A stretch of 64,000 bases of DNA, taken from Propioniciclava flava. GTDB lineage: Bacteria > Actinomycetota > Actinomycetes > Propionibacteriales > Propionibacteriaceae. A program made the translations under genes and the position numbers. Numbering within the stretch: position 1 is the first letter of the stretch; the number at the start of each line of letters is the position of its first letter. Positions 1 to 64,000 of the stretch are shown here, in pieces. Location: the NCBI RefSeq assembly GCF_004126535.1, contig NZ_PPCV01000008.1, positions 62,001 through 126,000 of the forward strand, read 5' to 3'. Under the pieces are notes generated by a model. It did not search any database and was not told the DNA's origin. It was given only the letters and a program-made list of their open reading frames with translations.

Positions 1-33
1 AGAATCACAGGCACACACCCGAAGGGACGTCCC

Positions 34-261
34 ATGAGCTTCAACACCGCCGAAAACCCTCTTCTGCTCACCATGCTCGGTTTGTGGGCGCTGGGAATCA
101 TTGCGGCCGTGGTGATGGCTGGCCGCGTTTCGACGGCGAAAGCGATCAGCCTCACTTTGGTGGCCCTTTTTGCTCCCCTTGTGGGGTCGATCATCGTCGT
201 CGGGTTCTGGTGCGTGGACGCTGTGCGGCGGCGGCTGCCTCCCGCCCCCTCACGAGTCTGA
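34..261 (+). CDS. small two-helix membrane protein
   Basis: A 75-residue protein with two hydrophobic segments (about residues 10-30 and 37-61) and a basic tail. The layout resembles PLDc_N-type small membrane proteins, in which a second helix carries a Pro-Leu-Val-Gly turn; here that is AlaPheAlaProLeuValGly at about 44-50. A GAAGGGA ribosome-binding site lies 6 bases before the ATG. It converges on nagB with about 70 bases between. The function is unknown, and the family placement rests on topology only. Confidence 0.6.
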   Translation: MSFNTAENPLLLTMLGLWALGIIAAVVMAGRVSTAKAISLTLVALFAPLVGSIIVVGFWCVDAVRRRLPPAPSRV

Positions 262-331
262 TCCTCAGCGCGACCGCCTCATCGTCAGCGCGCCGCTCGG
301 CCTCACGACCGCGCGGCGCGTCGGCGGGCCC

Positions 332-1123
332 TCAGTCGGCGAATCGCTGCCAGGCGGGCTTGTGAGCGTAGGTGTGCGCGTAGTAGTCACGCAGGGTCAG
401 CGTGGAGGCGGCGGCCTCGTCGATCACGACGGTCACGGTGCGGTGGAGTTGCAGCACCGATCCGGGGCACATCGCGCTGACCGGGCCTTCAATGAGGCCC
501 GCGACGGCGTCCGCCTTGCCTTCGCCCTGGGCGACCAGCACGACGGCGCGGGCGTCCATGATGGTGCCGAGGCCTTGGGTGAGGCAGTGGCGCGGCACAT
601 CGTCCAGCGTCGGGAAGAACCGGGCGTTGTCGCGGCGGGTCTGCTCGTTGAGGGTCTTGATCCGGGTGCGGGAGGCCAGTGAGCTGGTGGGCTCGTTGAA
701 GCCGATGTGGCCGTTCGATCCGATCCCGAGGATTTGCACGTCGACGCCGCCCGCCGCCTTGATGGCCGCTTCGTAGTCCTCACAGGCCTGACGCAGATCC
801 TGAGCGCTGCCCTGGGGGACGTGGACGCGGGCCGGGTCGAGGCCCAGGGGCACGGTGACGGTCTCGTTGATGATGGACGCGTAGCTTTGCGGGTCGGACG
901 CCGGAAGGCCGACGTATTCGTCCAGCGCGAAGGCGGAGGCGCCACTCAGGTCGAGGTCGCCGCGCTGCACGCGGGCGGCCAGGTGCCGGTAGAGCGCCAG
1001 CGGCGAGGAGCCGGTGGCGACACCAAGGACGGCCGGGCCTTCCTTCTGGCTCGCCACCTGGGCGACACGGGCGGCAGCAACCTCGCCAGCCTCGTCGGCG
1101 GTGGAGCAGATCACGATTTCCAT
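332..1123 (-). CDS. nagB: glucosamine-6-phosphate deaminase
   Basis: Converts glucosamine-6-phosphate to fructose-6-phosphate and ammonia, the last step in bringing amino sugars into glycolysis. The 263 residues match the usual family length. Visible hallmarks are the phosphate-binding ATGSSPLALY near residue 36, the FALDEYVGLP motif around 65-74 with the catalytic Asp, and the GIGSNGHIGFNEP block at about 133-145. An AAAGGA site sits 8 bases upstream of the ATG. The gene lies 49 bases downstream of a GntR-family regulator on the same strand, so the two probably form one operon. No nagA is in the window. Confidence 0.95.
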   Translation of the reverse strand: MEIVICSTADEAGEVAAARVAQVASQKEGPAVLGVATGSSPLALYRHLAARVQRGDLDLSGASAFALDEYVGLPASDPQSYASIINETVTVPLGLDPARVHVPQGSAQDLRQACEDYEAAIKAAGGVDVQILGIGSNGHIGFNEPTSSLASRTRIKTLNEQTRRDNARFFPTLDDVPRHCLTQGLGTIMDARAVVLVAQGEGKADAVAGLIEGPVSAMCPGSVLQLHRTVTVVIDEAAASTLTLRDYYAHTYAHKPAWQRFAD

Positions 1124-1172
1124 GGGTTGTCCTTTCGGCGGGTGCTGACACCCGCGTGCTGATCGGCCTGAT

Positions 1173-1892
1173 TCACGAGTGGAAGCGGCGGCCGTCGAGA
1201 TCCATGTGGATCCGGTAGCGGTCGCCGCGGTAGTAGGAGGTGACGTGCTCCACGGGCACGCCCTGGGCGGTGGAGCGGCGCTGGAACACCAGCGTCGGCG
1301 TCGTGTCGGGGAGGGCCAGCAGTTCGACGAGTCGCGGCGTGGGGGTTTGGGCCCACAGGGTCTGCGCGGCGGCGTCGATGACGCGGCCGTACTGGTCGGC
1401 CAGCAGCCGGTACAAGGAATCGGTGAGGTCGTGGGCGTCGAGGTCGGGGAAGAGCGCCTCGGGGTACCAGCCAGTCTCCAGCGCCATGGGTTCGTCGTCG
1501 GCTAGGCGCAGGCGTTCGACCTGCCAGGCGCGTTCGCGCGCCCCCAGGACGAGCGCGGAGGCGACTTCCGGCGGGGGAACGTGGGCTGCCAGCGTGAGGA
1601 CGCGGGTGCTCGGGGTTGCCCCGCGGCGCCGCATGTCGTCGGTGAAGGACGCCAGGTGCAGGTGGGATTCGAGTCGAGGGCGCACGGCAAACGTGCCGAG
1701 CCCTTGGACGCGTTCCAGCATCCCGTCCGCGACCAGACCGCCCACGGCGGCGCGCACGGTGGCCCGCGAAACCCCGTAGTCGGCTGACAGTTGACGTTCG
1801 GAGGGGATCGCCTGGCCGGGCGTCGCCATACCCAGGATGAGCGCCCGGAGCTGCTGATGCTTCGGGGTGGCCCCGGTCAGCGTTGCGACCAC
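1173..1892 (-). CDS. GntR-family (HutC/UTRA) transcriptional regulator, DasR/NagR-like
   Basis: A winged-helix GntR domain (about residues 10-70, with PSERQLSADYGVSRATVR) is followed by a UTRA effector domain ending in a RYRIHMDL-type strand. Relatives with this architecture sense amino-sugar phosphates (DasR, NagR). I place the start at the GTG at 1892. It has a GGAGGGGG site at good spacing and gives 239 residues, close to DasR/NagR. The upstream ATG at 1958 would place the 16-bp operator inside the coding region. With nagB immediately downstream, the likely role is amino-sugar-responsive autoregulation and control of nagB. Confidence 0.88.
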   Translation of the reverse strand: MVATLTGATPKHQQLRALILGMATPGQAIPSERQLSADYGVSRATVRAAVGGLVADGMLERVQGLGTFAVRPRLESHLHLASFTDDMRRRGATPSTRVLTLAAHVPPPEVASALVLGARERAWQVERLRLADDEPMALETGWYPEALFPDLDAHDLTDSLYRLLADQYGRVIDAAAQTLWAQTPTPRLVELLALPDTTPTLVFQRRSTAQGVPVEHVTSYYRGDRYRIHMDLDGRRFHS

Positions 1893-1916
1893 GACACCCC
1901 CTCCACAGCGGTCCTT

Positions 1917-1932
1917 ACTGGTACGTACCAGT
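1917..1932. promoter_or_regulatory. GntR operator, perfect 16-bp palindrome
   Basis: ACTGGTACGTACCAGT is a perfect palindrome lying 25 bases upstream of the chosen gntR start. It resembles the DasR-responsive element (core ACTGGTCTAGACCACT) and other HutC-type operators with GGT-N-ACC arms. It is most likely the autoregulatory site for the gntR-nagB operon. Binding is inferred, not shown. Confidence 0.8.
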
Positions 1933-1967
1933 GTGCTCACTGCGGCCCCCGCGGGCAACCCGCTCGC

Positions 1968-2132
1968 TCACCACAGGTCGACGTTGTACTGATCGAAGAT
2001 GACCACGCCGGGGTAGGCCTCAAGGACGAACTCGCCCAGGTGGATGATGTCGTCGCTGTGGAGCCGCTCGGGATCGTCGCCGAAGCCGAGGACGATCTCG
2101 GTGTCGTAGTCGGCGACGTCCGCGGGCAGCAC
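1968..2132 (-). CDS. short ORF, possible remnant of a larger gene
   Basis: A 54-codon reading frame from a GTG to TGA, bounded upstream by an in-frame stop. Codon use is like real genes here (G/C at third positions), and the peptide is acidic and hydrophobic, ending with VVIFDQYNVDLW. It could be the C-terminal end of a decayed gene between gntR and cobQ. I do not recognise the family. No convincing ribosome-binding site is seen. Confidence 0.3.
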   Translation of the reverse strand: MLPADVADYDTEIVLGFGDDPERLHSDDIIHLGEFVLEAYPGVVIFDQYNVDLW

Positions 2133-2252
2133 CGTCCCGGGGCGAAGCGCCTAGGCCGAGCAGCGGACTTTGAATCCGCGGGTGACGCGGACTCTGAATG
2201 CAGGCCGCCCTCGGGCACTCCATCGCAGCACGGCCCGTGGGAAGATCGACCC

Positions 2253-3695
2253 GTGGCAGGACTCCTTGTGGCAGGCACGTCGTCGGATGCGGGTAAGTCG
2301 CTGATCGTGGCGGGGCTATGCCGGGCGTGGGCCCGGCAAGGCGTGAAGGTGGCCCCGTTCAAGGCGCAGAACATGTCGAACAACTCGATGGTGTGCCCCG
2401 ACGGTTCTGAGATCGGGCGTGCCCAGTACCTGCAGGCGATCGCGGCGGGCGTCGAGCCGTCGGCGCGCCTCAACCCGGTGTTGCTGAAACCCGCGACTGA
2501 CCGGCGCTCCTTCATCGTGGTCGACGGACGCCAGCGCGGCACCCTGGAGGCGGGTGAGTACGCCACCGGGCGCGCCGCGCTGGCCCAGGCGGCGTTCGCA
2601 GCGTACGAGGAACTGGCGTCGGAGTTCGACGTGATCGTCGCGGAGGGGGCGGGCTCCCCCGCCGAGATCAATCTGCGTGCCGGGGATTACGTGAACCTCG
2701 GTTTGGCGAGGCGTTTCGATATGCCTATGGTGCTGGTGGGCGACATTGATCGCGGCGGCGTCCTGGCGTCGATCTTCGGGCACTGGGCGATCCTGGACGA
2801 CGCCGACCGAGCACAACTAGCCGGCTATCTGATCAACAAGTTCCGCGGGGATCAGTCCGTACTCGCCCCTGGCCTGGACGAACTGAGCGCCCGGACGGGG
2901 CTGCGCAACTTCGGCGTCGTTCCCTGGTTGGATCAGGTCTGGCTCGATTCTGAGGACGCGCTCGCGTTCGCACGCTGGCCCCGGACGCCGGGGGCGGGCG
3001 GCGTGCTCCGGGTGGCTGCGATCCGGTTCCCGCGCATCTCGAACGCGACCGATCTGGACGCGCTGGCCGCCGAGCCGGGCGTCGACGTGTTCGTCGCCGA
3101 CCGTCCCGACGACCTGGCCCGCGCCGACGTGGTCGTGTTGCCCGGCAGTCGCTCGACCTTGGCGGACCTGGAATGGCTACGGGCCCGCGGCCTGGCCGAG
3201 CCACTCGCCGAACGCGCCCGCACAGGGGCCCCCACCCTGGGGATCTGCGGCGGCTATCAAATGCTGGCCCGCCTCATCGAGGACCCGATCGAGTCCACCA
3301 CCGGGTCCGTGACAGGGCTTGCCCTGCTCCCCACCCGCGTCGACTTCCACGCCGAGAAGACACTGGGCCGCCCGGTGGGGGCATGGCGCGGCGAGACCGT
3401 CCAGGGTTACGAGATTCACCATGGGGTCGTCGCGGTCGAGGGCGAGGCGGAGCCGTTCCTGGACGGGGTCCGCGTCGGCAACACGTTCGGCACTATCTGG
3501 CATGGCGCCTTCGAGAACGACGGCTTCCGTCGGGCCTGGCTCACCGAGGTAGCCGAGGCCGTCGGGTCGGATTGGCGTCCCACACCGGGCGCACCCCGAT
3601 TCGCGCAGCGCCGCGAACAGATGCTCGACGAACTGGCGGACACGCTGGCCACTCACACCGATCTCGATGGGCTACTCGATCTCGCCACGGCATAG
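2253..3695 (+). CDS. cobQ: adenosylcobyric acid synthase (glutamine-hydrolysing)
   Basis: Amidates four side chains of adenosylcobyrinate a,c-diamide using glutamine and ATP, in late cobalamin synthesis. The N-terminal dethiobiotin-synthetase-like domain has the P-loop GTSSDAGKS (residues 7-15), FKAQNMSNNS, EGAGSPAEINL and DIDRGG. The C-terminal class I glutaminase domain has the nucleophile Cys in LGICGGYQM and the catalytic His in YEIHHG. The reading frame is open further upstream, but family homology begins at the GTG at 2253, giving 480 residues, close to the usual 485. It stands apart from the other cobalamin genes at 50-56 kb, and I see no B12 riboswitch in front of it. Confidence 0.95.
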   Translation: MAGLLVAGTSSDAGKSLIVAGLCRAWARQGVKVAPFKAQNMSNNSMVCPDGSEIGRAQYLQAIAAGVEPSARLNPVLLKPATDRRSFIVVDGRQRGTLEAGEYATGRAALAQAAFAAYEELASEFDVIVAEGAGSPAEINLRAGDYVNLGLARRFDMPMVLVGDIDRGGVLASIFGHWAILDDADRAQLAGYLINKFRGDQSVLAPGLDELSARTGLRNFGVVPWLDQVWLDSEDALAFARWPRTPGAGGVLRVAAIRFPRISNATDLDALAAEPGVDVFVADRPDDLARADVVVLPGSRSTLADLEWLRARGLAEPLAERARTGAPTLGICGGYQMLARLIEDPIESTTGSVTGLALLPTRVDFHAEKTLGRPVGAWRGETVQGYEIHHGVVAVEGEAEPFLDGVRVGNTFGTIWHGAFENDGFRRAWLTEVAEAVGSDWRPTPGAPRFAQRREQMLDELADTLATHTDLDGLLDLATA

Positions 3696-3831
3696 TTGAA
3701 TGCGATCACAAACCTGAGATCTCTCAACCATTGATTCAGGGTTCTCAGGATAACCATGTTTTCTGAGAATGCGTTGATAATCTCCCAGCAACTCCGGGCG
3801 ATGGACCCGGTTCGGTGGTGGAGGATCATCA

Positions 3832-5457
<1,626 letters not shown>

Positions 5458-5475
5458 TGCTCTCTTGAGAGTTTC

Positions 5476-5516
5476 GAAGGCGACGCGCCGACACACCTCC
5501 TCGGCGCGCCGCCTTC
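5476..5516. terminator. GC-rich hairpin terminator
   Basis: Two 16-base arms (5476-5491 and 5501-5516) match at 15 of 16 positions around a 9-base loop. It lies 19 bases after the phosphoesterase stop. There is no U-tract, as is common for actinobacterial terminators. Confidence 0.75.
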
Positions 5517-5628
5517 GGGGCTCCTTGAACCGCTTCGCATCGATGTAGGGCATCGGGTTGCCGTCAACAGCTAGCCACCACGACGGAACTACCTTGCGAA
5601 TATTTCGTTTATACGGAACACTCGGGGT

Positions 5629-6120
5629 ATGAACACCGCCGTGCAGGACGCCGCAACCTTCAGCCCCGAAGACCAGCCTGCGGCCGATGTCATCAACTTC
5701 GTCGAGGCCCTGCGGAGCCGAGGTCTCGACGTGCCGGAATCGAAGGCTCGCCTCGTCTCCCGCGACGGCGAACACTCCATTGATCTGCCCGACGAGCTTT
5801 ACCGTGTACTCGTGTTCGCGGCGACCAACATCGCCGAAGGGCGAGCCGTCACCGTCGCCCCCATCGAGAAGCAACTCACCACCCAAGAGGCCGCCGAGTT
5901 CCTTGGCATCTCACGGCCCACGCTGATCAAGTTCATCGATCAAGGCGAGATCCCCTGCACCAAGGTGGGCCGCCATCGCAAGGTCCGCCTGGGTGATCTA
6001 CTCGACTATCAGCGTCGGCGAGCCGCCATTCGTCGCCAGGCATTGGCGGAGATGGTCGACATTGCGCTGGAACACGACCTGTACGAGGCCACCAGCGGTT
6101 CAGCGGAGGGGATTCGCTAG
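5629..6120 (+). CDS. excisionase-family HTH antitoxin of a PIN-type toxin-antitoxin pair
   Basis: 163 residues with a MerR/excisionase-like helix-turn-helix at about 83-125 (TTQEAAEFLGISRPTLIKFI ... VGRHRKVRLGDLLDYQ). The N-terminal part has a short strand-rich segment. This is the standard form of antitoxins that precede PIN_3-family toxins. Here the C-terminal half of such a toxin is found on the opposite strand, abutting this gene's stop. The antitoxin looks full length and may act alone as a repressor. Confidence 0.8.
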   Translation: MNTAVQDAATFSPEDQPAADVINFVEALRSRGLDVPESKARLVSRDGEHSIDLPDELYRVLVFAATNIAEGRAVTVAPIEKQLTTQEAAEFLGISRPTLIKFIDQGEIPCTKVGRHRKVRLGDLLDYQRRRAAIRRQALAEMVDIALEHDLYEATSGSAEGIR

Positions 6121-6398
6121 ATCCAGGTCTCGATGACCTGAGCCGATCCCGGCAGGCCCGCTGCACGAAGCCGCTCCGCAAGGGCGCCGACATCGTGTGG
6201 TGGGAGTCGGTTCTTGCGCAGCATCGCCTCAACGGCGGCCCGCGACCACAGCGGGTGAAGGTCCAATTGGTCGAGCACGAAGGCATCAGGGTGTTTGGCC
6301 TCGATGTCGTAGGGGCTCAGGGCCGCCGCCGGGAAGTCTTTGAGGTTGAACGTAACGAGGGTGTGGGCTGAACTCCGTACGCACGCGGCCTGGCTATG
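6117..6398 (-). pseudogene. C-terminal half of a PIN_3-family toxin, inverted and truncated
   Basis: This minus-strand frame reads CVRSSAHTLVTFNLKDFP, then IEAKHPDAFVLDQLDL, a clear match to the second half of PIN_3 (VapC-like) ribonuclease toxins. An in-frame stop at 6399-6401 cuts off the N-terminal half, which carries the first catalytic Asp, and there is no start codon or ribosome-binding site. In the pairs I know, toxin and antitoxin run in the same direction. Here the toxin piece is inverted, and its TAG shares the palindromic CTAG with the antitoxin's TAG. Not expected to be active. Confidence 0.8.
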
Positions 6399-6546
6399 TC
6401 AACCCCACTTGGCCCCGGGGTGACGGCCAGGAATGGACCCACCTTGCGCGAGACCAGCGGCATGAGCGGTTATCGGCTGGCGGTCGAAGCGAGCAGCGGG
6501 CAAGGATGGGTCTCTGGACCCGAGAACCACCCAGGAGGGGTTCACC

Positions 6547-7095
6547 ATGAGCGAGCAAGGCACCGGCCCATGGGCCACACAGCGTTTGGTCATCCGCAAG
6601 GGCCGAGCCAGTGATGCCGAGGAGATCTGGCCCTGGCGCGAAGACGATGAGCTCAATCGGTGGCTGACCGCCATCCCCACCTCGCCAGAGCAGAACAAGG
6701 AACGGTGGGTCGCCGGGCTCGACAGCAACTACGTCGCCGAGATGGCCGGCACGATCGTGGCGACGGGCAAGATCGCACCGGAACAGGCATGGGCGCAGTC
6801 CGAGGTTGCCGACCAGGTCGACGGCGCACAGGTTGAGATCGGGTGGGTCGTGGCACCGGGCCATCAGGGCCAAGGGATCGGCACCGAGTTCGCCAGGGCC
6901 CTGCTGGACATCTCGTTCGCCTCGGGAGCTCGTCGGGTGACGGCCTACTGCTTCGCCGACAACGCCGCCTCAGCGCGCATCATGGAGAAGATCGGCATGC
7001 GCCGCGAGGCCCACTTCCGCACCGATTCCCTGCATCGTTCAGGACGGTGGCTCGACTCCTATGTATACGCAATCCTGGACACCGATCCCCGCTGA
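6547..7095 (+). CDS. GNAT-family N-acetyltransferase (RimJ/RimL-like)
   Basis: 182 residues with the acetyl-CoA-binding motif GHQGQGIGTEFARALL at about 107-122 and the C-terminal NAASARIMEKIGM-REAHFR block typical of RimJ/RimL-type acetyltransferases. The acceptor is unknown; the family acts on protein N-termini or small molecules. A strong AGGAGGGG site lies 7 bases before the ATG. It converges with a broken acetyltransferase gene. Confidence 0.88.
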   Translation: MSEQGTGPWATQRLVIRKGRASDAEEIWPWREDDELNRWLTAIPTSPEQNKERWVAGLDSNYVAEMAGTIVATGKIAPEQAWAQSEVADQVDGAQVEIGWVVAPGHQGQGIGTEFARALLDISFASGARRVTAYCFADNAASARIMEKIGMRREAHFRTDSLHRSGRWLDSYVYAILDTDPR

Positions 7096-7114
7096 TCGCG
7101 TCAGAAGTGCGCGT

Positions 7115-7669
7115 TCAATTGGAAGCGGCGTCCCAGCAGGCCAGCGCACCTTGCCCGCCCGAGAAGGTGACGCCCGGAATTGCGAAGTCGCGGGTGATTT
7201 CGCCAAAGCCAAGGTGTGCGTGGAGCGCCAGGGAGGCTTGGTTGAGGGCGTTGGCGAAGTACCAGACCTGTCGAACGCCTCGCCTTCGTAGCTAGATGAG
7301 TCGAGCGCGAGTCAGCAGCCGTCCCACGCCTCGACGACGTACGGCTGGGTCCACCACAACACCGGTGAGGTACCAGCCCGAGGGGGCATTGCAGTCGGCT
7401 GGCAGCTGCAGCCAACTCGCCTTCCCATAGCCCACGAGGTCCGAGCCAGAACGAGCCACAAGGACGAGCTGGCGATCATCCTCGAGCGCTCGTTGGAAGG
7501 CACCGATCCAGCGATCCATTGGCTCATCCTCGCGGGCTGCCGCCAATGTCGCGCATGCGCGGACGTCCTCGTTGGCCAAGGTGCTGACCAGCACGGGCAG
7601 CGGATCGAGGTCTCCGCTGTCGTCAGTGAACTCCGCGAACTCGGGCATGGGCACCACCGTATGCGGCAT
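7115..7669 (-). pseudogene. GNAT-family acetyltransferase interrupted by one in-frame TAG
   Basis: The frame runs 184 codons from ATG 7669 to TGA 7115, with a single amber codon at 7292-7294. Before it stands VVVDPAVRRRGVGRLLTRAR, the acetyl-CoA site. After it the same frame continues LRRRGVRQVWYFANALNQAS ... GFGEITRDF, the expected second half. One point mutation would restore a full-length enzyme, so this is a recent inactivation, a sequencing error, or possibly readthrough. Confidence 0.85.
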
Positions 7670-7770
7670 GAGAGTGAGTGCGCGAAGCGTGCCGATAGAG
7701 GGCCAGACCAGTGCGCCGGCCGCGCGCAGGCCCTGCGGATAATCAATATGTGTCAGTGGTCCCTGCCATC

Positions 7771-8475
7771 ATGCTGGGCATGGGAACTCCAACATGGGCC
7801 GACCAACTCGTCGCTTGGTCCGCGCTGTTCTCGGCCCCACTGACGCTTGGCCTATTGGTCTTCGCGGTGTTCGCTTGGCGAACGGCACACAGCACGTTGG
7901 AGGAGTCGCGCAAAGCCAGTCTCGCAGCGCAGAGGGCGGCGGAGGCCGCGGAGGCGGCCAACGAACAGCTACGGCGCGATAGCGTCGAGCAGACGAGGCC
8001 GTTCGTGTTCGCCGAGGTTATCCCAGGGTTGGCCGGTGTGACATCGTGGGATCTCCGAATCACCAACGCCGGCAAGTCGTCCGCCCGTGAGTTGACGTTG
8101 ACTCCGTCGAAGTGGTCAGACCGCGAAGACACGGTGACGCAGTCGCTACGGGAACTGCTGGAAACGCCACGCACGCTTCCACCCGGATGCTCAATCCGCA
8201 CCCTGTGGCGGATCGGTCCTCCTGAGCCGGGCCACCACACCGACGGACCCCACGAGATGGGCATGGACGAGCGCGGGCAAGTCCGGGTCGAGTACCGAAG
8301 CGACGACCCGCAGCATGCGCCTTACGTAGATGTCTTCGACGTAAATACTCATGGTGCCGGGCTTTGGCCCGTCCCCGAGGCAGGTCCAGCGCCCGACGGC
8401 CTCAACGGGGATTTGCGCAAGTTCTACAGGCTGGGTCAGACACTCGTTCGCCGAGTCGGCGAACTAGGCCGTTGA
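7771..8475 (+). CDS. hypothetical protein with one N-terminal membrane helix
   Basis: About 234 residues. A single transmembrane helix (about 12-35) is followed by an Ala-rich, probably coiled-coil stretch (40-70), then a soluble region with ITNAGKSSARELTLTP, a pattern seen in beta-sandwich domains of membrane-anchored hypothetical proteins. The start is uncertain: ATG 7771 or 7780, neither with a good ribosome-binding site. No family recognised. Confidence 0.6.
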   Translation: MLGMGTPTWADQLVAWSALFSAPLTLGLLVFAVFAWRTAHSTLEESRKASLAAQRAAEAAEAANEQLRRDSVEQTRPFVFAEVIPGLAGVTSWDLRITNAGKSSARELTLTPSKWSDREDTVTQSLRELLETPRTLPPGCSIRTLWRIGPPEPGHHTDGPHEMGMDERGQVRVEYRSDDPQHAPYVDVFDVNTHGAGLWPVPEAGPAPDGLNGDLRKFYRLGQTLVRRVGELGR

Positions 8476-8570
8476 TCTGGTAGCCGGCAGTAGGCGGCCG
8501 ACTACGCGACTGACGGGAGTATGCGGGCGGACGCGCCACGAGCGTCGCGCAGCGGCATTTGCGGATGTTG

Positions 8571-8858
8571 TCAGGCGACGGGGTCGAGCCTGCGGACGGT
8601 GGGTATTCCGGCGGCACGCTCGGCCGCGAGGTCATAAGCCGACTGCAGGGCCAGCCAAACGCGGGCGGTACCAACGCCTGCTCCCTCCAGTCGAACAGCA
8701 AGGTTGGGGCTCACGCGGGCATGGCCGTGCAGGACTCGGCTCAACGTCACCCGGGAGATCCCGAGCCTGGACGCGGCCTCCCCGACACTCAGCCCGAGGT
8801 CGGCCAGCACGTCCTCGCGAAGGATCTCGCCGGGATGGACCGGGGTCCTCATCACCAT
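8571..8858 (-). CDS. higA: HigA-family antitoxin (XRE-type HTH)
   Basis: 95 residues. HPGEILREDVLADLGLSVGE leads into the HTH ASRLGISRVTLSRVLHG and the NLAVRLEGAG segment that defines HigA/VapI antitoxins. I chose the ATG at 8858 because AGGAGG lies 8 bases upstream. The gene follows the toxin gene by 16 bases on the same strand, the order typical for higBA. It should neutralise HigB and repress the operon. Confidence 0.9.
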   Translation of the reverse strand: MVMRTPVHPGEILREDVLADLGLSVGEAASRLGISRVTLSRVLHGHARVSPNLAVRLEGAGVGTARVWLALQSAYDLAAERAAGIPTVRRLDPVA

Positions 8859-8874
8859 GTTGTCCACCTCCTGG

Positions 8875-9162
8875 TCAGTGGTAGTCCTGATAGTCGACGA
8901 GTTCGACGTCGCTCTCAACGAAGCGGAACGTCACTCGCCAGTTGCCGTTCACCCAGATCGACCAGTGCCCGGCCAGGTCCCCTTTGAGGGGGTGGGTCCG
9001 AAACGACGGGATCGCGAGGTCGTCGGGGGTCTGTGCCACGTCCAGCAGCGACAAGATGCGAAGCAACTTGGGGATGTGAGTCGCTTGAACACCCTTCTTC
9101 GAACCGTCGCGATACAGCCGCTCCAGACCCTTGTGCCGGAAGCTGACGATCACAAAGACCAT
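8875..9162 (-). CDS. higB: HigB/RelE-superfamily mRNA interferase toxin
   Basis: 95 residues. Its motifs MVFVIVSFRHKGLERLYRDG at the start, IPKLLRILSLLDVAQTPDDL in the middle and GNWRVTFRF...VELVDYQDYH at the end are those of HigB toxins, which cleave mRNA on the ribosome. The ATG at 9162 matches where family homology starts. A near-perfect inverted repeat lies just upstream. It forms a toxin-first operon with higA. Confidence 0.92.
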   Translation of the reverse strand: MVFVIVSFRHKGLERLYRDGSKKGVQATHIPKLLRILSLLDVAQTPDDLAIPSFRTHPLKGDLAGHWSIWVNGNWRVTFRFVESDVELVDYQDYH

Positions 9163-9164
9163 CG

Positions 9165-9186
9165 TATCGCGTAGCGCTACACGATA
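9165..9186. promoter_or_regulatory. higBA operator (22-bp inverted repeat)
   Basis: A 22-base inverted repeat with 20 symmetric positions: arms TATCG and CGATA around the core GTAGCGCTAC. It starts 3 bases upstream of the higB ATG and so must overlap the promoter or the leader. This is where HigA would bind to repress the operon. Confidence 0.75.
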
Positions 9187-9253
9187 CAAGCCTCGCCCAC
9201 GCCCTCAACGACCACCAGCGGCAGAGTAGGGCGTTTGCGGACCACTCTTTCCC

Positions 9254-9273
9254 ATAGCTCTGGATGCTATAGT
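9254..9273 (+). promoter_or_regulatory. putative promoter with inverted repeat, possibly leaderless
   Basis: TATAGT at 9268-9273 is a good -10 hexamer ending 6 bases before the ATG at 9280, so transcription would start at or next to the start codon. The inverted repeat ATAGC-N7-GCTAT (9254-9258 and 9266-9270) overlaps it and could be the antitoxin's own operator. No clear -35 is seen. Confidence 0.45.
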
Positions 9274-9279
9274 CCGGGC

Positions 9280-9798
9280 ATGGGTGGTCGGGAGGTCCTG
9301 CGCGAGGTGATGACTGAGAGCAAGGTGTCTCAGTCGGAGTTGTCGCGGATGAGTGGGGTGCGGCAGCCGAGTATCAGTCAGTTCTTGTCGGGCCGGATCG
9401 AGATGAGCGACGAGATGCTGGATCGGCTGCTGTCGTGCTTGGGGTATCGGCTTGAGGTGGTGCGTCGCCCGGTCCGGGTGGAGTTGGACCAGTCGCACCT
9501 GCGGAGTTGGCGCCTGCACCGCCAGTTGGCCACTCATCTGGACACCGGCGTGTTGGACGACTGGGTGCCGACGATCCGGCGGAACGTGGAGCGGTTGCGG
9601 CACCGCGTTCAGGGTGAACCTCATGTGTCAAACCTGGGCCGGTGGGAGGTGTTGGTGGAGCAGCGCGACGTTCCCGGGCTGCGCCGTGTGATGACCGGCC
9701 TAGACACCGACTCGGTGCAGATGCGGGAGGTGTCGCCGTTGGGTGGATTGTTGCCGCAGTCGGAGCGGGCGAAGGTGCTGGCGGTGGTCGGCCGATGA
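9280..9798 (+). CDS. XRE-family HTH antitoxin partner of a nucleotidyltransferase-like toxin
   Basis: 172 residues with an N-terminal XRE helix-turn-helix (about 3-58: SQSELSRMSGVRQPSISQFL). A C-terminal region of unknown fold contains a conserved-looking GRWEVLVEQRDVPGLRRVM segment. Its TGA overlaps the next gene's ATG (ATGA). XRE proteins with such tails precede DUF6036/AbiEii-like nucleotidyltransferases, so an antitoxin and autorepressor role is likely. No ribosome-binding site precedes the ATG, consistent with a leaderless message. Confidence 0.75.
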   Translation: MGGREVLREVMTESKVSQSELSRMSGVRQPSISQFLSGRIEMSDEMLDRLLSCLGYRLEVVRRPVRVELDQSHLRSWRLHRQLATHLDTGVLDDWVPTIRRNVERLRHRVQGEPHVSNLGRWEVLVEQRDVPGLRRVMTGLDTDSVQMREVSPLGGLLPQSERAKVLAVVGR

Positions 9799-10514
9799 GA
9801 CGCGACCAGTTGGAGCATGCGATCCGGACGGCGTGCCAGATCATCGGGCATCCGGCGGTGATCATCGTGGGGTCCCAGGCGATCTTGGGCAGCTTCGGCG
9901 AGGACGAACTACCGGTCGAGGCGACCATGTCGGTGGAGGTCGACGTGCTGCCCATCTCCGACAACAACACGGTGACCGCCGAGTTGGCGGACCTGATCGA
10001 GGGGGTCGCTGGGGAGTGGTCACCGTTTGAGGAGCAGCACGGGTTCAGCATCGATGGCGTCGACCTCGACACGGCGGTCCTGCCGGCCGGGTGGCGGGAC
10101 CGGTTGGTGCGGGTCCAGAACACGAATACGGCGGCGCCGTCGGGGCGGCCGCAGTTCATCGGCTGGTGCCTGGAGCCGGAAGACCTGTGCGTGGCGAAGT
10201 TGTGCGCCCACCGGGAGAAGGACCTCAACTTCGTGCGTGCCCTCCACGCGGCCGGATTGGTGAGCGCCATCGTGATCGCGGACCGTCTGGGTCAGGTGGA
10301 CGCGCGGCACCAGCAGGCGGCAGCGGTCGCCCTCCGCTGGATGGCGTCCCTGCCCGCTGCTGTCGGTACCACCAGCCCCGACAAGCCGGCTCCCGGCATG
10401 GATGCCGCGGGTCCATCGTGGGAGCGGGTCACGGGTCGGATCGACGGCTCAGCGCAGGAACGCCGGACACCGCCACGGTCGCAGCCCCCGCCCGGGCGCT
10501 ACCCGGGTCGCTGA
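9795..10514 (+). CDS. DUF6036/AbiEii-like nucleotidyltransferase, putative toxin
   Basis: 239 residues. The N-terminal half reads like a minimal nucleotidyltransferase: VIIVGSQAILGSF (the GS motif) followed by VEVDVLP, where the Asp would bind metal. CVAKLCAHREKDLNFVRALH matches the helical segment conserved in DUF6036 proteins. These enzymes are used as toxins by attaching nucleotides to tRNA or protein (known for AbiEii and MNT groups); the target here is unknown. The last 55 residues, rich in Pro and Arg, look non-conserved and may be an extension created by rearrangement next to the integrase. Confidence 0.75.
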   Translation: MRRDQLEHAIRTACQIIGHPAVIIVGSQAILGSFGEDELPVEATMSVEVDVLPISDNNTVTAELADLIEGVAGEWSPFEEQHGFSIDGVDLDTAVLPAGWRDRLVRVQNTNTAAPSGRPQFIGWCLEPEDLCVAKLCAHREKDLNFVRALHAAGLVSAIVIADRLGQVDARHQQAAAVALRWMASLPAAVGTTSPDKPAPGMDAAGPSWERVTGRIDGSAQERRTPPRSQPPPGRYPGR

Positions 10515-10562
10515 GCACCATCACATCTGGTGGGCCTGCCCATCCGGTGCCGTCGAGCGCTG

Positions 10563-11483
10563 TCAGGTGCCGGAGGCCATGTAGGCGGCGAGGATGTAGT
10601 TCGGGTGACGGTCGAGGTTCTTGCGGGCTCGGTCGTAGCGCATCGTGGTTCGCGGGTCGGCGTGCCGGGCCGCGATCTGCACGTCGCGGAGGTCGACGCC
10701 GGCATCCAGCATGGTCGTCACGAACGTGTGACGCAGCATGTGGGGGTGCATCCTGGGTAGCCGCACGCCGGCCTGGTCGGCGAGCTGCTTCAGCCGACGG
10801 GTCGCGGCATGCCGGTCCATGCGGGTCCCGCGGATGGTGCGCAGGACGGGGCCGTCCGCGCGTCCGCCAACCGCGCGTTCGATCGCCCGCTGGACGGCGG
10901 GTGGGAGGGGGGTGAGGACGACCTTGCCGCCCTTGCCCCGGACCTTCAGGACGCGGTGGCCGTGTTCCTCGCCGAGGTCGGTGATGTTGGCGCCGCACGC
11001 TTCGAAGATCCGCAAGCCGAGCAGCCCCAGCATGGTCACCAAGGCGAAGTCGTTGGTGTTCGTCGACGTGCGGGCCGCGCTGAGCAGGGCTTCGAACTGC
11101 AGGTGCGACAGGCCGAGCGTGGGTGACTCAGGTGGCACGTTCGGTCGTCGCACGTAGTCAGCTGGGGACTGCGGCAGGACCTGGTCGATGACGCACGTGC
11201 GGTAGAAGCCGACCACGACCGACACACGCCGGCTGACCGTGGACGGTTGGAAATGGCGCACTTCCTGCATCCACCGGGCATACAACTCGATCTGGGCGCG
11301 CTGCGCCTTCAACGGGTCGACACCCCGTTCCCGGCACCACACCAGGAACGCGCGCAGGTCCGACTCAGTGTGCACCAGGGTCTGCCCCCGATACCGGGCC
11401 AGATAGGCAGCGACCGCCTTCACCAAAGGATCAGTGGCAGCGTCAATGAGAACGGGAAACAGGACAGGCTCGAGACTGGTCAT
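10563..11483 (-). CDS. tyrosine recombinase / integrase (XerC/D-like)
   Basis: 306 residues from ATG 11483. An N-terminal SAM-like core-binding domain (about 15-110) is followed by the catalytic domain with Arg in LLGLRIFEACG, Lys in VRGKGGKVV, His-x-x-Arg in HPHMLRHTF, His in AARHADPRTT and the nucleophile Tyr in TMRYDRAR. It most likely mobilises, or once mobilised, the accessory region. It converges on the XRE/nucleotidyltransferase pair. I could not identify attachment sites. Confidence 0.92.
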   Translation of the reverse strand: MTSLEPVLFPVLIDAATDPLVKAVAAYLARYRGQTLVHTESDLRAFLVWCRERGVDPLKAQRAQIELYARWMQEVRHFQPSTVSRRVSVVVGFYRTCVIDQVLPQSPADYVRRPNVPPESPTLGLSHLQFEALLSAARTSTNTNDFALVTMLGLLGLRIFEACGANITDLGEEHGHRVLKVRGKGGKVVLTPLPPAVQRAIERAVGGRADGPVLRTIRGTRMDRHAATRRLKQLADQAGVRLPRMHPHMLRHTFVTTMLDAGVDLRDVQIAARHADPRTTMRYDRARKNLDRHPNYILAAYMASGT

Positions 11484-11573
11484 ACCCGATGCTGCAACCG
11501 ACCAGGCAGCCACGCGCCAGCGGCACGAACGACGCCCCAGGAGCGGCATGACCGGCCGAGGCATGATGGCCGT

Positions 11574-11984
11574 GTGACTGGGCCGAGGCAGACGCGACAG
11601 GGTGCTGAGCACCAGCGACGCTCCGTGGAGCGTGGAGCAGTGGCCGTGGGGCTGGCAGGGCTGGCCGCCTTCCAAGCAGCCCTTGCGATCGGGACCCCTT
11701 GGGGCCGAGCCAGCTACGGCGGCGCTCACATCGGCGTGCTTCCCAGCCGCCTCAGGGTCGTGAGCGCAGGAGCCGCGCTCCTCTACAGCGGACTCTCTGT
11801 CGCGATCGTGAGTCGTCGCACCCCGCTGAGGGTGCGCCGCCATGTCCTGACCGGAATCACCGCACTGATGGGTGTGGGTGCCGTCCTGAACGGCATCTCG
11901 CCTTCCTGGCCCGAGCGAGCGACGTGGACTCCCACAACCGCCCTGCTGGCAGCACTGGCTTGGCGAGCTCGCCGGGACGGCTGA
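11574..11984 (+). CDS. small integral membrane protein
   Basis: About 136 residues from GTG 11574, with a polar N-terminus and three or four hydrophobic helices (about 23-40, 55-73, 82-100 and 113-128). No family was recognised. The start is uncertain: a second GTG about 65 bases downstream has a GGAG before it. Confidence 0.5.
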   Translation: MTGPRQTRQGAEHQRRSVERGAVAVGLAGLAAFQAALAIGTPWGRASYGGAHIGVLPSRLRVVSAGAALLYSGLSVAIVSRRTPLRVRRHVLTGITALMGVGAVLNGISPSWPERATWTPTTALLAALAWRARRDG

Positions 11985-12028
11985 GACGTTCCTCCGAGCG
12001 GCATGACCGGACGTGGACAGCGTCCCAG

Positions 12029-12598
12029 TCACAGGCTGGCCAAGGAGAGCCGGACTGCCTCCGTCACGTCGCGGGCCCCAGGCGCGGCGATAAGGTCGGC
12101 GAAGACTCGGACACGGCTGGCGGCAACCCACTCAGATCGTCTTGCTATATCCATCACCGATTGCCGAGGCACCTCGATGGCTTGACTGATTTCATAGTTG
12201 CGTCCGTCAAATAGCACAAAAACACATGCGTCAAATTCGTAACTGCGGAACGGCGAAAATACCTGGGACTTATGGGCGCCAGGGAAGATCACGCGGCTCT
12301 TCACCTGCAACAGCCGACCATCGTTCGCTCGCACGTCCCAACTCTTCTCTGAATTGGGCGCGAGTTCCCCACTGTACGCAAGGGCCACAACACGCTCCGC
12401 CAGATCTCCGGCGGGCGCGTTGCGAGTTCGGATAACTCCGCGCCGCAACAGCTCCTCCAGGATCGCAAGGTAGAACCGCAGGAGGCGGCTGGTGCTCCAC
12501 TGGGTCAAGTCCTTGAAGTCTGTCACCCTCTCACCGTGGCACAAGTCGGAACCGAACCGAGAGTTGTACGCCCACCCGCCATATTCGGGCAGCGGCAC
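12029..12598 (-). CDS. DUF6998-like protein with PD-(D/E)XK-type core
   Basis: 189 residues or fewer. The block LLRRGVIRTRNAPAGDLAERVV then SEKSWDVRANDGRLLQVKSR is characteristic of DUF6998-type proteins. The Asp...Leu-Gln-Val-Lys pattern is a restriction-endonuclease-like active site. A later segment, FDACVFVLFDGRNYEI, resembles the helper strand of the same fold. A role in DNA cleavage or defence is inferred from fold and neighbourhood. A GTG at 12526 is an alternative start. Confidence 0.6.
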   Translation of the reverse strand: MPLPEYGGWAYNSRFGSDLCHGERVTDFKDLTQWSTSRLLRFYLAILEELLRRGVIRTRNAPAGDLAERVVALAYSGELAPNSEKSWDVRANDGRLLQVKSRVIFPGAHKSQVFSPFRSYEFDACVFVLFDGRNYEISQAIEVPRQSVMDIARRSEWVAASRVRVFADLIAAPGARDVTEAVRLSLASL

Positions 12599-12761
12599 GC
12601 TGGGGGCCGCCCCGCCGCAGGCCGTCGGGCCGCGCCGCGGCTTGAGCGCGGTGGGCCCTTGGGCGGCGGCGACATGAAGTGGCGGTTGCGTGGCTCTACA
12701 GCGTCCACTGCCTCGATTGCCCGCGTCATCGAGTTCAAGCTCGGCCCGGTAGGTTCACCCC

Positions 12762-13610
12762 ATGGGGTCCGACCTTCCGAAGCCATTCACGCTCACTCTG
12801 GGTGACGTGCTGCATGCGGCCGGCATAGAGGCTACCGACGTGCTCGTGATCCGCCACACGTACAAACCGGACGGGCTGACCTCCCCAGCCGACGCGACCC
12901 CAGAAGCGGTGTTGGCCTACACCCGAGTCCAGCACCTGAAGCCCGGCAAGATCCCAGCAGTGCCGCCCCGGTGGTGGCTTATCTTCATGGCCGAAGCCGG
13001 CCGACGCTGCCGGCTGCTGACGGTGTACGACAACTCTGGTGAGGCACTCGAGGAACGGACCGACACCCGCCGGTCGTTCAACCTGCACGAGTCGGACGCG
13101 CTGGCGTCGCTGCACGGCCGCTTGTTGATCGAGTGGTCGAAGGATCCGGTGAACTGGGCCAAGCGCGGCCCGGCCGGAGCGAAGTTCCCCGTCGTCGAGA
13201 TCGCCGACCCACAGGTGGTCGAGTTCCCCGGGTACGACAAAGTGCTGCTGTCGTACGCGCAGCTCCGCCAGATGGTAGGCGACTCCCGCTACACGAAGTG
13301 GCATGCCGCGTTGGGCGCGGTGCAGGGCGTCTACCTGATCGCCGACACGGCGACCGGGAAGCTGTACGTCGGGAAGGCCGATGGAGGGGAGCGGATCTGG
13401 GGCCGCTGGACGACATACGCCCGGGACGGTCATGGCGGCAACGTGGAGATGCGCGAGCTAGTCGAACGCGACCCCAATCAGCCGGGTCGGTACCTGCTCA
13501 GCATTTTGCGGGTGTTCGGGCCCCAGGTTCCCCAGTCGGAGGTCGACGCGGCAGAGGCCCACTTCAAGTCGGCCCTGCTGTCCCGCAAGCACGGACTGAA
13601 CCGGAACTAG
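12762..13610 (+). CDS. GIY-YIG nuclease-domain protein
   Basis: 282 residues. The C-terminal third has VQGVYLIADTATGKLYVGKA (about 188-207), the GIY-YIG signature (here VYL...LYVG), followed by an Arg in GGERIWGRWTTYA and a Glu-containing helix, as required for this nuclease fold. The N-terminal 180 residues are unassigned and may recognise DNA. There is no methyltransferase next to it, so a stand-alone restriction-like defence nuclease is possible. Confidence 0.75.
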   Translation: MGSDLPKPFTLTLGDVLHAAGIEATDVLVIRHTYKPDGLTSPADATPEAVLAYTRVQHLKPGKIPAVPPRWWLIFMAEAGRRCRLLTVYDNSGEALEERTDTRRSFNLHESDALASLHGRLLIEWSKDPVNWAKRGPAGAKFPVVEIADPQVVEFPGYDKVLLSYAQLRQMVGDSRYTKWHAALGAVQGVYLIADTATGKLYVGKADGGERIWGRWTTYARDGHGGNVEMRELVERDPNQPGRYLLSILRVFGPQVPQSEVDAAEAHFKSALLSRKHGLNRN

Positions 13611-13729
13611 CCTAACCGGCGGCCGCAGACGGCGCCTTGCTGTTACCCGGTGCAACTTGACATTCAGGCACCACGGCGGCGTGATCGGATGTGCCCTGGG
13701 GCGAGCGCAAGCCCGATGTAGGGTCGAGC

Positions 13730-14098
13730 ATGGTCGACCATGCGACGCCCAATCTCCCGTCACGCCACTTCGAAGCAACGATCAACTTCAACGCAGCGCT
13801 CGGATTCACAGTCGTCTTCCGTGACGTAGGCTGGCTGATCCTCAGCCGCGGCGACCTCATCCTCGAGTTCTTCCCCGACGCCAACCTCAACCCCGCCTCG
13901 TCTTCCTTCGGCTCGTGCCTTCGCCTCGACGACCTCGACGCCTTCTACAGCGAATGCCGGAAGGCAGGCATTCCAGAGACCACCGTCGGCTGGCCACGTA
14001 TCGAGCCGCCCAGGCATGAGGCCTCCGGACTGCGAATCGGCGCTCTGCTCGACCCTGACGCCAGCCTGTTACGACTCATCCAGAACCGCGATACGTAA
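13730..14098 (+). CDS. VOC-superfamily (glyoxalase/bleomycin-resistance) protein
   Basis: 122 residues from ATG 13730. SRHFEATINFNAALGFTVVF, then WLILSRGDLILEFFP and LRIGALLDPDASLLRLIQN, follow the beta-alpha-beta layout of bleomycin-binding/VOC proteins. Members of this size bind drugs such as bleomycin or act as small metalloenzymes. No metal ligands can be assigned with confidence. Confidence 0.8.
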   Translation: MVDHATPNLPSRHFEATINFNAALGFTVVFRDVGWLILSRGDLILEFFPDANLNPASSSFGSCLRLDDLDAFYSECRKAGIPETTVGWPRIEPPRHEASGLRIGALLDPDASLLRLIQNRDT

Positions 14099-14180
14099 CT
14101 CGTGACGCCCGGGGCGTCGGGTCGAGCGATTGAGCCGTGTCACACACACCTGGCGGCAGATGAGTGAAAGCGCAGCCGGC

Positions 14181-14246
14181 TCAATCCTGCAAGTCAGGAA
14201 GCTCAAATCTGCAAGTTGAGTGCCTCAGTTCTGCAAGGAACGTGAC
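14181..14246 (+). repeat. three direct repeats, TCA-N3-CTGCAAG, exactly 22 bp apart
   Basis: Copies begin at 14181, 14203 and 14225. CTGCAAG falls at 14187, 14209 and 14231, and a preceding CTCA is shared by all three. The 22-bp period is two helical turns, so all copies face the same side of the DNA. The array ends 6-12 bases before the start of the DUF4143 ATPase gene, which suggests an operator for a protein binding cooperatively. Confidence 0.75.
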
Positions 14247-14251
14247 AGACT

Positions 14252-15511
14252 GTGGTCATGGACGCCACCGAACCCTACCCGCGGTCCCTGGAGGTAGCGG
14301 TACGCGATGCCCTCGCGGACACACCGGTGGTGGTCATCCAAGGTGCCCGCCAAGTGGGCAAGAGCACCCTCGCCCAATTGGTGGCCGCAGGTTCGCTGAA
14401 CGTACGCCAGGTCACGCTCGACGACCCGGCCGCCTTGGCGGTCGCGGAGTCCGATCCCGCGTTCTTCGTCGAACAGGCCGGCCGCGGACTGCTCGTGATC
14501 GATGAGGCCCAACGCGCCCCCGGGTTGATCCTGCCGTTGAAGGCGTCGGTGGATCGTGACCGTCGCCCGGGCCGGTTCCTGCTGACCGGGTCCGCGGACC
14601 TGCTACAGGTCAAAGGGGTCGGCGACTCCCTGGCCGGACGCGCCGAAACCGTCGAACTCAAACCCCTGAGCCAAGGCGAACTCACACGCCGCAGCGACAG
14701 CGAAGACTTCGTGTCCTGGCTGCTGTCCGGAGCTGATACCGGAACCGGCCGCTTCCAGGCGCTGAACCCGGCCGTCGTGGTGACCGGCGGCTTTCCCGAA
14801 GTCGTGCGCCGCACCCCCCAACGAGCGGGCCGTTGGTTCGACTCCTACGTCGAACGACTCGCCGACCACGACGCCCGCGACCTGCACCGCGGCGGCTACC
14901 CCGACCACCTGCGTCACCTCTTGACGCTCCTCGCTGCCGGCGGCATCCAGGAGCTGGTCAAAGCCAAGACAGCCCGCACCCTGGGTGTCGCCGAGAACAC
15001 CATCGACACCTACCTGCGCCTGGCCGCCACCATGCGGCTCGTCGCGTCCCTGCCCTCGTGGGGTCGCAGCCAACGAGGACGCGTCGCCCGTCGCCCCAAG
15101 ATCTGCCTCCACGACACCGGGCTCAGCGCAGCCCTCGCCACCTTCACCACCGCGCACGCCCTGACCATCGGAGGCCGCGAATACTACGGGGCACTGGTGG
15201 AACAGTTCGTGGCCCTCGAACTGGCCAAGCAACAGGCCTGGAGCAGCACCCCGTACTCCCTCTACCACTTTCGCGACCTCGACGGCCTCGAGGTCGACCT
15301 CATCATCGAATTGGCCGACGGACGCCTCCTCGCCATCGAAGTCAAGAGCAGCACCTCCATCACCGAGAAAGCCTGGACCAACCTCATCCGCTTCAAAGAC
15401 CGCTTCCCCGACCGACACATCACCGGAGCCTGCCTCCACGCAGGAACCCAGACCGCCGTCATGGGCGGCTGGCTCCACATCCTCCCCATAACCGCCCTCT
15501 GGCAGCACTAA
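14252..15511 (+). CDS. AAA-type ATPase with C-terminal DUF4143 domain
   Basis: 419 residues. Walker A is GARQVGKST (about 30-38) and Walker B is LLVIDEAQRAPG (about 78-88); an Arg-containing sensor LLTGSADLL lies near 110. The DUF4143 region starts near 210 and ends with LEVDLIIELADGRLLAIEVK, a strand-Asp-strand-Glu-x-Lys arrangement recalling PD-(D/E)XK nucleases. The family is widespread and of unknown function. The start is GTG 14252 or ATG 14258. Confidence 0.88.
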   Translation: MVMDATEPYPRSLEVAVRDALADTPVVVIQGARQVGKSTLAQLVAAGSLNVRQVTLDDPAALAVAESDPAFFVEQAGRGLLVIDEAQRAPGLILPLKASVDRDRRPGRFLLTGSADLLQVKGVGDSLAGRAETVELKPLSQGELTRRSDSEDFVSWLLSGADTGTGRFQALNPAVVVTGGFPEVVRRTPQRAGRWFDSYVERLADHDARDLHRGGYPDHLRHLLTLLAAGGIQELVKAKTARTLGVAENTIDTYLRLAATMRLVASLPSWGRSQRGRVARRPKICLHDTGLSAALATFTTAHALTIGGREYYGALVEQFVALELAKQQAWSSTPYSLYHFRDLDGLEVDLIIELADGRLLAIEVKSSTSITEKAWTNLIRFKDRFPDRHITGACLHAGTQTAVMGGWLHILPITALWQH

Positions 15512-15578
15512 TCTGGAAGCCCGGAGGGCGGCATGACAGTGCGTTGCGCAAGTCCGCACCTGCAGCGATTCTGACCCA

Positions 15579-15821
15579 GTGAACAAGATCGATGAACTTC
15601 AGAGGATGATCGACGCTCTGCGACGACAACGGGAGGACTGCGAGCCTAAGTCGAACGGGAACCCGCGATATCTGCGCTACTCCAACGCTGTCTCCGCCCC
15701 CAGTGGATCATCGAGGACCTTCGCCACGAACATGCCCGCTAGCGCTTGGCCAGCGTCTTCTGGGCGTCGGCCCGACGCCGCTTGGCGATGGCCCTTGCGT
15801 TCACCGGCAACTCGGCGTTGA
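15579..15821 (+). CDS. short ORF, possibly a truncated gene
   Basis: The first 38 residues (NKIDELQRMIDALRRQREDC...) look like a genuine charged helix with good codon use; the rest looks like antisense of the next gene. It overlaps the 3' end of the convergent DUF5677-like gene. Probably the 5' stump of a lost gene. Confidence 0.2.
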   Translation: MNKIDELQRMIDALRRQREDCEPKSNGNPRYLRYSNAVSAPSGSSRTFATNMPASAWPASSGRRPDAAWRWPLRSPATRR

Positions 15822-16551
15822 TGCCCAACTCGCGTGCGATATGACGTAGTTCGTTGCGGCGCGATCGCGTCTCGTCGTAGTAGTTCGCCACCATCCCCGA
15901 CCACACCAAGCAGTACGCCACCAAGGACGACCAAGCAGTCCCGCCCATGGGCTCCGGCCGCGCGATGAACCGAAAGCTGGCTTCCGAGTGGTTGGAGTCG
16001 ATCTCCTCGACGTACTCGTCGACGGTCATGATCGATACGTGGCTGAGGTTGCTTAGTACGCGGAAGTACGCGTAGGCGCCATCGAGCGCCACCTCGCCGG
16101 CCAACTGCTCGAAGTTCCGGGCCTGAGTGGCGCTCGGAGTTTCCACGTCGGCCCACTCGGTGTACGGGATGGTCCCGCCGTCCTTGAACGACTCGATGCC
16201 CTCCCAGGCCCTCTGTAGGGCCCGCCGCTGACGCCCGTCCTCCTTCATGATCGCCTCGGCGCCATCGGCCACCTCGTCGGCCCAGACCGCCGTCAAGGTG
16301 CTCTCGTAGATGCTGCGTACCAAGGGCATGTGCACGATGGTGAGCCCAGCGGGCATCGCCGGCCTCAGCAGGCGGGCCGTCTCGTGGACATGGGTCACCA
16401 AGCCCACCACGATCGCCGTTTGCGCCGGGCTGCGGTCACGACCCTTGCGGGCTCCACTGGCCCGCCACGAGATGTGACTCGTCTCGACGAACTCGTCCCA
16501 GCCGGCCAGTAACTCGTCGAATGCCTTGGCCAGTTGCGCGTACTCGTCCAT
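15739..16551 (-). CDS. DUF5677-like hypothetical protein
   Basis: 270 residues from ATG 16551, chosen for the adjacent AGGAGG. The middle contains MPLVRSIYESTLTAVWADE and further on RNFEQLAGEVALDGAYAYFRVLSNLSHV. This pattern (Leu-Val-Arg...Glu...Trp, then Tyr...Leu-Ser-His) is seen in DUF5677-like helical proteins and recurs in the decayed gene at 17962-18760, so the two are probably paralogues. The helical fold with a conserved Ser-His recalls HEPN-like proteins, but no firm RNase motif is visible. Confidence 0.55.
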   Translation of the reverse strand: MDEYAQLAKAFDELLAGWDEFVETSHISWRASGARKGRDRSPAQTAIVVGLVTHVHETARLLRPAMPAGLTIVHMPLVRSIYESTLTAVWADEVADGAEAIMKEDGRQRRALQRAWEGIESFKDGGTIPYTEWADVETPSATQARNFEQLAGEVALDGAYAYFRVLSNLSHVSIMTVDEYVEEIDSNHSEASFRFIARPEPMGGTAWSSLVAYCLVWSGMVANYYDETRSRRNELRHIARELGINAELPVNARAIAKRRRADAQKTLAKR

Positions 16552-16811
16552 GGTCCTCCTCTGGGCTGCTACCCCCGGCCCGAGGCGAGCGTACCGAAGC
16601 CCCGGATTCTCCGACCCCGCCGTCGACCATCGGCGCGAACTTCGTCTGTCGAACGGCCGCGTGCGGCAGAAGGGGTTGTGCGACGACGAAGATCGCCTGG
16701 CGAACCTGGTGCTCGAGCGAGAGGGTGGCATGAACCCGCAACCGGTCGTCGACATCAGATGGTTCGACCGGATCAGACCGGAATGTCGGCACCACCAGCC
16801 ACAATGTCGCT

Positions 16812-17924
16812 GTGACATCTGCTGACGTGAGATCGCTTCTCGATGAGGCGCTTGACGAGTTCGACAAGCCAGGCATGAGCCTGAGCGCCAACGTGCGCCG
16901 AGCGCACCGCATCGCGTCGCTGCGACAGGACCTCATCAATCTCTACTGGCTGCAACTCGAACTGACGGACATGGCTGTTGGCAAGCCGGGAGACAGGATG
17001 CGGGATCCCCACACCAAGAAGATCAGGGACCGGATAGATGCCCTACTCGGTGCCGAAGCTGGGTATGAGGCGGGCCAAGGCGGGTACCACCAATGGGAGC
17101 GCAACCGGACGGCGATTATCGACGACGCGAACATGCTGTACGCCGTCTCGATCGGCCAGCTTGAGCAAGACCTTGCCTCGCAGCAGGCGTTGTATAACGA
17201 GCAGTTGCCCGGGAATCTCTCCGCCGACGCCGCGTTCTACACGATGAGGCAGATGGAGTCGGGCAAAGCAAGCCTGCTTATGAACATCCAGCGGATCCAG
17301 ACGATCATCGAACGAGTGCGATCGGCCGTGCATACCTTCTTGGTGAATACAGAGGCCGAACTTGACGCCGGCCAGCAGGTTGCGTCCGTGTTCACCCGCG
17401 CCCAGGAGTACGTGAACTCGGCCCTCCAGAAGGTCGCGCCAGAAGCCCTGAACAAGTTCGTAAGCGCCCAAGACCGGCTCTACAGCGAAGACCCGGAGGG
17501 ACCGTCCCACGCGCTCACTTCGTGTCGCCGGATGATCAAGGCATTGGCCGACGCTCTCTACCCCGCCACCGATCAGACAGTCACGGGCGACGACGGCATC
17601 GACCGGGTGATGTCGGATGACCTCTACCGAAACCGCTTGGTTCAGTGGATACGAGAAACGATCGGCAGGCACGCTCATACGGACGTCATCAAGGACACGA
17701 TTGCGTCCTTTGGCAGCCGCTTGAAGTCGCTCGACTCACTAGCGAGCAAGGGTGTGCACGACAAGGTGACCGTGGCGGAGGCCGAGACCTGCGTCGTATG
17801 GACGTACATGTTGGCCGCGGATCTGCTGCGCGTCGCAGATGGGACATCTACAGTCCTCGCGCCCGCGAGTGAGTCTGCACCCGAATCCGCGGATGCGGCG
17901 ATGCGCGCCACCCAGTGGTTATGA
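16812..17924 (+). CDS. protein with N-terminal AbiTii-like domain
   Basis: 370 residues from GTG 16812. The N-terminal 55 residues (SLLDEALDEFDKPGMSLSAN, VRRAHRIASLRQDLINLYWL, QLELTDM) match the layout of the AbiTii domain: a short helix, a Leu-Ser cap, then a Trp-x-x-x-Glu-Leu helix. AbiTii is known from abortive-infection proteins. The remainder is helical and unassigned (about 60-370). It is divergent from the DUF5677-like gene with 260 bases between, in which I see nothing further. A phage-defence role is inferred from domain and context. Confidence 0.5.
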   Translation: MTSADVRSLLDEALDEFDKPGMSLSANVRRAHRIASLRQDLINLYWLQLELTDMAVGKPGDRMRDPHTKKIRDRIDALLGAEAGYEAGQGGYHQWERNRTAIIDDANMLYAVSIGQLEQDLASQQALYNEQLPGNLSADAAFYTMRQMESGKASLLMNIQRIQTIIERVRSAVHTFLVNTEAELDAGQQVASVFTRAQEYVNSALQKVAPEALNKFVSAQDRLYSEDPEGPSHALTSCRRMIKALADALYPATDQTVTGDDGIDRVMSDDLYRNRLVQWIRETIGRHAHTDVIKDTIASFGSRLKSLDSLASKGVHDKVTVAEAETCVVWTYMLAADLLRVADGTSTVLAPASESAPESADAAMRATQWL

Positions 17925-17961
17925 CGACGCCAGCGTCAGCACCGACCGGCACGATGGACTT

Positions 17962-18760
17962 GTGACCGCGCCTCAGAAGTCCGCCACCCTCAACGCCAGC
18001 CTCGAACACAGCCGGTTCAAGGACTTGGCAGAGCTCCGCCGCTTCATGCAGCGCTACATCGACCTGTGAGATCGGGATCGCGATCGAGGCGCTGAGATCA
18101 AGCTGGAGTATGCCCAGGGCTCCGGACCTGTGATCTGGGCGCTTGCCAATCGCTCCGGTGAACTCAGCGCACGATTCGGCTGCTGTCCGAACAGAACCGC
18201 CTGGCAGTCGCGGTACCACTCATCCGCTTGCTGCTGGAGAACATGATCACCCGAATCTGGCTCTACCTGTCTCCCGACAGTGCGCGCTCCCTAGTCCAGG
18301 AAGGCCTGCGCAACCGGGTGGCGGCGATCCGAGAGATCACCGGTCACGGTGCGGCCGGCTTCATCACGGTGCGGCCGGCTTCACCCGGGAGACCTTGGAC
18401 GACTGGACGAGCCACCTTGATGAGTTCGGGCCAGATGCAAGCGAAGATGGACGCAAGTTCGAGAAGCGATGCCAATCCATCTTGGATGGGCCGGGCGTAT
18501 ACACCACTTGGCGCATGGCGAACGCGCTCAGCCACGCTGACCTAGCGATAGGCGACCTCTACCTCGTAGACACAGAAAGGAACTCCGAGAACCCACTTGG
18601 CGTTGACCTGGACCCCGGTGCGTTGCTGCCATCTCACGAGGGCCTGGCTCAGCACGGCCGCCTGCACGCTCCTCGGATCGATGAAGACGTTCGACCTGAT
18701 CAGCGCGAAGGGTCGGTTCAAGAACCAGATAGCCGATGGCGCGAAGAAGATCGGGATTAG
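17962..18760 (+). pseudogene. decayed DUF5677-like gene
   Basis: Pieces of one protein appear in successive frames. A start-like segment at 17962 ends at a stop near 18069. Then LSEQNRLAVAVPLIRLLLEN (about 18190-18250) and GFTRETLDDWTSHLDEFGPD followed by TTWRMANALSHADLAIGDLY (18370-18570) follow in a shifted frame. The last shift is caused by an exact 20-bp tandem duplication at 18344-18383. The IS3 element inserted about 55 bases downstream. It resembles the product of 15739-16551. Confidence 0.7.
18344..18383 (+). repeat. 20-bp perfect tandem duplication
   Basis: TCACGGTGCGGCCGGCTTCA occurs twice in direct succession (18344-18363 and 18364-18383). Twenty bases shift the frame by two. Removing one copy rejoins the Gly-His-Gly-Ala-Ala-Gly-Phe segment to the downstream frame, so this event disrupted the gene. 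Confidence 0.9.
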
Positions 18761-18848
18761 GTTGGAGTTCAGGCTGGTCGACCAGTAGTACGCGCACACA
18801 GGCCCAGCCAACGACGGGACTGCTGCACGAATAGGTGACAGGTTGTAG

Positions 18849-19751
18849 TCACGCCGCCAGTGCGACGGTCGTGTTCATGATGGTCTCGAACTCGATGGGC
18901 GTCAAACGGCCCAGGCGGGCCTGGCGTCGGCGGCGGTGGTAGGTCCGTTCGATCCAGGTGACGATGGCGATGCGCAGTTGCTCGCGAGTGGTCCAGGAGC
19001 GGCGGTCGAGGACGTTCTTCTGCAGCAGCGCAAAGAAGCTTTCCATGGCGGCGTTGTCTCCGCTCGACCCGACTCTGCCCATACTTCCGACCATGTGATG
19101 ACGGGTGAGCGCGCGCCGGAATTTTCGGCTTCGGAACTGAGATCCTCGGTCCGAATGAACCACGCAACCGGCGACATCACCGCGCATCGCGACCGCGTTC
19201 TCGAGCGCCTGGACGGCCAGCCGGGACTTCATCCTCGAGTCGATGGAGTACCCGACGATCCGACCGGAGAAGACGTCCTTGATCGCGCAGAGATAGAGCT
19301 TGCCCTCACTCGTTTTGTGCTCCGTGATGTCCGTGAGCCACAGCTCGTTCGGTGCCTCGGCGGCGAACACATGCCGAGTCCTGCCGTCCTCGTAGACCAC
19401 CGCGCAAAGGTCGTCGTGCACCGGAGGACCGGGCTGGCGGCCCTTACCCCGCTTGGGTTTCCCGAACGCGCTGAACCAGCCGTTGCTCGACGCGATCCGC
19501 CACGCGGTGCGATCCGACATCGCCTCACCGGCATCGCGGGCCTCGTCCGCGAGCAGCCGGTGTCCGAACTCGGGGTCGTCTCGGTGGGCGTCGAACAACG
19601 CGTTCGCACGATACGCCTCCACCACCTCACCCGGCGTGATGGGGGTCGCCAGCCACCGGTAGTAGGGCTGGCGGGAGAGCTTGAGCACCCGACACGTCAC
19701 CGTCACAGGGATCCCTGCATCGGCGAGCTCCGTTACGAGCGGGTACATCAT
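18849..19751 (-). CDS. IS3-family transposase OrfB (DDE integrase core)
   Basis: About 300 residues. HTH_21-like N-terminus, then the rve core with the catalytic triad in ELWLTDITEH (Asp), CVVHSDRGSQF (Asp) and SSGDNAAMESFF (Glu), the last two separated by the spacing usual for IS3. Expression is expected mainly as an OrfAB fusion through a -1 frameshift. An ATG overlapping the orfA stop (ATGA) would allow separate translation. Confidence 0.95.
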   Translation of the reverse strand: MMYPLVTELADAGIPVTVTCRVLKLSRQPYYRWLATPITPGEVVEAYRANALFDAHRDDPEFGHRLLADEARDAGEAMSDRTAWRIASSNGWFSAFGKPKRGKGRQPGPPVHDDLCAVVYEDGRTRHVFAAEAPNELWLTDITEHKTSEGKLYLCAIKDVFSGRIVGYSIDSRMKSRLAVQALENAVAMRGDVAGCVVHSDRGSQFRSRKFRRALTRHHMVGSMGRVGSSGDNAAMESFFALLQKNVLDRRSWTTREQLRIAIVTWIERTYHRRRRQARLGRLTPIEFETIMNTTVALAA

Positions 19752-20041
19752 TTTCCCGGCAGGTTCGCCTGCGACAGATACGCCGCCGCGCGGCGGAGCA
19801 CCTCGTTCTCCTGCTCGAGCAGCCGGTTCCGCTTCCGCAGCTCACGGATCTCGGCAGCCTCGGTGCCGGTCTGGCCGGGCTTGGCGCCCTCGTCGACGTC
19901 GGCGCGGCGCAGCCACTTCTGCAGCGTCATCGGGTGGACACCGAAGTCCTTCGCGATCTGCTCGATGGTTACGCCGGGCTCGCGACCCCGGGCAACGCGA
20001 ACCACGTCGTCACGGAACTCGCTCGGGTAGGGCTTGGGCAC
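19748..20041 (-). CDS. IS3-family transposase OrfA (HTH)
   Basis: 97 residues from GTG 20041, which has AAGGA 7 bases upstream. It contains the HTH segment VTIEQIAKDFGVHPMTLQKW and a C-terminal leucine-zipper-like helix (EIRELRKRNRLLEQENEVLR), both typical of IS3 OrfA. It provides terminal-repeat recognition for the OrfAB transposase. Confidence 0.93.
   Translation of the reverse strand: MPKPYPSEFRDDVVRVARGREPGVTIEQIAKDFGVHPMTLQKWLRRADVDEGAKPGQTGTEAAEIRELRKRNRLLEQENEVLRRAAAYLSQANLPGK
19751..19757 (-). promoter_or_regulatory. -1 programmed frameshift heptamer G-GGA-AAA
   Basis: On the minus strand the last orfA codons read ccG GGA AAA TGA. GGGAAAA fits X-XXY-YYZ in the orfA frame directly before the stop, and orfB lies in the -1 frame. 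This is the standard arrangement for producing the IS3 OrfAB fusion. Confidence 0.75.
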
Positions 20042-20175
20042 AGCAACATCCTTCCAGGCCCACCCCCACGGGCAAGCCAGATCAGATGTCACCTATTCGT
20101 GCAGCAGTCCCGACCGCCATTTGGCACTTGAGCGAGACTGGCCGCGTGTCTTCTGGCCTCTTGGGCGACTGGTAC

Positions 20176-20210
20176 GCCACCTGCCTGCCTTGGCGGGCAC
20201 GGCAGGTGGC
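20176..20210. terminator. strong hairpin (possible terminator)
   Basis: Perfect 10-base arms GCCACCTGCC (20176-20185) and GGCAGGTGGC (20201-20210) around a 15-base loop. It lies in the gap of about 300 bases between the IS3 end and the ApeA-like gene, which otherwise holds nothing I recognise apart from the inverted repeat at 20363-20399. Confidence 0.5.
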
Positions 20211-20362
20211 GCTGCTGTCAACGACCGAATTTGTTGCCCTACTGGTGCCGGTCGCCCCAACCGCCACATTGCTGGACCTCTTGGCCCCGAGTTCGCCGCC
20301 CTTCTAGCAAACCCACCACCTCCCGGCGTCCGTAATGGTGGTCCCATCTGTCGAAATTGTCG

Positions 20363-20399
20363 CACGCAAGAGCGAAGTGTCGCGCGGTGAGCTTGCGTG
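20363..20399. promoter_or_regulatory. inverted repeat upstream of ApeA-like gene
   Basis: CACGCAAG (20363-20370) and CTTGCGTG (20392-20399) are perfect 8-base arms with 21 bases between. They sit 16 bases before the GTG at 20416, which supports that start over the ATG at 20335. It could be an operator or a leader hairpin. Confidence 0.45.
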
Positions 20400-20415
20400 T
20401 GGCCAAACTGGTGCC

Positions 20416-21756
20416 GTGGAAAACGAGCTGCGACCAGGGACCTTGCGAGTGGGATGGATTCACACCGAACGAAACCGCGAGAGCGTCATTGAGGGTTGGA
20501 CGCTACAGGCTGACGGCGAGCTGTTCCGCCTAATTCACGCGTCCAGGGGCTTCTTCGGTCTTCGCGACCAGGTCACACGCTGGGCCTCCGATGGGTCGAC
20601 GGGATGGGGCGACGACCCTGATCGGACCAAATACCAGTACGGGCCACCCGAGATTCTTTGGTTCGTGGATTCGTCGGGCTGCGTGACCCTTACCAAGCCA
20701 GCAGGCTTCGGCCACCGCAGATCGGGGTACGGAGATCGCGTCGAACTCCGTTACAGGCGCGCTGTTCTCGGAGGGCCAACCCTCACGGACTACCGACGAA
20801 TCAATGGTCTCCGCTCCGAGTTGCCCGGACTGCGCGGGTGGATGGCGGTGGCGACCACCCAGCCGGTCAGCACCCTCGATAACGAGGGGAAGGTGGTATC
20901 TGTGTCGTTCAGCGTGACGGCTCCCGCTGCTGTCCGGCTGACGCGGAACCTGAACCTCGAGGCGCGCCCGTCCTTCTCGACGCGCAGAGACGGCGACACC
21001 TTTGCGGTGGACGAACTGCTCTACATCCAGTCGCAGGTTAGGGGGCCGGCCCGCCCTTGGGACGAGCACCTCGTCCTCCACAGAGCCGTTCGGGACCTCC
21101 TGCGAGTGTCGTCTTGGATGCCGATGTCCTTCGGAAAGCAGTTCGCATCACACACCGACGACCGGCAACGAACCGCTGACGGCAAATCCTTCGGGCCAAG
21201 ATGGTCGGGCGTAGAGACTCCGAAGTCATCGCCGCCCCCGGTGCCCGACAGGCACGATTTCTTGTTTAGGTTCGGTGACATCAACGGTGGGCCGGGAGTG
21301 CGGCGCTGGCTACGTCTACGGAGCGATTTCTGGCGTGGACTCGCACCCCTTCTAGACCTCGTGGAAGACCGTAGAGCTCCAGTTGACATTCGCGTTGCTC
21401 AGGCCGCGATCGGCCTTGACGCAATCGGTTATCAACTCGTCCTCGAGTCGGGACGCACCCCTAGCGAAGCGAGGCGTATGAGCCATGAGAGTCTGCTCAG
21501 GCGTGTCTGGCGCGACATGTCCGTTCACCCTGACGTGAAGCAGAGCTACTGGGTGGACCTCGGGAACCGTTGCTACCAAGGCACCAAGCACGCGGACCGA
21601 GAAAGCGCTTCGCTCGATGAGCTGTTGGAGGTTGAAAAGCTCCACCAACTCGTCTTCCGGCTATGGGTTGCGCAACGGTTGGGCATGGAACGGGGAGTTC
21701 TGGCTGACCGGCTGAGCACCGACTCGATGTCCCTTTCACTGAGCCAGAATCGATAG
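20416..21756 (+). CDS. ApeA-like HEPN-domain protein, putative phage defence
   Basis: About 446 residues. The N-terminal half is strand-rich, with IEGWTLQADGELFRLIHASR near the start, as in ApeA N-terminal domains. The C-terminal 150 residues are helical and contain WVDLGNRCYQGTKHADRES. The Arg-x6-His followed by Ala-Asp-Arg resembles the HEPN RNase motif of ApeA proteins, which are known anti-phage effectors. Family assignment is by motif only. The frame is open from ATG 20335, but the operator-like repeat favours GTG 20416. It stands alone, without a partner gene. Confidence 0.55.
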   Translation: MENELRPGTLRVGWIHTERNRESVIEGWTLQADGELFRLIHASRGFFGLRDQVTRWASDGSTGWGDDPDRTKYQYGPPEILWFVDSSGCVTLTKPAGFGHRRSGYGDRVELRYRRAVLGGPTLTDYRRINGLRSELPGLRGWMAVATTQPVSTLDNEGKVVSVSFSVTAPAAVRLTRNLNLEARPSFSTRRDGDTFAVDELLYIQSQVRGPARPWDEHLVLHRAVRDLLRVSSWMPMSFGKQFASHTDDRQRTADGKSFGPRWSGVETPKSSPPPVPDRHDFLFRFGDINGGPGVRRWLRLRSDFWRGLAPLLDLVEDRRAPVDIRVAQAAIGLDAIGYQLVLESGRTPSEARRMSHESLLRRVWRDMSVHPDVKQSYWVDLGNRCYQGTKHADRESASLDELLEVEKLHQLVFRLWVAQRLGMERGVLADRLSTDSMSLSLSQNR

Positions 21757-21862
21757 CAAGCCCATACGTCAACCGTTATGGCTCGGAACGCCCAGTCTCC
21801 AATTCGAGTTCACACTGGCCCCGACCCAGAACACGTCCAAGTGGCGTGTCCGTTACTCCCCG

Positions 21863-22384
21863 TTGAGCGAGCCCACAACCTCGACGCCCACGTCCGCCCA
21901 TGGGCAGTTGAGTAACCACACGCACGTCGGCAGAGTCGAGCACACCCGATGGGCGCCCAAGGGGATGAGGGCCGCTTGGCCGCTTGCTCGGACGTCCAAC
22001 AGGGTGTACCTGAACACTTACTCGATCGACCACGTCTTCTGGAGTTGGACGCGGTTCTTCATGACGATGATGTCCGCGGCGACCATGACTGTCGTCATGT
22101 TGACCTTCATGCTGGGGATGTACCGCAACCGGATGGTGAACGCGGTGATCGTGGTGGGAGCTGTCGTGGTGTTCGGTGCGGGCCTTGCCCTGGTCCGCAC
22201 CCAGGCCACCGTCGGCGACGTCGCGTGGATGCGGGCGATGATCCCGCACCACTCGATCGCGATCCTCACCAGCGAGCGCGCCCACCTCGAGGATCCGCGG
22301 GTCCGTGAGTTGGCGGACTCGATCATTGAGGCGCAGCGCAAGGAAATCGAGGAGATGAAGGCCTACATCAAGGAGTTGGAGTAG
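21863..22384 (+). CDS. DUF305 membrane protein with replaced N-terminus
   Basis: From about residue 48 the sequence follows the membrane-type DUF305 family: YLNTYSIDHVFWSWTRFFMT, a two-helix stretch, then VAWMRAMIPHHSIAILTSER and DSIIEAQRKEIEEMKAYI. Known relatives have a further membrane helix before YLNTY; here the first 47 residues are unrelated and polar. The 5' end has probably been lost in a rearrangement, and the original gene started further upstream. DUF305 proteins bind copper through the His-His pair and Met residues, which fits the adjoining island. Translation from the far ATG is doubtful. Confidence 0.65.
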   Translation: MSEPTTSTPTSAHGQLSNHTHVGRVEHTRWAPKGMRAAWPLARTSNRVYLNTYSIDHVFWSWTRFFMTMMSAATMTVVMLTFMLGMYRNRMVNAVIVVGAVVVFGAGLALVRTQATVGDVAWMRAMIPHHSIAILTSERAHLEDPRVRELADSIIEAQRKEIEEMKAYIKELE

Positions 22385-22619
22385 GGGAACGGGCTCCCGG
22401 TGCAGGCGGCCGAGGCGACGCGCGATGCTCGGCGACGTCCCGTGCACCAGCCCGCGTGGTGATCGTGGAGGGCGATTCCGTGCACGGGCCGCAACCCGAA
22501 CGCGTGGTCAGCGAGGCCGATCTGCTGGTGGGGGCGCGAGTGGAGGGCTTGGAGGCCGCCAGTTGACCAGCTCTGTGAGGTGCGATCGGTGGCGGCATGG
22601 AGGGAGCTGAGGAACGCCG

Positions 22620-22985
22620 ACAGATAGTTGGCGTGGGTCTTGCCGCTGACCGGAGCGCGCGTCGGCGATTTGTGCGTTGGACCGGCCTCTCGGCGACGGG
22701 GCCGAGCACCTCCGCCGTGATCGAAGGCATCATGATATTGGTCGCTGTGGCGTTCATCCTGTGGACCTCGGTGGTGCTTTCCTCAACCCGCTCCAGTTGG
22801 AGAACGTGGGCGTCGGGCTGGCATTCGGTGGTCGCGTCCGCCGTCAACGGCGCCGTCGCCGTCGCCGTGGTCCTCATGCGAGCCGCATGCGCCGCTTGAT
22901 CAGGCTGACTGCTGACGGAAATACCTGATGACCGACCTGTGGACCTCGGCCCGGAGTCGTGCCGGGTGTCATATGGAAGCGGACG
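22620..22985 (+). pseudogene. cation diffusion facilitator (CDF) transporter fragment
   Basis: Fragments in alternating frames read DRPLGDGAEHL, SAVIEGIMILVAVAFILWTS, FLNPLQLENVGVGLAFG, VASAVNGAVAVAVVLMRA, RRLIRLTADG and KYLMTDLWTS. Together these are the central membrane helices of a FieF-type cation efflux protein. At least three frameshifts separate them, and both ends are missing. The rest of the interval 22385-23124 holds nothing I recognise. Confidence 0.75.
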
Positions 22986-23124
22986 TTCTGCCTACTGTCT
23001 CCTGGACGACGCGGACGGCTTGGCGTCAGCTCGCAGGCCACCCGGACGAGGGCGTGACGCCGGCGCACTGAGCGGCTGTCCGGTCAGCGTCCACAGCGGA
23101 GGAGCGGGTGTCACGGTCTTGCCC

Positions 23125-24252
23125 TCACCGCCCCGATTGGTGCGTTTCCCTGGGGAGGGTGAGTCGCAGGGTGGCGCCGGTGCCCTCCCCGTCGCTGGTG
23201 GCGGTGAGGCTGCCCCCGTGGGCTTCGGCGAGTGCTTTGGCGATGGTGAGCCCGATGCCGGATCCGCCCTTGTCGGCCTCCCTGGCGGCGTCGCCGCGGT
23301 AGAAGCGCTCGAAGATGTGCGCGAGTTGTTCGGCGGTCATGCCTTGGCCTGTGTCGGCGACGCTGATGGTCACGGCGTCCGGGGTCGAGGTTGACGTCAC
23401 GTCGACTCGTCTCCCCTGGGGGGTGTGTCGGAGGGCGTTGGTGAGCAGGTTGCCGAGGATCTGGGCGACGCGCTGGGGGTCGGCTCGGACCGGCACGTCG
23501 TCGACTCGGACGGTGAGGGTGACGCCTTTGGTGTCGTAGGCGTGCCTGGCCTGACGGATCGCCGGCTCGACCAGATCGGTGAGCGGTTGCACGCTGGTCT
23601 GGAGTTCGATGCGTCCTTCTTCGGCTCGGGACACCTCGTCGAGGTCGCGGGCGAGCCGAGTGAGGCGTTGGGCTTGTTGCTCGACGACGGCTTGGGTGTT
23701 GTCGTCCCAGGTGAGGACACCGTCGGCGATCCCTTCGAGGTGGGCGTTGAGGGTGGCGATGGGGGTACGCATTTCGTGGGCCAGGTCGGACAGGAGGCGC
23801 CGGCGGGTGTTCTCGACGTCGCCGAGGCGGTCGGCCATGGTGTTGAACGTGTCGCCCAGGGTGCTCAACTCGGGGCCGCCGCCCGTGACGGTGACCCGGG
23901 CGTCGTGGTCGCCACGGCTGAGCCGGCCGGCCGCCTGGGTCAGGAGCTCGACGGGATGGCCGATGCGGCGGGTCAGGTACCACGAGATCCCGAGGGAGGC
24001 GGCGAGCGCGACCAGCAGCCCGACGGTGAGGGAGATCATGCTGGCGTCGGCGAAGGCGCGTTCGATGTGGACGATCTCGGGAGAGTCGGGCGGGTGGCCC
24101 GTGTCCAGGAGGTGGGCGTGGAACAGCGGTGGCCCGATGATCGCGGCGGTCAGGCCGGCGCTGGCCACGATGGCGAACAGGACGATGGCTTGGGCGACGA
24201 ACAGCTTGGTGCCGAGCCGCCACGCTGCGATCGCCTCAAGCAGGCGGGTCAC
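23125..24252 (-). CDS. two-component sensor histidine kinase
   Basis: 375 residues from GTG 24252, overlapping the regulator's TGA by 4 bases (GTGA). Two membrane helices (about 14-35 and 75-95) enclose a short extracellular loop with His and Asp residues. Then come a HAMP domain (about 95-150), the H-box LLSDLAHEMRTPIATL with the phosphorylated His, the N-box LGNLLTNALRHTP, and ATP-lid motifs SVADTGQGM and GGSGIGLTIA. It probably senses extracytoplasmic copper, as judged from the genes it adjoins, and phosphorylates the partner regulator. Confidence 0.93.
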   Translation of the reverse strand: MTRLLEAIAAWRLGTKLFVAQAIVLFAIVASAGLTAAIIGPPLFHAHLLDTGHPPDSPEIVHIERAFADASMISLTVGLLVALAASLGISWYLTRRIGHPVELLTQAAGRLSRGDHDARVTVTGGGPELSTLGDTFNTMADRLGDVENTRRRLLSDLAHEMRTPIATLNAHLEGIADGVLTWDDNTQAVVEQQAQRLTRLARDLDEVSRAEEGRIELQTSVQPLTDLVEPAIRQARHAYDTKGVTLTVRVDDVPVRADPQRVAQILGNLLTNALRHTPQGRRVDVTSTSTPDAVTISVADTGQGMTAEQLAHIFERFYRGDAAREADKGGSGIGLTIAKALAEAHGGSLTATSDGEGTGATLRLTLPRETHQSGR

Positions 24253-24962
24253 CCTCGTCCCATCCGGTAGCCGACGCCGCGGATGGTGGTGATGTAGCGC
24301 GGTTCGGTCGGGTCGTCGTCGAGTTTCTTGCGGAGGTTGGCGACGTGGACGTCCACGACGTGTTCGTCGCCGACCCACGCGGTGTCCCACACGGCGTCGA
24401 TCAGTTGGCGGCGGCTGAGCGCCAAGCGGGGTTGGGCGGACAGGACGTCGAGGATGTCGAACTCGGTGCGGGTGAGGGCGACGGGGTGGTCGCCGATCCA
24501 CACTTCGTGGCCGGCGGCGTCGATGCGCAGGTCGCCGAACACACGCTGATCCTCCACCGCGGGGGCGGCGGCGGGTGGGCGGCGGGGGCGCCGCAGTACG
24601 GTCTGGACGCGGGCGACGAGTTCGCGGTTGCTGAACGGCTTGGTGAGGTAGTCGTCGGCCCCCACGGACAATCCGATGAGCCGGTCGACCTCGTCGCCGC
24701 GAGCAGTCAGGATCAGGATGTAGCAGTCGGAAAAGGTGCGGATCTGGCGGCACACCTCGATGCCGTCGAGGCCGGGCAGCCCGAGGTCGAGCACGATGAC
24801 GTCGGGGTCCTCGGCCCTGGCCTGGTCGAGGGCCTCGGGGCCGGTGTGGGCCTGGCTGACCTGGTGGCCCGCGCGGGTGAGGTAGGACGCGATGACGGCG
24901 GCGAGTGCGCGTTCGTCATCGACGACCAGCACCTTGGTCGGCAGTGCACCTTCGCTGTTCAT
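24249..24962 (-). CDS. OmpR/PhoB-family response regulator
   Basis: 237 residues. The receiver domain (about 8-120) has VLVVDDE, the phospho-acceptor Asp in DVIVLDLGLPGLDG, Thr in LILTARG and Lys in DYLTKPF. The winged-helix effector domain (about 140-235) has TRTEFDILDVL and VDVHVANLRKKL, with RYITTIRGVGYRM at the end. OmpR/PhoB proteins bind direct repeats spaced by one helical turn, and an 11-bp direct repeat recurs through the copper genes and also lies 62-78 bases upstream of this gene. I infer it is the regulator of the island. Confidence 0.94.
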   Translation of the reverse strand: MNSEGALPTKVLVVDDERALAAVIASYLTRAGHQVSQAHTGPEALDQARAEDPDVIVLDLGLPGLDGIEVCRQIRTFSDCYILILTARGDEVDRLIGLSVGADDYLTKPFSNRELVARVQTVLRRPRRPPAAAPAVEDQRVFGDLRIDAAGHEVWIGDHPVALTRTEFDILDVLSAQPRLALSRRQLIDAVWDTAWVGDEHVVDVHVANLRKKLDDDPTEPRYITTIRGVGYRMGRG

Positions 24963-25023
24963 GTCAGCCAGTATGGCCGCGGCCGGCGCGCCGGCGGTCG
25001 GCGGGGCCGGGCTCTCGCGCGGG

Positions 25024-25040
25024 TCTTGATGCGATCTTGA
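25024..25040. promoter_or_regulatory. 11-bp-period direct repeat (putative regulator box)
   Basis: TCTTGA at 25024 and TCTTGA at 25035, both half-sites perfect. It lies upstream of the response-regulator gene, in the 517-base divergent gap before the oxidase operon. It would allow autoregulation. Apart from this and the next box, the gap shows no feature I recognise. Confidence 0.7.
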
Positions 25041-25395
25041 GAAGGTCCCGGTCGGACGATGTGGCAGCGCCGGGCGCTGTGTCCAGCCGGTGTTCGAGCC
25101 AGCGCTGGAGGGACGCCGTTCTCTCGACCGCGCCGTGGAACCGTACGGCGCCTCCTATCGGGGAGGGACTTCGAGGCGGGATTGCGACCCCTTCGATTTG
25201 CGATTGGGTGCCGAGCGCGGCTGGGGTGTCAGGCGGGACCTGCATGGACGAGTGAGGTGAACGCCGTGCAGCTGGTTGATGGCCGCATCGGTAGGCGGGT
25301 GGGCTCGACGAGCTTGTCGACGGCCGACAAGGCCGTCGCAGCCTCGCCCAGCCGGCGTTGGCAGGGTTCGCTGGGCGACATCACCAGGTGGTCCG

Positions 25396-25413
25396 ATCTT
25401 GACCGAACCTGAA
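25396..25413 (+). promoter_or_regulatory. imperfect copy of the 11-bp direct repeat
   Basis: ATCTTGA at 25396 is followed by ACCTGA at 25407, a weaker second half-site. It lies 67 bases before the start of the small membrane protein/oxidase operon. Confidence 0.55.
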
Positions 25414-25479
25414 CCTGCGCCACACGGCGACTCCACAGCAGGCGGCCACAGTGGCAGGAGGCCAGGAGAGGGGAGCGCT

Positions 25480-25719
25480 ATGGGCTGGGAGATGTGGGTC
25501 CTCATGCTCGTCGGCATGGCCGGCTTCTGGGCAGTGGTCCTGTTGGGCATCCGCGCGCTGTTCCTGGCGGGCGGGAACACGCCTGAGCCGCGATTCCGCG
25601 ATGCACCCGAGAACGACGCCACCGCCGGGCGCTCGCAGCCTCGGGCTTCGGCCGAGCCGCCGGCCCGGACCGACTCCTCCTCAACGTCTCGAATAGCACC
25701 CATCGAAAGGCACCCATGA
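25480..25719 (+). CDS. small single-helix membrane protein of the copper operon
   Basis: 79 residues from ATG 25480, preceded by a GGAGAGGGGAG stretch. One hydrophobic helix (about 4-28) is followed by a polar tail. The opening MGWEMWVLMLVGMAGFW, with Met and Trp, resembles the short membrane proteins with SHOCT-like tails often found in copper clusters. Its TGA overlaps the oxidase ATG (ATGA), implying coupled translation. Confidence 0.65.
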   Translation: MGWEMWVLMLVGMAGFWAVVLLGIRALFLAGGNTPEPRFRDAPENDATAGRSQPRASAEPPARTDSSSTSRIAPIERHP

Positions 25720-27212
25720 CTGGCATGTCCCGACGCACGCTCCTGCTCGGCGGACTCGGCCTCGGCGCCGCCGCCCTGACGGGCTGCACCTCCGCGCCGG
25801 CCGCCGGCCCCGTCCCCTCCGCGTCTGGCCCGATGCCGACGCTCCCGCCGGCCACCCCGAGACCCGGGCAACGGATCGTCGAGCAGGTCTTGACCGCCAA
25901 GCCTGTGACCCTCGACCTCGGCGGACCCACCGTCCCTACCTGGGCCTACGGCGACACCGCGCCCGGTCCGCTCGTGAGGGCTACCGCGGGTGACTTCCTC
26001 CGGATACGTCTTGACAACCAGTTGCCCGCGGACACGACCATCCACTGGCACGGGATCCGGCTGCACAACAAGGCGGACGGGGTGCCCGGCATGACGCAGG
26101 ACCCGGTCCCGGCCGGCGGGTCGTTCACCTACGAGTTCACCGCGCCGGATCCCGGCACGTACTTCTTCCACCCGCACGTCGGCGTCCAACTCGACCGTGG
26201 CCTGTACGCCCCCCTGATCGTCGACGACCCGAACGAGCCGGGCGCCTACGACGCCGAGTGGGTGGTCGTGCTGGACGACTGGGTCGACGGCACCGGCCGC
26301 ACCCCCGACGACGTCCTCGCGAAGCTGATCGCCGACGGGGGCCCTGCCCCCAGCGGCGGCATGGGTGGGATGGGGGGCATGGACCACGGCGGTCACGGTG
26401 GCGGCAACGCTCCGCAACCGTGGGGCGACGCCGGCGACGTCACCTACCCCTACTTCCTGATCAACGGACGCGTCCCCACCGCACCCGCCACGTTCGAGGC
26501 CAAGCCGGGCCAGCGCGTCAGGATCCGGCTCATCAATGCGGCGTCCGACACGATCTTCACGGTCGCGCTCGGCGGCCACCGCCTGACGGTCACCCACAGC
26601 GACGGCTTCCCCGTGGAACCGCGGGAGGTCGACGCCCTCTACCTCGGCATGGGCGAGCGCTACGACGCCCTCGTCACCCTCGACGACGGCGTGTTCCCCC
26701 TGGTGGCTCGTCCGTTCGGCAAGACCGAGGGCGGCCAGGGCTTGGCCCTGGTCAGGACCGGTTCGGGTCAGGCCCCCGGCCCCGACGTGTCGCCCGCCGA
26801 ACTGGCCGGGCGCATCCTGCTGGCCACCGACCTGCGTCCCCACGAGTCGGTGAGGCTGCCTTCACGATCGCCGGACGCCACCGCGCACATGTCGTTGGAG
26901 GGGTCGATGAGCCCGTACCGGTGGGGCATCAACGGGGCCCCGTTCGGGCAGAACCAGCCGCTCACCGTGCGTGAGGGGCAACGGCTGCGGCTCAACGTGA
27001 TGAACATGACGATGATGACCCACCCCCTGCATCTGCACGGGCACACGTTCGCGCTGCCGACAGGGCTACGGAAGGACACGGTGCTTCTGGCGCCGATGCA
27101 GTCGATGGCGCTCGAGCTGGACGCCGACAACGTCGGTGACTGGATGGTCCACTGCCACAACATCTATCACGCCGAGGCCGGGATGATGATCGGCCTGCTC
27201 TACCGCGGCTGA
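25716..27212 (+). CDS. multicopper oxidase (copper-resistance type), lipid-anchored
   Basis: 498 residues. It oxidises Cu(I) or organic substrates with four copper atoms outside the membrane. The N-terminus combines a twin-arginine-like SRRTLLLGGLG with a lipobox LTGC at about 20-23, so export and lipid anchoring are both suggested. Copper ligands are visible in TTIHWHGI, YFFHPHVG, HPLHLHGHTF and MVHCHNIYHAEAGMM, the full type 1/2/3 set. A Met/His-rich insert (GGMGGMGGMDHGGHGGG, about 210-228) is typical of CueO/CopA-type enzymes. It is the second gene of an operon. Confidence 0.93.
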   Translation: MTGMSRRTLLLGGLGLGAAALTGCTSAPAAGPVPSASGPMPTLPPATPRPGQRIVEQVLTAKPVTLDLGGPTVPTWAYGDTAPGPLVRATAGDFLRIRLDNQLPADTTIHWHGIRLHNKADGVPGMTQDPVPAGGSFTYEFTAPDPGTYFFHPHVGVQLDRGLYAPLIVDDPNEPGAYDAEWVVVLDDWVDGTGRTPDDVLAKLIADGGPAPSGGMGGMGGMDHGGHGGGNAPQPWGDAGDVTYPYFLINGRVPTAPATFEAKPGQRVRIRLINAASDTIFTVALGGHRLTVTHSDGFPVEPREVDALYLGMGERYDALVTLDDGVFPLVARPFGKTEGGQGLALVRTGSGQAPGPDVSPAELAGRILLATDLRPHESVRLPSRSPDATAHMSLEGSMSPYRWGINGAPFGQNQPLTVREGQRLRLNVMNMTMMTHPLHLHGHTFALPTGLRKDTVLLAPMQSMALELDADNVGDWMVHCHNIYHAEAGMMIGLLYRG

Positions 27213-27220
27213 GCGGGAAC

Positions 27221-27237
27221 GTTGACGCGACCTTGAC
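27221..27237 (+). promoter_or_regulatory. 11-bp-period direct repeat (putative regulator box)
   Basis: GTTGAC at 27221 and CTTGAC at 27232. It starts 9 bases after the oxidase stop and ends 80 bases before the next gene. TAACGA about 45 bases downstream could be a -10 element. Confidence 0.6.
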
Positions 27238-27316
27238 GGTTTCCACAACCAGACCCGACCTTCGTCGACCAGCCTCGTTGGTGTAACGATCCGACCGACG
27301 CCAAGGAGTCCCTGCC

Positions 27317-27634
27317 ATGAATCACGACCACACCGACCATCGCGCCATCCCGCCGGCCGGCAGCGACCCGTACGACCGGTTCGCCGCCGACCCGTTCGCG
27401 CCGACCACCCCGGCACCGCCCGTTGGGCAGCAGGCCCCTACGGCCCAGCCCGTGCGGCACCGGTGGTGGATGCACCTGCTGATGTGCGCCCCGATGCTGG
27501 CTGTCGTCGGATTCCTCGTCGCCACCGGGGCGGCGGGCGGCGGCGTCATCGGCTACGCCCTGCTGTGCATGGCGATGATGGGCGCGATGATGCTGTTCAT
27601 GAACCAGGGCTCCGCTGGCGGCCACAAGCATTGA
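27317..27634 (+). CDS. small His-rich membrane protein
   Basis: 105 residues. The N-terminus carries MNHDHTDHRA, a possible metal-binding patch. Two membrane helices (about 52-70 and 75-94) are rich in Met (CMAMMGAMMLFMN), and the end is GGHKH. An AAGGAG site lies 9 bases before the ATG. Similar short Met/His proteins accompany copper ATPases; the role is unproven. A hairpin terminator follows. Confidence 0.6.
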   Translation: MNHDHTDHRAIPPAGSDPYDRFAADPFAPTTPAPPVGQQAPTAQPVRHRWWMHLLMCAPMLAVVGFLVATGAAGGGVIGYALLCMAMMGAMMLFMNQGSAGGHKH

Positions 27635-27658
27635 CCCCGACACCCCCACGAACCCCAT

Positions 27659-27693
27659 CGCCGAGCCACCCCGATCCCCCGAGTGGCTCGGCG
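27659..27693. terminator. hairpin between the His-rich protein and the ATPase
   Basis: Perfect 11-base arms CGCCGAGCCAC (27659-27669) and GTGGCTCGGCG (27683-27693) with a 13-base loop. It could end the preceding transcript or attenuate readthrough into the P-type ATPase, which has no regulator box of its own. Confidence 0.7.
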
Positions 27694-27723
27694 ATGGCCC
27701 GTCCGCCCTGACAGGAGAATGTG

Positions 27724-30168
27724 ATGAACCTGAACTCCACCGCCGAGTCGGTCGTGCTGCACGTGGGTGGCCTGCACTGGGCCACCACCGCCCACGGCGT
27801 CGAACAGACCCTCCTGACCCGGCCAGGCGTGCTGGCGGTCGACGCGAACGCGATCTCGCAGACGGCGACCGTCACGTTCGACCCGACGCGGACCGACGTC
27901 GCCGAACTTCAGGGCTGGGTGCGCGAGTGTGGCTACCACTGTGCCGGCGAGTCACAGCCCACCCACGTGTGCGTTCCCCGCATCGAACCGGCAGGTCATC
28001 CCGGCGGGCACGCAGCCCCGGACGCCCACGCGCGGCACGGCGGCCCCGGAACCACGGTGCCGCACGGTCATGGGGGGCACGACCAGGCGGCGAGCCACGC
28101 CGCGGGGGTGGTGATCTCGCCGCATGACGCGATGGGTCATGGCGGTCATGGGGGGATGTCGATGGACGCCATGGTCGCCGACATGCGCAACCGGTTCCTG
28201 GTCGCGGCGGTGCTGTCGGTGCCGATCACGTTGTTCTCCCCGATGGGACGCGACATGCTCGGCTTCGGGCTGCCGGCGCCGTTCGGGTTGCGGGACGAGG
28301 TGTTCGCCCTGGTGTTGTCGCTGCCGGTGGTGTTCTACGCGGGCTGGATCTTCTTCGACGGGGCTTTCCGCGCCCTGCGGAACCGGACGCTGGACATGAT
28401 GGTGCTGGTCGCGATCGCGATCGGCGCCGGGTGGCTGTACAGCCTGTACGTCACGCTCACCGGTGGTGGCGAGGTGTTCTTCGAGGCGGCCGCGGTGCTG
28501 ACCACGTTCGTCTTGTTGGGGCACTGGTTCGAGATGCGGGCCCGCGGCGGCGCGAACGACGCCATCCGGGCGTTGCTGGACCTGGCGCCGCCGATGGCGA
28601 CGGTGATTCGTGACGGGGTCGAGGCCGACGTGCCCACCAGCGAGGTGCTGGTCGGCGACCTGGTGCTGGTCCGTCCCGGCGCGAAGGTGCCCGTCGACGG
28701 CGTCGTCCGGGAGGGCCGTTCCGAGGTGGACGAGTCGATGGTGACCGGGGAGTCCTTGCCGGTCGACAAGACGGTCGGTTCAGCGGTGGTGGGGGCGTCG
28801 ATCAACACCACGGGGACGCTGCGGGTGGAGGCCACCAAGGTGGGCGCGGACAGCGCCCTGGCGCAGATCGTCGCGCTGGTGCAGCAGGCGCAGAACTCGA
28901 AGGCCCCCGGCCAGCGGCTCGCGGACCGGGCGGCGTTCTGGCTGGTGCTGGTGGCCATCATCGGAGGAGGGCTCACGTTCGGGGCCTGGCTGCTGGCCGG
29001 CGCGTCGGTCCAGACGGCGATGCTGTTCGCGATCACGGTGGTGGTCATCACCTGCCCCGACGCCCTCGGACTGGCGACGCCGACCGCGATCATGGTCGGC
29101 ACCGGTCTGGGCGCCAAGCGAGGAGTGTTGTTCAAGAACGCCACCGCCCTGGAGACCTCCGCGAAGGTCAACACGGTGGTGATGGACAAGACCGGCACGC
29201 TCACCCGCGGCGAACCCGAGGTGACCCAGGTCATCGCCGTCGGGGGCGACCCCCACCTCGACCTGGTCGCGGCGGTGGAGCGCGAATCCGAACACCCGCT
29301 CGCGGCCGCCGTGGTCACCCATGCCGACGCCCTCGGCGTCGCGACCCGTAAGGCTGCCGAGTTTCGCAACGTGCCCGGCCACGGGGCCACCGCCGTCGTC
29401 GACGGACTGGACGTTGCGGTCGGAAACCGGCGGCTCATGGAGTCCCTCGGTGTCGACCTGTCGGCGGCGGGGCCGATCCGCGAGCGGGTCGCCGCCCAGG
29501 GCCAGACCGCCGTGTTCGCCGCGGTGGACGGCCGCATCGTGGCGGTCATCGGGTTGGCGGACGCCCCCCGCGAGACCTCCGCCCGGGCGGTCGCGGCGTT
29601 GCACGACCAGGGAGTGCAGGTCGTGATGCTGACCGGGGACAATCAGGCGACCGCACAGCGGATCGCCGCCCAGCTGGGGATCGACACGGTGATCGCGGAC
29701 GTGCTGCCCGGCGACAAGGCCGCCCATGTGGCCGATCTACAACGCCAGGGGCGGGTGGTGGCGATGGTCGGTGATGGTGTCAACGACGCCCCTGCTCTGG
29801 CCCAGGCTGACGTGGGGGTCGCGATCGGGGCGGGCACCGATGTGGCGATCGAGACGGCCGACCTGGTCCTCATGCGGTCGGACCCCCTCGACGTGCCGAC
29901 CGCCCTGACCATCGGCCGTGGCACGCTGCGGAAGATGCGGCAGAACCTGGGCTGGGCGGTCGGTTACAACGTGGTCGCCCTGCCGATCGCGGCCGGCGTG
30001 TTTGCCGGCGTCGGGCTGACCCTACGGCCAGAGATCGCTGCGCTGTCGATGTCCGGTTCCAGCCTGATCGTCGCTGTCAACGCCCTGCTGCTGAAGCGGT
30101 TGCGGCTCCCCGACGAGCACCACCGCCGACCAGGCACCCCGGCCGCGCAGGCTGCGTCGGGATCTTGA
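27724..30168 (+). CDS. heavy-metal P1B-type ATPase with CPD membrane motif and cysteine-less HMA domain
   Basis: 814 residues from ATG 27724 (AGGAGA 5 bases upstream). The N-terminal ferredoxin-like HMA domain (about 5-70) has [14 protein letters not shown] where the metal-binding Cys-x-x-Cys would be. A His-rich linker (about 85-145) follows. The ATPase core has [25 protein letters not shown] (CPD in place of CPC), [12 protein letters not shown] with the phosphorylated Asp, SEHPLA and [12 protein letters not shown]. It exports a heavy metal, most likely copper given its neighbours, but the unusual membrane motif could mean another metal or oxidation state. The Ser-stop codons lie within the next regulator box. 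Confidence 0.9.
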
Positions 30169-30190
30169 CGCGACCTTGATCCGATCCTGC
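30163..30190 (+). promoter_or_regulatory. 11-bp-period direct repeat with weak third copy
   Basis: TCTTGA at 30163, CCTTGA at 30174 and a weak TCCTGC at 30185, all 11 bases apart. The first half-site overlaps the upstream ATPase stop (TCT TGA). It ends about 80-90 bases before the second ATPase. Confidence 0.72.
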
Positions 30191-30271
30191 CGATCCGGAC
30201 ACGAGACCCACCTAACCTGACACCAGAAGCGGTACCCCTGGGGGGTATCAGGACAAGGTGAGGTGGTTGTG

Positions 30272-33043
30272 ATGAGTTGGCTCGTCATCGGCGGCGCGGT
30301 GGTCGTCACCGGGTTGTTGTGGTGGTTCTTCTTCGGTCCGAAGCAGGCCGGACAGGTGAGCCTGGAGGACGGCGTCCAGGTGGTGCGGGTCACCGTCGAC
30401 GGTGGCTACAGCCCGGACGTGATCGAGGGCGTCCGCCCGGGCATACCGGTCAGGCTCCTGTTCGACCGGCAGGAGAGCGGTGAGTGCACCTCGCGGGTGG
30501 TCATGCCCGACTTCAAGGTCAACGCAGCGCTGCCGGCGTTCCGGACCACGGCGGTCGAGTTCCTTCCCACCGAAACGGGGGAGTACCGGTTCGCGTGCGG
30601 GATGAACATGGTGTCCGGGGTGATCCGTGTCAGCGGGAACCCCCCGGCCGATACCCAAGGCGGCGGCACCGTGGTGGAGCAGGCCTCCCGGCCGGTGGAC
30701 GGAACGACCGCGGCCGGCGGCACCGCCCCCGACGCGGAGGCGGAGGAGGCTGAGCGTGCCGCCGAAATCCGCGACTTGACCCGCCGCCTGCTGGTGGGTG
30801 CGGTGCTGTCGGCGCCGGTGCTGGTCGCGGTGATGGCGGTGGAGTTGTTCCAGGCGATGTGGGTTCCCGAGTTCCTGATGAACCCGTGGCTACAGCTGGC
30901 GTTGATCGCTCCGGTGATGTTCTACACCGGCTGGCCGATCCACCGCACCGGCTGGAAGGCGCTGTCGCACCGGACCGCCGACATGAACTCGCTGATCACC
31001 TTGGGCACGTTTGCCGCCTTCGGCTACAGCCTGGTGGTCACGTTCCTGCCCTGGCTGCTGCCCGACGCGCTGCGGCACGTCTACTACGAGGCCGTCGGGG
31101 TGATCATCACCCTCATCCTGCTCGGGCGGCTGCTCGAGACGAAAGCGAAGGCCGGCACCGGTGAGGCAATCCGCGCCCTGATCGGGCTGCAGCCCCGCAC
31201 CGCCCGGGTTGAGCGCGACGGTGCCGAACTCGAGGTCGGCGTTGACGAGGTGCGGGTCGGAGACATCGTGCTGATCCGGCCCGGGGAGAAGCTCCCGGTC
31301 GACGGCGAGGTGACCAGCGGCTCCTCCTCGATCGATGAGTCCATGGTGACCGGCGAATCCATGCCGGTGACCAAGTCCGTCGGGGACACCGTGATCGGCG
31401 CCACCATCAACACCACCGGCGCCCTGCGCTACCGCGCCACCAAGGTCGGCGCCGACACGATGCTGGCCCAGATCATCAAGCTGGTCCGCGAAGCCCAAGG
31501 CTCCAAGGCGCCCATCCAGCGGCTCGCCGACCAGGTGTCCAGCTACTTCGTGCCCGCGGTGATCGTGATCGCGGTGTGGACCTTCGTCGCCTGGGTGCTC
31601 GTCGGCCCGCCGCCGGTGTTCATCTTCGCGCTCGTCGCCGCCGTGTCGGTGCTGATCATCGCCTGCCCCTGCGCCCTAGGGCTCGCCACTCCCATGTCGA
31701 TCACCGTCGGCACCGGCAAAGGGGCCGCGCACGGCATCCTGATCCGCTCCGCCGAGGCGCTCGAGACCGCCCACAAGTTGCAGACGATCATCCTCGACAA
31801 GACCGGCACCCTGACCCGCGGCGTCCCGGCCCTCACCGACGTCATCCCCGTGACCGACGGGGGTGAGGACCGCCTCCTGGCCGCTGTCGCCGGGGTCGAG
31901 CGGGCCTCCGAGCACCCGCTGGCGGCCGCGATCGTGGCCGGGGCGACCGAGCGTGGGCTCGCTGTGCCCGAGGTCGACGGGTTCGAGTCCGTCACCGGCC
32001 AAGGGGTGATGGCGCGGGTCGACGGGCGGCGCGTGCTGGTCGGCAATCGCCGGCTGCTGGACGCGTTCGGGGTGGACGCGGCCGTCCTGCTCGCCGCCCA
32101 CGACCGGCTGGCCGCCGAAGGCAAGACCGCGATGCTGGTCGCGGTCGACGGACGCCCCGCCGGCGTGGTGGCCGTGGCCGACACCCTCAAGGAAGGCGCC
32201 CCGGCGGCGGTCGCCGCCCTCCAGGCCCGCGGCATCGAGGTCGTGATGATGACCGGTGACAACCGGCACACCGCCGCCGCGATCGCCCGCCAGGTCGGCA
32301 TCACCCGCGTCGTCGCCGAGGTCATGCCCGACCACAAGGCCGCCGAGGTCCGGCGCCTGCAGGCCGACGGCAAGGTGGTCGGCATGGTCGGCGACGGCAT
32401 CAACGACGCCCCCGCCCTCGCCCAGGCCGACGTCGGGTCGGCGATCGGGACCGGCACCGACGTCGCGATCGAGTCCTCCGACATCACGTTGGTCTCGGGG
32501 GCACTGGTGGGCATAGTGACCGCCGTCGACCTGTCCCGGGCCACCATGCGCAACATCAAGCAGAACCTGGTGTTCGCGTTCCTGTACAACATCCTGGGCA
32601 TCCCGATCGCCGCCGGCGTGCTCTATCCGGCGTTCGGGATCACCCTCAGCCCGATCATCGCCGCCGCCGCGATGGCACTGTCGTCGCTGTCGGTGGTCGC
32701 CAACGCGAACCGGCTCCGCCGGTTCACCCCCCGTCCACTGGCTGCCACCACCCAGGTGGCCGGCGTCGACCCGCTCGTCGAGGTGGGCGGCAGCGTCGAA
32801 GCCTCACACCACACCCAACGAAAGGAAACCACCATGTTCGGCCTGTTCGGCAAGAAGAAGGACACCACCACCGCCAAGGTCGTCGACCCCGTGTGCGGTA
32901 TGAAGATCAACCCCGCTGACGCTGCCGCCACCCGCGACCACGACGGCACCACGATCTACTTCTGCTCCAAGGGCTGCGCCGAAACCTTCGACGCGGACCC
33001 GCACCGTTACGCGCATGGACCCTCCGGCGCCGGCCACCACTGA
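30272..33043 (+). CDS. copper P1B-type ATPase fused to a cupredoxin-like and a YHS domain
   Basis: 923 residues from ATG 30272. Order: an N-terminal helix (2-22) and cupredoxin-like domain (about 30-125, with [10 protein letters not shown] and [12 protein letters not shown] as likely copper ligands); an acidic linker; a CopA-type ATPase core (about 165-820) with [41 protein letters not shown] and [12 protein letters not shown]; then a YHS domain at the C-terminus ([12 protein letters not shown] ... [18 protein letters not shown]). It exports Cu(I). The YHS part begins at an internal ATG with its own ribosome-binding site, so the C-terminal fusion may also be made as a separate protein. csoR overlaps the 3' end. 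Confidence 0.93.
32834..33043 (+). CDS. possible separate YHS-domain protein from an internal start
   Basis: In frame inside the ATPase gene, ATG 32834 is preceded by AAAGGA at 10 bases, a strong site for this genome. It would yield a 69-residue YHS protein (FGLFGKKKD then [10 protein letters not shown]). The 30-residue stretch before it looks like former intergenic sequence read through. This supports a recent loss of the ATPase stop or dual expression. Confidence 0.5.
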
Positions 33044-33359
33044 CCCGGGCGCTTCCGCCCCTGCAGCCCACGGGAGTGCGTCGGCCTCACGGACCCGACG
33101 TGCCCTGCTGGGCCGGCTGCGGCGCATCGAGGGGCAGGTCCGCGGGATCGCCCGGATGGTCGACGGCGACGCCGACTGCATCGAGATCCTCACCCAGGTG
33201 GCCGCAGTCACCCACGCCCTCGAAGCCGCAGCCCTGATGCTGGTCGACCAACACCTCCGCGACTGCCTGCAGCGGGGGGCAGCCACCACCGTGGCCGACG
33301 AGCAGACCGAACAGGTGGAGCAGGCCCTCCGGGCCGTCGAACGGCTGCTCCGCACTTGA
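33015..33359 (+). CDS. csoR: CsoR-family copper-sensing repressor
   Basis: 114 residues. After a flexible Ala-rich N-terminus, the four-helix core starts at [20 protein letters not shown]. The Cu(I) ligands of CsoR are in place: Cys in [10 protein letters not shown], His in LVDQHL and Cys in RDCLQ, four residues after the His. It represses copper-export genes until Cu(I) binds. The gene overlaps the ATPase/YHS gene by 29 bases in another frame, so they are co-transcribed. A hairpin terminator follows. Confidence 0.92.
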
Positions 33360-33378
33360 AGCTGGTCCTGCGTGTGAA

Positions 33379-33415
33379 AAGGGCGGGTGGGTCGCGAACG
33401 CGACCCCCCGCCCTT
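33379..33415. terminator. bidirectional hairpin terminator
   Basis: An AAGGGCGGG arm pairs with CCCGCCCTT, extending through GGTCGC/GCGACC around GAAC, with one bulged base. It lies between the convergent csoR and DUF305 genes. The flanking A and T bases make it usable from both sides. Confidence 0.8.
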
Positions 33416-33460
33416 GCGCGTCACGCCTCCGTCGGGCCGCCCGCGGGGGCAGGGCCTCGA

Positions 33461-34063
33461 TCAGGCTGTGCCGACCGGTCGGCCGCCCGGCAGGTCATAC
33501 CACTCCTGCAGCCAGTCCTGCATCTGCGCGATCTCTGCCAGTTGGGCGTCTCGGATGTCGCTGCACAGGGTCAGCAGTTCGTCGTGCTCGGCGTTCGCCA
33601 GGCACTTCTCGGCCTCCCGGATCGCCCCCCAGTGGTGGCGGATCATCGACCGCAGGAACGCCACCTCGAACTCCTCGCCGTCCAGGTCGTGGAACCGGTG
33701 CATCGACTGCATCCCAGTCATGTCCGGCTCGTGGGAGATGCCGTACCAGTCCTCCAGCCACTGCTGCATGGTCGCGATCTCGGCCGACTGGGTGGCCACG
33801 ATCGACTCACACGTCGCTGCGAGCTCGTCGTGGACCGCCTTCTCGACGCACATCTCGGCCATCATCACGGCCATGTGGTGGTGGTCGATCATCCCGGTCA
33901 GGAAGTCGACCTCGAACCGGGCCGCCTGATCGGACGCCGCCGGTGCGCTCGCCTGTGCCGGTGGTGCGGCCGCCACCGCCACCCCGGTCAGGGCGCCGGT
34001 CGCCAGCAGGGCCGCAGTCAAGCCGGACGCCACCCGTCGGGTCAGGTTCGTGTGTTCCATCAT
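33461..34063 (-). CDS. secreted DUF305 protein, two repeats
   Basis: 200 residues from ATG 34063 with GGGAGG upstream. A signal peptide (about 1-38, ending near AQASA) precedes two copies of the DUF305 four-helix motif: DFLTGMIDHHHMAVMMAEMC and FLRSMIRHHWGAIREAEKCL. The His-His and Met clusters are the proposed copper ligands of this family. Cys residues appear after each motif. It probably buffers copper outside the cell. Confidence 0.88.
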   Translation of the reverse strand: MMEHTNLTRRVASGLTAALLATGALTGVAVAAAPPAQASAPAASDQAARFEVDFLTGMIDHHHMAVMMAEMCVEKAVHDELAATCESIVATQSAEIATMQQWLEDWYGISHEPDMTGMQSMHRFHDLDGEEFEVAFLRSMIRHHWGAIREAEKCLANAEHDELLTLCSDIRDAQLAEIAQMQDWLQEWYDLPGGRPVGTA

Positions 34064-34150
34064 GCCTCCCTTGGTTGTTCGCCTCAGGTGTGAGGATGGG
34101 CATCGACGCTACCCACCGGGGTTTCGCGGCGTCGAGCCCCGGATCGGGGT

Positions 34151-34167
34151 TCTTGGCCGAATCTTGA
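34151..34167. promoter_or_regulatory. 11-bp-period direct repeat (putative regulator box)
   Basis: TCTTGG at 34151 and TCTTGA at 34162. It lies 88-104 bases upstream of the minus-strand DUF305 gene, inside the divergent gap to lgt. Confidence 0.6.
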
Positions 34168-34204
34168 GGTTTTCGCCAGGCACCCCCGCCCAGTTTCATC
34201 GGCT

Positions 34205-34221
34205 TCTTGACGTGATCTTGG
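34205..34221 (+). promoter_or_regulatory. 11-bp-period direct repeat (putative regulator box)
   Basis: TCTTGA at 34205 and TCTTGG at 34216, 89 bases before lgt. With the preceding box it forms a pair 54 bases apart in the divergent promoter region. Confidence 0.65.
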
Positions 34222-34309
34222 CTGCCGCTCAGGGGGCCCTTGACCCCGGCCCGCGACAGTGGGAGCCGGCGTGCCACGCGGGTGCGTCGCTTGATGGAGG
34301 AGTCTCGCC

Positions 34310-35083
34310 GTGTGGCCGGTGTTGTTCTCAGTGTTCGGAATCCAGATCCAGTCGTACGGGGTGAGCAAGGCCCTCGCGGCGCTGGTCGCCGCGTGGCTGC
34401 TCGGCCGGGCCTTCCGCCGGCTCGGCTTCCCGGTGGAGCAGGCGCACTCGCTGGTTCTGTGGGCGGCGGTGTGGGGGTTCGTGGCCGCCAAGGTGTACTT
34501 CCTGATCGACAACCGCGCCCAGTTCAGCTGGCACCTGCTCGGTAGCTCGGGGTTCGTCTGGTACGGCGGGCTGATCGGCGGCATCCTCACCGTCGTCGTC
34601 CTGACCCGCCGCTACCGGCTGCCTCTGGCCAGCGTGGCCGGCGCGACCGCGATCCCCCTGTCGGTGGCGTACGGGATCGGCAGGATCGGCTGCTTCCTGG
34701 CGGGCGATGGCACCTACGGCACGCCGACCGACCTGCCCTGGGGGATGGCCTTCCCGAACGGCGTCGTGCCGGTGACCGTCCCGGTTCACCCCGCCCAGTT
34801 GTACGAGGCTGCCGGCGCGTTCGCGATCGCCGCCGTGCTCTGGCTGCTGGCCCGCCGCTGGCTGCCGCTGTCAGTGTTCGGCGGCTACCTCGCCCTCAGC
34901 GGGGCCGCGCGACTGCTGGTCGAGATCGTCCGGGTCAACGACCGCGTCCTGCTCGGCCTCACCGAAGCGCAACTGTTCGGCGTGCTCAGCATCATCGCCG
35001 GCGTCATGCTGATCGCGGTCGACCGCCGGCAGCGGACCCCCGAGCCCGCCGCCGCACTCCCGGTCGAGCCGGCACGCGTGTGA
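34310..35083 (+). CDS. lgt: prolipoprotein diacylglyceryl transferase, divergent copper-island form
   Basis: 257 residues from GTG 34310, with about seven membrane helices. It attaches diacylglycerol to the lipobox cysteine of prelipoproteins. Conserved features are FVWYGGLIGGI, the SVAYGIGRIGCFLAGDG segment and PVHPAQLYEA. In housekeeping Lgt the third motif is GRIGNFINGE, so the usual Asn is Cys here and the usual Glu is Asp. That marks it as a specialised paralogue. It is followed 28 bases later by lnt and is surrounded by candidate lipoproteins (the oxidase and a DUF305 protein). Confidence 0.9.
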   Translation: MWPVLFSVFGIQIQSYGVSKALAALVAAWLLGRAFRRLGFPVEQAHSLVLWAAVWGFVAAKVYFLIDNRAQFSWHLLGSSGFVWYGGLIGGILTVVVLTRRYRLPLASVAGATAIPLSVAYGIGRIGCFLAGDGTYGTPTDLPWGMAFPNGVVPVTVPVHPAQLYEAAGAFAIAAVLWLLARRWLPLSVFGGYLALSGAARLLVEIVRVNDRVLLGLTEAQLFGVLSIIAGVMLIAVDRRQRTPEPAAALPVEPARV

Positions 35084-35111
35084 TCCACTCGGTGAGACGG
35101 CCACGCCCGCG

Positions 35112-36695
35112 ATGACGACCCTGCGGACCGCACGGGACGCGGCGTGGGCCCGGCAGCGGTGGCCGCGTCACTGGGCACCGCTGGTCGCGGCGGGGGCGGC
35201 GGGTGCGGCGGGGTTGATGACGGGCACGGGTGTCGCACCGCTGGGCTGGTGGCTCGCCCCACCGCTTGGCGTCATGGTGCTCACCGTCGCCGTGCACCGG
35301 AGCACGTCGCTCCGGGCTGCGGCTGCCTTGGGGCTGGCCTACGGCCTTGGCCTGTCCGGACCAACCCTGGGCTGGATGGCCGCCATCCACCCGGCCGCCC
35401 TGGTAGGGCTGCTGTTGCTCTCCTCCAGCTGGTCTGCGGTCACGGCCGTGCTGGTCCGCGCCGCCGGCCGGAGCCGCGGCTGGCCCGTACTGGCAGCCCT
35501 GGCCTGGTTGGGCGTGGAGTTCCTCGCCGCCCGCGTCCCGTTCGGCGGCTTCGGCTGGCTGCGGCTCGGCTACACCCAGATCGACTCGCCCCTGGCCGGG
35601 CTGTACCCCTTCATCGGGGTGGCCGGCGTCAGCTTCTCCGTGGTCCTCACGGGACAGCTGGGCGCCTGGATCCTGCTGGGGCCCTCCAGGCGGCGCCTGG
35701 CCTGGTCCGCGGCGTGGCTGGTCGTCGTCACCGGCGCCGCCACCGCCGGTACCGTGACCCCGACCCCGCCCCCTGACGGCGTCGTCACCGCGGGCTGGGT
35801 CCAGGGTGGCGCACCCGGCGGCGGCGTCTACGGCCTCGGCCCGCCTCGCACCATCACCACCAACCAAGCACGGGCCACCCGCGAACTGGCCGCCGCGATC
35901 GACGCCGGCCGCCTGCCGGCCCCCGACTTCGTCGTGTGGCCCGAGAACGCCACCGACCTCGACCCCGACACCGACCAGCGCACCGGCCAGCTCGTCGAGC
36001 AGTCCGTCGCGGCCGTGGGGCGTCCCGTGCTGGTCGGCGCCATCCTCGACGGTCCCGGACCCCGCCAGCGGCGAACCGCCGCCCAATGGCGCGAACCCGA
36101 CGGCCGGATCGGGCCCACCTATCAGAAACGCTCGATCGTCCCGTTCGGCGAATGGATCCCGTTCCGAGACGTGCTGCTGCCGCTGATCCCTGCCCTGCGC
36201 TACGTCGGCGCCCAGTCCGTGGCCGGCACTGATCCGGGTCTTCTCGACGTACAGCTCCCCGACGGACGCTCGATCACCCTTGGCGTGCTGGCCTGCTTCG
36301 ACGTCGCCTTCGACCCCGTCGTGCACGACCTCGCCACCGCGCAGGCCGTCATCGTGCAAAGCAACAACGCCATGTACCAGGGCACCGCCCAGATCGAGCA
36401 ACAGTTCGCCATCACCCGGGCCCGGGCAGCGGAACTGCGCCGCGACACCCTCGTCGTCACCACCAGCGGCATCACCGGACTCATCGATCCCACCGGTCGG
36501 GTCACCATGAAGGTCACCGAACCGGGTCCCGCCGTTGGAGTGGTGCAGCTCGGCCTGCGCACCGGGACCACCACCGCCAGCTGGCTCGCCACCCCCCTGG
36601 AGGTCACCGCGACCGTGGCCGCCGCGCTCTGGATCACGGCGCTCACGCTGACGCCTTCGCCGCGCAGGCGCTTTCATCCCTTGGTCGGATCTTGA
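35112..36695 (+). CDS. lnt: apolipoprotein N-acyltransferase
   Basis: 527 residues. An N-terminal set of membrane helices (about 20-215) is followed by a nitrilase-like domain. The catalytic triad is visible: Glu in VVWPENATD, Lys in YQKRSIVPFGE and Cys in LACFDVAFD. It adds the third acyl chain to lipoproteins after Lgt and signal peptidase II. Its TGA lies inside a regulator box for the following gene. Finding lgt and lnt together in a copper island suggests dedicated maturation of copper-binding lipoproteins. Confidence 0.92.
   Translation: MTTLRTARDAAWARQRWPRHWAPLVAAGAAGAAGLMTGTGVAPLGWWLAPPLGVMVLTVAVHRSTSLRAAAALGLAYGLGLSGPTLGWMAAIHPAALVGLLLLSSSWSAVTAVLVRAAGRSRGWPVLAALAWLGVEFLAARVPFGGFGWLRLGYTQIDSPLAGLYPFIGVAGVSFSVVLTGQLGAWILLGPSRRRLAWSAAWLVVVTGAATAGTVTPTPPPDGVVTAGWVQGGAPGGGVYGLGPPRTITTNQARATRELAAAIDAGRLPAPDFVVWPENATDLDPDTDQRTGQLVEQSVAAVGRPVLVGAILDGPGPRQRRTAAQWREPDGRIGPTYQKRSIVPFGEWIPFRDVLLPLIPALRYVGAQSVAGTDPGLLDVQLPDGRSITLGVLACFDVAFDPVVHDLATAQAVIVQSNNAMYQGTAQIEQQFAITRARAAELRRDTLVVTTSGITGLIDPTGRVTMKVTEPGPAVGVVQLGLRTGTTTASWLATPLEVTATVAAALWITALTLTPSPRRRFHPLVGS
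36679..36695 (+). promoter_or_regulatory. 11-bp-period direct repeat overlapping the lnt stop
   Basis: CCTTGG at 36679 and TCTTGA at 36690; the second half-site is the Ser-stop (TCT TGA) of lnt. It lies 46 bases before the next gene. Confidence 0.65.
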
Positions 36696-36741
36696 CCAGA
36701 GCCGGGCCGACACCACACCGACGTCACGCACCCTCGACGGT

Positions 36742-37203
36742 ATGGACACCAGCCTGACCGACCCCCCGGCATCTACTCTGGCCGCCGACAGCGTCACCGC
36801 GGCCACCCCGTGGCGGGCCCGCGCCGCCGGGGCGTGGGCGGCCACCCGAGCCACGTTCGGGGCCCTGCTCGGGCTCGCACCGCATGTCCTGCACCACGTC
36901 GGGTTCCTCGCCGGCGCCGCCCTCCTGACCGGCGTCGTGGGCAACACGGTGCTCTACGCAGCCGGGATGCTGCTCAGCATCCCGATGCTCAACCGCCTCC
37001 GGAAACGGTTCGGCACCTGGAAGGCGCCAGCGCTGGGGGCGATCGCCTTCACCAGCCTGTTCACACTGTCCGCGTTCGTGATCGGGCCCGCCCTCAACCC
37101 GACACCCGTCGCACCCCAGCCCGCGGCGACCACTGGCCCCACCGGCCAGCCGCTGGAGGAACACGACGGGCACCACCCAGACACGAACCAGACCAGATCT
37201 TGA
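36742..37203 (+). CDS. copper-island membrane protein of unknown function
   Basis: 153 residues. A polar N-terminus (1-38) precedes two or three membrane helices (about 45-85 and 98-116), with LGLAPHVLHHVGFLAG and RKRFGTWKAPALG between or next to them. The tail, HDGHHPD, is His-rich. The same layout recurs in proteins annotated only as hypothetical beside copper ATPases. The Ser-stop lies in the next regulator box. Confidence 0.6.
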   Translation: MDTSLTDPPASTLAADSVTAATPWRARAAGAWAATRATFGALLGLAPHVLHHVGFLAGAALLTGVVGNTVLYAAGMLLSIPMLNRLRKRFGTWKAPALGAIAFTSLFTLSAFVIGPALNPTPVAPQPAATTGPTGQPLEEHDGHHPDTNQTRS

Positions 37204-37214
37204 CCCGGCCTTGA
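37198..37214 (+). promoter_or_regulatory. 11-bp-period direct repeat overlapping a stop codon
   Basis: TCTTGA at 37198 and CCTTGA at 37209. The first half-site contains the TCT TGA end of the preceding gene. It ends 76 bases before the His-rich ORF at 37290, a distance close to that seen for other members. Confidence 0.72.
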
Positions 37215-37289
37215 CCTCCGGCTCATGCGCTGGCTGCCACGCTGGACGATCGTGACCACACCTCGCCTCGTCCCTCCGGTGGCCACCCC

Positions 37290-37376
37290 ATGAGCGGGGG
37301 TCACCATCACCACCACGGGCATGATGGGGTGGACGCCGACGTGCGCGTCTCCCGGACGGCCCGCTCGCGACACTAG
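37290..37376 (+). CDS. 28-residue His-rich ORF in front of the YibE/F gene
   Basis: MSGGHHHHHGHDGVDADV followed by ten more residues and TAG. The TAG shares a base with the GTG of the next gene (TAGTG), a coupling overlap. In relatives a His-rich segment of this kind starts the YibE/F protein itself, so this may be its N-terminus split off by a 1-base shift, or a real metal-sensing leader peptide. Confidence 0.45.
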   Translation: MSGGHHHHHGHDGVDADVRVSRTARSRH

Positions 37377-38566
37377 TGCTGTTGGCCGTCGTGGCGGCGA
37401 TCACCATGGCGGGCTTGGTGTGGTTGTGGCCCACGGAACGGGTGTTGCCGGAGGGTTCGGTGCTGACGACCGAGGGGATCGTGCCCGTGCGCGGGCAGAT
37501 CACCGCGATCGAGCCGTGCCCGGCGGCCCCGGACGCCCCGCCGACCGGGCCGGACGCCGGCGTCCAACACGCCTGCCTCGTCGCCCAGGTCGAACTCGAC
37601 CGCCGGGCGGGCGAACTCGTGGGCGTGGAGCTGGTGGGAGTGACCGCGTGGAGCGGCCTGCAGCCCGGCGACGGCGTCCACGTGGCCGAGGTCGGCGCCA
37701 CCGAGGGGGTGCCCGGGGGATGGTCGTTGATCACGGTTGACCGGATCCCGGTCCTGGCGATCTTCACGATCTTGTTCGTGGTGGCGGTGCTGGTCGTCGC
37801 CGGCCGCAAGGGCTTCTTCGGGCTGCTGGGGCTGGTGGTGTCCGGGGTGGTGCTGTTCGGGTTCATGATCCCGGCCCTCACGTCGGGACAGCCGGCTGTG
37901 TGGGTTGCGATCGTGGGGTCGACCGCCATCATGTTCGTGGTGCTCTATCTGGCCCATGGGGTGTCGTGGCGGACCACGTCAGCGTTCGTCGGCACCTGGT
38001 TGAGCCTGTTGGTGACCACCGGCCTCGGCGCGCTGGGCGTCTCGATGGCCCGGCTGAGCGGCATCTCCAGTGAGGAGACCCTCGCGCTGACCAACCTGCT
38101 CGGTGACCTCGACTTCCCTGACATCCTCACCTGTGGTCTGGTGATCGCGGACCTGGGCGTGCTGAACGACGTGACGATCACGCAGGCGTCGTCGGTGTGG
38201 GAGGTCCGGGCCGCCGGGCCGCACCTGAGCCGGGGGCAGTTGTTCGCCTCGGGCATGCGGATCGGGCGTGACCACATCGCTTCGACGATCTACACCATCG
38301 TGTTCGCGTACGCCGGCGCCGCGTTGTCGCTGTTGCTCCTGCTGTCGTTGTACGAGCAGCCGCTGAACCTGCTGCTGTCGACCGAGCAGTTCTCCGAGGA
38401 GATCATCCGCACCCTGGGCAGCGGCATCGGGCTGGTGTTGAGCGTGCCCCTGACCACCGGGGTGGCCGCTCTCACCGTCGCCGGCGCGGCTGGGGCGGCT
38501 CGCCGATCGGGTAGAGGAGCCGACGACCCCGAGCGGGCCGCCCCGGGCCCCCGGCGAGCGATCTAG
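37376..38566 (+). CDS. YibE/F-family membrane protein
   Basis: 396 residues from GTG 37376. One N-terminal helix, an extracytoplasmic domain (about 22-120), then about seven membrane helices. Family signatures are LLGDLDFPDILTCGLVIADL and GVLNDVTITQASSVWEVR, with GMRIGRDHIASTIYTIVFAY. YibE/F proteins are found near metal-resistance genes; their transport role is unknown. The N-terminal His-rich part lies in another frame just upstream. Confidence 0.85.
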   Translation: MLLAVVAAITMAGLVWLWPTERVLPEGSVLTTEGIVPVRGQITAIEPCPAAPDAPPTGPDAGVQHACLVAQVELDRRAGELVGVELVGVTAWSGLQPGDGVHVAEVGATEGVPGGWSLITVDRIPVLAIFTILFVVAVLVVAGRKGFFGLLGLVVSGVVLFGFMIPALTSGQPAVWVAIVGSTAIMFVVLYLAHGVSWRTTSAFVGTWLSLLVTTGLGALGVSMARLSGISSEETLALTNLLGDLDFPDILTCGLVIADLGVLNDVTITQASSVWEVRAAGPHLSRGQLFASGMRIGRDHIASTIYTIVFAYAGAALSLLLLLSLYEQPLNLLLSTEQFSEEIIRTLGSGIGLVLSVPLTTGVAALTVAGAAGAARRSGRGADDPERAAPGPRRAI

Positions 38567-38585
38567 GTCAAGGTATGGCCAAGCT

Positions 38586-38602
38586 TCGTTGCGCAGCCTT
38601 GA
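38586..38602 (+). promoter_or_regulatory. weak copy of the 11-bp direct repeat
   Basis: TCGTTG at 38586 and CCTTGA at 38597. Only the second half-site is good. It lies 65 bases before the DUF305 lipoprotein, at the same distance as better copies before other genes. Confidence 0.35.
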
Positions 38603-38666
38603 AAGACGGCGGGTGCCCCGCTTCCCTCGGGGGTGCGGCCGATTGTCTGCGAGAAACAGGAGAACC

Positions 38667-39287
38667 ATGAGCGCAACACCGAAGTGGGTCACGATCGTGA
38701 TGGGCGCCGCGGTAGCGGCGACCATGCTGGGGGCGTGCTCGGCCACGCCGGCGGCCACTCCCAGCCCAGCCTTGACGACAGCAGGGTCAGCGAACCCGAG
38801 CAATGCGGCCGCCCACAACGAGGCAGACACGGCGTTCGCGCAGATGATGATCGTGCACCACCAGGGTGCGATCGAGATGGCCGACCTCGCCGCCCAGCAG
38901 GCCCAGAGCGCGGACGTCCAGGCCCTGGCCGAACGCATCTCGGCGGCTCAGGGCCCCGAGATCGAGACCATGAGCGGCTGGCTTTCGGCGTGGGGCGAGG
39001 ATCCGATGCCGGCCGACAGCGACATGGCCGGGATGGACCACTCGGGCATGGACATGGACGGCAGAAGCCAGGAAGAGGTGATGGCCGAGCTGCGAGGCTT
39101 ATCGGGCGCCGACTTCGACCGGCAGTTTCTCACCTCGATGATCGCCCACCATCAAGGAGCGATCGAGATGGCCCAGACCCAACTCGCCGACGGCCGGGAC
39201 CCGCAAGCCATCGAGCTGGCGCAGAAGATCATCGCCGACCAGGAAGCAGAGATCGAGGAGATGCAGGGATTGCTCGCATCAGCGTAG
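38667..39287 (+). CDS. DUF305 lipoprotein, two repeats
   Basis: 206 residues from ATG 38667 with AGGAG 6 bases upstream. A lipobox, MLGAC (Cys at about 24), indicates lipid anchoring. Two DUF305 units follow: FAQMMIVHHQGAIEMADLAA and FLTSMIAHHQGAIEMAQTQL, each with the His-His pair. A Met/His loop (MAGMDHSGMDMDG) lies between them. Likely an extracytoplasmic copper buffer and a substrate for the island's Lgt and Lnt. A perfect hairpin terminator follows. Confidence 0.92.
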   Translation: MSATPKWVTIVMGAAVAATMLGACSATPAATPSPALTTAGSANPSNAAAHNEADTAFAQMMIVHHQGAIEMADLAAQQAQSADVQALAERISAAQGPEIETMSGWLSAWGEDPMPADSDMAGMDHSGMDMDGRSQEEVMAELRGLSGADFDRQFLTSMIAHHQGAIEMAQTQLADGRDPQAIELAQKIIADQEAEIEEMQGLLASA

Positions 39288-39300
39288 GAACCCGACCGTG

Positions 39301-39333
39301 GCGAGGGGCCGGCAGGTGCTGCCGGCCCCTCGC
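39301..39333. terminator. perfect 15-bp hairpin terminator
   Basis: GCGAGGGGCCGGCAG (39301-39315) and its exact complement (39319-39333) with a 3-base loop, 14 bases after the DUF305 lipoprotein stop. Confidence 0.88.
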
Positions 39334-39373
39334 CCTCGGACGACCGCACATGCTGTTCTCAGGCCAGACGAGA

Positions 39374-39390
39374 TCTTGAGGCTGCCTTGA
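39374..39390 (+). promoter_or_regulatory. 11-bp-period direct repeat (putative regulator box)
   Basis: TCTTGA at 39374 and CCTTGA at 39385. Only 27 bases separate it from ATG 39418, against 46-93 elsewhere, so the downstream gene may actually start later (ATG 39490). Confidence 0.7.
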
Positions 39391-39417
39391 CCGGTCCCCC
39401 CGGTGAGGGGAACCACC

Positions 39418-39741
39418 ATGGTCGTCGTGAACACGACGAACAACACTTGGGCCCGGGTCGGCCACCAGACCGACCGGGCTGCGTCGCCCATGGTCACCGT
39501 GGTAACCGCAGAGGCCTGCCACCTCTGTGAGGACGCCCACACGGAACTCCTGAACCGCGCGACCCAAGGGCAGCTACTGCTCGACCAGGTGGACGCCGAA
39601 TCACCGCAGGGCCAGAAGCTCCTCCATCAACACCGCCCGGCCATGTTCCCCCTCGTGCTGCTCGACGGCGCGTTCCTCAGCGCCGGACGCCTCCCGCGCC
39701 GCAAGCTCGACCGCGCCCTCGCGGCACGGAAGGCCTCGTGA
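39418..39741 (+). CDS. thioredoxin/glutaredoxin-like CxxC protein
   Basis: 107 residues from ATG 39418 (GAGGGG upstream), or 83 from ATG 39490. The core VTVVTAEACHLCEDAHTELL has the redox Cys-His-Leu-Cys after a beta strand, and MFPLVLLDGAFL supplies the cis-Pro strand-like region. It probably passes electrons to or from a thiol partner. Its TGA overlaps the ATG of the CcdA-like gene, so they are coupled. Confidence 0.82.
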   Translation: MVVVNTTNNTWARVGHQTDRAASPMVTVVTAEACHLCEDAHTELLNRATQGQLLLDQVDAESPQGQKLLHQHRPAMFPLVLLDGAFLSAGRLPRRKLDRALAARKAS

Positions 39742-40718
39742 TGGGCTCGGAACTCCTGGCAACTGGCAGCATCCTGGCCGCCTTCTTCGCGGGCACGGTG
39801 GCACTGTTCGCACCCTGCTGCATCGTCTTCCTCGCCCCGTCGTACCTGGCTGCTGCGGTCAAGAACAACCGGTGGCGCCTCCTCCCGCTGACCTTCGTCT
39901 TCGCGGCAGGCCTGGCGCTCGTCCTGGTCCCGATCACGCTCGGGGTGAGTCTGCTGGCCGGTGCGATCGCCAAGTACCACGTGATCCTGTACTGGGCCGG
40001 TGGCCTGCTCATGATCGGCCTCGGCCTGCTGGCCCTCAGCGGCCGGATGTGGTCGATGCCGTCGATGCTGCGCGCCCCCGACACCACCCGCGGCGACACT
40101 GCGACCTTCTTCAGCCTCGGCGTGTTCTCCGGGATCGCGTCCAGCTGCTGCGCCCCCGTCCTGGCAGGCGTGATGACCCTGTCCGCTCTCTCCGGCAACC
40201 CGCTCGGCGGCCTGGTCCTCGGGCTGGCGTTCGTGTTCGGCATGGTCATCCCGCTGCTCGTCATGGCACTCGTGTGGGACGCCGCCCGCCTCAACGAACG
40301 ACGCTGGGGCCGGGCGAAGCCCATCAGGGTGACCGTCGCCGGCCGCACGCTGCACACCAACAGCGTGAACCTGCTCGTCGCGGTCGCCTTCGTCATCATG
40401 GGCGTCTGGGTCATCACCCTCGCTGGCACGGCGACGATGACCGGGTCGGGCACCTGGGTGCAGCTCGCCGCCGGCGACTGGGTCACCCAAGCCGCGCAGG
40501 CCGTCCTCGGCTGGCTTGCCCCGGTCCCTGAGCCCGTCCTCGGCCTCGCCTTGTTGGGGCTGGCCGGGGTGTTCGTGTGGACCACGCTCCGCGACCGCCG
40601 CCGCGACGCGCGCCAGGGAGCCGAAGAGCACGCCGACGCCGACCCCACCCTGCCGCACTGCCACAGCACGACCGACGCCGACCACCCGATCGCCGACCAC
40701 GACACCGCGAGGAACTGA
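39741..40718 (+). CDS. CcdA/DsbD-family thiol-disulfide membrane transporter
   Basis: 325 residues from ATG 39741, with about seven membrane helices. Paired Cys residues lie in VALFAPCCIVFLAPSYLAAA and SGIASSCCAPVLAGVM, the two intramembrane redox centres of this family. It carries reducing equivalents across the membrane. The C-terminal tail is polar and His/Asp-rich (HADADPTLPHCHS). It sits between a cytoplasmic thioredoxin-like protein and a membrane-anchored peroxiredoxin-like protein, which suggests a relay. Confidence 0.88.
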   Translation: MGSELLATGSILAAFFAGTVALFAPCCIVFLAPSYLAAAVKNNRWRLLPLTFVFAAGLALVLVPITLGVSLLAGAIAKYHVILYWAGGLLMIGLGLLALSGRMWSMPSMLRAPDTTRGDTATFFSLGVFSGIASSCCAPVLAGVMTLSALSGNPLGGLVLGLAFVFGMVIPLLVMALVWDAARLNERRWGRAKPIRVTVAGRTLHTNSVNLLVAVAFVIMGVWVITLAGTATMTGSGTWVQLAAGDWVTQAAQAVLGWLAPVPEPVLGLALLGLAGVFVWTTLRDRRRDARQGAEEHADADPTLPHCHSTTDADHPIADHDTARN

Positions 40719-40723
40719 CGACC

Positions 40724-41344
40724 ATGCCCAGCAACCAGCGCACCACCATCAGCCGCCGGCAACAGCTCCGAGACCAACGGGCACGAGAATCAGCCAAGGA
40801 GACCAAGCGTCGCCGCCTGTTCAGAATCGCGACCGGGCTGCTGACCACGCTCATCGTCGCCCTCGTGGGGTTCGGCCTGTGGAGCGCCCGCCCCGTCGAG
40901 GGTGGCCCGTCCGGCCAGGCGCCCGCGTTCACCCTGCCGACGACCGCGGGCACCACCGTGTCCCTGGCCGACTACCGCGGCCAGCCCGTGATCCTCTACT
41001 TCAACGAGGGCGCCGGCTGCGGCTCCTGCACCCAGCAGATGGCCCTCATCGAGCAGGAGCCGGGCTTCGCCGCAGCCGGCATCACCGTGCTCCCCATCGT
41101 GATGAACACCGCCGCCCAGATCCAACCCGACCTGGACCGCTTCGGCGTCACCACCCCCTACCTGCTCGACGACGGCACGGTCTCGAAGGCCTACGACACC
41201 CTCGACAAGGGCATGCACCCAGGCCTGCCCGGGCACGGCTTCGTCCTGATCGACGCCGACGGCAACCAGGTCTGGGAGGGAAACTACCCCTCCATGTGGC
41301 TCGACCCCGCCGAACTCCTGCACGAAGCCACCAGCCGCCTGTGA
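40724..41344 (+). CDS. membrane-anchored peroxiredoxin/thioredoxin-fold protein
   Basis: 206 residues. A basic N-terminus and one membrane helix (about 36-54) are followed by an AhpC/TSA-like domain facing outward: APAFTLPTTAGTTVSLADYR, then FNEGAGCGSCTQQMALIE with Cys-Gly-Ser-Cys, and GFVLIDADGNQVWEGNY. It begins 5 bases after the CcdA-like gene, so it probably receives electrons from it and reduces extracytoplasmic thiols or peroxides. Confidence 0.85.
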   Translation: MPSNQRTTISRRQQLRDQRARESAKETKRRRLFRIATGLLTTLIVALVGFGLWSARPVEGGPSGQAPAFTLPTTAGTTVSLADYRGQPVILYFNEGAGCGSCTQQMALIEQEPGFAAAGITVLPIVMNTAAQIQPDLDRFGVTTPYLLDDGTVSKAYDTLDKGMHPGLPGHGFVLIDADGNQVWEGNYPSMWLDPAELLHEATSRL

Positions 41345-41369
41345 ACGGGCGCGAACGCTGCGCCGCCGA

Positions 41370-41386
41370 CCTTGTAGCGATCTTGA
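41370..41386 (+). promoter_or_regulatory. 11-bp-period direct repeat (putative regulator box)
   Basis: CCTTGT at 41370 and TCTTGA at 41381, 73 bases before the SHOCT-domain gene. Confidence 0.65.
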
Positions 41387-41459
41387 CCGACCGCAGACGG
41401 GCCGCACGCCGTTCACGCACCACCCTGGCCCTAAGGCCAGCTCAAGAAGGGAACCAATA

Positions 41460-41702
41460 ATGATGTGGGGAGACAACAGCGGCTGGGGGATGTGGTTGGG
41501 AATGGGGATCAGCACGCTCATCCTCGTCGTCCTGATCGCTCTGTTGGTGTGGTCCATCAGCAGGATCGGCCGCGTCGAGGCGCCCAGGCCCCAGCGCGAG
41601 CGGCCGACCGCGTTGGAGCTGCTGGACGAACGCCTCGCTCGCGGGGAGATCGAACCCGACGACTACCAGCAGCGCCGACGGATCCTCGACGACCAACGCT
41701 GA
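41460..41702 (+). CDS. SHOCT-domain membrane protein
   Basis: 80 residues. MMWGDNSGWGMWLGMG opens into one membrane helix (about 16-34). The tail TALELLDERLARGEIEPDDY carries the SHOCT signature (Leu-Asp-Glu-Arg-x-Ala-x-Gly-Glu-Ile). Such proteins are common in copper and stress clusters. Start ATG 41460 or 41463, after AAGAAGGGA. Confidence 0.82.
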   Translation: MMWGDNSGWGMWLGMGISTLILVVLIALLVWSISRIGRVEAPRPQRERPTALELLDERLARGEIEPDDYQQRRRILDDQR

Positions 41703-41765
41703 ACCCTGCCGGGGGGGGCGCCGACCCGCCCCCCTGCATGCCACGAACTACCCAAGGAGCGCACC

Positions 41766-42053
41766 GTGACGAGGACTACGATCAGGAGAGTCAGCACCTT
41801 CGGGGTGAGCGGTCTGACCTGCCCGGACTGCCTCGTCCTGCTCATGGAGCGCGTCCGACAACAGCCCGGGGTTCGGGAGGTGACCGTCGACCTTGAGCCT
41901 GCGGGTGAATCGTCCCTCACGATCGCCCCCGCGGAAGCCGTGAGCGCCGAGGAAATCCGAGCCCTGGTCGACGAGATCGGCTTCGACTACATCGCCCGCC
42001 GCAGTCACCGCCGGCCCCCCGTGGACAGGACGCTCGCTCGTGATCTCCCCTGA
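41766..42053 (+). CDS. heavy-metal-associated (HMA) domain protein
   Basis: 95 residues from GTG 41766, with AAGGAG 7 bases upstream. FGVSGLTCPDCLVLLMERVR is the HMA metal site (Cys-Pro-Asp-Cys) followed by the first helix, and GVREVTVDLEPAG, ALVDEIGFDYIAR complete the ferredoxin-like fold. A copper or mercury chaperone is likely. The last 20 residues extend beyond the fold. Confidence 0.85.
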   Translation: MTRTTIRRVSTFGVSGLTCPDCLVLLMERVRQQPGVREVTVDLEPAGESSLTIAPAEAVSAEEIRALVDEIGFDYIARRSHRRPPVDRTLARDLP

Positions 42054-42122
42054 TCCACAGCAAAGCTGGCGGACCCGAGTTCACGCACCTGCCCTGACGC
42101 CCGCCCTGGACAGAGCACCAGC

Positions 42123-42209
42123 ATGAGCGCCGACCACGCCCACGCGTCGCAGGGCACCCATCGCAGCAAGCTCACGATCGTGGTCGGGATCACTGCCCCG
42201 TCGGCGTGA
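42123..42209 (+). pseudogene. N-terminal stub of a CDF-type cation efflux gene
   Basis: MSADHAHASQGTHRSKLTIV then a few residues and TGA. A His-rich start followed by HRxxLTIVxGIT is how ZitB-type CDF proteins begin. The frame diverges after about 24 codons, so the gene was cut here. The next 286 bases (42210-42495) contain nothing I recognise. This marks the right edge of the copper island. Confidence 0.45.
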
Positions 42210-42495
42210 GGAATTGCATGGTCAACACCTACCGGATCGCGCGAGCTCTGGCTGCCATGCCGCCCCCGCGGCGGCAGATCCGGTTGTTCGGCACACGCTC
42301 AGAGCGATCCCGGTGACGGCGGCGGACTCCCCAGTCGACTCAGCACCACACGGTCTGCAGGGCCGTCGTGAACGTATCCTGCCCCGCGCAGGGGCCCTCC
42401 GGAACGGTTCCGTACAAAGATCCACGTTCAAGCCAGCGAGCGTCTCGGATGGCCCGCGCGTCGATCTGCGACGTGCGCACAGGCCGAGAGTTCGG

Positions 42496-44280
42496 CTAGC
42501 GCATGCGCGTGCCGAGGACTTTCCCGAGCGTGACGGCCACATCAAAGTCCCGATCCCACTTGAGTGCGACGAGGTCGTCGAACTCCATCTCAGGGCGGAG
42601 CAGATCGAGGACGTCGGCTTCGAACACTGAGCCCCGTTCGGCGAGGCCGAGTGCTTCTTCGCTGAAGCGGCGGTACGTGTTGCTTGAGGGAAACATGACC
42701 GAGTAGTCACCATCTACGAGCTGCCCAACGGAGACGTCCCACTTCGCTTCTAGCGTCTGCAGTGTCTCGGCAACCTTTTCGGCGTTGAACGGATTGGCTA
42801 ACAAATCAACTCCCACCGCTTCTCGAGTCGAATCCAGTGGAAGTGTCTCGTTCCAAAGCACCGAGATGTGACGCTCGAAATTGATGTCTTCGCGAACTGC
42901 TTTGCTGAACTCCAGGTAGTCGGTGTTCAGATTCAAACGCATCCAGCGCGTGATCCAGAGGATCGGGGCGTTGACCAGATTTGCATGCAACGAGTCCCTA
43001 CCTTCACCGTAGACAGATTCGCGGATGTGCGTCAGTAGCTCTTCGCAGTGGTAGTCCTTACAGAAGCGGAATAGGTGCGCGGATCGCTGGGGCAGACCGT
43101 TCCAGGGTGAAGAGTGATGGAGAGGGAACTCTCCTAGAATCGTTTCGAGCTCGCGTTGGAGCCTCGGCTTGGCTGCCGACAACACGAGAGCGTCGTCGGT
43201 CTCGTCCCACCGTCCGGCGCCCTCGTAGTCGAACTTCGCCTTGCAGGAAGCATATATAGCGACTTGAGCACACGTATTGAATAGCTCCGTGCTCACCCGG
43301 TAAGCGACCTCGCAATGGGGGTAATTCGGGTTGAATCTGCTGAGCTCCCCATCGCCGACCTGTTCGAAGATCTGCTTTGCCGACAGCACGTCTCTCGCGG
43401 CACGGCTGAGAATCCGATCGACCTCGTCGGATGAACTGTCGATGGGCACTTCGTTAGGGCGCAGATCATCGGAGAGCTCCGCGATTGTCTCGTCGATCCG
43501 CTGAAGGATCACCCGAAGCATGCCGCGAACGCTGTCGATGCGGAGTCGCTGCGCCTCGTCTTGGAGAAGCATCTGTTCAATGATCAGGTCGAGGTCGCCG
43601 AGGAACGGGTATAGATCACGCACAAGCACGTGTCGCCGCCCTCGCGCATTCTGCTTCGTGAACATCTCGGTTACAACAAGGCCGAGCGCGAAGACGTCCG
43701 CCGGTTTGCCGATACCGAGGGCGTTGTTCCTCATCATTTGCTCAGGAGCGAGGTAGTTGCGGTTCGCCAGGAGCTCCCCGCGATTCGTGAGCAAGGAGTC
43801 CTTGAAATGCGCGATACCAAAGTCGGCCAGGACGAGCCGACGCTTATCCGGGTTGACGAGGACATTCTCAGGTTTGATGTCGCGATGCACTATGCCATCG
43901 CGATGCACGTATGCGAGAGCATCGCAGAGCTGGCATGTGTAGTCGAGAAGCAAATCAGCATCTGTTTCGTCGCTGATCACGCTTCGCAGTGTCATCGGAT
44001 AGAAGTCCATGACGTAATAGAAGGAGGTCGCGTCCTCTGAGGACGCGTGGACCTTCACGACGTTCGGGTGGTTCGATGTCCGTCCGTACCCCATCTCTTG
44101 CATGAAACGCTTGTTGCGAGCGGAGTCCGCGTTGCCATCCTTCTCGATTCGTTTGATTGCGAACACCTGACCATCGGGCATGCGCCGGACCTTCCAAACC
44201 ACGGCTGATCCGCCCTGTCCCAGAGTTGAATCGAGCTCGTAGGTGTCGCCATTGATGATGAAGGGTCCATGCTTCGGCAT
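42496..44280 (-). CDS. Ser/Thr protein kinase with unknown C-terminal region
   Basis: 594 residues. The kinase domain (about 8-285) has the Gly loop LGQGGSAVVW, Lys in VFAIKRIEK, the catalytic HRDIKPENVLV, DFGIAH and APEQMM, all intact. There is no membrane helix or PASTA domain, so it is soluble. The C-terminal 300 residues are helical and unrecognised. The gene is lower in GC than its neighbours, a sign of transfer, and stands alone between the copper island and an IS nest. Stand-alone kinases of this kind occur in phage-defence loci, but that role is only suggested by context. Confidence 0.88.
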   Translation of the reverse strand: MPKHGPFIINGDTYELDSTLGQGGSAVVWKVRRMPDGQVFAIKRIEKDGNADSARNKRFMQEMGYGRTSNHPNVVKVHASSEDATSFYYVMDFYPMTLRSVISDETDADLLLDYTCQLCDALAYVHRDGIVHRDIKPENVLVNPDKRRLVLADFGIAHFKDSLLTNRGELLANRNYLAPEQMMRNNALGIGKPADVFALGLVVTEMFTKQNARGRRHVLVRDLYPFLGDLDLIIEQMLLQDEAQRLRIDSVRGMLRVILQRIDETIAELSDDLRPNEVPIDSSSDEVDRILSRAARDVLSAKQIFEQVGDGELSRFNPNYPHCEVAYRVSTELFNTCAQVAIYASCKAKFDYEGAGRWDETDDALVLSAAKPRLQRELETILGEFPLHHSSPWNGLPQRSAHLFRFCKDYHCEELLTHIRESVYGEGRDSLHANLVNAPILWITRWMRLNLNTDYLEFSKAVREDINFERHISVLWNETLPLDSTREAVGVDLLANPFNAEKVAETLQTLEAKWDVSVGQLVDGDYSVMFPSSNTYRRFSEEALGLAERGSVFEADVLDLLRPEMEFDDLVALKWDRDFDVAVTLGKVLGTRMR

Positions 44281-44542
44281 GAGCCCACGCTACTGACGTC
44301 CTCGGGTCATGATGTCGGCCCGCCTGGCGCGAGTGGGGTCCGATCGCCCTGACGGGCCGGGAGATGCCTGGAAGTTGCCAAGGCGAGCGAGCCATGTGCC
44401 GGATCACCGATAGGCGCGAACCGCGCGTAGACCTCGCAGTATTCGGCCCACACGACAGCTGTTCTCAGATCTCAGGCACGTCTTCGTCTGGTGGACTCGG
44501 CCTGGCTTCGGTGACTTCCTCTGGGCTGCGGCAATCCGACAC

Positions 44543-44621
44543 TCGGCAGATGATCGATGTCACGCGCCTGTGGTGGGGGTGTGGTGGCGGGCTCGGGTGT
44601 GGGCGAGGCGGTAGGAGTTGG
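44543..44621 (+). repeat. 79-bp repeat, copy 1 (IS21 end with istB 3' codons)
   Basis: Matches 49732-49810 in the same orientation with one mismatch (c/g in GATGTSACGCG). It includes the IS21 terminus and the last istB codons. The second copy shows that another IS21 element once lay to the right. Confidence 0.9.
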
Positions 44622-45384
44622 TGCCGGTTTCGATGATGGTGGCGTTGTAGGTGAGTCGGTCGACGATCGCTGCGCACAGGCGGGGGTCGGTGAAGGTGTC
44701 GGTCCAGGCGGAGAAGGACTGGTTGGACGCGATCGCGATGGCGTTCTTCTCCTCACGTTCGGTGAGGACCTGGAACAGCAGCTCGGCCCCGCGCCGGTCG
44801 AGTTCCATGTAGCCGAGTTCATCAATCACGAGGAGGTCGACGCGGCCGTAGCGGTTGATGGTCTTGGTGAGTTGCTTCTCGTCGGCGGCTTCGACTAGCT
44901 CGTTCACGAGCCGGGTGGCGAGGGTGTAGCGGACGCGGTAGCCCTGTTCTGCGGTGGCGGTGCCGAGCGCGATGAGCAGGTGGGATTTGCCGGTGCCGGA
45001 GTCCCCGATCAGGCACAGGGGGTCGCCGCGGCGGATCCAGTCGCCGGTGGCGAGCTCGTTGATGGTGGCGGGGTTGATGTTGGGGTTCGCGGTGAAGTCG
45101 AAGTCGGCGAGCCACTTCTCGCGGGGGAAGCCGGCGCTCTTGATGCGGCGCAGGGTGGAGCGGCGGTCGCGGTCGTCGACCTCGGCCAGGAGAAGTTCGG
45201 CGAGGAAGCCTTGGTAGGTGAGTTGTTCCTTGGTGGCGGCCGCGACGGCGTCGTCGACCACGGCGCGGATCGTGGGCAGCCGGAGCCGGCGGCAGGCTTG
45301 GTCGATCGCGGCTTGGGCGGCTTGCTCGGTGAGGCTGTGACGGCGGCGAAGACCGCCCTGGCGGTGGCTGGTGCTGATGGTCAT
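44560..45384 (-). CDS. istB: IS21-family ATP-binding helper IstB
   Basis: 274 residues. Walker A LIGDSGTGKSHLLIALG (about 118-134) and Walker B VDLLVIDELGYM; NQSFSAWTDTFTDPRLCAAI and VDRLTYNA are typical IstB segments. It remodels DNA to help IstA choose targets. Its ATG overlaps the istA TGA (ATGA). Confidence 0.95.
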   Translation of the reverse strand: MTISTSHRQGGLRRRHSLTEQAAQAAIDQACRRLRLPTIRAVVDDAVAAATKEQLTYQGFLAELLLAEVDDRDRRSTLRRIKSAGFPREKWLADFDFTANPNINPATINELATGDWIRRGDPLCLIGDSGTGKSHLLIALGTATAEQGYRVRYTLATRLVNELVEAADEKQLTKTINRYGRVDLLVIDELGYMELDRRGAELLFQVLTEREEKNAIAIASNQSFSAWTDTFTDPRLCAAIVDRLTYNATIIETGTNSYRLAHTRARHHTPTTGA

Positions 45385-46682
45385 GGGGTTCCTGTCGGGG
45401 TGTGATGGTGGGCCTCGGCGCTGGCCGGGGTGGGGGCGGGTTGGCGGCGGCGGAGGAGTTCGTCGTAGGCGGTGACGGTGGGCAGGGGGCGGGTGTCCTC
45501 GGGCAGGTGCGCGATGACCTGGTGCGGGTCGGTGGGGCGTCGTGGTGGCAGGTTCACGACCGTCCCGCCCCTGGTCGGGGTGGCTGGGGCGGGTGTGTGG
45601 CCGGTGGCGTGGCGGCGGGCTTCGACGGCGACGACGTCGGGGCTGGTCGCGCCAACGGACAGGGCTGAGGTGATGCCGGCGATCACCGCGTCGGACGGGA
45701 GGGATCGGTGGAGCAGGAGCACGTCGATCAACGCTCGGGTGCCGGCGACGTCGCCGCTGGTCTTGCGGGCCGCAGCCCAGAACGCGTCGTGGGCTGCGGT
45801 GAATGCCCCGGCGGCGCGGGCCTGCGCGAGGGCGGTGGAGCCGGGGAACGCGCCGGGCTTGTGGCGCAGCACTTCGAGGTAGTGGTCCAACTCGACCCGG
45901 GTCACGCCACGGGTGCCGAGGCGAGGGTGGGTGGCGACGACGGTGCGGCCCTCGAACACGACCACGCACGAGGCCCGCAGGGACACGCGGACGCGTTGCC
46001 CGATCAGGTGCGCGGGGACGGAGTACTTGACCATGCGGACGGTGATCAGGGCGGAGCGATCGACCCGGGGGTGGAGAATCAAGCCGGGGTCGAAGTCGTC
46101 GGCCGGCAACGGTGCCAGGTGGGGCAGCTCGGCGTGGTAGTCCTGCCCGATCGTGTTGGCGTGGCCGGTGATGCGGCGGGTGTTGTCGTCGACTTCCCAG
46201 GCGCGGATCTTGTCGTTGAGTTCGTCCAAGGTGGCGACCTCGGGCATGGGGGTGAGATGGTTGCGGCGGAACCATCCGACCTCGCCCTTCTCGTGGGCGC
46301 CGTCGATGCCGGGCTGGCAGTAGAACGCGTCGAAGCCGTAGTGGGAGCGGAACAGCACCCAGCGTTCGTTCTCGTCGCGTAGCCGGTCGCCGCCGTGGAT
46401 GACCTGGACGACGGCGGAGGTGAGGTTGTCGTAGCGGATGTGGCGGGTGGGGATGCCGCCCAGGGCGTGGAAGGCCTCGATGTGTCCTTCGAGGAAGGCC
46501 TCCTGTCCGCCGGTCGGGTAGACGCGGTGGATGGCCTTGCCGGAGTGGGACAGGCGGTAGACGAACATGTGGCACTTGGTCTTGACGCCGTCGAGGATGA
46601 CGTAGACCTCGCCGAAGTCGACCTCGGCCTCGGCGCCGGGGGCGTGGTCCTGCGGCACCATCGCCTCCACCCGGCGCATCAC
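45381..46682 (-). pseudogene. istA: IS21-family transposase IstA, N-terminal part missing
   Basis: 433 codons from GTG 46682. The DDE core is present: AEVDFGEVYV (Asp), HIRYDNLTSA (Asp) and GIDGAHEKGEVG (Glu). The roughly 100-140-residue N-terminal HTH region that full-length IstA needs to bind the ends is absent. The frame is preceded directly by the in-frame TGA of rclA. The Glu region also looks four residues shorter than relatives. Confidence 0.85.
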
Positions 46683-46685
46683 CGG

Positions 46686-48041
46686 TCAGGCCAATGGCTC
46701 CAGGGTGCCGAGCACCTCGTTGAAGGCCTCGGTGCTGGACGGGTGGGTCCAGATCCCGTCGCGCAGGTCGGAGACCTTGGCGCCCAGCCGGATGGCCAGG
46801 GCGACCATGTTGACCAGCTCCTGGGAGTCGATGGAGAAGATCGTCGCGCCGAGGATCTCTTGGCTGTCGGCGTCGACGAACAGCTTGAACAGGCCGTGGG
46901 TCTCGCCGACGATCTTCGGCCGGGGCATGGCGGCGATCTTCGCCACCTCCTTCTTCGCCATCAGGACGTTGCGGCCGGACTTGCGGGCCTGGGTCTCGTC
47001 CATGCCCACCATCGACAGCGGCGGGGTGATGAAGGTGGTGTTCGGCACCGCCACGCGGTCGCTGCGGCGGCGCGTGCCCTGGCCCATCACCGCGTCCCAC
47101 ACGATGCGGTTGTCGTCCAGCGAGATGTAGGTGAACTGCGGGCCGCCGTTGACGTCGCCCACCGCGTACACACCGGGGACGCTGGTCTGCAGCTGGTCGT
47201 CCACGACGACGAAGCCCCGCTCGTCCACCTCGATGCCGGCGGCCTCCAGGCCCAGCTCGCCGGTGACCGGCACGCGTCCGGCGGCCACCAGCACGGCCTC
47301 GGCCGCGAAATCGCCCTTGGTGGTGTGCACCACGGCGTGTGTGCCGTCGTCGTCCAGCGACGTGGGCCGGACGCCCTGCTCGATGGTGACGCCCATGTCG
47401 AGCAGGGTCTGCCTCACGGCCTCGGCCACGTCCCGGTCGCCGCGGGGAAGGAACTCCTCGCCGCGGTCGAGGATGGTGACCTTGGAGCCGAAGTGGGTGA
47501 ACATGCTAGCGAACTCCAGCCCAACGAAGCCGCCGCCCACGATCACCAGCCGTTCGGGCAGCGGGTCGATGTGCTGGATGGTGGTCGAGTCGAACACCCG
47601 CGGTGAGTCGAAGCCGGGCAGGTCGACGCGGCGCGAGGTCGCACCGGTGCCGATCACCACGGTCTCGCCGGTGAGCTCCACCTGGCCCTCGGCGGTGTCG
47701 ACGACGACCGTCCGCGGGCCGGTGAACCGGGCGGTGCCGTCCACCAGGGTGACGCCCGGCTTCTCCAGCATCTGGTGGTTCGCGGCGTTGAGCGTGCCGA
47801 TCAGCGCGTCGCGGCCGGCGACGGCGGTGCGGAAGAACTCCTGCGGGTCGTCGGAGTCGCGACGCTCCTCGGCCGAGACGACGAGGTCCTTGGTCGGCAC
47901 GCAGCCGATGTTGATGCAGGTGCCGCCGTACATCTCGGGCGAGCGCTCCACCAGCGCCACGGTCTTGCCGGCGGCCGCGAAGCGCCCCGCCAGGGTCTTG
48001 CCTGCCTTGCCCCAGCCGATCACCAGCAGGTCAACGTCCAT
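46686..48041 (-). CDS. rclA: RclA/Har-like FAD-dependent disulfide oxidoreductase
   Basis: 451 residues from ATG 48041 (AAGGAG upstream). FAD motif LLVIGWGKAGKTLAGRF at the start; redox-active pair in MYGGTCINIGCVPTK; NAD(P) motif VIVGGGFVGLEFASMF; PQFTYISLDDNRIV and IWTHPSSTEAFNEVLG near the end. These follow E. coli RclA, known to reduce hypothiocyanous acid and to protect from reactive chlorine. Mercuric reductase is less likely: there is no C-terminal Cys pair. It is flanked by IS remnants and was probably brought in with them. Confidence 0.85.
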   Translation of the reverse strand: MDVDLLVIGWGKAGKTLAGRFAAAGKTVALVERSPEMYGGTCINIGCVPTKDLVVSAEERRDSDDPQEFFRTAVAGRDALIGTLNAANHQMLEKPGVTLVDGTARFTGPRTVVVDTAEGQVELTGETVVIGTGATSRRVDLPGFDSPRVFDSTTIQHIDPLPERLVIVGGGFVGLEFASMFTHFGSKVTILDRGEEFLPRGDRDVAEAVRQTLLDMGVTIEQGVRPTSLDDDGTHAVVHTTKGDFAAEAVLVAAGRVPVTGELGLEAAGIEVDERGFVVVDDQLQTSVPGVYAVGDVNGGPQFTYISLDDNRIVWDAVMGQGTRRRSDRVAVPNTTFITPPLSMVGMDETQARKSGRNVLMAKKEVAKIAAMPRPKIVGETHGLFKLFVDADSQEILGATIFSIDSQELVNMVALAIRLGAKVSDLRDGIWTHPSSTEAFNEVLGTLEPLA

Positions 48042-48189
48042 CACAATTCTCCTTCGCGTAGGCACGCTCTCGCTCGCAACGCTCGCAATCCACGAGGTGC
48101 GGGATTTGCCGGTGGGCATCCTTCCAGCGGCACCGCTGAGATGGAAAGCCAACTGCTGACATCGCTCTGCTGGTCGGAGCCACGGCAGG

Positions 48190-49673
48190 TTCAACCGGTC
48201 GTCGCAACACCGGCTTCTTCCAAGGATTGTAGTTGCTCTTCGAAGACCTCGGCCGGTGTTCTCCAGCCGAGGGTCTTGCGGGGGCGGCTGTTTAGGGTGT
48301 GGGCCACGGCTTCCAGATCTTCTGCTGTCCAGCGGGACAGGTCGGTGCCCTTGGGGAAGTACTGACGCAGCAGCCCGTTGGTGTTCTCGTTGCTGGGCCG
48401 CTGCCATGGGCTGTGGGGGTCAGCGAAGTAGACCTTCGTGCCGGTCTCCAGGGCGAAGGTGGCGTGAGCGGATAGTTCCTTGCCGCGGTCCCAGGTGATG
48501 GTCTTGCGCAGCTGCTGCGGCAGAGCGGTGATCGACGCGGCGAGCGCGGTGTTCATCGCGACCGCACCGTAACCGCCCAGCGAGGGGCCGTTCTTGACCG
48601 GCGGAGTCTGGCCCCAGCCCTCCAAGCGAGGCAGATGGACCAGGATCGTGGCGCGGCTGTGGCGTTCGACCAAGGTGCCGATCGCGGAGCGGCCGGTGCC
48701 GATGATCAGGTCGCCTTCCCAGTGGCCGGGAACAGCCCGATCCGCGGCCTCCGCGGGCCGTTCGCTGATCACGACATCGGCGGTGACATGGCCATGGGGC
48801 TTGTTCCGCGAACGCTCACGCGGCGAGCGCAGAGCCCTGCCGGTGCGCAGGCAGGTCACCAGGTCCCGTATCAGCGCCCCGCGGCCCTCGATGAACAGTG
48901 ACTGGTAGATCGCCTCGTGACTGATCCGCATGGACTCATCATCACCGAACTCGATGCGCAGGCGGTGGCTGATCTGCTCCGGGCTCCAGGCCTTCGACCA
49001 GCGACGGTCGGCCCGGTGGGGCTTGTTCAACCCTTTCCAGACTGGCGTGTCTGGGCCGTTGACGGTGCGGCCGTCAGGGTGGGTGACCTTGCCGGCGAGC
49101 CGGTCCTGGACGTAGTCACGCAGCCGCGGGTTGGTCACCATCTTCGCTTCTTTGGGCCTCTTGGCGGCCTCGTGGGCTTTCCACTGGGCGACCATGGCTC
49201 GGTATTCGAGTTTCCCGCCTCGGGTAGCGGCGTTGCGGCGCAGCTCACGACTGATCGTGCCTGGATCACGGCCCAGAGCCCGGGCGATGGTGCGAACCCC
49301 CTTGCCCTGGGCCTTCAGGATGGCGATCTCCTCACGCTCGGCGAAGCTGAGATATCGCCCACTGGGTTCGACCAGACTGATCGGTGGCATGCCGCCAGCG
49401 TGGCGGAACCACCGCGAGGCCACCGGGATCGACACACCCACCACGAGCGCGGCCTCCGCCGTTGAGATCCCCGTCGCAATGAGACGCCAGAAGTCACGCT
49501 GCACCGTCCGAGACGGTTGCGGCCTGCCCGGAGAGAACATCGCCGGCCGCAAGGCCCTGTCCGCTCGCCACTGACGCCGCAACCCCTCGGGGACATCGCC
49601 AGTCCTCATGCTCCAATGCTTGGTAGCCATCCTCCACACCTCTCACATCAAGGTGTTGCGACGACCAGTTGAA
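48190..49673 (-). mobile_element. IS30-family insertion sequence
   Basis: About 1,480 bp with 22-bp imperfect terminal repeats (48190-48211 and 49652-49673; one mismatch, outer ends TTCAAC/GTTGAA) and a single transposase gene. I see no clear target-site duplication, so the flanks may have been rearranged. Confidence 0.85.
48191..49630 (-). CDS. IS30-family transposase
   Basis: About 479 residues. HTH regions include STAEAALVVGVSIPVASRWF and RTIARALGRDPGTISRELRR. The DDE core has GHWEGDLIIGTG (Asp), ITWDRGKELSAH (Asp) and RPSNENTNGLLRQYFPKGTD (Glu), the IS30 signature. It ends near TLGWRTPAEVF. The start is uncertain between ATG 49630 and GTG 49639. Confidence 0.95.
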   Translation of the reverse strand: MATKHWSMRTGDVPEGLRRQWRADRALRPAMFSPGRPQPSRTVQRDFWRLIATGISTAEAALVVGVSIPVASRWFRHAGGMPPISLVEPSGRYLSFAEREEIAILKAQGKGVRTIARALGRDPGTISRELRRNAATRGGKLEYRAMVAQWKAHEAAKRPKEAKMVTNPRLRDYVQDRLAGKVTHPDGRTVNGPDTPVWKGLNKPHRADRRWSKAWSPEQISHRLRIEFGDDESMRISHEAIYQSLFIEGRGALIRDLVTCLRTGRALRSPRERSRNKPHGHVTADVVISERPAEAADRAVPGHWEGDLIIGTGRSAIGTLVERHSRATILVHLPRLEGWGQTPPVKNGPSLGGYGAVAMNTALAASITALPQQLRKTITWDRGKELSAHATFALETGTKVYFADPHSPWQRPSNENTNGLLRQYFPKGTDLSRWTAEDLEAVAHTLNSRPRKTLGWRTPAEVFEEQLQSLEEAGVATTG

Positions 49674-49731
49674 TGCGCCCACAGAACGACACTCAGAGTG
49701 TGCTGAGGCCGTGCGCAGCAACGCGCGCACA

Positions 49732-49810
49732 TCGGCAGATGATCGATGTGACGCGCCTGTGGTGGGGGTGTGGTGGCGGGCTCGGGTGTGGGCGAGGCGG
49801 TAGGAGTTGG
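49732..49810 (+). repeat. 79-bp repeat, copy 2 (orphan IS21 end)
   Basis: Direct copy of 44543-44621 with one mismatch. It ends in the middle of former istB codons, after which the sequence is unrelated. With copy 1 it brackets istB, istA, rclA and the IS30 element. Confidence 0.9.
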
Positions 49811-49904
49811 GGGGTTATCAGGCATCTGCGTTGGATTGATCTGGCGCGATGGAGATGGTTCTGGGGATGCCAGATCGTCTGGCCTCAGACCATAAGGAGT
49901 CGAC

Positions 49905-50438
49905 ATGAAGACGTCCCTGGCCAGCCTCGTCCTGGTTGCCGCCCTCGGCCTCGCTGCCTGCACCTCGGTGCCAGCCCGTCCGGTGGAAAGTGCGCCCGCC
50001 GGATCGAACCAACCCGCTCAGAGCGGTACCGCGACACCGTCAGCCAACACACCCAAGGAGGGCGTCGCCACCTTTGGGTCGTCCTACACGTGGGAGGACG
50101 GCCTGTCGCTCACCCTGGGACAACCAGCGGCGTACACCCCGAGCAAGCACGCCTACACCGGTAGCCAGTTCACTCACTACATCGTCATCGACGTGCGCCT
50201 GGTCAACAACACCGGCTCCCCCTGGGACCCCGGAATCGCGCATGCCACTCTGCAATCGGCCAATCAAGAGGGCGACCAGATTTTCGACTCCGGCAAGCTT
50301 CCAGATCAACCGCACACAACCCTGCTCAATGGGCGCGAAGCCAGCTACAAGATGGCGTTCGCTGTGGCGGACCCCAGCGACCTCGTATTGGAGTTCACTC
50401 CAGACTGGACTCACACATCGGTGCTCTTCCACCATTGA
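49905..50438 (+). CDS. lipoprotein, DUF4352-like
   Basis: 177 residues, ATG preceded by AAGGAG at 6 bases. Signal peptide with lipobox GLAAC (Cys 19), a Pro/Ser-rich spacer (20-52), then a beta-rich domain with YIVIDVRLVNNTGSPWDPG, the pattern of DUF4352-type immunoglobulin-like lipoprotein domains. Function unknown. Confidence 0.75.
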   Translation: MKTSLASLVLVAALGLAACTSVPARPVESAPAGSNQPAQSGTATPSANTPKEGVATFGSSYTWEDGLSLTLGQPAAYTPSKHAYTGSQFTHYIVIDVRLVNNTGSPWDPGIAHATLQSANQEGDQIFDSGKLPDQPHTTLLNGREASYKMAFAVADPSDLVLEFTPDWTHTSVLFHH

Positions 50439-50497
50439 TCACGTCTCATCCGAACCGTCATCAGGGTGGGCCCTTGACGCCGTCCAGGCCCCGAAGC

Positions 50498-51313
50498 TCA
50501 GCGGTGGGCGCCGATGGCATCCACCAGGGCGTCCACTCCGGTGACGGACGCGCTGGGCAGGCCGAGGCGTCCGGCGACCTGCAACACGACCGGCTGCCGC
50601 AAGCGGGCACGGGCGACCAGGTCAGCGTCCCCCAGCATGGTGGCGGGCTCCCCCAGATGGAGGCGTCCGTCGACGAGAATCGCGACGGCGTCGGCCCAGC
50701 CGAGCGCGAAGTCGACCTCGTGGGTGGAGATCACCACCGTGGTGTGATCGGCTTGGAGTTGAGCCAGGGCGTCCACCATCTCGTTGACGCCCTGGGGATC
50801 CAGCCCTGCGGTCGGCTCGTCCATCAACAGCACGCACGGCTGCATGGCCATGGCACCCGCCATGGCGACGCGTTTGCGCTGGCCATAGCTCAGTTCGTGG
50901 ATGGGACGGTCGGCCAGATCCGTGATGGAGAGCACCTCCAGCGCGTGCGCGACCCGCTCGCGGACCTGCTCATCGGGCAACCCCAGGTTGATGGGGCCAA
51001 ACGACACGTCACGGAACACGTCCGCGGCGAAGAGTTGATCGTCGGGGTCCTGCGCGACGAACTGGACGGCCTCGCGGTGCGCCCGCAGCCCCGCCCTGTT
51101 GTGGACGAGCTTCACCCCGTCCACCGCAACCTGGCCTGCACCCGGCTCGATAGCCCCCGACAGGACGCGCAACAGCGTCGTCTTGCCCGACCCGTTGGCG
51201 CCCAGCAAGGCCAGACGGCGCCCCTTCGGCACCACCAGATCGACGCCGTGCAGCACCTCCCGGTCGCCGTAGCCGACGACCAGACCGGACCCCGACAGTT
51301 CACGATGGCTCAT
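50498..51313 (-). CDS. cbiO: cobalt ECF transporter ATP-binding subunit
   Basis: 271 residues from ATG 51313. Walker A LLGANGSGKTT, Q-loop FVAQDPDDQLF, signature ELSYGQRKRVAMAGAM, Walker B CVLLMDEPTAGLDP and the His switch VISTHE are all present. It powers cobalt import with CbiMNQ. The start overlaps the cbiQ stop by 4 bases; it is the last gene of the riboswitch-controlled operon. Confidence 0.94.
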   Translation of the reverse strand: MSHRELSGSGLVVGYGDREVLHGVDLVVPKGRRLALLGANGSGKTTLLRVLSGAIEPGAGQVAVDGVKLVHNRAGLRAHREAVQFVAQDPDDQLFAADVFRDVSFGPINLGLPDEQVRERVAHALEVLSITDLADRPIHELSYGQRKRVAMAGAMAMQPCVLLMDEPTAGLDPQGVNEMVDALAQLQADHTTVVISTHEVDFALGWADAVAILVDGRLHLGEPATMLGDADLVARARLRQPVVLQVAGRLGLPSASVTGVDALVDAIGAHR

Positions 51314-52068
51314 CGGAGCACCCCCCACATCACGCTTGTTCCGATCAGGACGGCCAGCAACACGAGGCTGCCGACCAGAAAAGCTGTCGAGCGGATCCGC
51401 GGCGGCTCCAGCGTCCGCAACGAATCCTCATATCCGCGTCCGGCGAGGCCTACGTCGAGGCGCCGGGCCCGCTCCCACACCCGCAGGAACAACACGCTCA
51501 TCGCCATGGACGTCGACCGCATGGCCGCCCGCCGATCGACGTAGCCCAGACGTCCTTCCTGGGCACGCCGGATCTCGCCCACGTTCTCGATCAGCCCGAA
51601 CGCAAACCGGTAGATCAAGGAGGCGATCTCGATCAGCGGATCCGGGACGCGCAGCTTGCGCAGCCCCGTGAGCAGGTCGATCATCGGCGTCGAACACGCC
51701 AAGGTGAACAGCGCCAGGGTTGCGGCCAGCGAGCGCACCGCCAGGTCCCGGGCGGTGCGCAGGCCCTCCGGCGTGATCGCGAACGTCGGACCAGACGACC
51801 ATCCGACGCTGACGGCCACCGTCGCCACGCCGATAGCGATGGACACCACCGGCAGCCACACGACGCGCACCAGCCGCCCCCACCCGACCTTGATCGGCCC
51901 CACAAGCAACACGACGCTGATCAGCGCCACCGCCGCCCCGCCAGGGATCGGCGGCAACGCTAACGCGGAGCCGAGCAAGCCCAGCGAGAGGACCCCCTTG
52001 TCACGCAGGGATCGCTCTCGCCACGGGCTCGCCCAGGCCGCATGGTCGAGCGCCAACCCGTGCGCCAT
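51310..52068 (-). CDS. cbiQ: cobalt ECF transporter transmembrane subunit
   Basis: 252 residues, about five membrane helices. The coupling motifs near the C-terminal half are RRAQEGRLGYVDRRAAMRS and ERARRLDVGLAGRGY, the Ala-Arg-Gly-type helices that contact CbiO. Its ATG shares one base with the cbiN stop (TAATG). Confidence 0.92.
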   Translation of the reverse strand: MAHGLALDHAAWASPWRERSLRDKGVLSLGLLGSALALPPIPGGAAVALISVVLLVGPIKVGWGRLVRVVWLPVVSIAIGVATVAVSVGWSSGPTFAITPEGLRTARDLAVRSLAATLALFTLACSTPMIDLLTGLRKLRVPDPLIEIASLIYRFAFGLIENVGEIRRAQEGRLGYVDRRAAMRSTSMAMSVLFLRVWERARRLDVGLAGRGYEDSLRTLEPPRIRSTAFLVGSLVLLAVLIGTSVMWGVLR

Positions 52069-52469
52069 TAGGCGGTGGCGTCAGCGACTCGCGAGGACGT
52101 GGCCGCTGGCTCGCTTCCCGGCTCGGGCGCGGCGTCCGAATCGGCGTCCGGAGTGCCGGAGACGTGCCCCGTGCCCCGGTGCCGACGACCCCACAGCGCG
52201 CCGATCGCGAACCCGAGAATGGTGCCACCGATCCCCGCCTGCAGCGCGAACAAGCCGGACTCGATCTCGCTGGATTCGGGCTGGAAGAACGGGTGGAACC
52301 ACGGCTCGTAGTCGGGGTGCGATTCCTGGATCTGGGTGGTCGCGGCACCGTCGGTGCCACCGAAGCGCTCCTCCGGGTCCGTGTGCAGGCCGCCGATGAC
52401 GAAGCTGATACCGAACACGAGGAACAGGGCAACGATCAACGCGACGTTGATGAGGGACTTCTTGGACAT
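52068..52469 (-). CDS. cbiN: cobalt transporter accessory subunit
   Basis: 133 residues with two membrane helices (about 8-28 and 73-92) separated by a loop carrying FGGTDGAATTQIQESHPDYE and PWFHPFFQPESSEIESGLFA. This is the usual CbiN form: a two-helix protein that forms the substrate loop for CbiM. The C-terminal tail is longer and more acidic than in most. Overlaps cbiM by one base. Confidence 0.88.
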   Translation of the reverse strand: MSKKSLINVALIVALFLVFGISFVIGGLHTDPEERFGGTDGAATTQIQESHPDYEPWFHPFFQPESSEIESGLFALQAGIGGTILGFAIGALWGRRHRGTGHVSGTPDADSDAAPEPGSEPAATSSRVADATA

Positions 52470-53149
52470 CAGGCGGCCACCTTCTCGGGAGAGCGCAGGA
52501 CGCCGAGGCGCTGCAGTTCGGGCTTGGCGACGTCGGTGAGGATGCGGAACACCAAGACGCCGAGGATGCCTTCGGCGATGGCGAGCGGCACCTGGCTGAG
52601 CGCGAAGACGCCCAGGAACTTCACGACGGACCCGGCGATCCCGGAGACGGGATCGGGGAAGGCGAGGGCGAGCTGGAAGGAGGTGACCAGGTAGGTGCTC
52701 AGGTCAGCCAGCGCCATGGCGAAGAAGACGCCCACGTCACGCGACCAGCCGAGCTTGGCGTTGAGCTTCCACACCCAGTAGCCGACCCAGGGGCCAGCGA
52801 TGCCCATGCTGAAAACGTTGGCGCCGAGCGTGGTCAACCCACCATGGGCGAGGAGCAGCGCCTGGAACAGCAGCACCACCGTCGCCATGAACGCCATGAT
52901 CGGTGGTCTGAACAGGATCGCCCCTAACCCTGTACCGGTCGGGTGCGAGGAACTACCCGTCACCGAGGGGAGCTTGATGGAGCTCAGGACGAAGGTGAAG
53001 GCGCCGGCTGCGGCGAGCAGGAGTCGCGACTCGGGGTGCTCCTTCGACTCCTTGATGACGGCACGGGCGCCGTGCACGACGAATGGTGTGGAGACGACGA
53101 ACCATGCAACGGCATGTCCGACGGGCAAAAAACCCTCAGCTATATGCAT
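52469..53149 (-). CDS. cbiM: cobalt transporter substrate-capture subunit
   Basis: 226 residues from ATG 53149 with AAAGGGA upstream. [13 protein letters not shown] is the hallmark N-terminus whose Met-His forms the cobalt site once the start is exposed. [17 protein letters not shown] with a conserved His follows, then about six membrane helices. First gene of the cbiMNQO operon behind the B12 riboswitch. Confidence 0.95.
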
Positions 53150-53194
53150 CGAGTTCCCTTTCTGGATACGTGGCCACAGGAACCGCATCCGCGT

Positions 53195-53325
53195 GCGTAT
53201 CTGACTCCCCATCACGGGTTACAGTGGCCCGACCGTCCCGGATTCTCACCGGATTCCGCGTCGCGGATGCCTCGCCATCCTTGCACCGCCACTAGCCAGC
53301 GTCTACTTGTCTCGCCCTGGTGGAC
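53195..53325 (-). ncRNA. cobalamin riboswitch
   Basis: On the minus strand GGAATCCGGTGAGAATCC (53240-53257) is followed by GGGACGGTCGGGCCACTG, the conserved core and B12 box of cobalamin riboswitches; GGAGTCAGATACG closes the structure. It lies 46 bases or more upstream of cbiM and should lower expression when B12 is plentiful. Outer limits are approximate. Confidence 0.92.
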
Positions 53326-53391
53326 CGGTCACCATCCGGCCCAGTGTGAGGCACAATCGGGGCCGTTCGCCCTGTGAGAGGAACCCAACCC

Positions 53392-55950
53392 ATGCCACCC
53401 GCCGACCCGTTCGACGACACCGGCGCCGCTGACGGGTGGGCGCTCCCGCGACTCGTGATCGCCGCCGCCGCGTCCTCGGCTGGCAAGACGACGGTGACGA
53501 CGGGCCTGCTGGCCGCGTTGACCGCACGAGGGGTGCGGGCGGCGGGGTTCAAGGTCGGACCAGATTTCATCGATCCGGGGTATCACGCGCTCGCCACCGG
53601 CCGTCCGGGACGCAATCTCGATCCGGTGATGGTCGGTGAAGAGCGCGTCGCTCCCCTGTTCGCCCACGGGTTTGTGACGCCTGAACCAGCCGATATCGCC
53701 GTCGTCGAGGGCGTCATGGGGTTGTTCGACGGACGCCTCCGCACGGGTGGTGTGGGCTCCACCGCCCACGTCGCGAAACTCATCACTGCGCCGGTGATTC
53801 TCGTCGTCGACGGTGCCGGTTCGTCCCGCACGGCCGCAGCCGCAGCCCTGGGGTTGGCCGCCTTCGATCCGCAGGTTCGGGTGGCCGGCGTCATCGTGAA
53901 CCGGGTCGCCTCCCCCGCGCATGGCGCCGAGTTAGCGCAGGTGTTCCAGGAGGCCGGAATGCCCGTGCTCGGCGTCGTGCCCCGGGACGCGCGCGTGTCG
54001 GCTCCCTCCCGCCACTTGGGCCTTGTCCCGGCCTCGGAGCGGGCTGAGTCCGCCCACACCATCGCCGCGCTTGCCCAGCATGTGGACGCCCATGTGGATC
54101 TGGATGCCGTCCTGGAGCTTGCCGCGTCCGCGCCGCCGCTCCACGCCCGCCCCTGGGATCCGGCCGCCGAGGTCGCCCCCGTCCCCGGACGCCCCCGGAT
54201 CGCCGTGTTCGGTGGCCGGGCGTTCACGTTCCGTTACGCCGAGACCACCGAACTGCTGGACGCGGCAGGCTGTGACGTCGTCGAGGTGGATCCGCTCACC
54301 GACGCTGCCCTCCCCGACAACGTCGCGGGGCTCTACATCGGGGGCGGCTTCCCCGAAGTGCACGCCGCCGACCTGAGCGCGAACGCCCCCTTGCGTGATG
54401 CCGTCGCCCGCGCGATCGGCGCGGGAGTTCCGACGGTCGCCGAATGCGCGGGTCAGCTCTATCTGGGTGAGCACCTGGATGGGCACCCCATGGTGGGGGC
54501 GCTGCCCGCGTCCGCCCGGATGACCCCGCGCTTGACCCTCGGCTACCGGCACGCTCAGGCGTCCGAGGCAACCTTGGTGGCCGATGGCCGCTCGGACGCC
54601 GTGTGGGGGCATGAGTTCCATCGGACGCACACCCTTCCCGGGGCGGGCGAGCACCCCGCGTGGGCGTGGAATGACCGCGTGGAGGGGTTCTCCCTGGATC
54701 CGGCCGAGATCGGTGAGCCGACGCTGCACAGCTCCTACCTGCACGTGCATTGGGCGGGGACGCCCCTTGCGGCGCAGCGCTTCGCGGACGCGGCGGCCCG
54801 GTACGTCCGTCGTGCCGGGCAGGGCGCCTCGCCGGAGGGGGACGCCTCGGCGTCGTCCACGCACCGCACCACGACGCTTCCTTCAGCCCCCGACGGCGGG
54901 ATCGATCTGCACCACCATGGGGATCGCGACATCGCCGCAGGCCTGATCGACCTGGCCGTCAACGTGCAGACCACCGGCCCCGCCCCGTGGCTGACCGACG
55001 TCATCGCCGCCACCACCGCGACGCTGGGCGCCTATCCCAGCACGGACGCCGCCGTCGCCGCGATCGCCGACGCGCACGGCGTCGACCCGGCGATGGTGCT
55101 ACCCACCGCAGGCGGAGCGGAAGCCTTCGCCCTGATCGCGCGCGCCCTACCACTGGCGCACCCGCTCGTGGTGCACCCCCAGTTCACCGAACCCGAGGCC
55201 GCCCTGCGCGCCGCCGGACGCGCCGTGCAACGCTGGCTGCTGCCCGTCGACGCCCACGCCGGGACGCCGCCCCTGGGCGAGCTCCCTTCCTGGGCGGACG
55301 CCCTCTTCGTCGGCAACCCCACCAACCCCACCGGGTGGCTGCACCGCCGCAACGACCTCCTCGAGGCAGGCCAAGGGCGCATCCTGGTCGTGGATGAGGC
55401 GTTCATGGACGCCGCCCACGAGGCCGAATCCCTCATCGCGCCGTCCATGCCCGGACGCCTCGTGCTGCGTTCCCTGTCGAAGACGTGGGGCCTGGCGGGG
55501 CTGCGCGTCGGCTATGTGGTGGGCGACCCGGCTCTGGTGGCAGCACTCGCCGCGGTCCAACCGCCGTGGCCGCTCTCCTCCCCCGCGCTCGCGGCGACGG
55601 TCGCGGTGCTGTCCCCCCAGGCTCGTGCGCAGGCATCGACGTGGTACGCCCAGGTGGACGCCGACCGCGCCTACCTGGTGTCCGCGTTGGAGGCGCACGG
55701 CTTCCCGGTCGTGCACGGCAGCGCACCCTTCGTCCTGATCGATACCTCCCGGGTCGGCGCCCACTCGCTGCGTCCGGGGCTGGCCAAGCGGGGGTTCGCC
55801 GTGCGCCGCGCCGAGAGCTTCCCGGGGCTCAGCCCAACCTGGATCCGGATCCGCGTCCCCGACCCCGAAACGACGGACACCTTCGTCGCGGCCTTGGCGT
55901 CGCTGGCCGAGGAGGCAGCCGCGTCGACCGTGGGGGAACGGACCCGATGA
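53392..55950 (+). CDS. fused cobyrinic acid a,c-diamide synthase and threonine-phosphate decarboxylase
   Basis: 852 residues from ATG 53392 (GAGAGGA upstream). Residues about 15-460 are CobB/CbiA: P-loop AAAASSAGKTT, EGVMGLFDG, glutaminase nucleophile in VAECAGQLYL and a His in YLHVHWAG. Residues about 500-850 are a class II-like aminotransferase (CobD/CobC): LFVGNPTNPTGWL, DEAFMDAA and the PLP-binding Lys in RSLSKTWGLAGLRVGY. It makes the corrin a,c-diamide and the aminopropanol-phosphate linker precursor, two separate branches of B12 synthesis. Divergent from the riboswitch operon. Confidence 0.93.
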   Translation: MPPADPFDDTGAADGWALPRLVIAAAASSAGKTTVTTGLLAALTARGVRAAGFKVGPDFIDPGYHALATGRPGRNLDPVMVGEERVAPLFAHGFVTPEPADIAVVEGVMGLFDGRLRTGGVGSTAHVAKLITAPVILVVDGAGSSRTAAAAALGLAAFDPQVRVAGVIVNRVASPAHGAELAQVFQEAGMPVLGVVPRDARVSAPSRHLGLVPASERAESAHTIAALAQHVDAHVDLDAVLELAASAPPLHARPWDPAAEVAPVPGRPRIAVFGGRAFTFRYAETTELLDAAGCDVVEVDPLTDAALPDNVAGLYIGGGFPEVHAADLSANAPLRDAVARAIGAGVPTVAECAGQLYLGEHLDGHPMVGALPASARMTPRLTLGYRHAQASEATLVADGRSDAVWGHEFHRTHTLPGAGEHPAWAWNDRVEGFSLDPAEIGEPTLHSSYLHVHWAGTPLAAQRFADAAARYVRRAGQGASPEGDASASSTHRTTTLPSAPDGGIDLHHHGDRDIAAGLIDLAVNVQTTGPAPWLTDVIAATTATLGAYPSTDAAVAAIADAHGVDPAMVLPTAGGAEAFALIARALPLAHPLVVHPQFTEPEAALRAAGRAVQRWLLPVDAHAGTPPLGELPSWADALFVGNPTNPTGWLHRRNDLLEAGQGRILVVDEAFMDAAHEAESLIAPSMPGRLVLRSLSKTWGLAGLRVGYVVGDPALVAALAAVQPPWPLSSPALAATVAVLSPQARAQASTWYAQVDADRAYLVSALEAHGFPVVHGSAPFVLIDTSRVGAHSLRPGLAKRGFAVRRAESFPGLSPTWIRIRVPDPETTDTFVAALASLAEEAAASTVGERTR

Positions 55951-57308
55951 CCGCGGCAGGCTCCCCCAGCGCCCATCTCGCGCTGGCGGACAAGGCGGAC
56001 GCGGTGTGCCGCATGGGCGCCCTGATGCTGAGCGCGGGAACGGGCTCCTTCCGCGTCAAGGCGGCCATGGGGCGCGTCGCTGTCGCTCTTGGAGTGGACC
56101 GGCTCGACGCGCAGGTCAGCCTCAACGAGATCATCGTCACCACGAGGCACGGCGATGAGACCGTCACCCAGGTCGTCGAGGTGCCGGTGCCGACCGTCAA
56201 CGCGGCCCGGATCGCGGCCCTGCTGCGTATCTCGCTGCGGGCCCGCCCGGGGCTGAGCACCCGCGATCTGCAACGCCAACTCGACCGGATCGAACTGAGG
56301 CGGCCGCCGTACCCGCGCTGGGCGATCGTTGTCGGCGCCGCCCTGGCCAGCCTCGCGTTCGCCTTCCTCAACAACGGCCACCTGCAGGAGTGCATCGCGG
56401 CGGGTCTGGGTGCGGCATGCGGCAAGACCGTCCAGTTGCTGTTGCGGCGGGCCCGGCTCAACCATCTCGCCATCGTCACGGTGGCCGCTTTCGTCGCCGC
56501 CGCAGTGTTCGTCGTGACCGGGTGGGCGATCCATGCGATCCTGCCCAGCACCTCGCAGACCGTGCACGATGCGGCGTTCACCTCGGCGATCCTGTTCCTG
56601 GTGCCCGGGTTCCCCCTGTTGACTGCGGCCCTGGATCTAACCCGGTTCGACTTCACCGCGGGGACGGCACGCCTGTGGTACGCGGGCCTGGTCATCTTCG
56701 CGGCCGGGATCGGCGCCTGGCTGGTGGCGTGGCTGTTCGGGCTCACCCCCACCCCGCTCGCACCCCTCGACCTGCCGCCCGCCGTGCTGCTGGGGTTGCG
56801 CCTGCTGGCGAGCTTCGCCGGGGTCTATGGCTTCGCGCTCACGTTCGACACCCCGTGGCGCATCGCGCTGATGACGTCGGCTATCGGGATGCTCGCCAAC
56901 ACCGGACGCCTGCTCCTCATCGACGCCGGGGGGCACCCGCTGATCTGCGCGACGGCCGCCACGATGGCCGTCGGGTTGATGGCGGGGTGGGCGAGCCAGC
57001 GGTTCGCGGTACCGCGCATCATCATGTCGGTTCCCGCCGTGCTCATCATGGTCCCCGGGGCTGCCGCCTATCGGGCCCTGGTGGGGCTCGTGAACGGCGA
57101 CGTGATCGCCGCCCTGACGAACGCGACGGCCGTCCTGAGCCTGGTCATGGCGCTGGCGGCGGGGCTCGCGCTGGCGCGGATGCTCACCGATCCGGCCTGG
57201 ACGCGACCCATGCCCACCTGGACCAAGATGCCCCTCACCCGCGCCCAGCGGCGCTTGCGCCCCTACGCCAGGACCACCGGCACCCGAGCCCAACCCCCCA
57301 CGGGGTAG
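55947..57308 (+). CDS. ThrE-like threonine/serine exporter
   Basis: 453 residues from ATG 55947, overlapping the CobB-CobD stop by 4 bases. The cytoplasmic ThrE_1 (DUF1212) domain (about 15-130: [20 protein letters not shown]) precedes ten or so membrane helices, including [19 protein letters not shown] and [16 protein letters not shown], both typical. It exports small amino acids. Its 3' end overlaps the convergent P450 gene by 46 bases. Coupling to a threonine-phosphate enzyme may be functional. Confidence 0.88.
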
Positions 57309-58414
57309 ATCTCCCGGAGCGGCTCTTCGTCCGCGGCCGCGATCCACGTGGTCCCCGCCAGCAACGCCTGGAGTGCGACGCGCAGTTCGAGGGTCGCGAG
57401 CGTGCGCCCGGGGCAGGCGTGGCGCCCGATGCCGTAGACCAGGTTCGCTTCGGCGTTCGCCTGCGGATCGAGGACGTCGGGATCCCCGAAGACGGCCTCG
57501 TCGCGGTTGGCCGACGTCCAGTGCAGCGTGACGCGCGTCCCGGCGGGCAGATCGACCCCGCCAAGCGAGACCGGGCAGGTCGTGACGCGACGATTGGAGA
57601 CGAAGGGATCGTCGCGGCGCAGCAACTCATCGATGATGGCGTCACACTCGGCCTCGCTGACGCCGTCGCGCAGCCGCCGCTGAAGTGCGTCGTTGGTCAC
57701 CAGGCCGCGCAGCAGCACCCCGACGCACAGCGCGATCGAGCCGAGATCCCCGCCGGTCCAGTTCCGCAGAACCGACACGATCTCCTCATCGCTGAGTCGT
57801 CGGCCCTCCACCTGGACGCGCATGACGTCCGCGGTCAGGTCGGCGCCCAACACGGCGCCGTCGGCGGCACGGCGAGCCGACAGCAGCGGTGTGATGAGGG
57901 CGTCGAAGCGGGCGGCCACCGCAGCGAATTCCTGCCGATCGCCCCGGCGGCTGGCCTCGTGGTTGTCCTCCACCCAGGCCACCAGCGGCTCCTCCATCGA
58001 GGAGGGCCACCCCAGCCAGGCGCTTTGGGCACGGACAGCGAACACGGCCCCGATCTGCGTCACCGCGTCGAGCACCTCGCCGGTGGGCAGCGTCGCCACC
58101 AGCGCCTGCGCCTTCGCCGCCAGGATCGGGGCGAACGGTGCGAGCGCCGCGGGGGAGAGAAACGGATCCAGGGCTGCCCGGTAGGCGGTGTGGGCGTCCC
58201 CGTCGAGCCCATTGGGGATCTGCAGGTGAGCCGATACCGCGCTGGAGAAGGTCTCGTCGTCGAGAGCTGCCGCACGAACCTCGGCGTGCCGGACGACCAC
58301 GTAATCGCCGCGGTCGCTGCGCACCACCGCGTGCTCGTGGCGCACGCTGTCGGTGCACGCCCGCGGGTCACACCCCGCAAAGGAAATGCCTTCTGCTAGC
58401 CGATCTGCCATCAC
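57263..58414 (-). CDS. cytochrome P450
   Basis: 383 residues, soluble. Heme-binding loop [15 protein letters not shown] with the axial Cys near 330; ELLRRDDPF is the ExxR motif; the I-helix reads [10 protein letters not shown], lacking the usual acid-alcohol (Asp/Glu-Thr) pair, so proton delivery may differ. The substrate is unknown, and no ferredoxin is adjacent. Starts at ATG 58414 or 58411. Confidence 0.9.
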
Positions 58415-58507
58415 AAACCTCTCGCCAGACGAACGCCCGGGTATGCGGGCAGGATCGACCCTAGCAAGGTTTTTACGATCTATTTGTGTAAATCGATCTC
58501 TTTGCGA

Positions 58508-59314
58508 CTATCGCTGGCGGCGCTGGCGCAACTTCTCCAGTTCCCGGCGCTCAGCTGCGCTGAGACTGTGCAAACCCTGGTCGCTGATTTTCTCCAGCAA
58601 CTGATCGATGCGTTCGGCGTCGGACGCCTTGCGCTCAGCGACACGCCGCTCCTTACGCGCGGGACGCGGCGTCCGGGGCCCCTTCGGGTGCGGCAAGAAC
58701 CGCAGCGAGGACAACAACCCGAATCGCCGCGCCAGCAACGCCGTAAAGAGCAATGCCACCAGCAGAGTGAGCATGTCTGCATATCGAACCGCGGCAGCCA
58801 TCAGCAGCAACTGCAGGCCCAAGAGAGCGGCGCCCACCACCCAGGCGCGAATCCCGAAGAAGAAGGGGCGCTGGGGGTACTCGGCAATCCACACCAGCAA
58901 CACCATGAACTGAATCAGGCCAAGCCCATACATCTGGCCCGTGCCGCTCACGAGGTGCACAGCCAACGAAATGACGGTGAGCGACGCCCACATCCCGGCG
59001 TAGAGAGCCGCCATGGAACGGCGCCCGATCTGCGCCTCCAGGTCACGCCCGAAATACCACAGCAGCACCAGCGACAGCAGCGTCCACAGGGTCATGACGT
59101 CCGTCAACGGCCAGGTGATGATCCGCCACACCTGCCCCTGCAGGACGAGCCGCGGATCGAGGTAGAGGGCCGCGAGCAGCCCGGCCACGAGCGTCGACAC
59201 CACAGCGCCAAGAGCCCCCAGGGCGACCAGCAAGACCGTGGAGGTCACATCGAAGCGGCCGATCCTGAACCAGGCCTCACCGGAGTTGTCCCGGGACACG
59301 TTGAACGACGACAC
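58508..59314 (-). CDS. rhomboid-like membrane protein, probably inactive
   Basis: 268 residues with about six membrane helices and QGQVWRIITWPLTD, the loop that starts rhomboid-fold proteins. The Gly-x-Ser-x catalytic motif is replaced (MYGLGLIQFM), so it is a pseudoprotease. The cytoplasmic tail ends IDQLLEKISDQGLHSLSAAE and RRELEKLR, the DUF6576-type motif found after bacterial rhomboids. Role unknown. Confidence 0.82.
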   Translation of the reverse strand: MSSFNVSRDNSGEAWFRIGRFDVTSTVLLVALGALGAVVSTLVAGLLAALYLDPRLVLQGQVWRIITWPLTDVMTLWTLLSLVLLWYFGRDLEAQIGRRSMAALYAGMWASLTVISLAVHLVSGTGQMYGLGLIQFMVLLVWIAEYPQRPFFFGIRAWVVGAALLGLQLLLMAAAVRYADMLTLLVALLFTALLARRFGLLSSLRFLPHPKGPRTPRPARKERRVAERKASDAERIDQLLEKISDQGLHSLSAAERRELEKLRQRRQR

Positions 59315-59343
59315 CCTTCAAGAGTGCCAGATACCGCCCTGGA

Positions 59344-59742
59344 TCAGGCCTGAGCGGACGGCGCCGCCGACGCCGGGGGACGCGCCGCCAAAACGAACAG
59401 CGAGAGCGCACCCAACACGATCAGGATGCCGAGCACGATGTGCACGATGGTCACGCCCATCTCACCGAGCGCGTACTGCACCAGCGACAACACGAACACG
59501 CCTGCCGCATGCCCGATGCCGCCCTTGACGCCCGACAGCTTCCCGTAGCGGAAGGCGGCGATGGTACTCAACAGGGTGGTCACGATGAACAGCATCGCCA
59601 ACCCCGCGTGCGCCGGACGCACGGCCGGTTCACTCGTCAGCAACGACCCGAGGATGCCCAGCACGAGCGCTACCACGGCGCTGATGCCCGACACGATCCG
59701 GTAGATGCGGTGCCAGGTCTGCGTCGGATTCTTCTCAGCCAC
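59344..59742 (-). CDS. four-helix membrane protein
   Basis: 132 residues, with hydrophobic segments at about 17-34, 45-63, 77-92 and 98-118. GLAMLFIVTTLLSTIAAFRY and VTIVHIVLGILIVLGAL are the clearest. No family assigned. It follows the ThiM-like gene on the same strand by 21 bases and may be co-transcribed. Confidence 0.6.
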   Translation of the reverse strand: MAEKNPTQTWHRIYRIVSGISAVVALVLGILGSLLTSEPAVRPAHAGLAMLFIVTTLLSTIAAFRYGKLSGVKGGIGHAAGVFVLSLVQYALGEMGVTIVHIVLGILIVLGALSLFVLAARPPASAAPSAQA

Positions 59743-59763
59743 GGCCCCACCCTAACGGGATAC

Positions 59764-60486
59764 TCAAAGATTCAGGTATTCAGCAATCTCGTCGCCACGC
59801 ACCGTCCACAGGGCGTCCACCAGCGCCGTTCGGAAGGACGCCGGCCCACGCGACTGCTCCTCGGCCCGCTCCGAGGCCAGCGCCAGCCACGCAGCCCCCG
59901 CCAAGGCCGCCTCCAGGCGTCCGGTGACGACCGTGCATGTCCCCATCAGGGCCGACACGGCCGTGCGAACGCCTGGAATCTGCGCGAGCATCGCCGAACC
60001 CAGCGGCACCTTCACCTCGCGGCCGCCGAACGTGACGCGCTCGGCGGAGTCGCCCCAGACGATGGCGGCGTCCAGACCGGGGGCACCGAAGCCGCTGATC
60101 TCGTCCGGGTTCACCCGAACGATCGCGGGCCGGTTCGCCAGGAGGGCGTCCACCCGCTCGGCGTGCAGCGGCAGATCGCCCAACCGGGTGAGATCCAGCA
60201 CCCAGGGCGTCCCGTCCGCGGCCAGCCGTGCCGTAGTCGTGACGATGGCGTCATTCCACTCGGCGGTGAGCGTGGCCAGGTCAAGCACGACCGCTTGCGC
60301 GCCGTGGGCCGCTTCGAGGGCGTCCGGTGAGGTGCCCGTCACCAGCGGCCGCGCGCCCGCACCCTGGAGCGCTTCGGCCACGAAGGGAGTGGCCGCCCGC
60401 GGCGCGACACATTGAACCCGAGGCCCTTCCTCACGCACAGCTTCGGCGGCGAACCCGATGGTCAAAGCGAGGCTGGAATGGGACAT
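59764..60486 (-). CDS. ThiM-like (hydroxyethylthiazole kinase family) protein, divergent
   Basis: 240 residues. GARPLVTGTSPDALEAAHGA, GTPWVLDLTRLGDLPLHAER and RPAIVRVNPDEI follow ThiM, and GPASFRTALVDALW near the end matches its C-terminal helix. In ThiM the catalytic loop is GTGC; here the corresponding region reads LMGTCTVVTG, so activity is doubtful or changed. ThiM phosphorylates hydroxyethylthiazole in thiamine salvage. No thiamine genes or TPP riboswitch are nearby. Confidence 0.6.
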   Translation of the reverse strand: MSHSSLALTIGFAAEAVREEGPRVQCVAPRAATPFVAEALQGAGARPLVTGTSPDALEAAHGAQAVVLDLATLTAEWNDAIVTTTARLAADGTPWVLDLTRLGDLPLHAERVDALLANRPAIVRVNPDEISGFGAPGLDAAIVWGDSAERVTFGGREVKVPLGSAMLAQIPGVRTAVSALMGTCTVVTGRLEAALAGAAWLALASERAEEQSRGPASFRTALVDALWTVRGDEIAEYLNL

Positions 60487-60526
60487 CGAAACTCCTCATA
60501 CAGATTGCGGTGGCTCGCTAGCCAGT

Positions 60527-62029
60527 ATGACCGAGTTCCCTACGGAAGCACTGTTCGACCCTCGGGCGCGGCCCGATTCCCGCCTCCCCATTCCCCCTGC
60601 CGGGGGCGGGCGCGACAATGACCTCATGGAGCCGATAACGCCCACCGCGCCGTCCCCCGACGCTTTTGCGTCCTTCCGCATCCCCGCAACGGACCGCCGT
60701 GAACGGGTCGCTCAGGGCAAAGCGCTCCGGGAGGCCACCCCGCACGCCGCGCTGGGCCGCTGGGAGCCTCGCCCGAACCGTCCCGGCGTCATCGACCTCA
60801 TCGAAGCGGCCCAGCACGGACGCCTGCCCTGGTTGCGTGGTGTGCGCAACGCGCGGATGGCCGCATCCCCATTCGGGATGCTGCGCGGCTCGGCGGCCAT
60901 GATGGCTTGGGACGTCGCCAACCTGCCCGCGACCGGCGTCCAGACGGTCGTCTGCGGCGACGCCCACATCGGCAACATTGGCTTCTACCGCTCCCCCGAG
61001 GGCAACCAGGTCATCGACCTGAACGACTTCGACGAGGCGCACACCGGCTGCTGGGAGTGGGATTTGCGGCGCCTCACCGCGTCCATCTGGGTGCTGGGGC
61101 GCGTCAACGGCGCCACCGAGCAGGAATGCGCGGACGCCGTCGCACACTGCGTCGTCGCCTACCGCGACGAGGTCAGCTTCTTGTCCAAGCAGCCGTTGCT
61201 GTGGCGAGCCTTCGACCGCCTCGACGTGGAGGGGCTGCATTCCAGCGTCACCGAGGAGGGCCTGCGCGAGGAGATCGAACGGGCTGCCGTGGCTGCCCGG
61301 CGACGCACCTCCGACCGCAAGCTGCCCAAGCTGACCGGGGGCGCCACGACGGCGGCGCACATCCTCAACGACCCGCCGCTGGTCACCCATCCCGACCCCG
61401 ACGAGTACGAGGCGCTCGCCGACGGCCTGGACGCCTACCTGGCCACCCTGACGCCGCAGTGGCGCCGCATCGTGGGCGGCTACACGCTGGTCGACATCGC
61501 TCACAAGGTCGTCGGCGTCGGATCGGTGGGCTTGCGCGCCTGGGTCGCCTTGCTGTGCGGCTCCCGGGAGGACGACGTGCTGTTCCTGCAACTCAAGCAG
61601 GCGCAACGCGCGGTGCTGGCGCCGTTCGTCCACGGCGAGCACGCCTGGCACGACCACCAAGGCCAGCGCGTCGTGGAGTACCAGCAGGTCCTCCAAACCG
61701 TCTCCGACCCGCTGCTGGGCTGGACGACCGTGGGCCCCCACCAGTACTACGTGCGGCAGTACCGCAACATGAAGGGCGGCGTCCCCCTCGACAGCATGTC
61801 TCCCTCCGCTCTGGTCGACTATTCCGGCGTCACCGGGCACCTCCTGGCCAAGGGCCATGCCCGCACCTCGGGGGCCTCGATCATTTCCGGCTACCTGGGC
61901 AAGCGGGAGTCCGCCGTGGACGCCTTCGTCGCCTGGGCGCGCGGGTACGCCGACCAGACCGAGGCCGACCATGCCGCCCTGGTCGCGGCGATCGCGTCCG
62001 GACGCCTGCCGTCGGAGCCGGGCGTCTGA
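60527..62029 (+). CDS. DUF2252 protein
   Basis: About 500 residues from ATG 60527; ATG 60626 gives 467. Motifs VVCGDAHIGNIGFYRSPEG and VIDLNDFDEAHTGCWEWDLR resemble the catalytic and metal loops of kinase-like phosphotransferases (Gly-Asp-x-His-x-x-Asn and Asp-Phe-Asp). FLQLKQAQRAVL and QYYVRQYRNMKGGVPLDSM complete the family pattern. Substrate unknown. Confidence 0.88.
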   Translation: MTEFPTEALFDPRARPDSRLPIPPAGGGRDNDLMEPITPTAPSPDAFASFRIPATDRRERVAQGKALREATPHAALGRWEPRPNRPGVIDLIEAAQHGRLPWLRGVRNARMAASPFGMLRGSAAMMAWDVANLPATGVQTVVCGDAHIGNIGFYRSPEGNQVIDLNDFDEAHTGCWEWDLRRLTASIWVLGRVNGATEQECADAVAHCVVAYRDEVSFLSKQPLLWRAFDRLDVEGLHSSVTEEGLREEIERAAVAARRRTSDRKLPKLTGGATTAAHILNDPPLVTHPDPDEYEALADGLDAYLATLTPQWRRIVGGYTLVDIAHKVVGVGSVGLRAWVALLCGSREDDVLFLQLKQAQRAVLAPFVHGEHAWHDHQGQRVVEYQQVLQTVSDPLLGWTTVGPHQYYVRQYRNMKGGVPLDSMSPSALVDYSGVTGHLLAKGHARTSGASIISGYLGKRESAVDAFVAWARGYADQTEADHAALVAAIASGRLPSEPGV

Positions 62030-62097
62030 CGGGCTCGCGGGCTGACGGTGAGCCGGCGCCGTAGGCTGGCCTCATCACCCCGGCCCGGAAGGACACC

Positions 62098-62925
62098 ATG
62101 CGCGAGATCGCCACAGGGATCACCAAGGACACGACGCTGTGCATCTCGTTGTCGGGCCGGCCCGGCAACACGGGCACCCGGTTCCACAACTACCTCTACG
62201 ACGTCCTGGGGCTCGACTTCGTCTACAAGTCGTTCACGACCTCCGACATCACGCAGGCCATCGCGGGCGTCCGCGGGCTGCGGATTCGCGGGTGCGCCGT
62301 CTCGATGCCGTGGAAGCATGACGTCCTCGCTTTGGTCGACGAGGTGGACGCCTCTGCCGCCGCCATCGACGCCGTGAATACCATCGTCAACACCGACGGT
62401 CATCTGGTGGCCTACAACACCGACTACCAGGCCGTCGCCCACCTGCTCACTAGCCGCGGCGTCCCCCACCAGGGCACGGTGGCGGTCCTGGGCTCGGGCG
62501 GTATGGCGAAGGCGACCGTCGCCGCGCTACGTGACCTGCATTACCTCGACGTCGTCGTGGTCGCCCGCAACGAGCACACCGGGCGCGAGTTGGCGTCCAA
62601 ATACGGGGCGGGCTGGCGTCCCGAACTGGGCGACCTGCATCCGGCGACCGTGGTGAACTGCACCCCGGTTGGCATGGCGGGCGGAGCCGACTCGGAGGCG
62701 CTCCCGGTGAGCGTCAACGTGCTGGAGGACGCCTGGGTGGTGTTCGACATGGTGCCGATGCCCGCCGAAACGCCCCTGGTGGTGGAGGCGCGCCGTCGCG
62801 GTCTCACCGTCATCACGGGCGCCGAGGTGATGAGCCTGCAGGCGTTGGAGCAGTTCGTGCTCTACACCGGGGTGCGCCCCGACCCTGGTCTCGTCGAGGC
62901 CGCCACGGCGTTCTCGCGCGCCTGA
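62098..62925 (+). CDS. shikimate dehydrogenase-like protein
   Basis: 275 residues. CISLSGRPGNTGTRFHNYLY is the substrate loop of the SdhL-type shikimate dehydrogenase-like group (Ser-Leu-Ser-Gly-Arg-Pro in place of the usual Ile-Gly-x-Pro). CAVSMPWKHDVLALVDEVD holds the catalytic Lys, NTDYQAV the Asp and VLGSGGMAKATVAALRD the NAD(P)-binding loop. It may act on shikimate slowly or on a related compound; a housekeeping aroE would be elsewhere. Confidence 0.88.
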   Translation: MREIATGITKDTTLCISLSGRPGNTGTRFHNYLYDVLGLDFVYKSFTTSDITQAIAGVRGLRIRGCAVSMPWKHDVLALVDEVDASAAAIDAVNTIVNTDGHLVAYNTDYQAVAHLLTSRGVPHQGTVAVLGSGGMAKATVAALRDLHYLDVVVVARNEHTGRELASKYGAGWRPELGDLHPATVVNCTPVGMAGGADSEALPVSVNVLEDAWVVFDMVPMPAETPLVVEARRRGLTVITGAEVMSLQALEQFVLYTGVRPDPGLVEAATAFSRA

Positions 62926-62997
62926 CGCCGTCCTGCGCCGCGCGCCTGGAGGCCCTGCGGGTGGTGCCGAGTCGGCTGGCGGAGGCCCCTCTGCGAC

Positions 62998-63630
62998 TCA
63001 GGGGGCGAGGCGATCCCGGGCCCAGTCCGCGCCCCGCAGGCGAAACCGGAGCCGGTCATGGAGCCGCGAGGTGCGTCCCTGCCAGAACTCCCAGGTGTCA
63101 GGCAGCAGCCGATAGCCGCCCCACTGCGGGGGGCGTTGCGGATCCTTACCGTGCTCGTCGGCTGCCGCAACCTCGGCGGCCTCCAAGGCGGCGCGGTCGG
63201 CGATCACGCTGGACTGCTGCGACGCCCAGGCGCCGATGCGGCTACCCAGGGGACGCACACGGAAGTAGGCGTCGGACTCCTCGGCGGGCACCTTCACGAC
63301 CTTGCCTTCGACGCGCACCTGACGCTCCAAGGGTGCCCAGAAGAACAGCAGGGTGGCCTGCGGGTTGTCGGCCAGGTCGGCGCCTTTGCGCGAGTCGTAG
63401 TTGGTGAACCACACCAGCCCGCTCTCGTCGAACTCCTTCAGCAGCACGACGCGAGCTGAGGGTCGGCCACGGCGATCGGCGGTGGCCAGCGTCATCGCGT
63501 TGGGTTCCAGGCCGGGCAGGGCGCGGGCGTCCTCGAACCACCGCGCGAACAGGGCGTTCGGATCCGTCCCAGCGTCGGCCTCGTCAAGTTTTCCCTTGTC
63601 GTAGGACTGTCGCAGCCCGGAGATGTCCAT
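62998..63630 (-). CDS. pdxH: pyridoxamine 5'-phosphate oxidase
   Basis: 210 residues. FMN- and PLP-binding blocks: [68 protein letters not shown] and the C-terminal [17 protein letters not shown]. It oxidises pyridoxine or pyridoxamine phosphate to PLP, the cofactor of the CobD domain made nearby. Length and motifs are standard. Confidence 0.95.
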
Positions 63631-63757
63631 GAAGCCACCCTAAGACACGCAAGGTGCGTTGCGGGGCCTCCCCCACAAAGCGGTCGGCCTGGGGCGTCGC
63701 GTCCGGCCGTGCCGCATCCATGGGCCACTGTCGGATGCGGGTGAGATACTGACGAAC

Positions 63758-64000
63758 ATGAGCATCAGCGGGGGTGAAACGGATCACCTCGGCGGCAAAG
63801 GCGCCAATCTCGTCATCTTGCGTGAGGCTGGCCTTCCGGTCCCGCCGTTCGTGGTGTTGCCCACGCACGAGTACGACACGTTCGTCACCGACGCAGGTCT
63901 GGCACCGATCATTGCCGATGCGCTGACGCGTGATCCGGCCGAGGCGTCCTCGGTCATCAGCGCCGCGTTCGCCGCGGCGACGCCTTCGCCTGCCCAGCGC
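63758..64000 (+). CDS. phosphoenolpyruvate synthase-like protein, 5' part only
   Basis: The first 81 codons are in the window; the gene runs off the right end. HLGGKGANLVILREAGLPVP, PFVVL is the start of the PEP/pyruvate-binding ATP-grasp domain. Full-length PEP synthase and rifampin phosphotransferase share this start, so the exact enzyme cannot be told apart here. Confidence 0.75.
   Translation, partial: MSISGGETDHLGGKGANLVILREAGLPVPPFVVLPTHEYDTFVTDAGLAPIIADALTRDPAEASSVISAAFAAATPSPAQR

Follow-up and report, generated by a model that had tools for sequence, protein, structure and literature searches.

The question raised by this locus is which regulator reads a short direct repeat that recurs among copper-handling genes in the window, the 64,000-nucleotide stretch of Propioniciclava flava DNA that was analysed (contig NZ_PPCV01000008.1, positions 62,001 to 126,000), and which genes it would control. 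Judged from its sequence, the locus is a mobile copper-resistance island with a predicted CopR box before nearly every gene group. The minus-strand gene copR (24249..24962) encodes a protein with receiver and Trans_reg_C domains (PF00072 and PF00486 over cut-off), which places it among response regulators of the OmpR/PhoB family, and it is adjoined by copS (23125..24282, minus strand), encoding a sensor histidine kinase whose best 25 matches listed, to kinase families, all fall below the cut-offs. The plus strand encodes a multicopper oxidase (25716..27212) with an LTGC lipobox read by eye, the P1B ATPases CopA1 (27721..30168; HMA domain) and CopA2 (30263..33043; cupredoxin-like and YHS domains), and a metal-sensitive repressor of the CsoR/RicR family (33015..33359; PF02583, under the RicR cut-off). 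A DUF305, CopM-like metallochaperone, assigned by domain match, is encoded on the minus strand (33461..34063). There follow on the plus strand a second lgt for prolipoprotein diacylglyceryl transferase (34310..35083; PF01790, 158.5 bits), one of two in the genome and below the cut-offs of all seven NCBIfam lgt models among the matches listed, and a second lnt for apolipoprotein N-acyltransferase (35112..36695), which at 185.1 bits is one of two genes in the genome over the TIGR00546 cut-off of 132.9. The remaining plus-strand genes encode a YibE/F-family membrane protein (37376..38566; PF07907), a DUF305 lipoprotein (38667..39287; LGAC lipobox read by eye), glutaredoxin-like, CcdA/DsbD-like and redoxin proteins (39403..41344; the glutaredoxin match under the Pfam cut-off), and SHOCT-like and HMA-like ORFs (41460..42053), both just under the Pfam cut-offs.

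The repeat has the form TCTTGA-N5-YCTTGA, 17 bases with half-sites at an 11-bp period. The first-pass annotation had reported it as recurring in the island, and the counts bear this out: 16 matches were found in the window at up to two mismatches, compared with a mean of 2.82 and a maximum of 7 in 100 shuffles. Four are exact (25024, 30163, 37198 and 39374), two have one mismatch (34151 and 34205) and four have two (25397, 27220, 36679 and 41370), the positions 25396 and 27221 given at first having to be shifted by one base; the copy at 38586 (TCGTTGCGCAGCCTTGA) is weak, with three mismatches, and was missed by the scan. All eleven of these boxes read in the plus direction as had been claimed, and the same scan yielded a further plus-strand match at 25013 overlapping the first box and weak minus-strand matches at 38568, 39152 and 41431 within the island. 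The remaining 47 kb, in which none had been noticed, holds no exact match but does hold two at up to two mismatches, 5452 (plus) and 50264 (minus), about the chance level. When CTTGA pairs with at most one mismatch were counted over positions 24001-42100 (18.1 kb), the 11-bp spacing gave 9 on the plus and 2 on the minus strand, the other spacings between 6 and 24 gave 0-2 each, and the rest of the window gave 2 and 0 at 11 bp. A start codon lies 46-88 nt past most boxes, close to the 46-93 bases first reported; the box at 37198 stands 75 nt before a His-rich mini-ORF and 161 nt before the YibE/F-like ORF, and past 39374 the start codon is ambiguous.

In 40 of 52 non-redundant boxes a NANNNT -10-like core follows at a distance of exactly 33-34 nt, compared with 4.9% of random positions, and this fixed spacing is a new observation. 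The set comprised the 11 named sites of the window, with the imperfect copies, and the exact CTTSA pairs of 50 loci or stretches (L081-L093, L099-L123 and L132-L143), after merging of sites that agreed at more than 52 of 70 bases; the close islands L094-L098 and L124-L131 were excluded, and some boxes lying in genes were retained. Since the boxes are not independent, the proportion is what is relied on. Within the window the core is absent at +33/34 from 4 of the 11 boxes, including the exact ones at 25024 and 39374. Over the 52 boxes, the offsets +22 and +33, where a third and a fourth half-site would fall, gave z 3.0 and 6.2 (2 and 6 of the boxes exceeding 4 bits). An off-phase offset, +53, reached z 3.5; only +33 therefore stands out, and an extended half-site array remains a suggestion.

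The motif scan of window and genome that the first-pass annotation proposed separated the strict form from the relaxed one. In the 3,007,896 bases of the genome (26 contigs) only four exact matches occur, all inside the island, whereas at up to two mismatches the genome holds 83+75 matches compared with 53+54 for a reversed control pattern, an excess modest enough to limit specificity to the strict form. Regulon members beyond the island were considered and set aside: all 13 outlying one-mismatch sites lie, in stretches of about 1 kb, within frames open for at least 645 nt, and the -10 core stands at +33/34 in one of them (about 0.6 expected). No members outside the island are therefore claimed, and these sites look like chance occurrences.

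Within the island the boxes, all on the plus strand, face successive gene groups. Box 1 (25024..25040, exact) lies antisense to copR at a distance of 61 nt (spanning 62-78 nt before the gene) in a shared divergent region; it is unchanged in 5 of 5 close islands, the window included, though the flanks differ, and on the side facing a peptidase gene present in relatives the -10 core is lost. Box 2 (25397..25413, two mismatches) lies 66 nt before a small membrane ORF at 25480 that precedes the multicopper oxidase gene and has CACAGT at +33, and the variant box 3 (27220..27236), upstream of an ORF at 27317 and CopA1, has CAGCCT at +33. Box 4 (30163..30179, exact), upstream of CopA2, has TAACCT at +33; a box facing CopA2 is also found in genomes G336, G219 (one mismatch) and G196. 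Two one-mismatch boxes precede lgt: box 5a (34151..34167), which also stands some 88 nt before the divergent DUF305/CopM-like gene, and box 5b (34205..34221), upstream of lgt-lnt with GACAGT at +33. An lgt-facing box is present in G268, G336 and G219 (one mismatch each) and in Cellulomonas. Box 6 (36679..36695, two mismatches; CACCCT at +33) precedes an ORF at 36742, and box 7 (37198..37214, exact; GATCGT at +33) the YibE/F-like gene. The DUF305 lipoprotein gene is preceded by box 8 (38586..38602), a doubtful, weak CopR-like copy with no -10 core at +33/34, and the glutaredoxin-like/CcdA/redoxin operon by box 9 (39374..39390, exact), also with no core at that position; a box facing this operon recurs in G172, G198, G336, G219, G196 and G133. 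Box 10 (41370..41386, two mismatches; CACCCT at +34) is upstream of the SHOCT and HMA ORFs. That diverged genomes have the box before the same target genes supports the earlier proposal of one predicted regulon that includes lgt and lnt.

The CopA2 promoter is predicted to combine the CopR box with a CsoR-type operator. The putative operator, TACCCCTGGGGGGTAT (30233..30248, plus strand), lies 3' of the -10 and is the single exact site of its type in the window; the order box, -10, TACCCC..GGGGTA is repeated in G336 and G196. This palindrome is the operator form of CsoR/RicR copper repressors, and the island resembles such systems in having both the palindrome and a CsoR-family gene. It differs in that the single CsoR-type site would be an added layer, distinct from the repeated box.

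The CopR of pLEW279b, standing in for that of C. glutamicum, is 59% identical to the window CopR over 229 residues. A near-identical stretch reads DVHVANLRKKL in the window protein and DVHIGNLRRKL in pLEW279b, and by comparison with PhoB it is presumably the recognition helix. Membership of the proteobacterial CusR/CopR/SilR family (TIGR01387) was rejected, the window CopR scoring 167.6 bits against a cut-off of 279.2. According to the published work, the C. glutamicum CopR box is TGAAGATTTnnTGAAGATTT, gel shifts show CopR binding to TGAAGATTTgaTGAAGATTT at -59 to -78 of copR, and changes within the repeat abolish binding; without copRS, expression falls 50-100-fold for the divergent operon and roughly 2-fold for the genes that follow copS, the site lies at -266 to -285 from the divergent start, and the pLEW279b region is likened to that of C. 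glutamicum at 97% nucleotide level (PMC3140484, PMC3353115). In pLEW279b the site is TGAAGATTTGATGAAGG, oriented as is the window box before copR.

A direct-repeat operator with an 11-bp period directly 5' of copR, the feature typical of C. glutamicum, is thus also present in the window, and the idea that the box is a one-turn direct repeat of OmpR type agrees closely with that experimentally defined site. As those reports describe it, the C. glutamicum system shares with the island the two half-sites 11 bp apart, their position before copR and their orientation, together with a regulon that takes in genes for a multicopper oxidase, a P-type ATPase and TlpA-like proteins. It differs in the half-site, TCTTCA there and YCTTGA here (one base per half-site), and in having a single genomic site compared with about ten here (4 exact and 7 imperfect), a difference taken as one in the extent of the regulon and not as a family-defining feature. 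It further differs in that lgt, lnt, YibE/F and DUF305 genes are included here, and in that the distance from box to -10 is fixed here whereas the C. glutamicum site is far from the divergent start. The motif had been regarded at first as unfamiliar among copper regulators; as a sequence it is instead a close variant of the published CopR box. In a literature search covering mostly open-access titles and abstract openings, including one with TGAAGATTT and CopR, no entry tells of the variant box or of lgt-lnt under CopR.

The box is conserved together with copR in relatives. In 30 of 44 copR loci (26 of 40 without four near-identical ones) a box with at most one mismatch within 200 nt upstream lies 45-88 nt before copR, every copy antisense, counts that are not independent since many loci are related. 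At one mismatch, the other 14 have no box near copR: L001 (Janibacter), L002 (Mangrovihabitans), L084 (Kocuria), L086 (Cryobacterium), L088 (C. faecale), L090 (Streptomyces), L099, L103, L106, L118, L119, L121, L122 and L123, one of these 14 having only 12 nt searchable; L001, L002, L003 and L005 were the loci scanned from a set of 80. Exact CTTSA pairs in 29 copR loci of the window's family numbered 27 at period 11 compared with 1 over 12 other periods together, and exact CTTGA pairs in 347 kb around copR in 12 genomes numbered 27 compared with 2, of which 27 seventeen lie in four islands nearly identical to that of the window and ten in diverged genomes. Genomes of the window's family with a CopR at least 68% identical carry on average 2.96 exact boxes (24 genomes), or 2.47 in the 19 without near-identical islands, compared with 1.31 in 111 genomes without a close CopR; G251, with a CopR 69% identical, has no exact box. 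As a marker of any CopR the box count fails, the 39 genomes with a distant CopR averaging 1.46 compared with 1.31 without one, and 13 named plasmid loci show no enrichment of the one-mismatch form at the 11-bp period (50, compared with 19-68 at other periods). The co-conservation supports the regulator encoded at 24249 as the predicted binder, as first proposed; since several loci also hold CsoR-type regulators, co-occurrence alone cannot identify it.

The boxes are very probably operators of the island's own CopR. It is unlikely that they are bound instead by another regulator, be it a further response regulator or a sigma factor that recognises TTGAC as a -35, even with TTGAC frequent in the second half-site and a CsoR-family regulator encoded in the island. 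The usual distance from -35 to -10 is about 17 bp, and the -10 core 33-34 nt beyond the box end lies far over that distance from the second half-site, which rules out the latter as an ordinary -35; moreover, the box consists of paired half-sites at 11 bp, the palindrome of the CsoR-type site is unlike it, and the proven C. glutamicum site is nearly identical to the box. That the repeats arise from chance or codon usage in GC-rich DNA is scarcely credible: the 158 genome matches at up to two mismatches, merely 1.5 times the reversed control, would suit it, but the counts strongly oppose it and composition predicts neither the exact form nor a single period of 11 bp, nor the orientation or the -10 phasing.

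A more serious possibility, though still short of probable, is that the array is partly functional, the exact or widely conserved boxes (copR, CopA2, lgt, redox operon) being operators and the weaker ones (38586, perhaps 27220, 36679 and 41370) decayed or chance copies. The three mismatches and missing -10 core of 38586 fit this reading, as does the peptidase side of box 1. Against it, the boxes at 27220, 36679, 37198 and 41370 have a correctly spaced -10 core and recur in 4 of 4 close islands, a recurrence of little weight because these islands are too alike.

With CopR as the preferred binder, phosphorylated CopR most likely activates about ten transcription units, the second lgt and lnt among them; for P. 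flava itself we infer the binding, copper as the signal, and activation rather than repression. Extracytoplasmic copper would activate the CopS kinase, and phospho-CopR would bind the two YCTTGA half-sites one helical turn apart, at a constant distance of 33-34 bp from the weak -10 downstream, and recruit RNA polymerase. With one box per transcription unit, the island would form a self-contained regulon of some ten units, comprising copRS, the multicopper oxidase, two P1B ATPases, the thiol-redox operon, the DUF305 and YibE/F proteins, small membrane proteins, and the second lgt and lnt.

The second lgt and lnt stand beside copper genes with a predicted CopR box upstream, which suggests copper control of this pair, and copper-handling lipoproteins, among them the oxidase and DUF305 proteins, are probable substrates of the two enzymes. 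In Listeria monocytogenes and Enterococcus a lit2-lgt2 operon is described as copper-induced (PMC8275575, PMC7387801), and the accessible parts of these reports mention no CopR box for it. Both systems join a second lgt and a lipoprotein acyl-modifying enzyme to copper-resistance genes on mobile elements; they differ in that the lit2-lgt2 operon belongs to Firmicutes and uses lit2 (lyso-form), whereas the present one is actinobacterial and uses lnt (N-acylation). A bolder proposal, which we hold tentatively and at somewhat less than an even chance, is that actinobacterial CopR reads as many as four half-sites at an 11-bp period, a distal pair of strong ones followed by weak ones nearer the -35 region, the array stopping roughly a helical turn short of the -10. 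Copied from one promoter to the next, this code would have turned the mobile copper island into a full regulon in which exposure to copper remodels lipoprotein acylation through the second Lgt and Lnt, and which would have arisen independently of its Firmicute equivalent, lit2-lgt2.

On the CopR reading, what had been a one-site regulator would become a readable promoter code of box, 33-34 bp and -10, one that would predict copper-induced genes across actinobacterial genomes and plasmids and would place the second Lgt and Lnt under its control. Should actinobacteria and Firmicutes have independently placed lipoprotein acylation under copper control, the tailoring of lipoproteins would be a general part of copper defence.

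The direct-repeat box TCTTGA-N5-YCTTGA described in the first-pass annotation was present at the reported positions to within one base. At two mismatches or fewer the window held 16 matches, compared to a mean of 2.82 and a maximum of 7 in 100 shuffled sequences. The + strand of the copper island had nine CTTGA pairs (up to one mismatch) at the 11-bp spacing, and 0-2 at any of the alternative spacings between 6 and 24 bp. The strict form was found at 25024, 30163, 37198 and 39374. The genome-wide scan that the annotation had proposed covered 3,007,896 bases on 26 contigs, the window being positions 62001-126000 of contig 25, and returned these four island copies as the only exact matches (4/4). 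One mismatch added 16 places, 13 of them elsewhere and three inside the island (34151, 34205 and, on the - strand within a DUF305 gene, 39152). Since the pattern with up to two mismatches was just 1.5 times commoner genome-wide than its reversed control (158 versus 107), the signal is carried by the strict form. The 38586 copy, three mismatches away from the pattern, is doubtful.

The gene at 24249-24962 (- strand) encodes a protein with receiver and Trans_reg_C domains, CopR, that scored 167.6 bits against TIGR01387, the family of proteobacterial heavy-metal regulators, below its cut-off of 279.2. Over 229 residues it shares 59% identity with the CopR encoded on Corynebacterium plasmid pLEW279b. 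The stretch that we take, by analogy with PhoB, to be the recognition helix is nearly identical in the two (DVHVANLRKKL in the window, DVHIGNLRRKL in pLEW279b). In PMC3140484, pLEW279b is compared to the copper region of C. glutamicum (97% nucleotide), where CopR recognizes TGAAGATTTgaTGAAGATTT, a site before copR at -59 to -78; binding was lost on three-base changes within the repeat and was not abolished by linker or flank changes. The reverse complement of that site reads TCTTCA-N5-TCTTCA whereas the window box reads TCTTGA-N5-TCTTGA, 62-78 nt before copR. The motif, which the annotation had not recognized from copper regulators, is a close variant of the published C. glutamicum CopR site. 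Plasmid pLEW279b carries TGAAGATTTGATGAAGG in the copR sense, so that the orientation of the box also agrees with the window.

Of 44 loci, 30 (26 of 40 without four near-copies) had a box, exact or with one mismatch, in the 200 nt upstream of copR; its distance to the projected start was 45-88 nt, and in every case it was antisense to copR. Other periods gave 0-10 loci in the same scan. The 14 loci without such a box in this interval, one of which offered just 12 nt, include those of Janibacter, Mangrovihabitans, Cryobacterium, Streptomyces, Kocuria and C. faecale. Among 29 copR loci of the window's family, exact CTTSA pairs numbered 27 at period 11, five of them in near-copies of the window (L095-L098), and one at twelve other periods combined. 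In 347 kb around copR from twelve genomes, 27 exact CTTGA pairs had period 11 and two had other periods; of the 27, four islands near-identical to that of the window contributed 17 and diverged genomes the remaining 10. In thirteen named plasmid copR loci, period 11 accounted for 19 exact CTTSA pairs and each of the other periods between 7 and 19 for 0-5; with one mismatch period 11 was not enriched in these loci (50 versus 19-68). Since exact boxes per family genome averaged 2.96 where CopR was at least 68% identical (24 genomes; 2.47 in 19 with near-identical islands removed), 1.46 where it was more distant (39 genomes) and 1.31 where CopR had no match at 1e-75 (111 genomes), the box is, on these genome sequences, a mark of close CopR and not of all copper response regulators.

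The annotation's inclusion of lgt among the targets gained support from diverged relatives. In G268, G336 and G219, with lgt 71-75% identical to the window's, a TCTTGACCAAACCTTGN box that departs from the strict form at a single base points towards lgt from ~90-110 nt ahead, and on Cellulomonas plasmid p110066 an lgt-facing box lies at 134 nt. Boxes also face the glutaredoxin/CcdA operon in G172, G198, G336, G219, G196 and G133, and CopA2 in G336, G219 and G196. The near-identical islands of G235, G223, G241 and G095 each keep all nine boxes visible to a one-mismatch scan, and alignment shows box 25397 kept in 4/4; these islands are too similar at lgt and CopA2 to be informative on box conservation. 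In the divergent copR region of close islands the 17-bp box is invariant and neighbouring bases vary. Loci L095, L124 and L125 of G235, from another genus of the family, encode a CopR with 100% identity to that of the window within a near-identical island (proteins 92-100%), while 5/13 genomes of the window's own genus gave no match to CopR at 1e-75. The island has therefore likely moved by horizontal transfer, and recently.

Promoter geometry was evaluated with 52 non-redundant boxes, 11 from the window and 41 others. In 40 of the 52 a -10 core (NANNNT) starts at an offset of exactly 33 or 34 nt from the end of the box, compared to 4.9% of random positions in the same loci, and neighbouring offsets from 28 to 40 gave 0-1 each. 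This spacing speaks against the second half-site being a plain -35 element. Half-site-like signal recurs at +33 (z 6.2) and, fainter than an off-phase signal at +53 (z 3.5), at +22 (z 3.0), a hint that a longer half-site array may extend past the box. The core is correctly spaced in 7 of the 11 window boxes, the exact boxes 25024 and 39374 being among those without it at 33/34 nt. The 13 outlying one-mismatch places all lie inside long open frames, and one has a correctly spaced core (~0.6 expected); the regulon thus appears, from these scans, limited to the island.

Between box 25024 and the next box (window 25041-25396 and L128:10576-11643, from copR to a small membrane ORF), G223, G241 and G095 carry ~720-750 bp that the window and G235 do not; in G241 the stretch includes a Peptidase_M23-domain gene. 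The window's leftover promoter there has no -10 core. The stretch was probably lost from the window and G235 by deletion, and retention of box 25024 though the adjoining stretch is missing suggests that this box still serves copR.

Directly past the -10 of CopA2 is a CsoR-type palindrome, TACCCCTGGGGGGTAT (30233-30248), and the order of box, -10 and TACCCCTAGGGGGTA is the same in the diverged G336 and G196. A CsoR-family gene (PF02583) overlaps the CopA2 end, and its product, as a member of this family, is presumably the binder of the palindrome. CopR probably activates CopA2, and CsoR probably represses it. The CopA2 protein (30263-33043) combines a cupredoxin-like domain at its N-terminus with a YHS domain at its C-terminus, a composition that seems unusual for a P1B ATPase. 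Elsewhere in the island a His-rich mini-ORF (MSGGHHHHHGHDG..., 37290-37376) precedes the YibE/F ORF, its TAG stop overlapping the GTG start; G235, G223 and G241 show the same layout, and in G095 the stop is missing with the frame difference retained.

Two lgt and two lnt genes in the genome scored over the cut-off, and the island holds one of each. Signal ends resembling lipoboxes were seen by eye in the multicopper oxidase (LTGC) and one DUF305 protein (LGAC). The island seems to be the actinobacterial equivalent of the copper-induced lit2-lgt2 system of Firmicutes (Listeria monocytogenes and Enterococcus), with lnt in place of lit2. On plasmids of Cellulomonas, Cryobacterium, Tsukamurella, C. 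halotolerans and Rhodococcus (L082, L086, L089, L091 and L093), lgt and/or lnt are likewise located near copper genes, indicating that the link is wider than the window's family.
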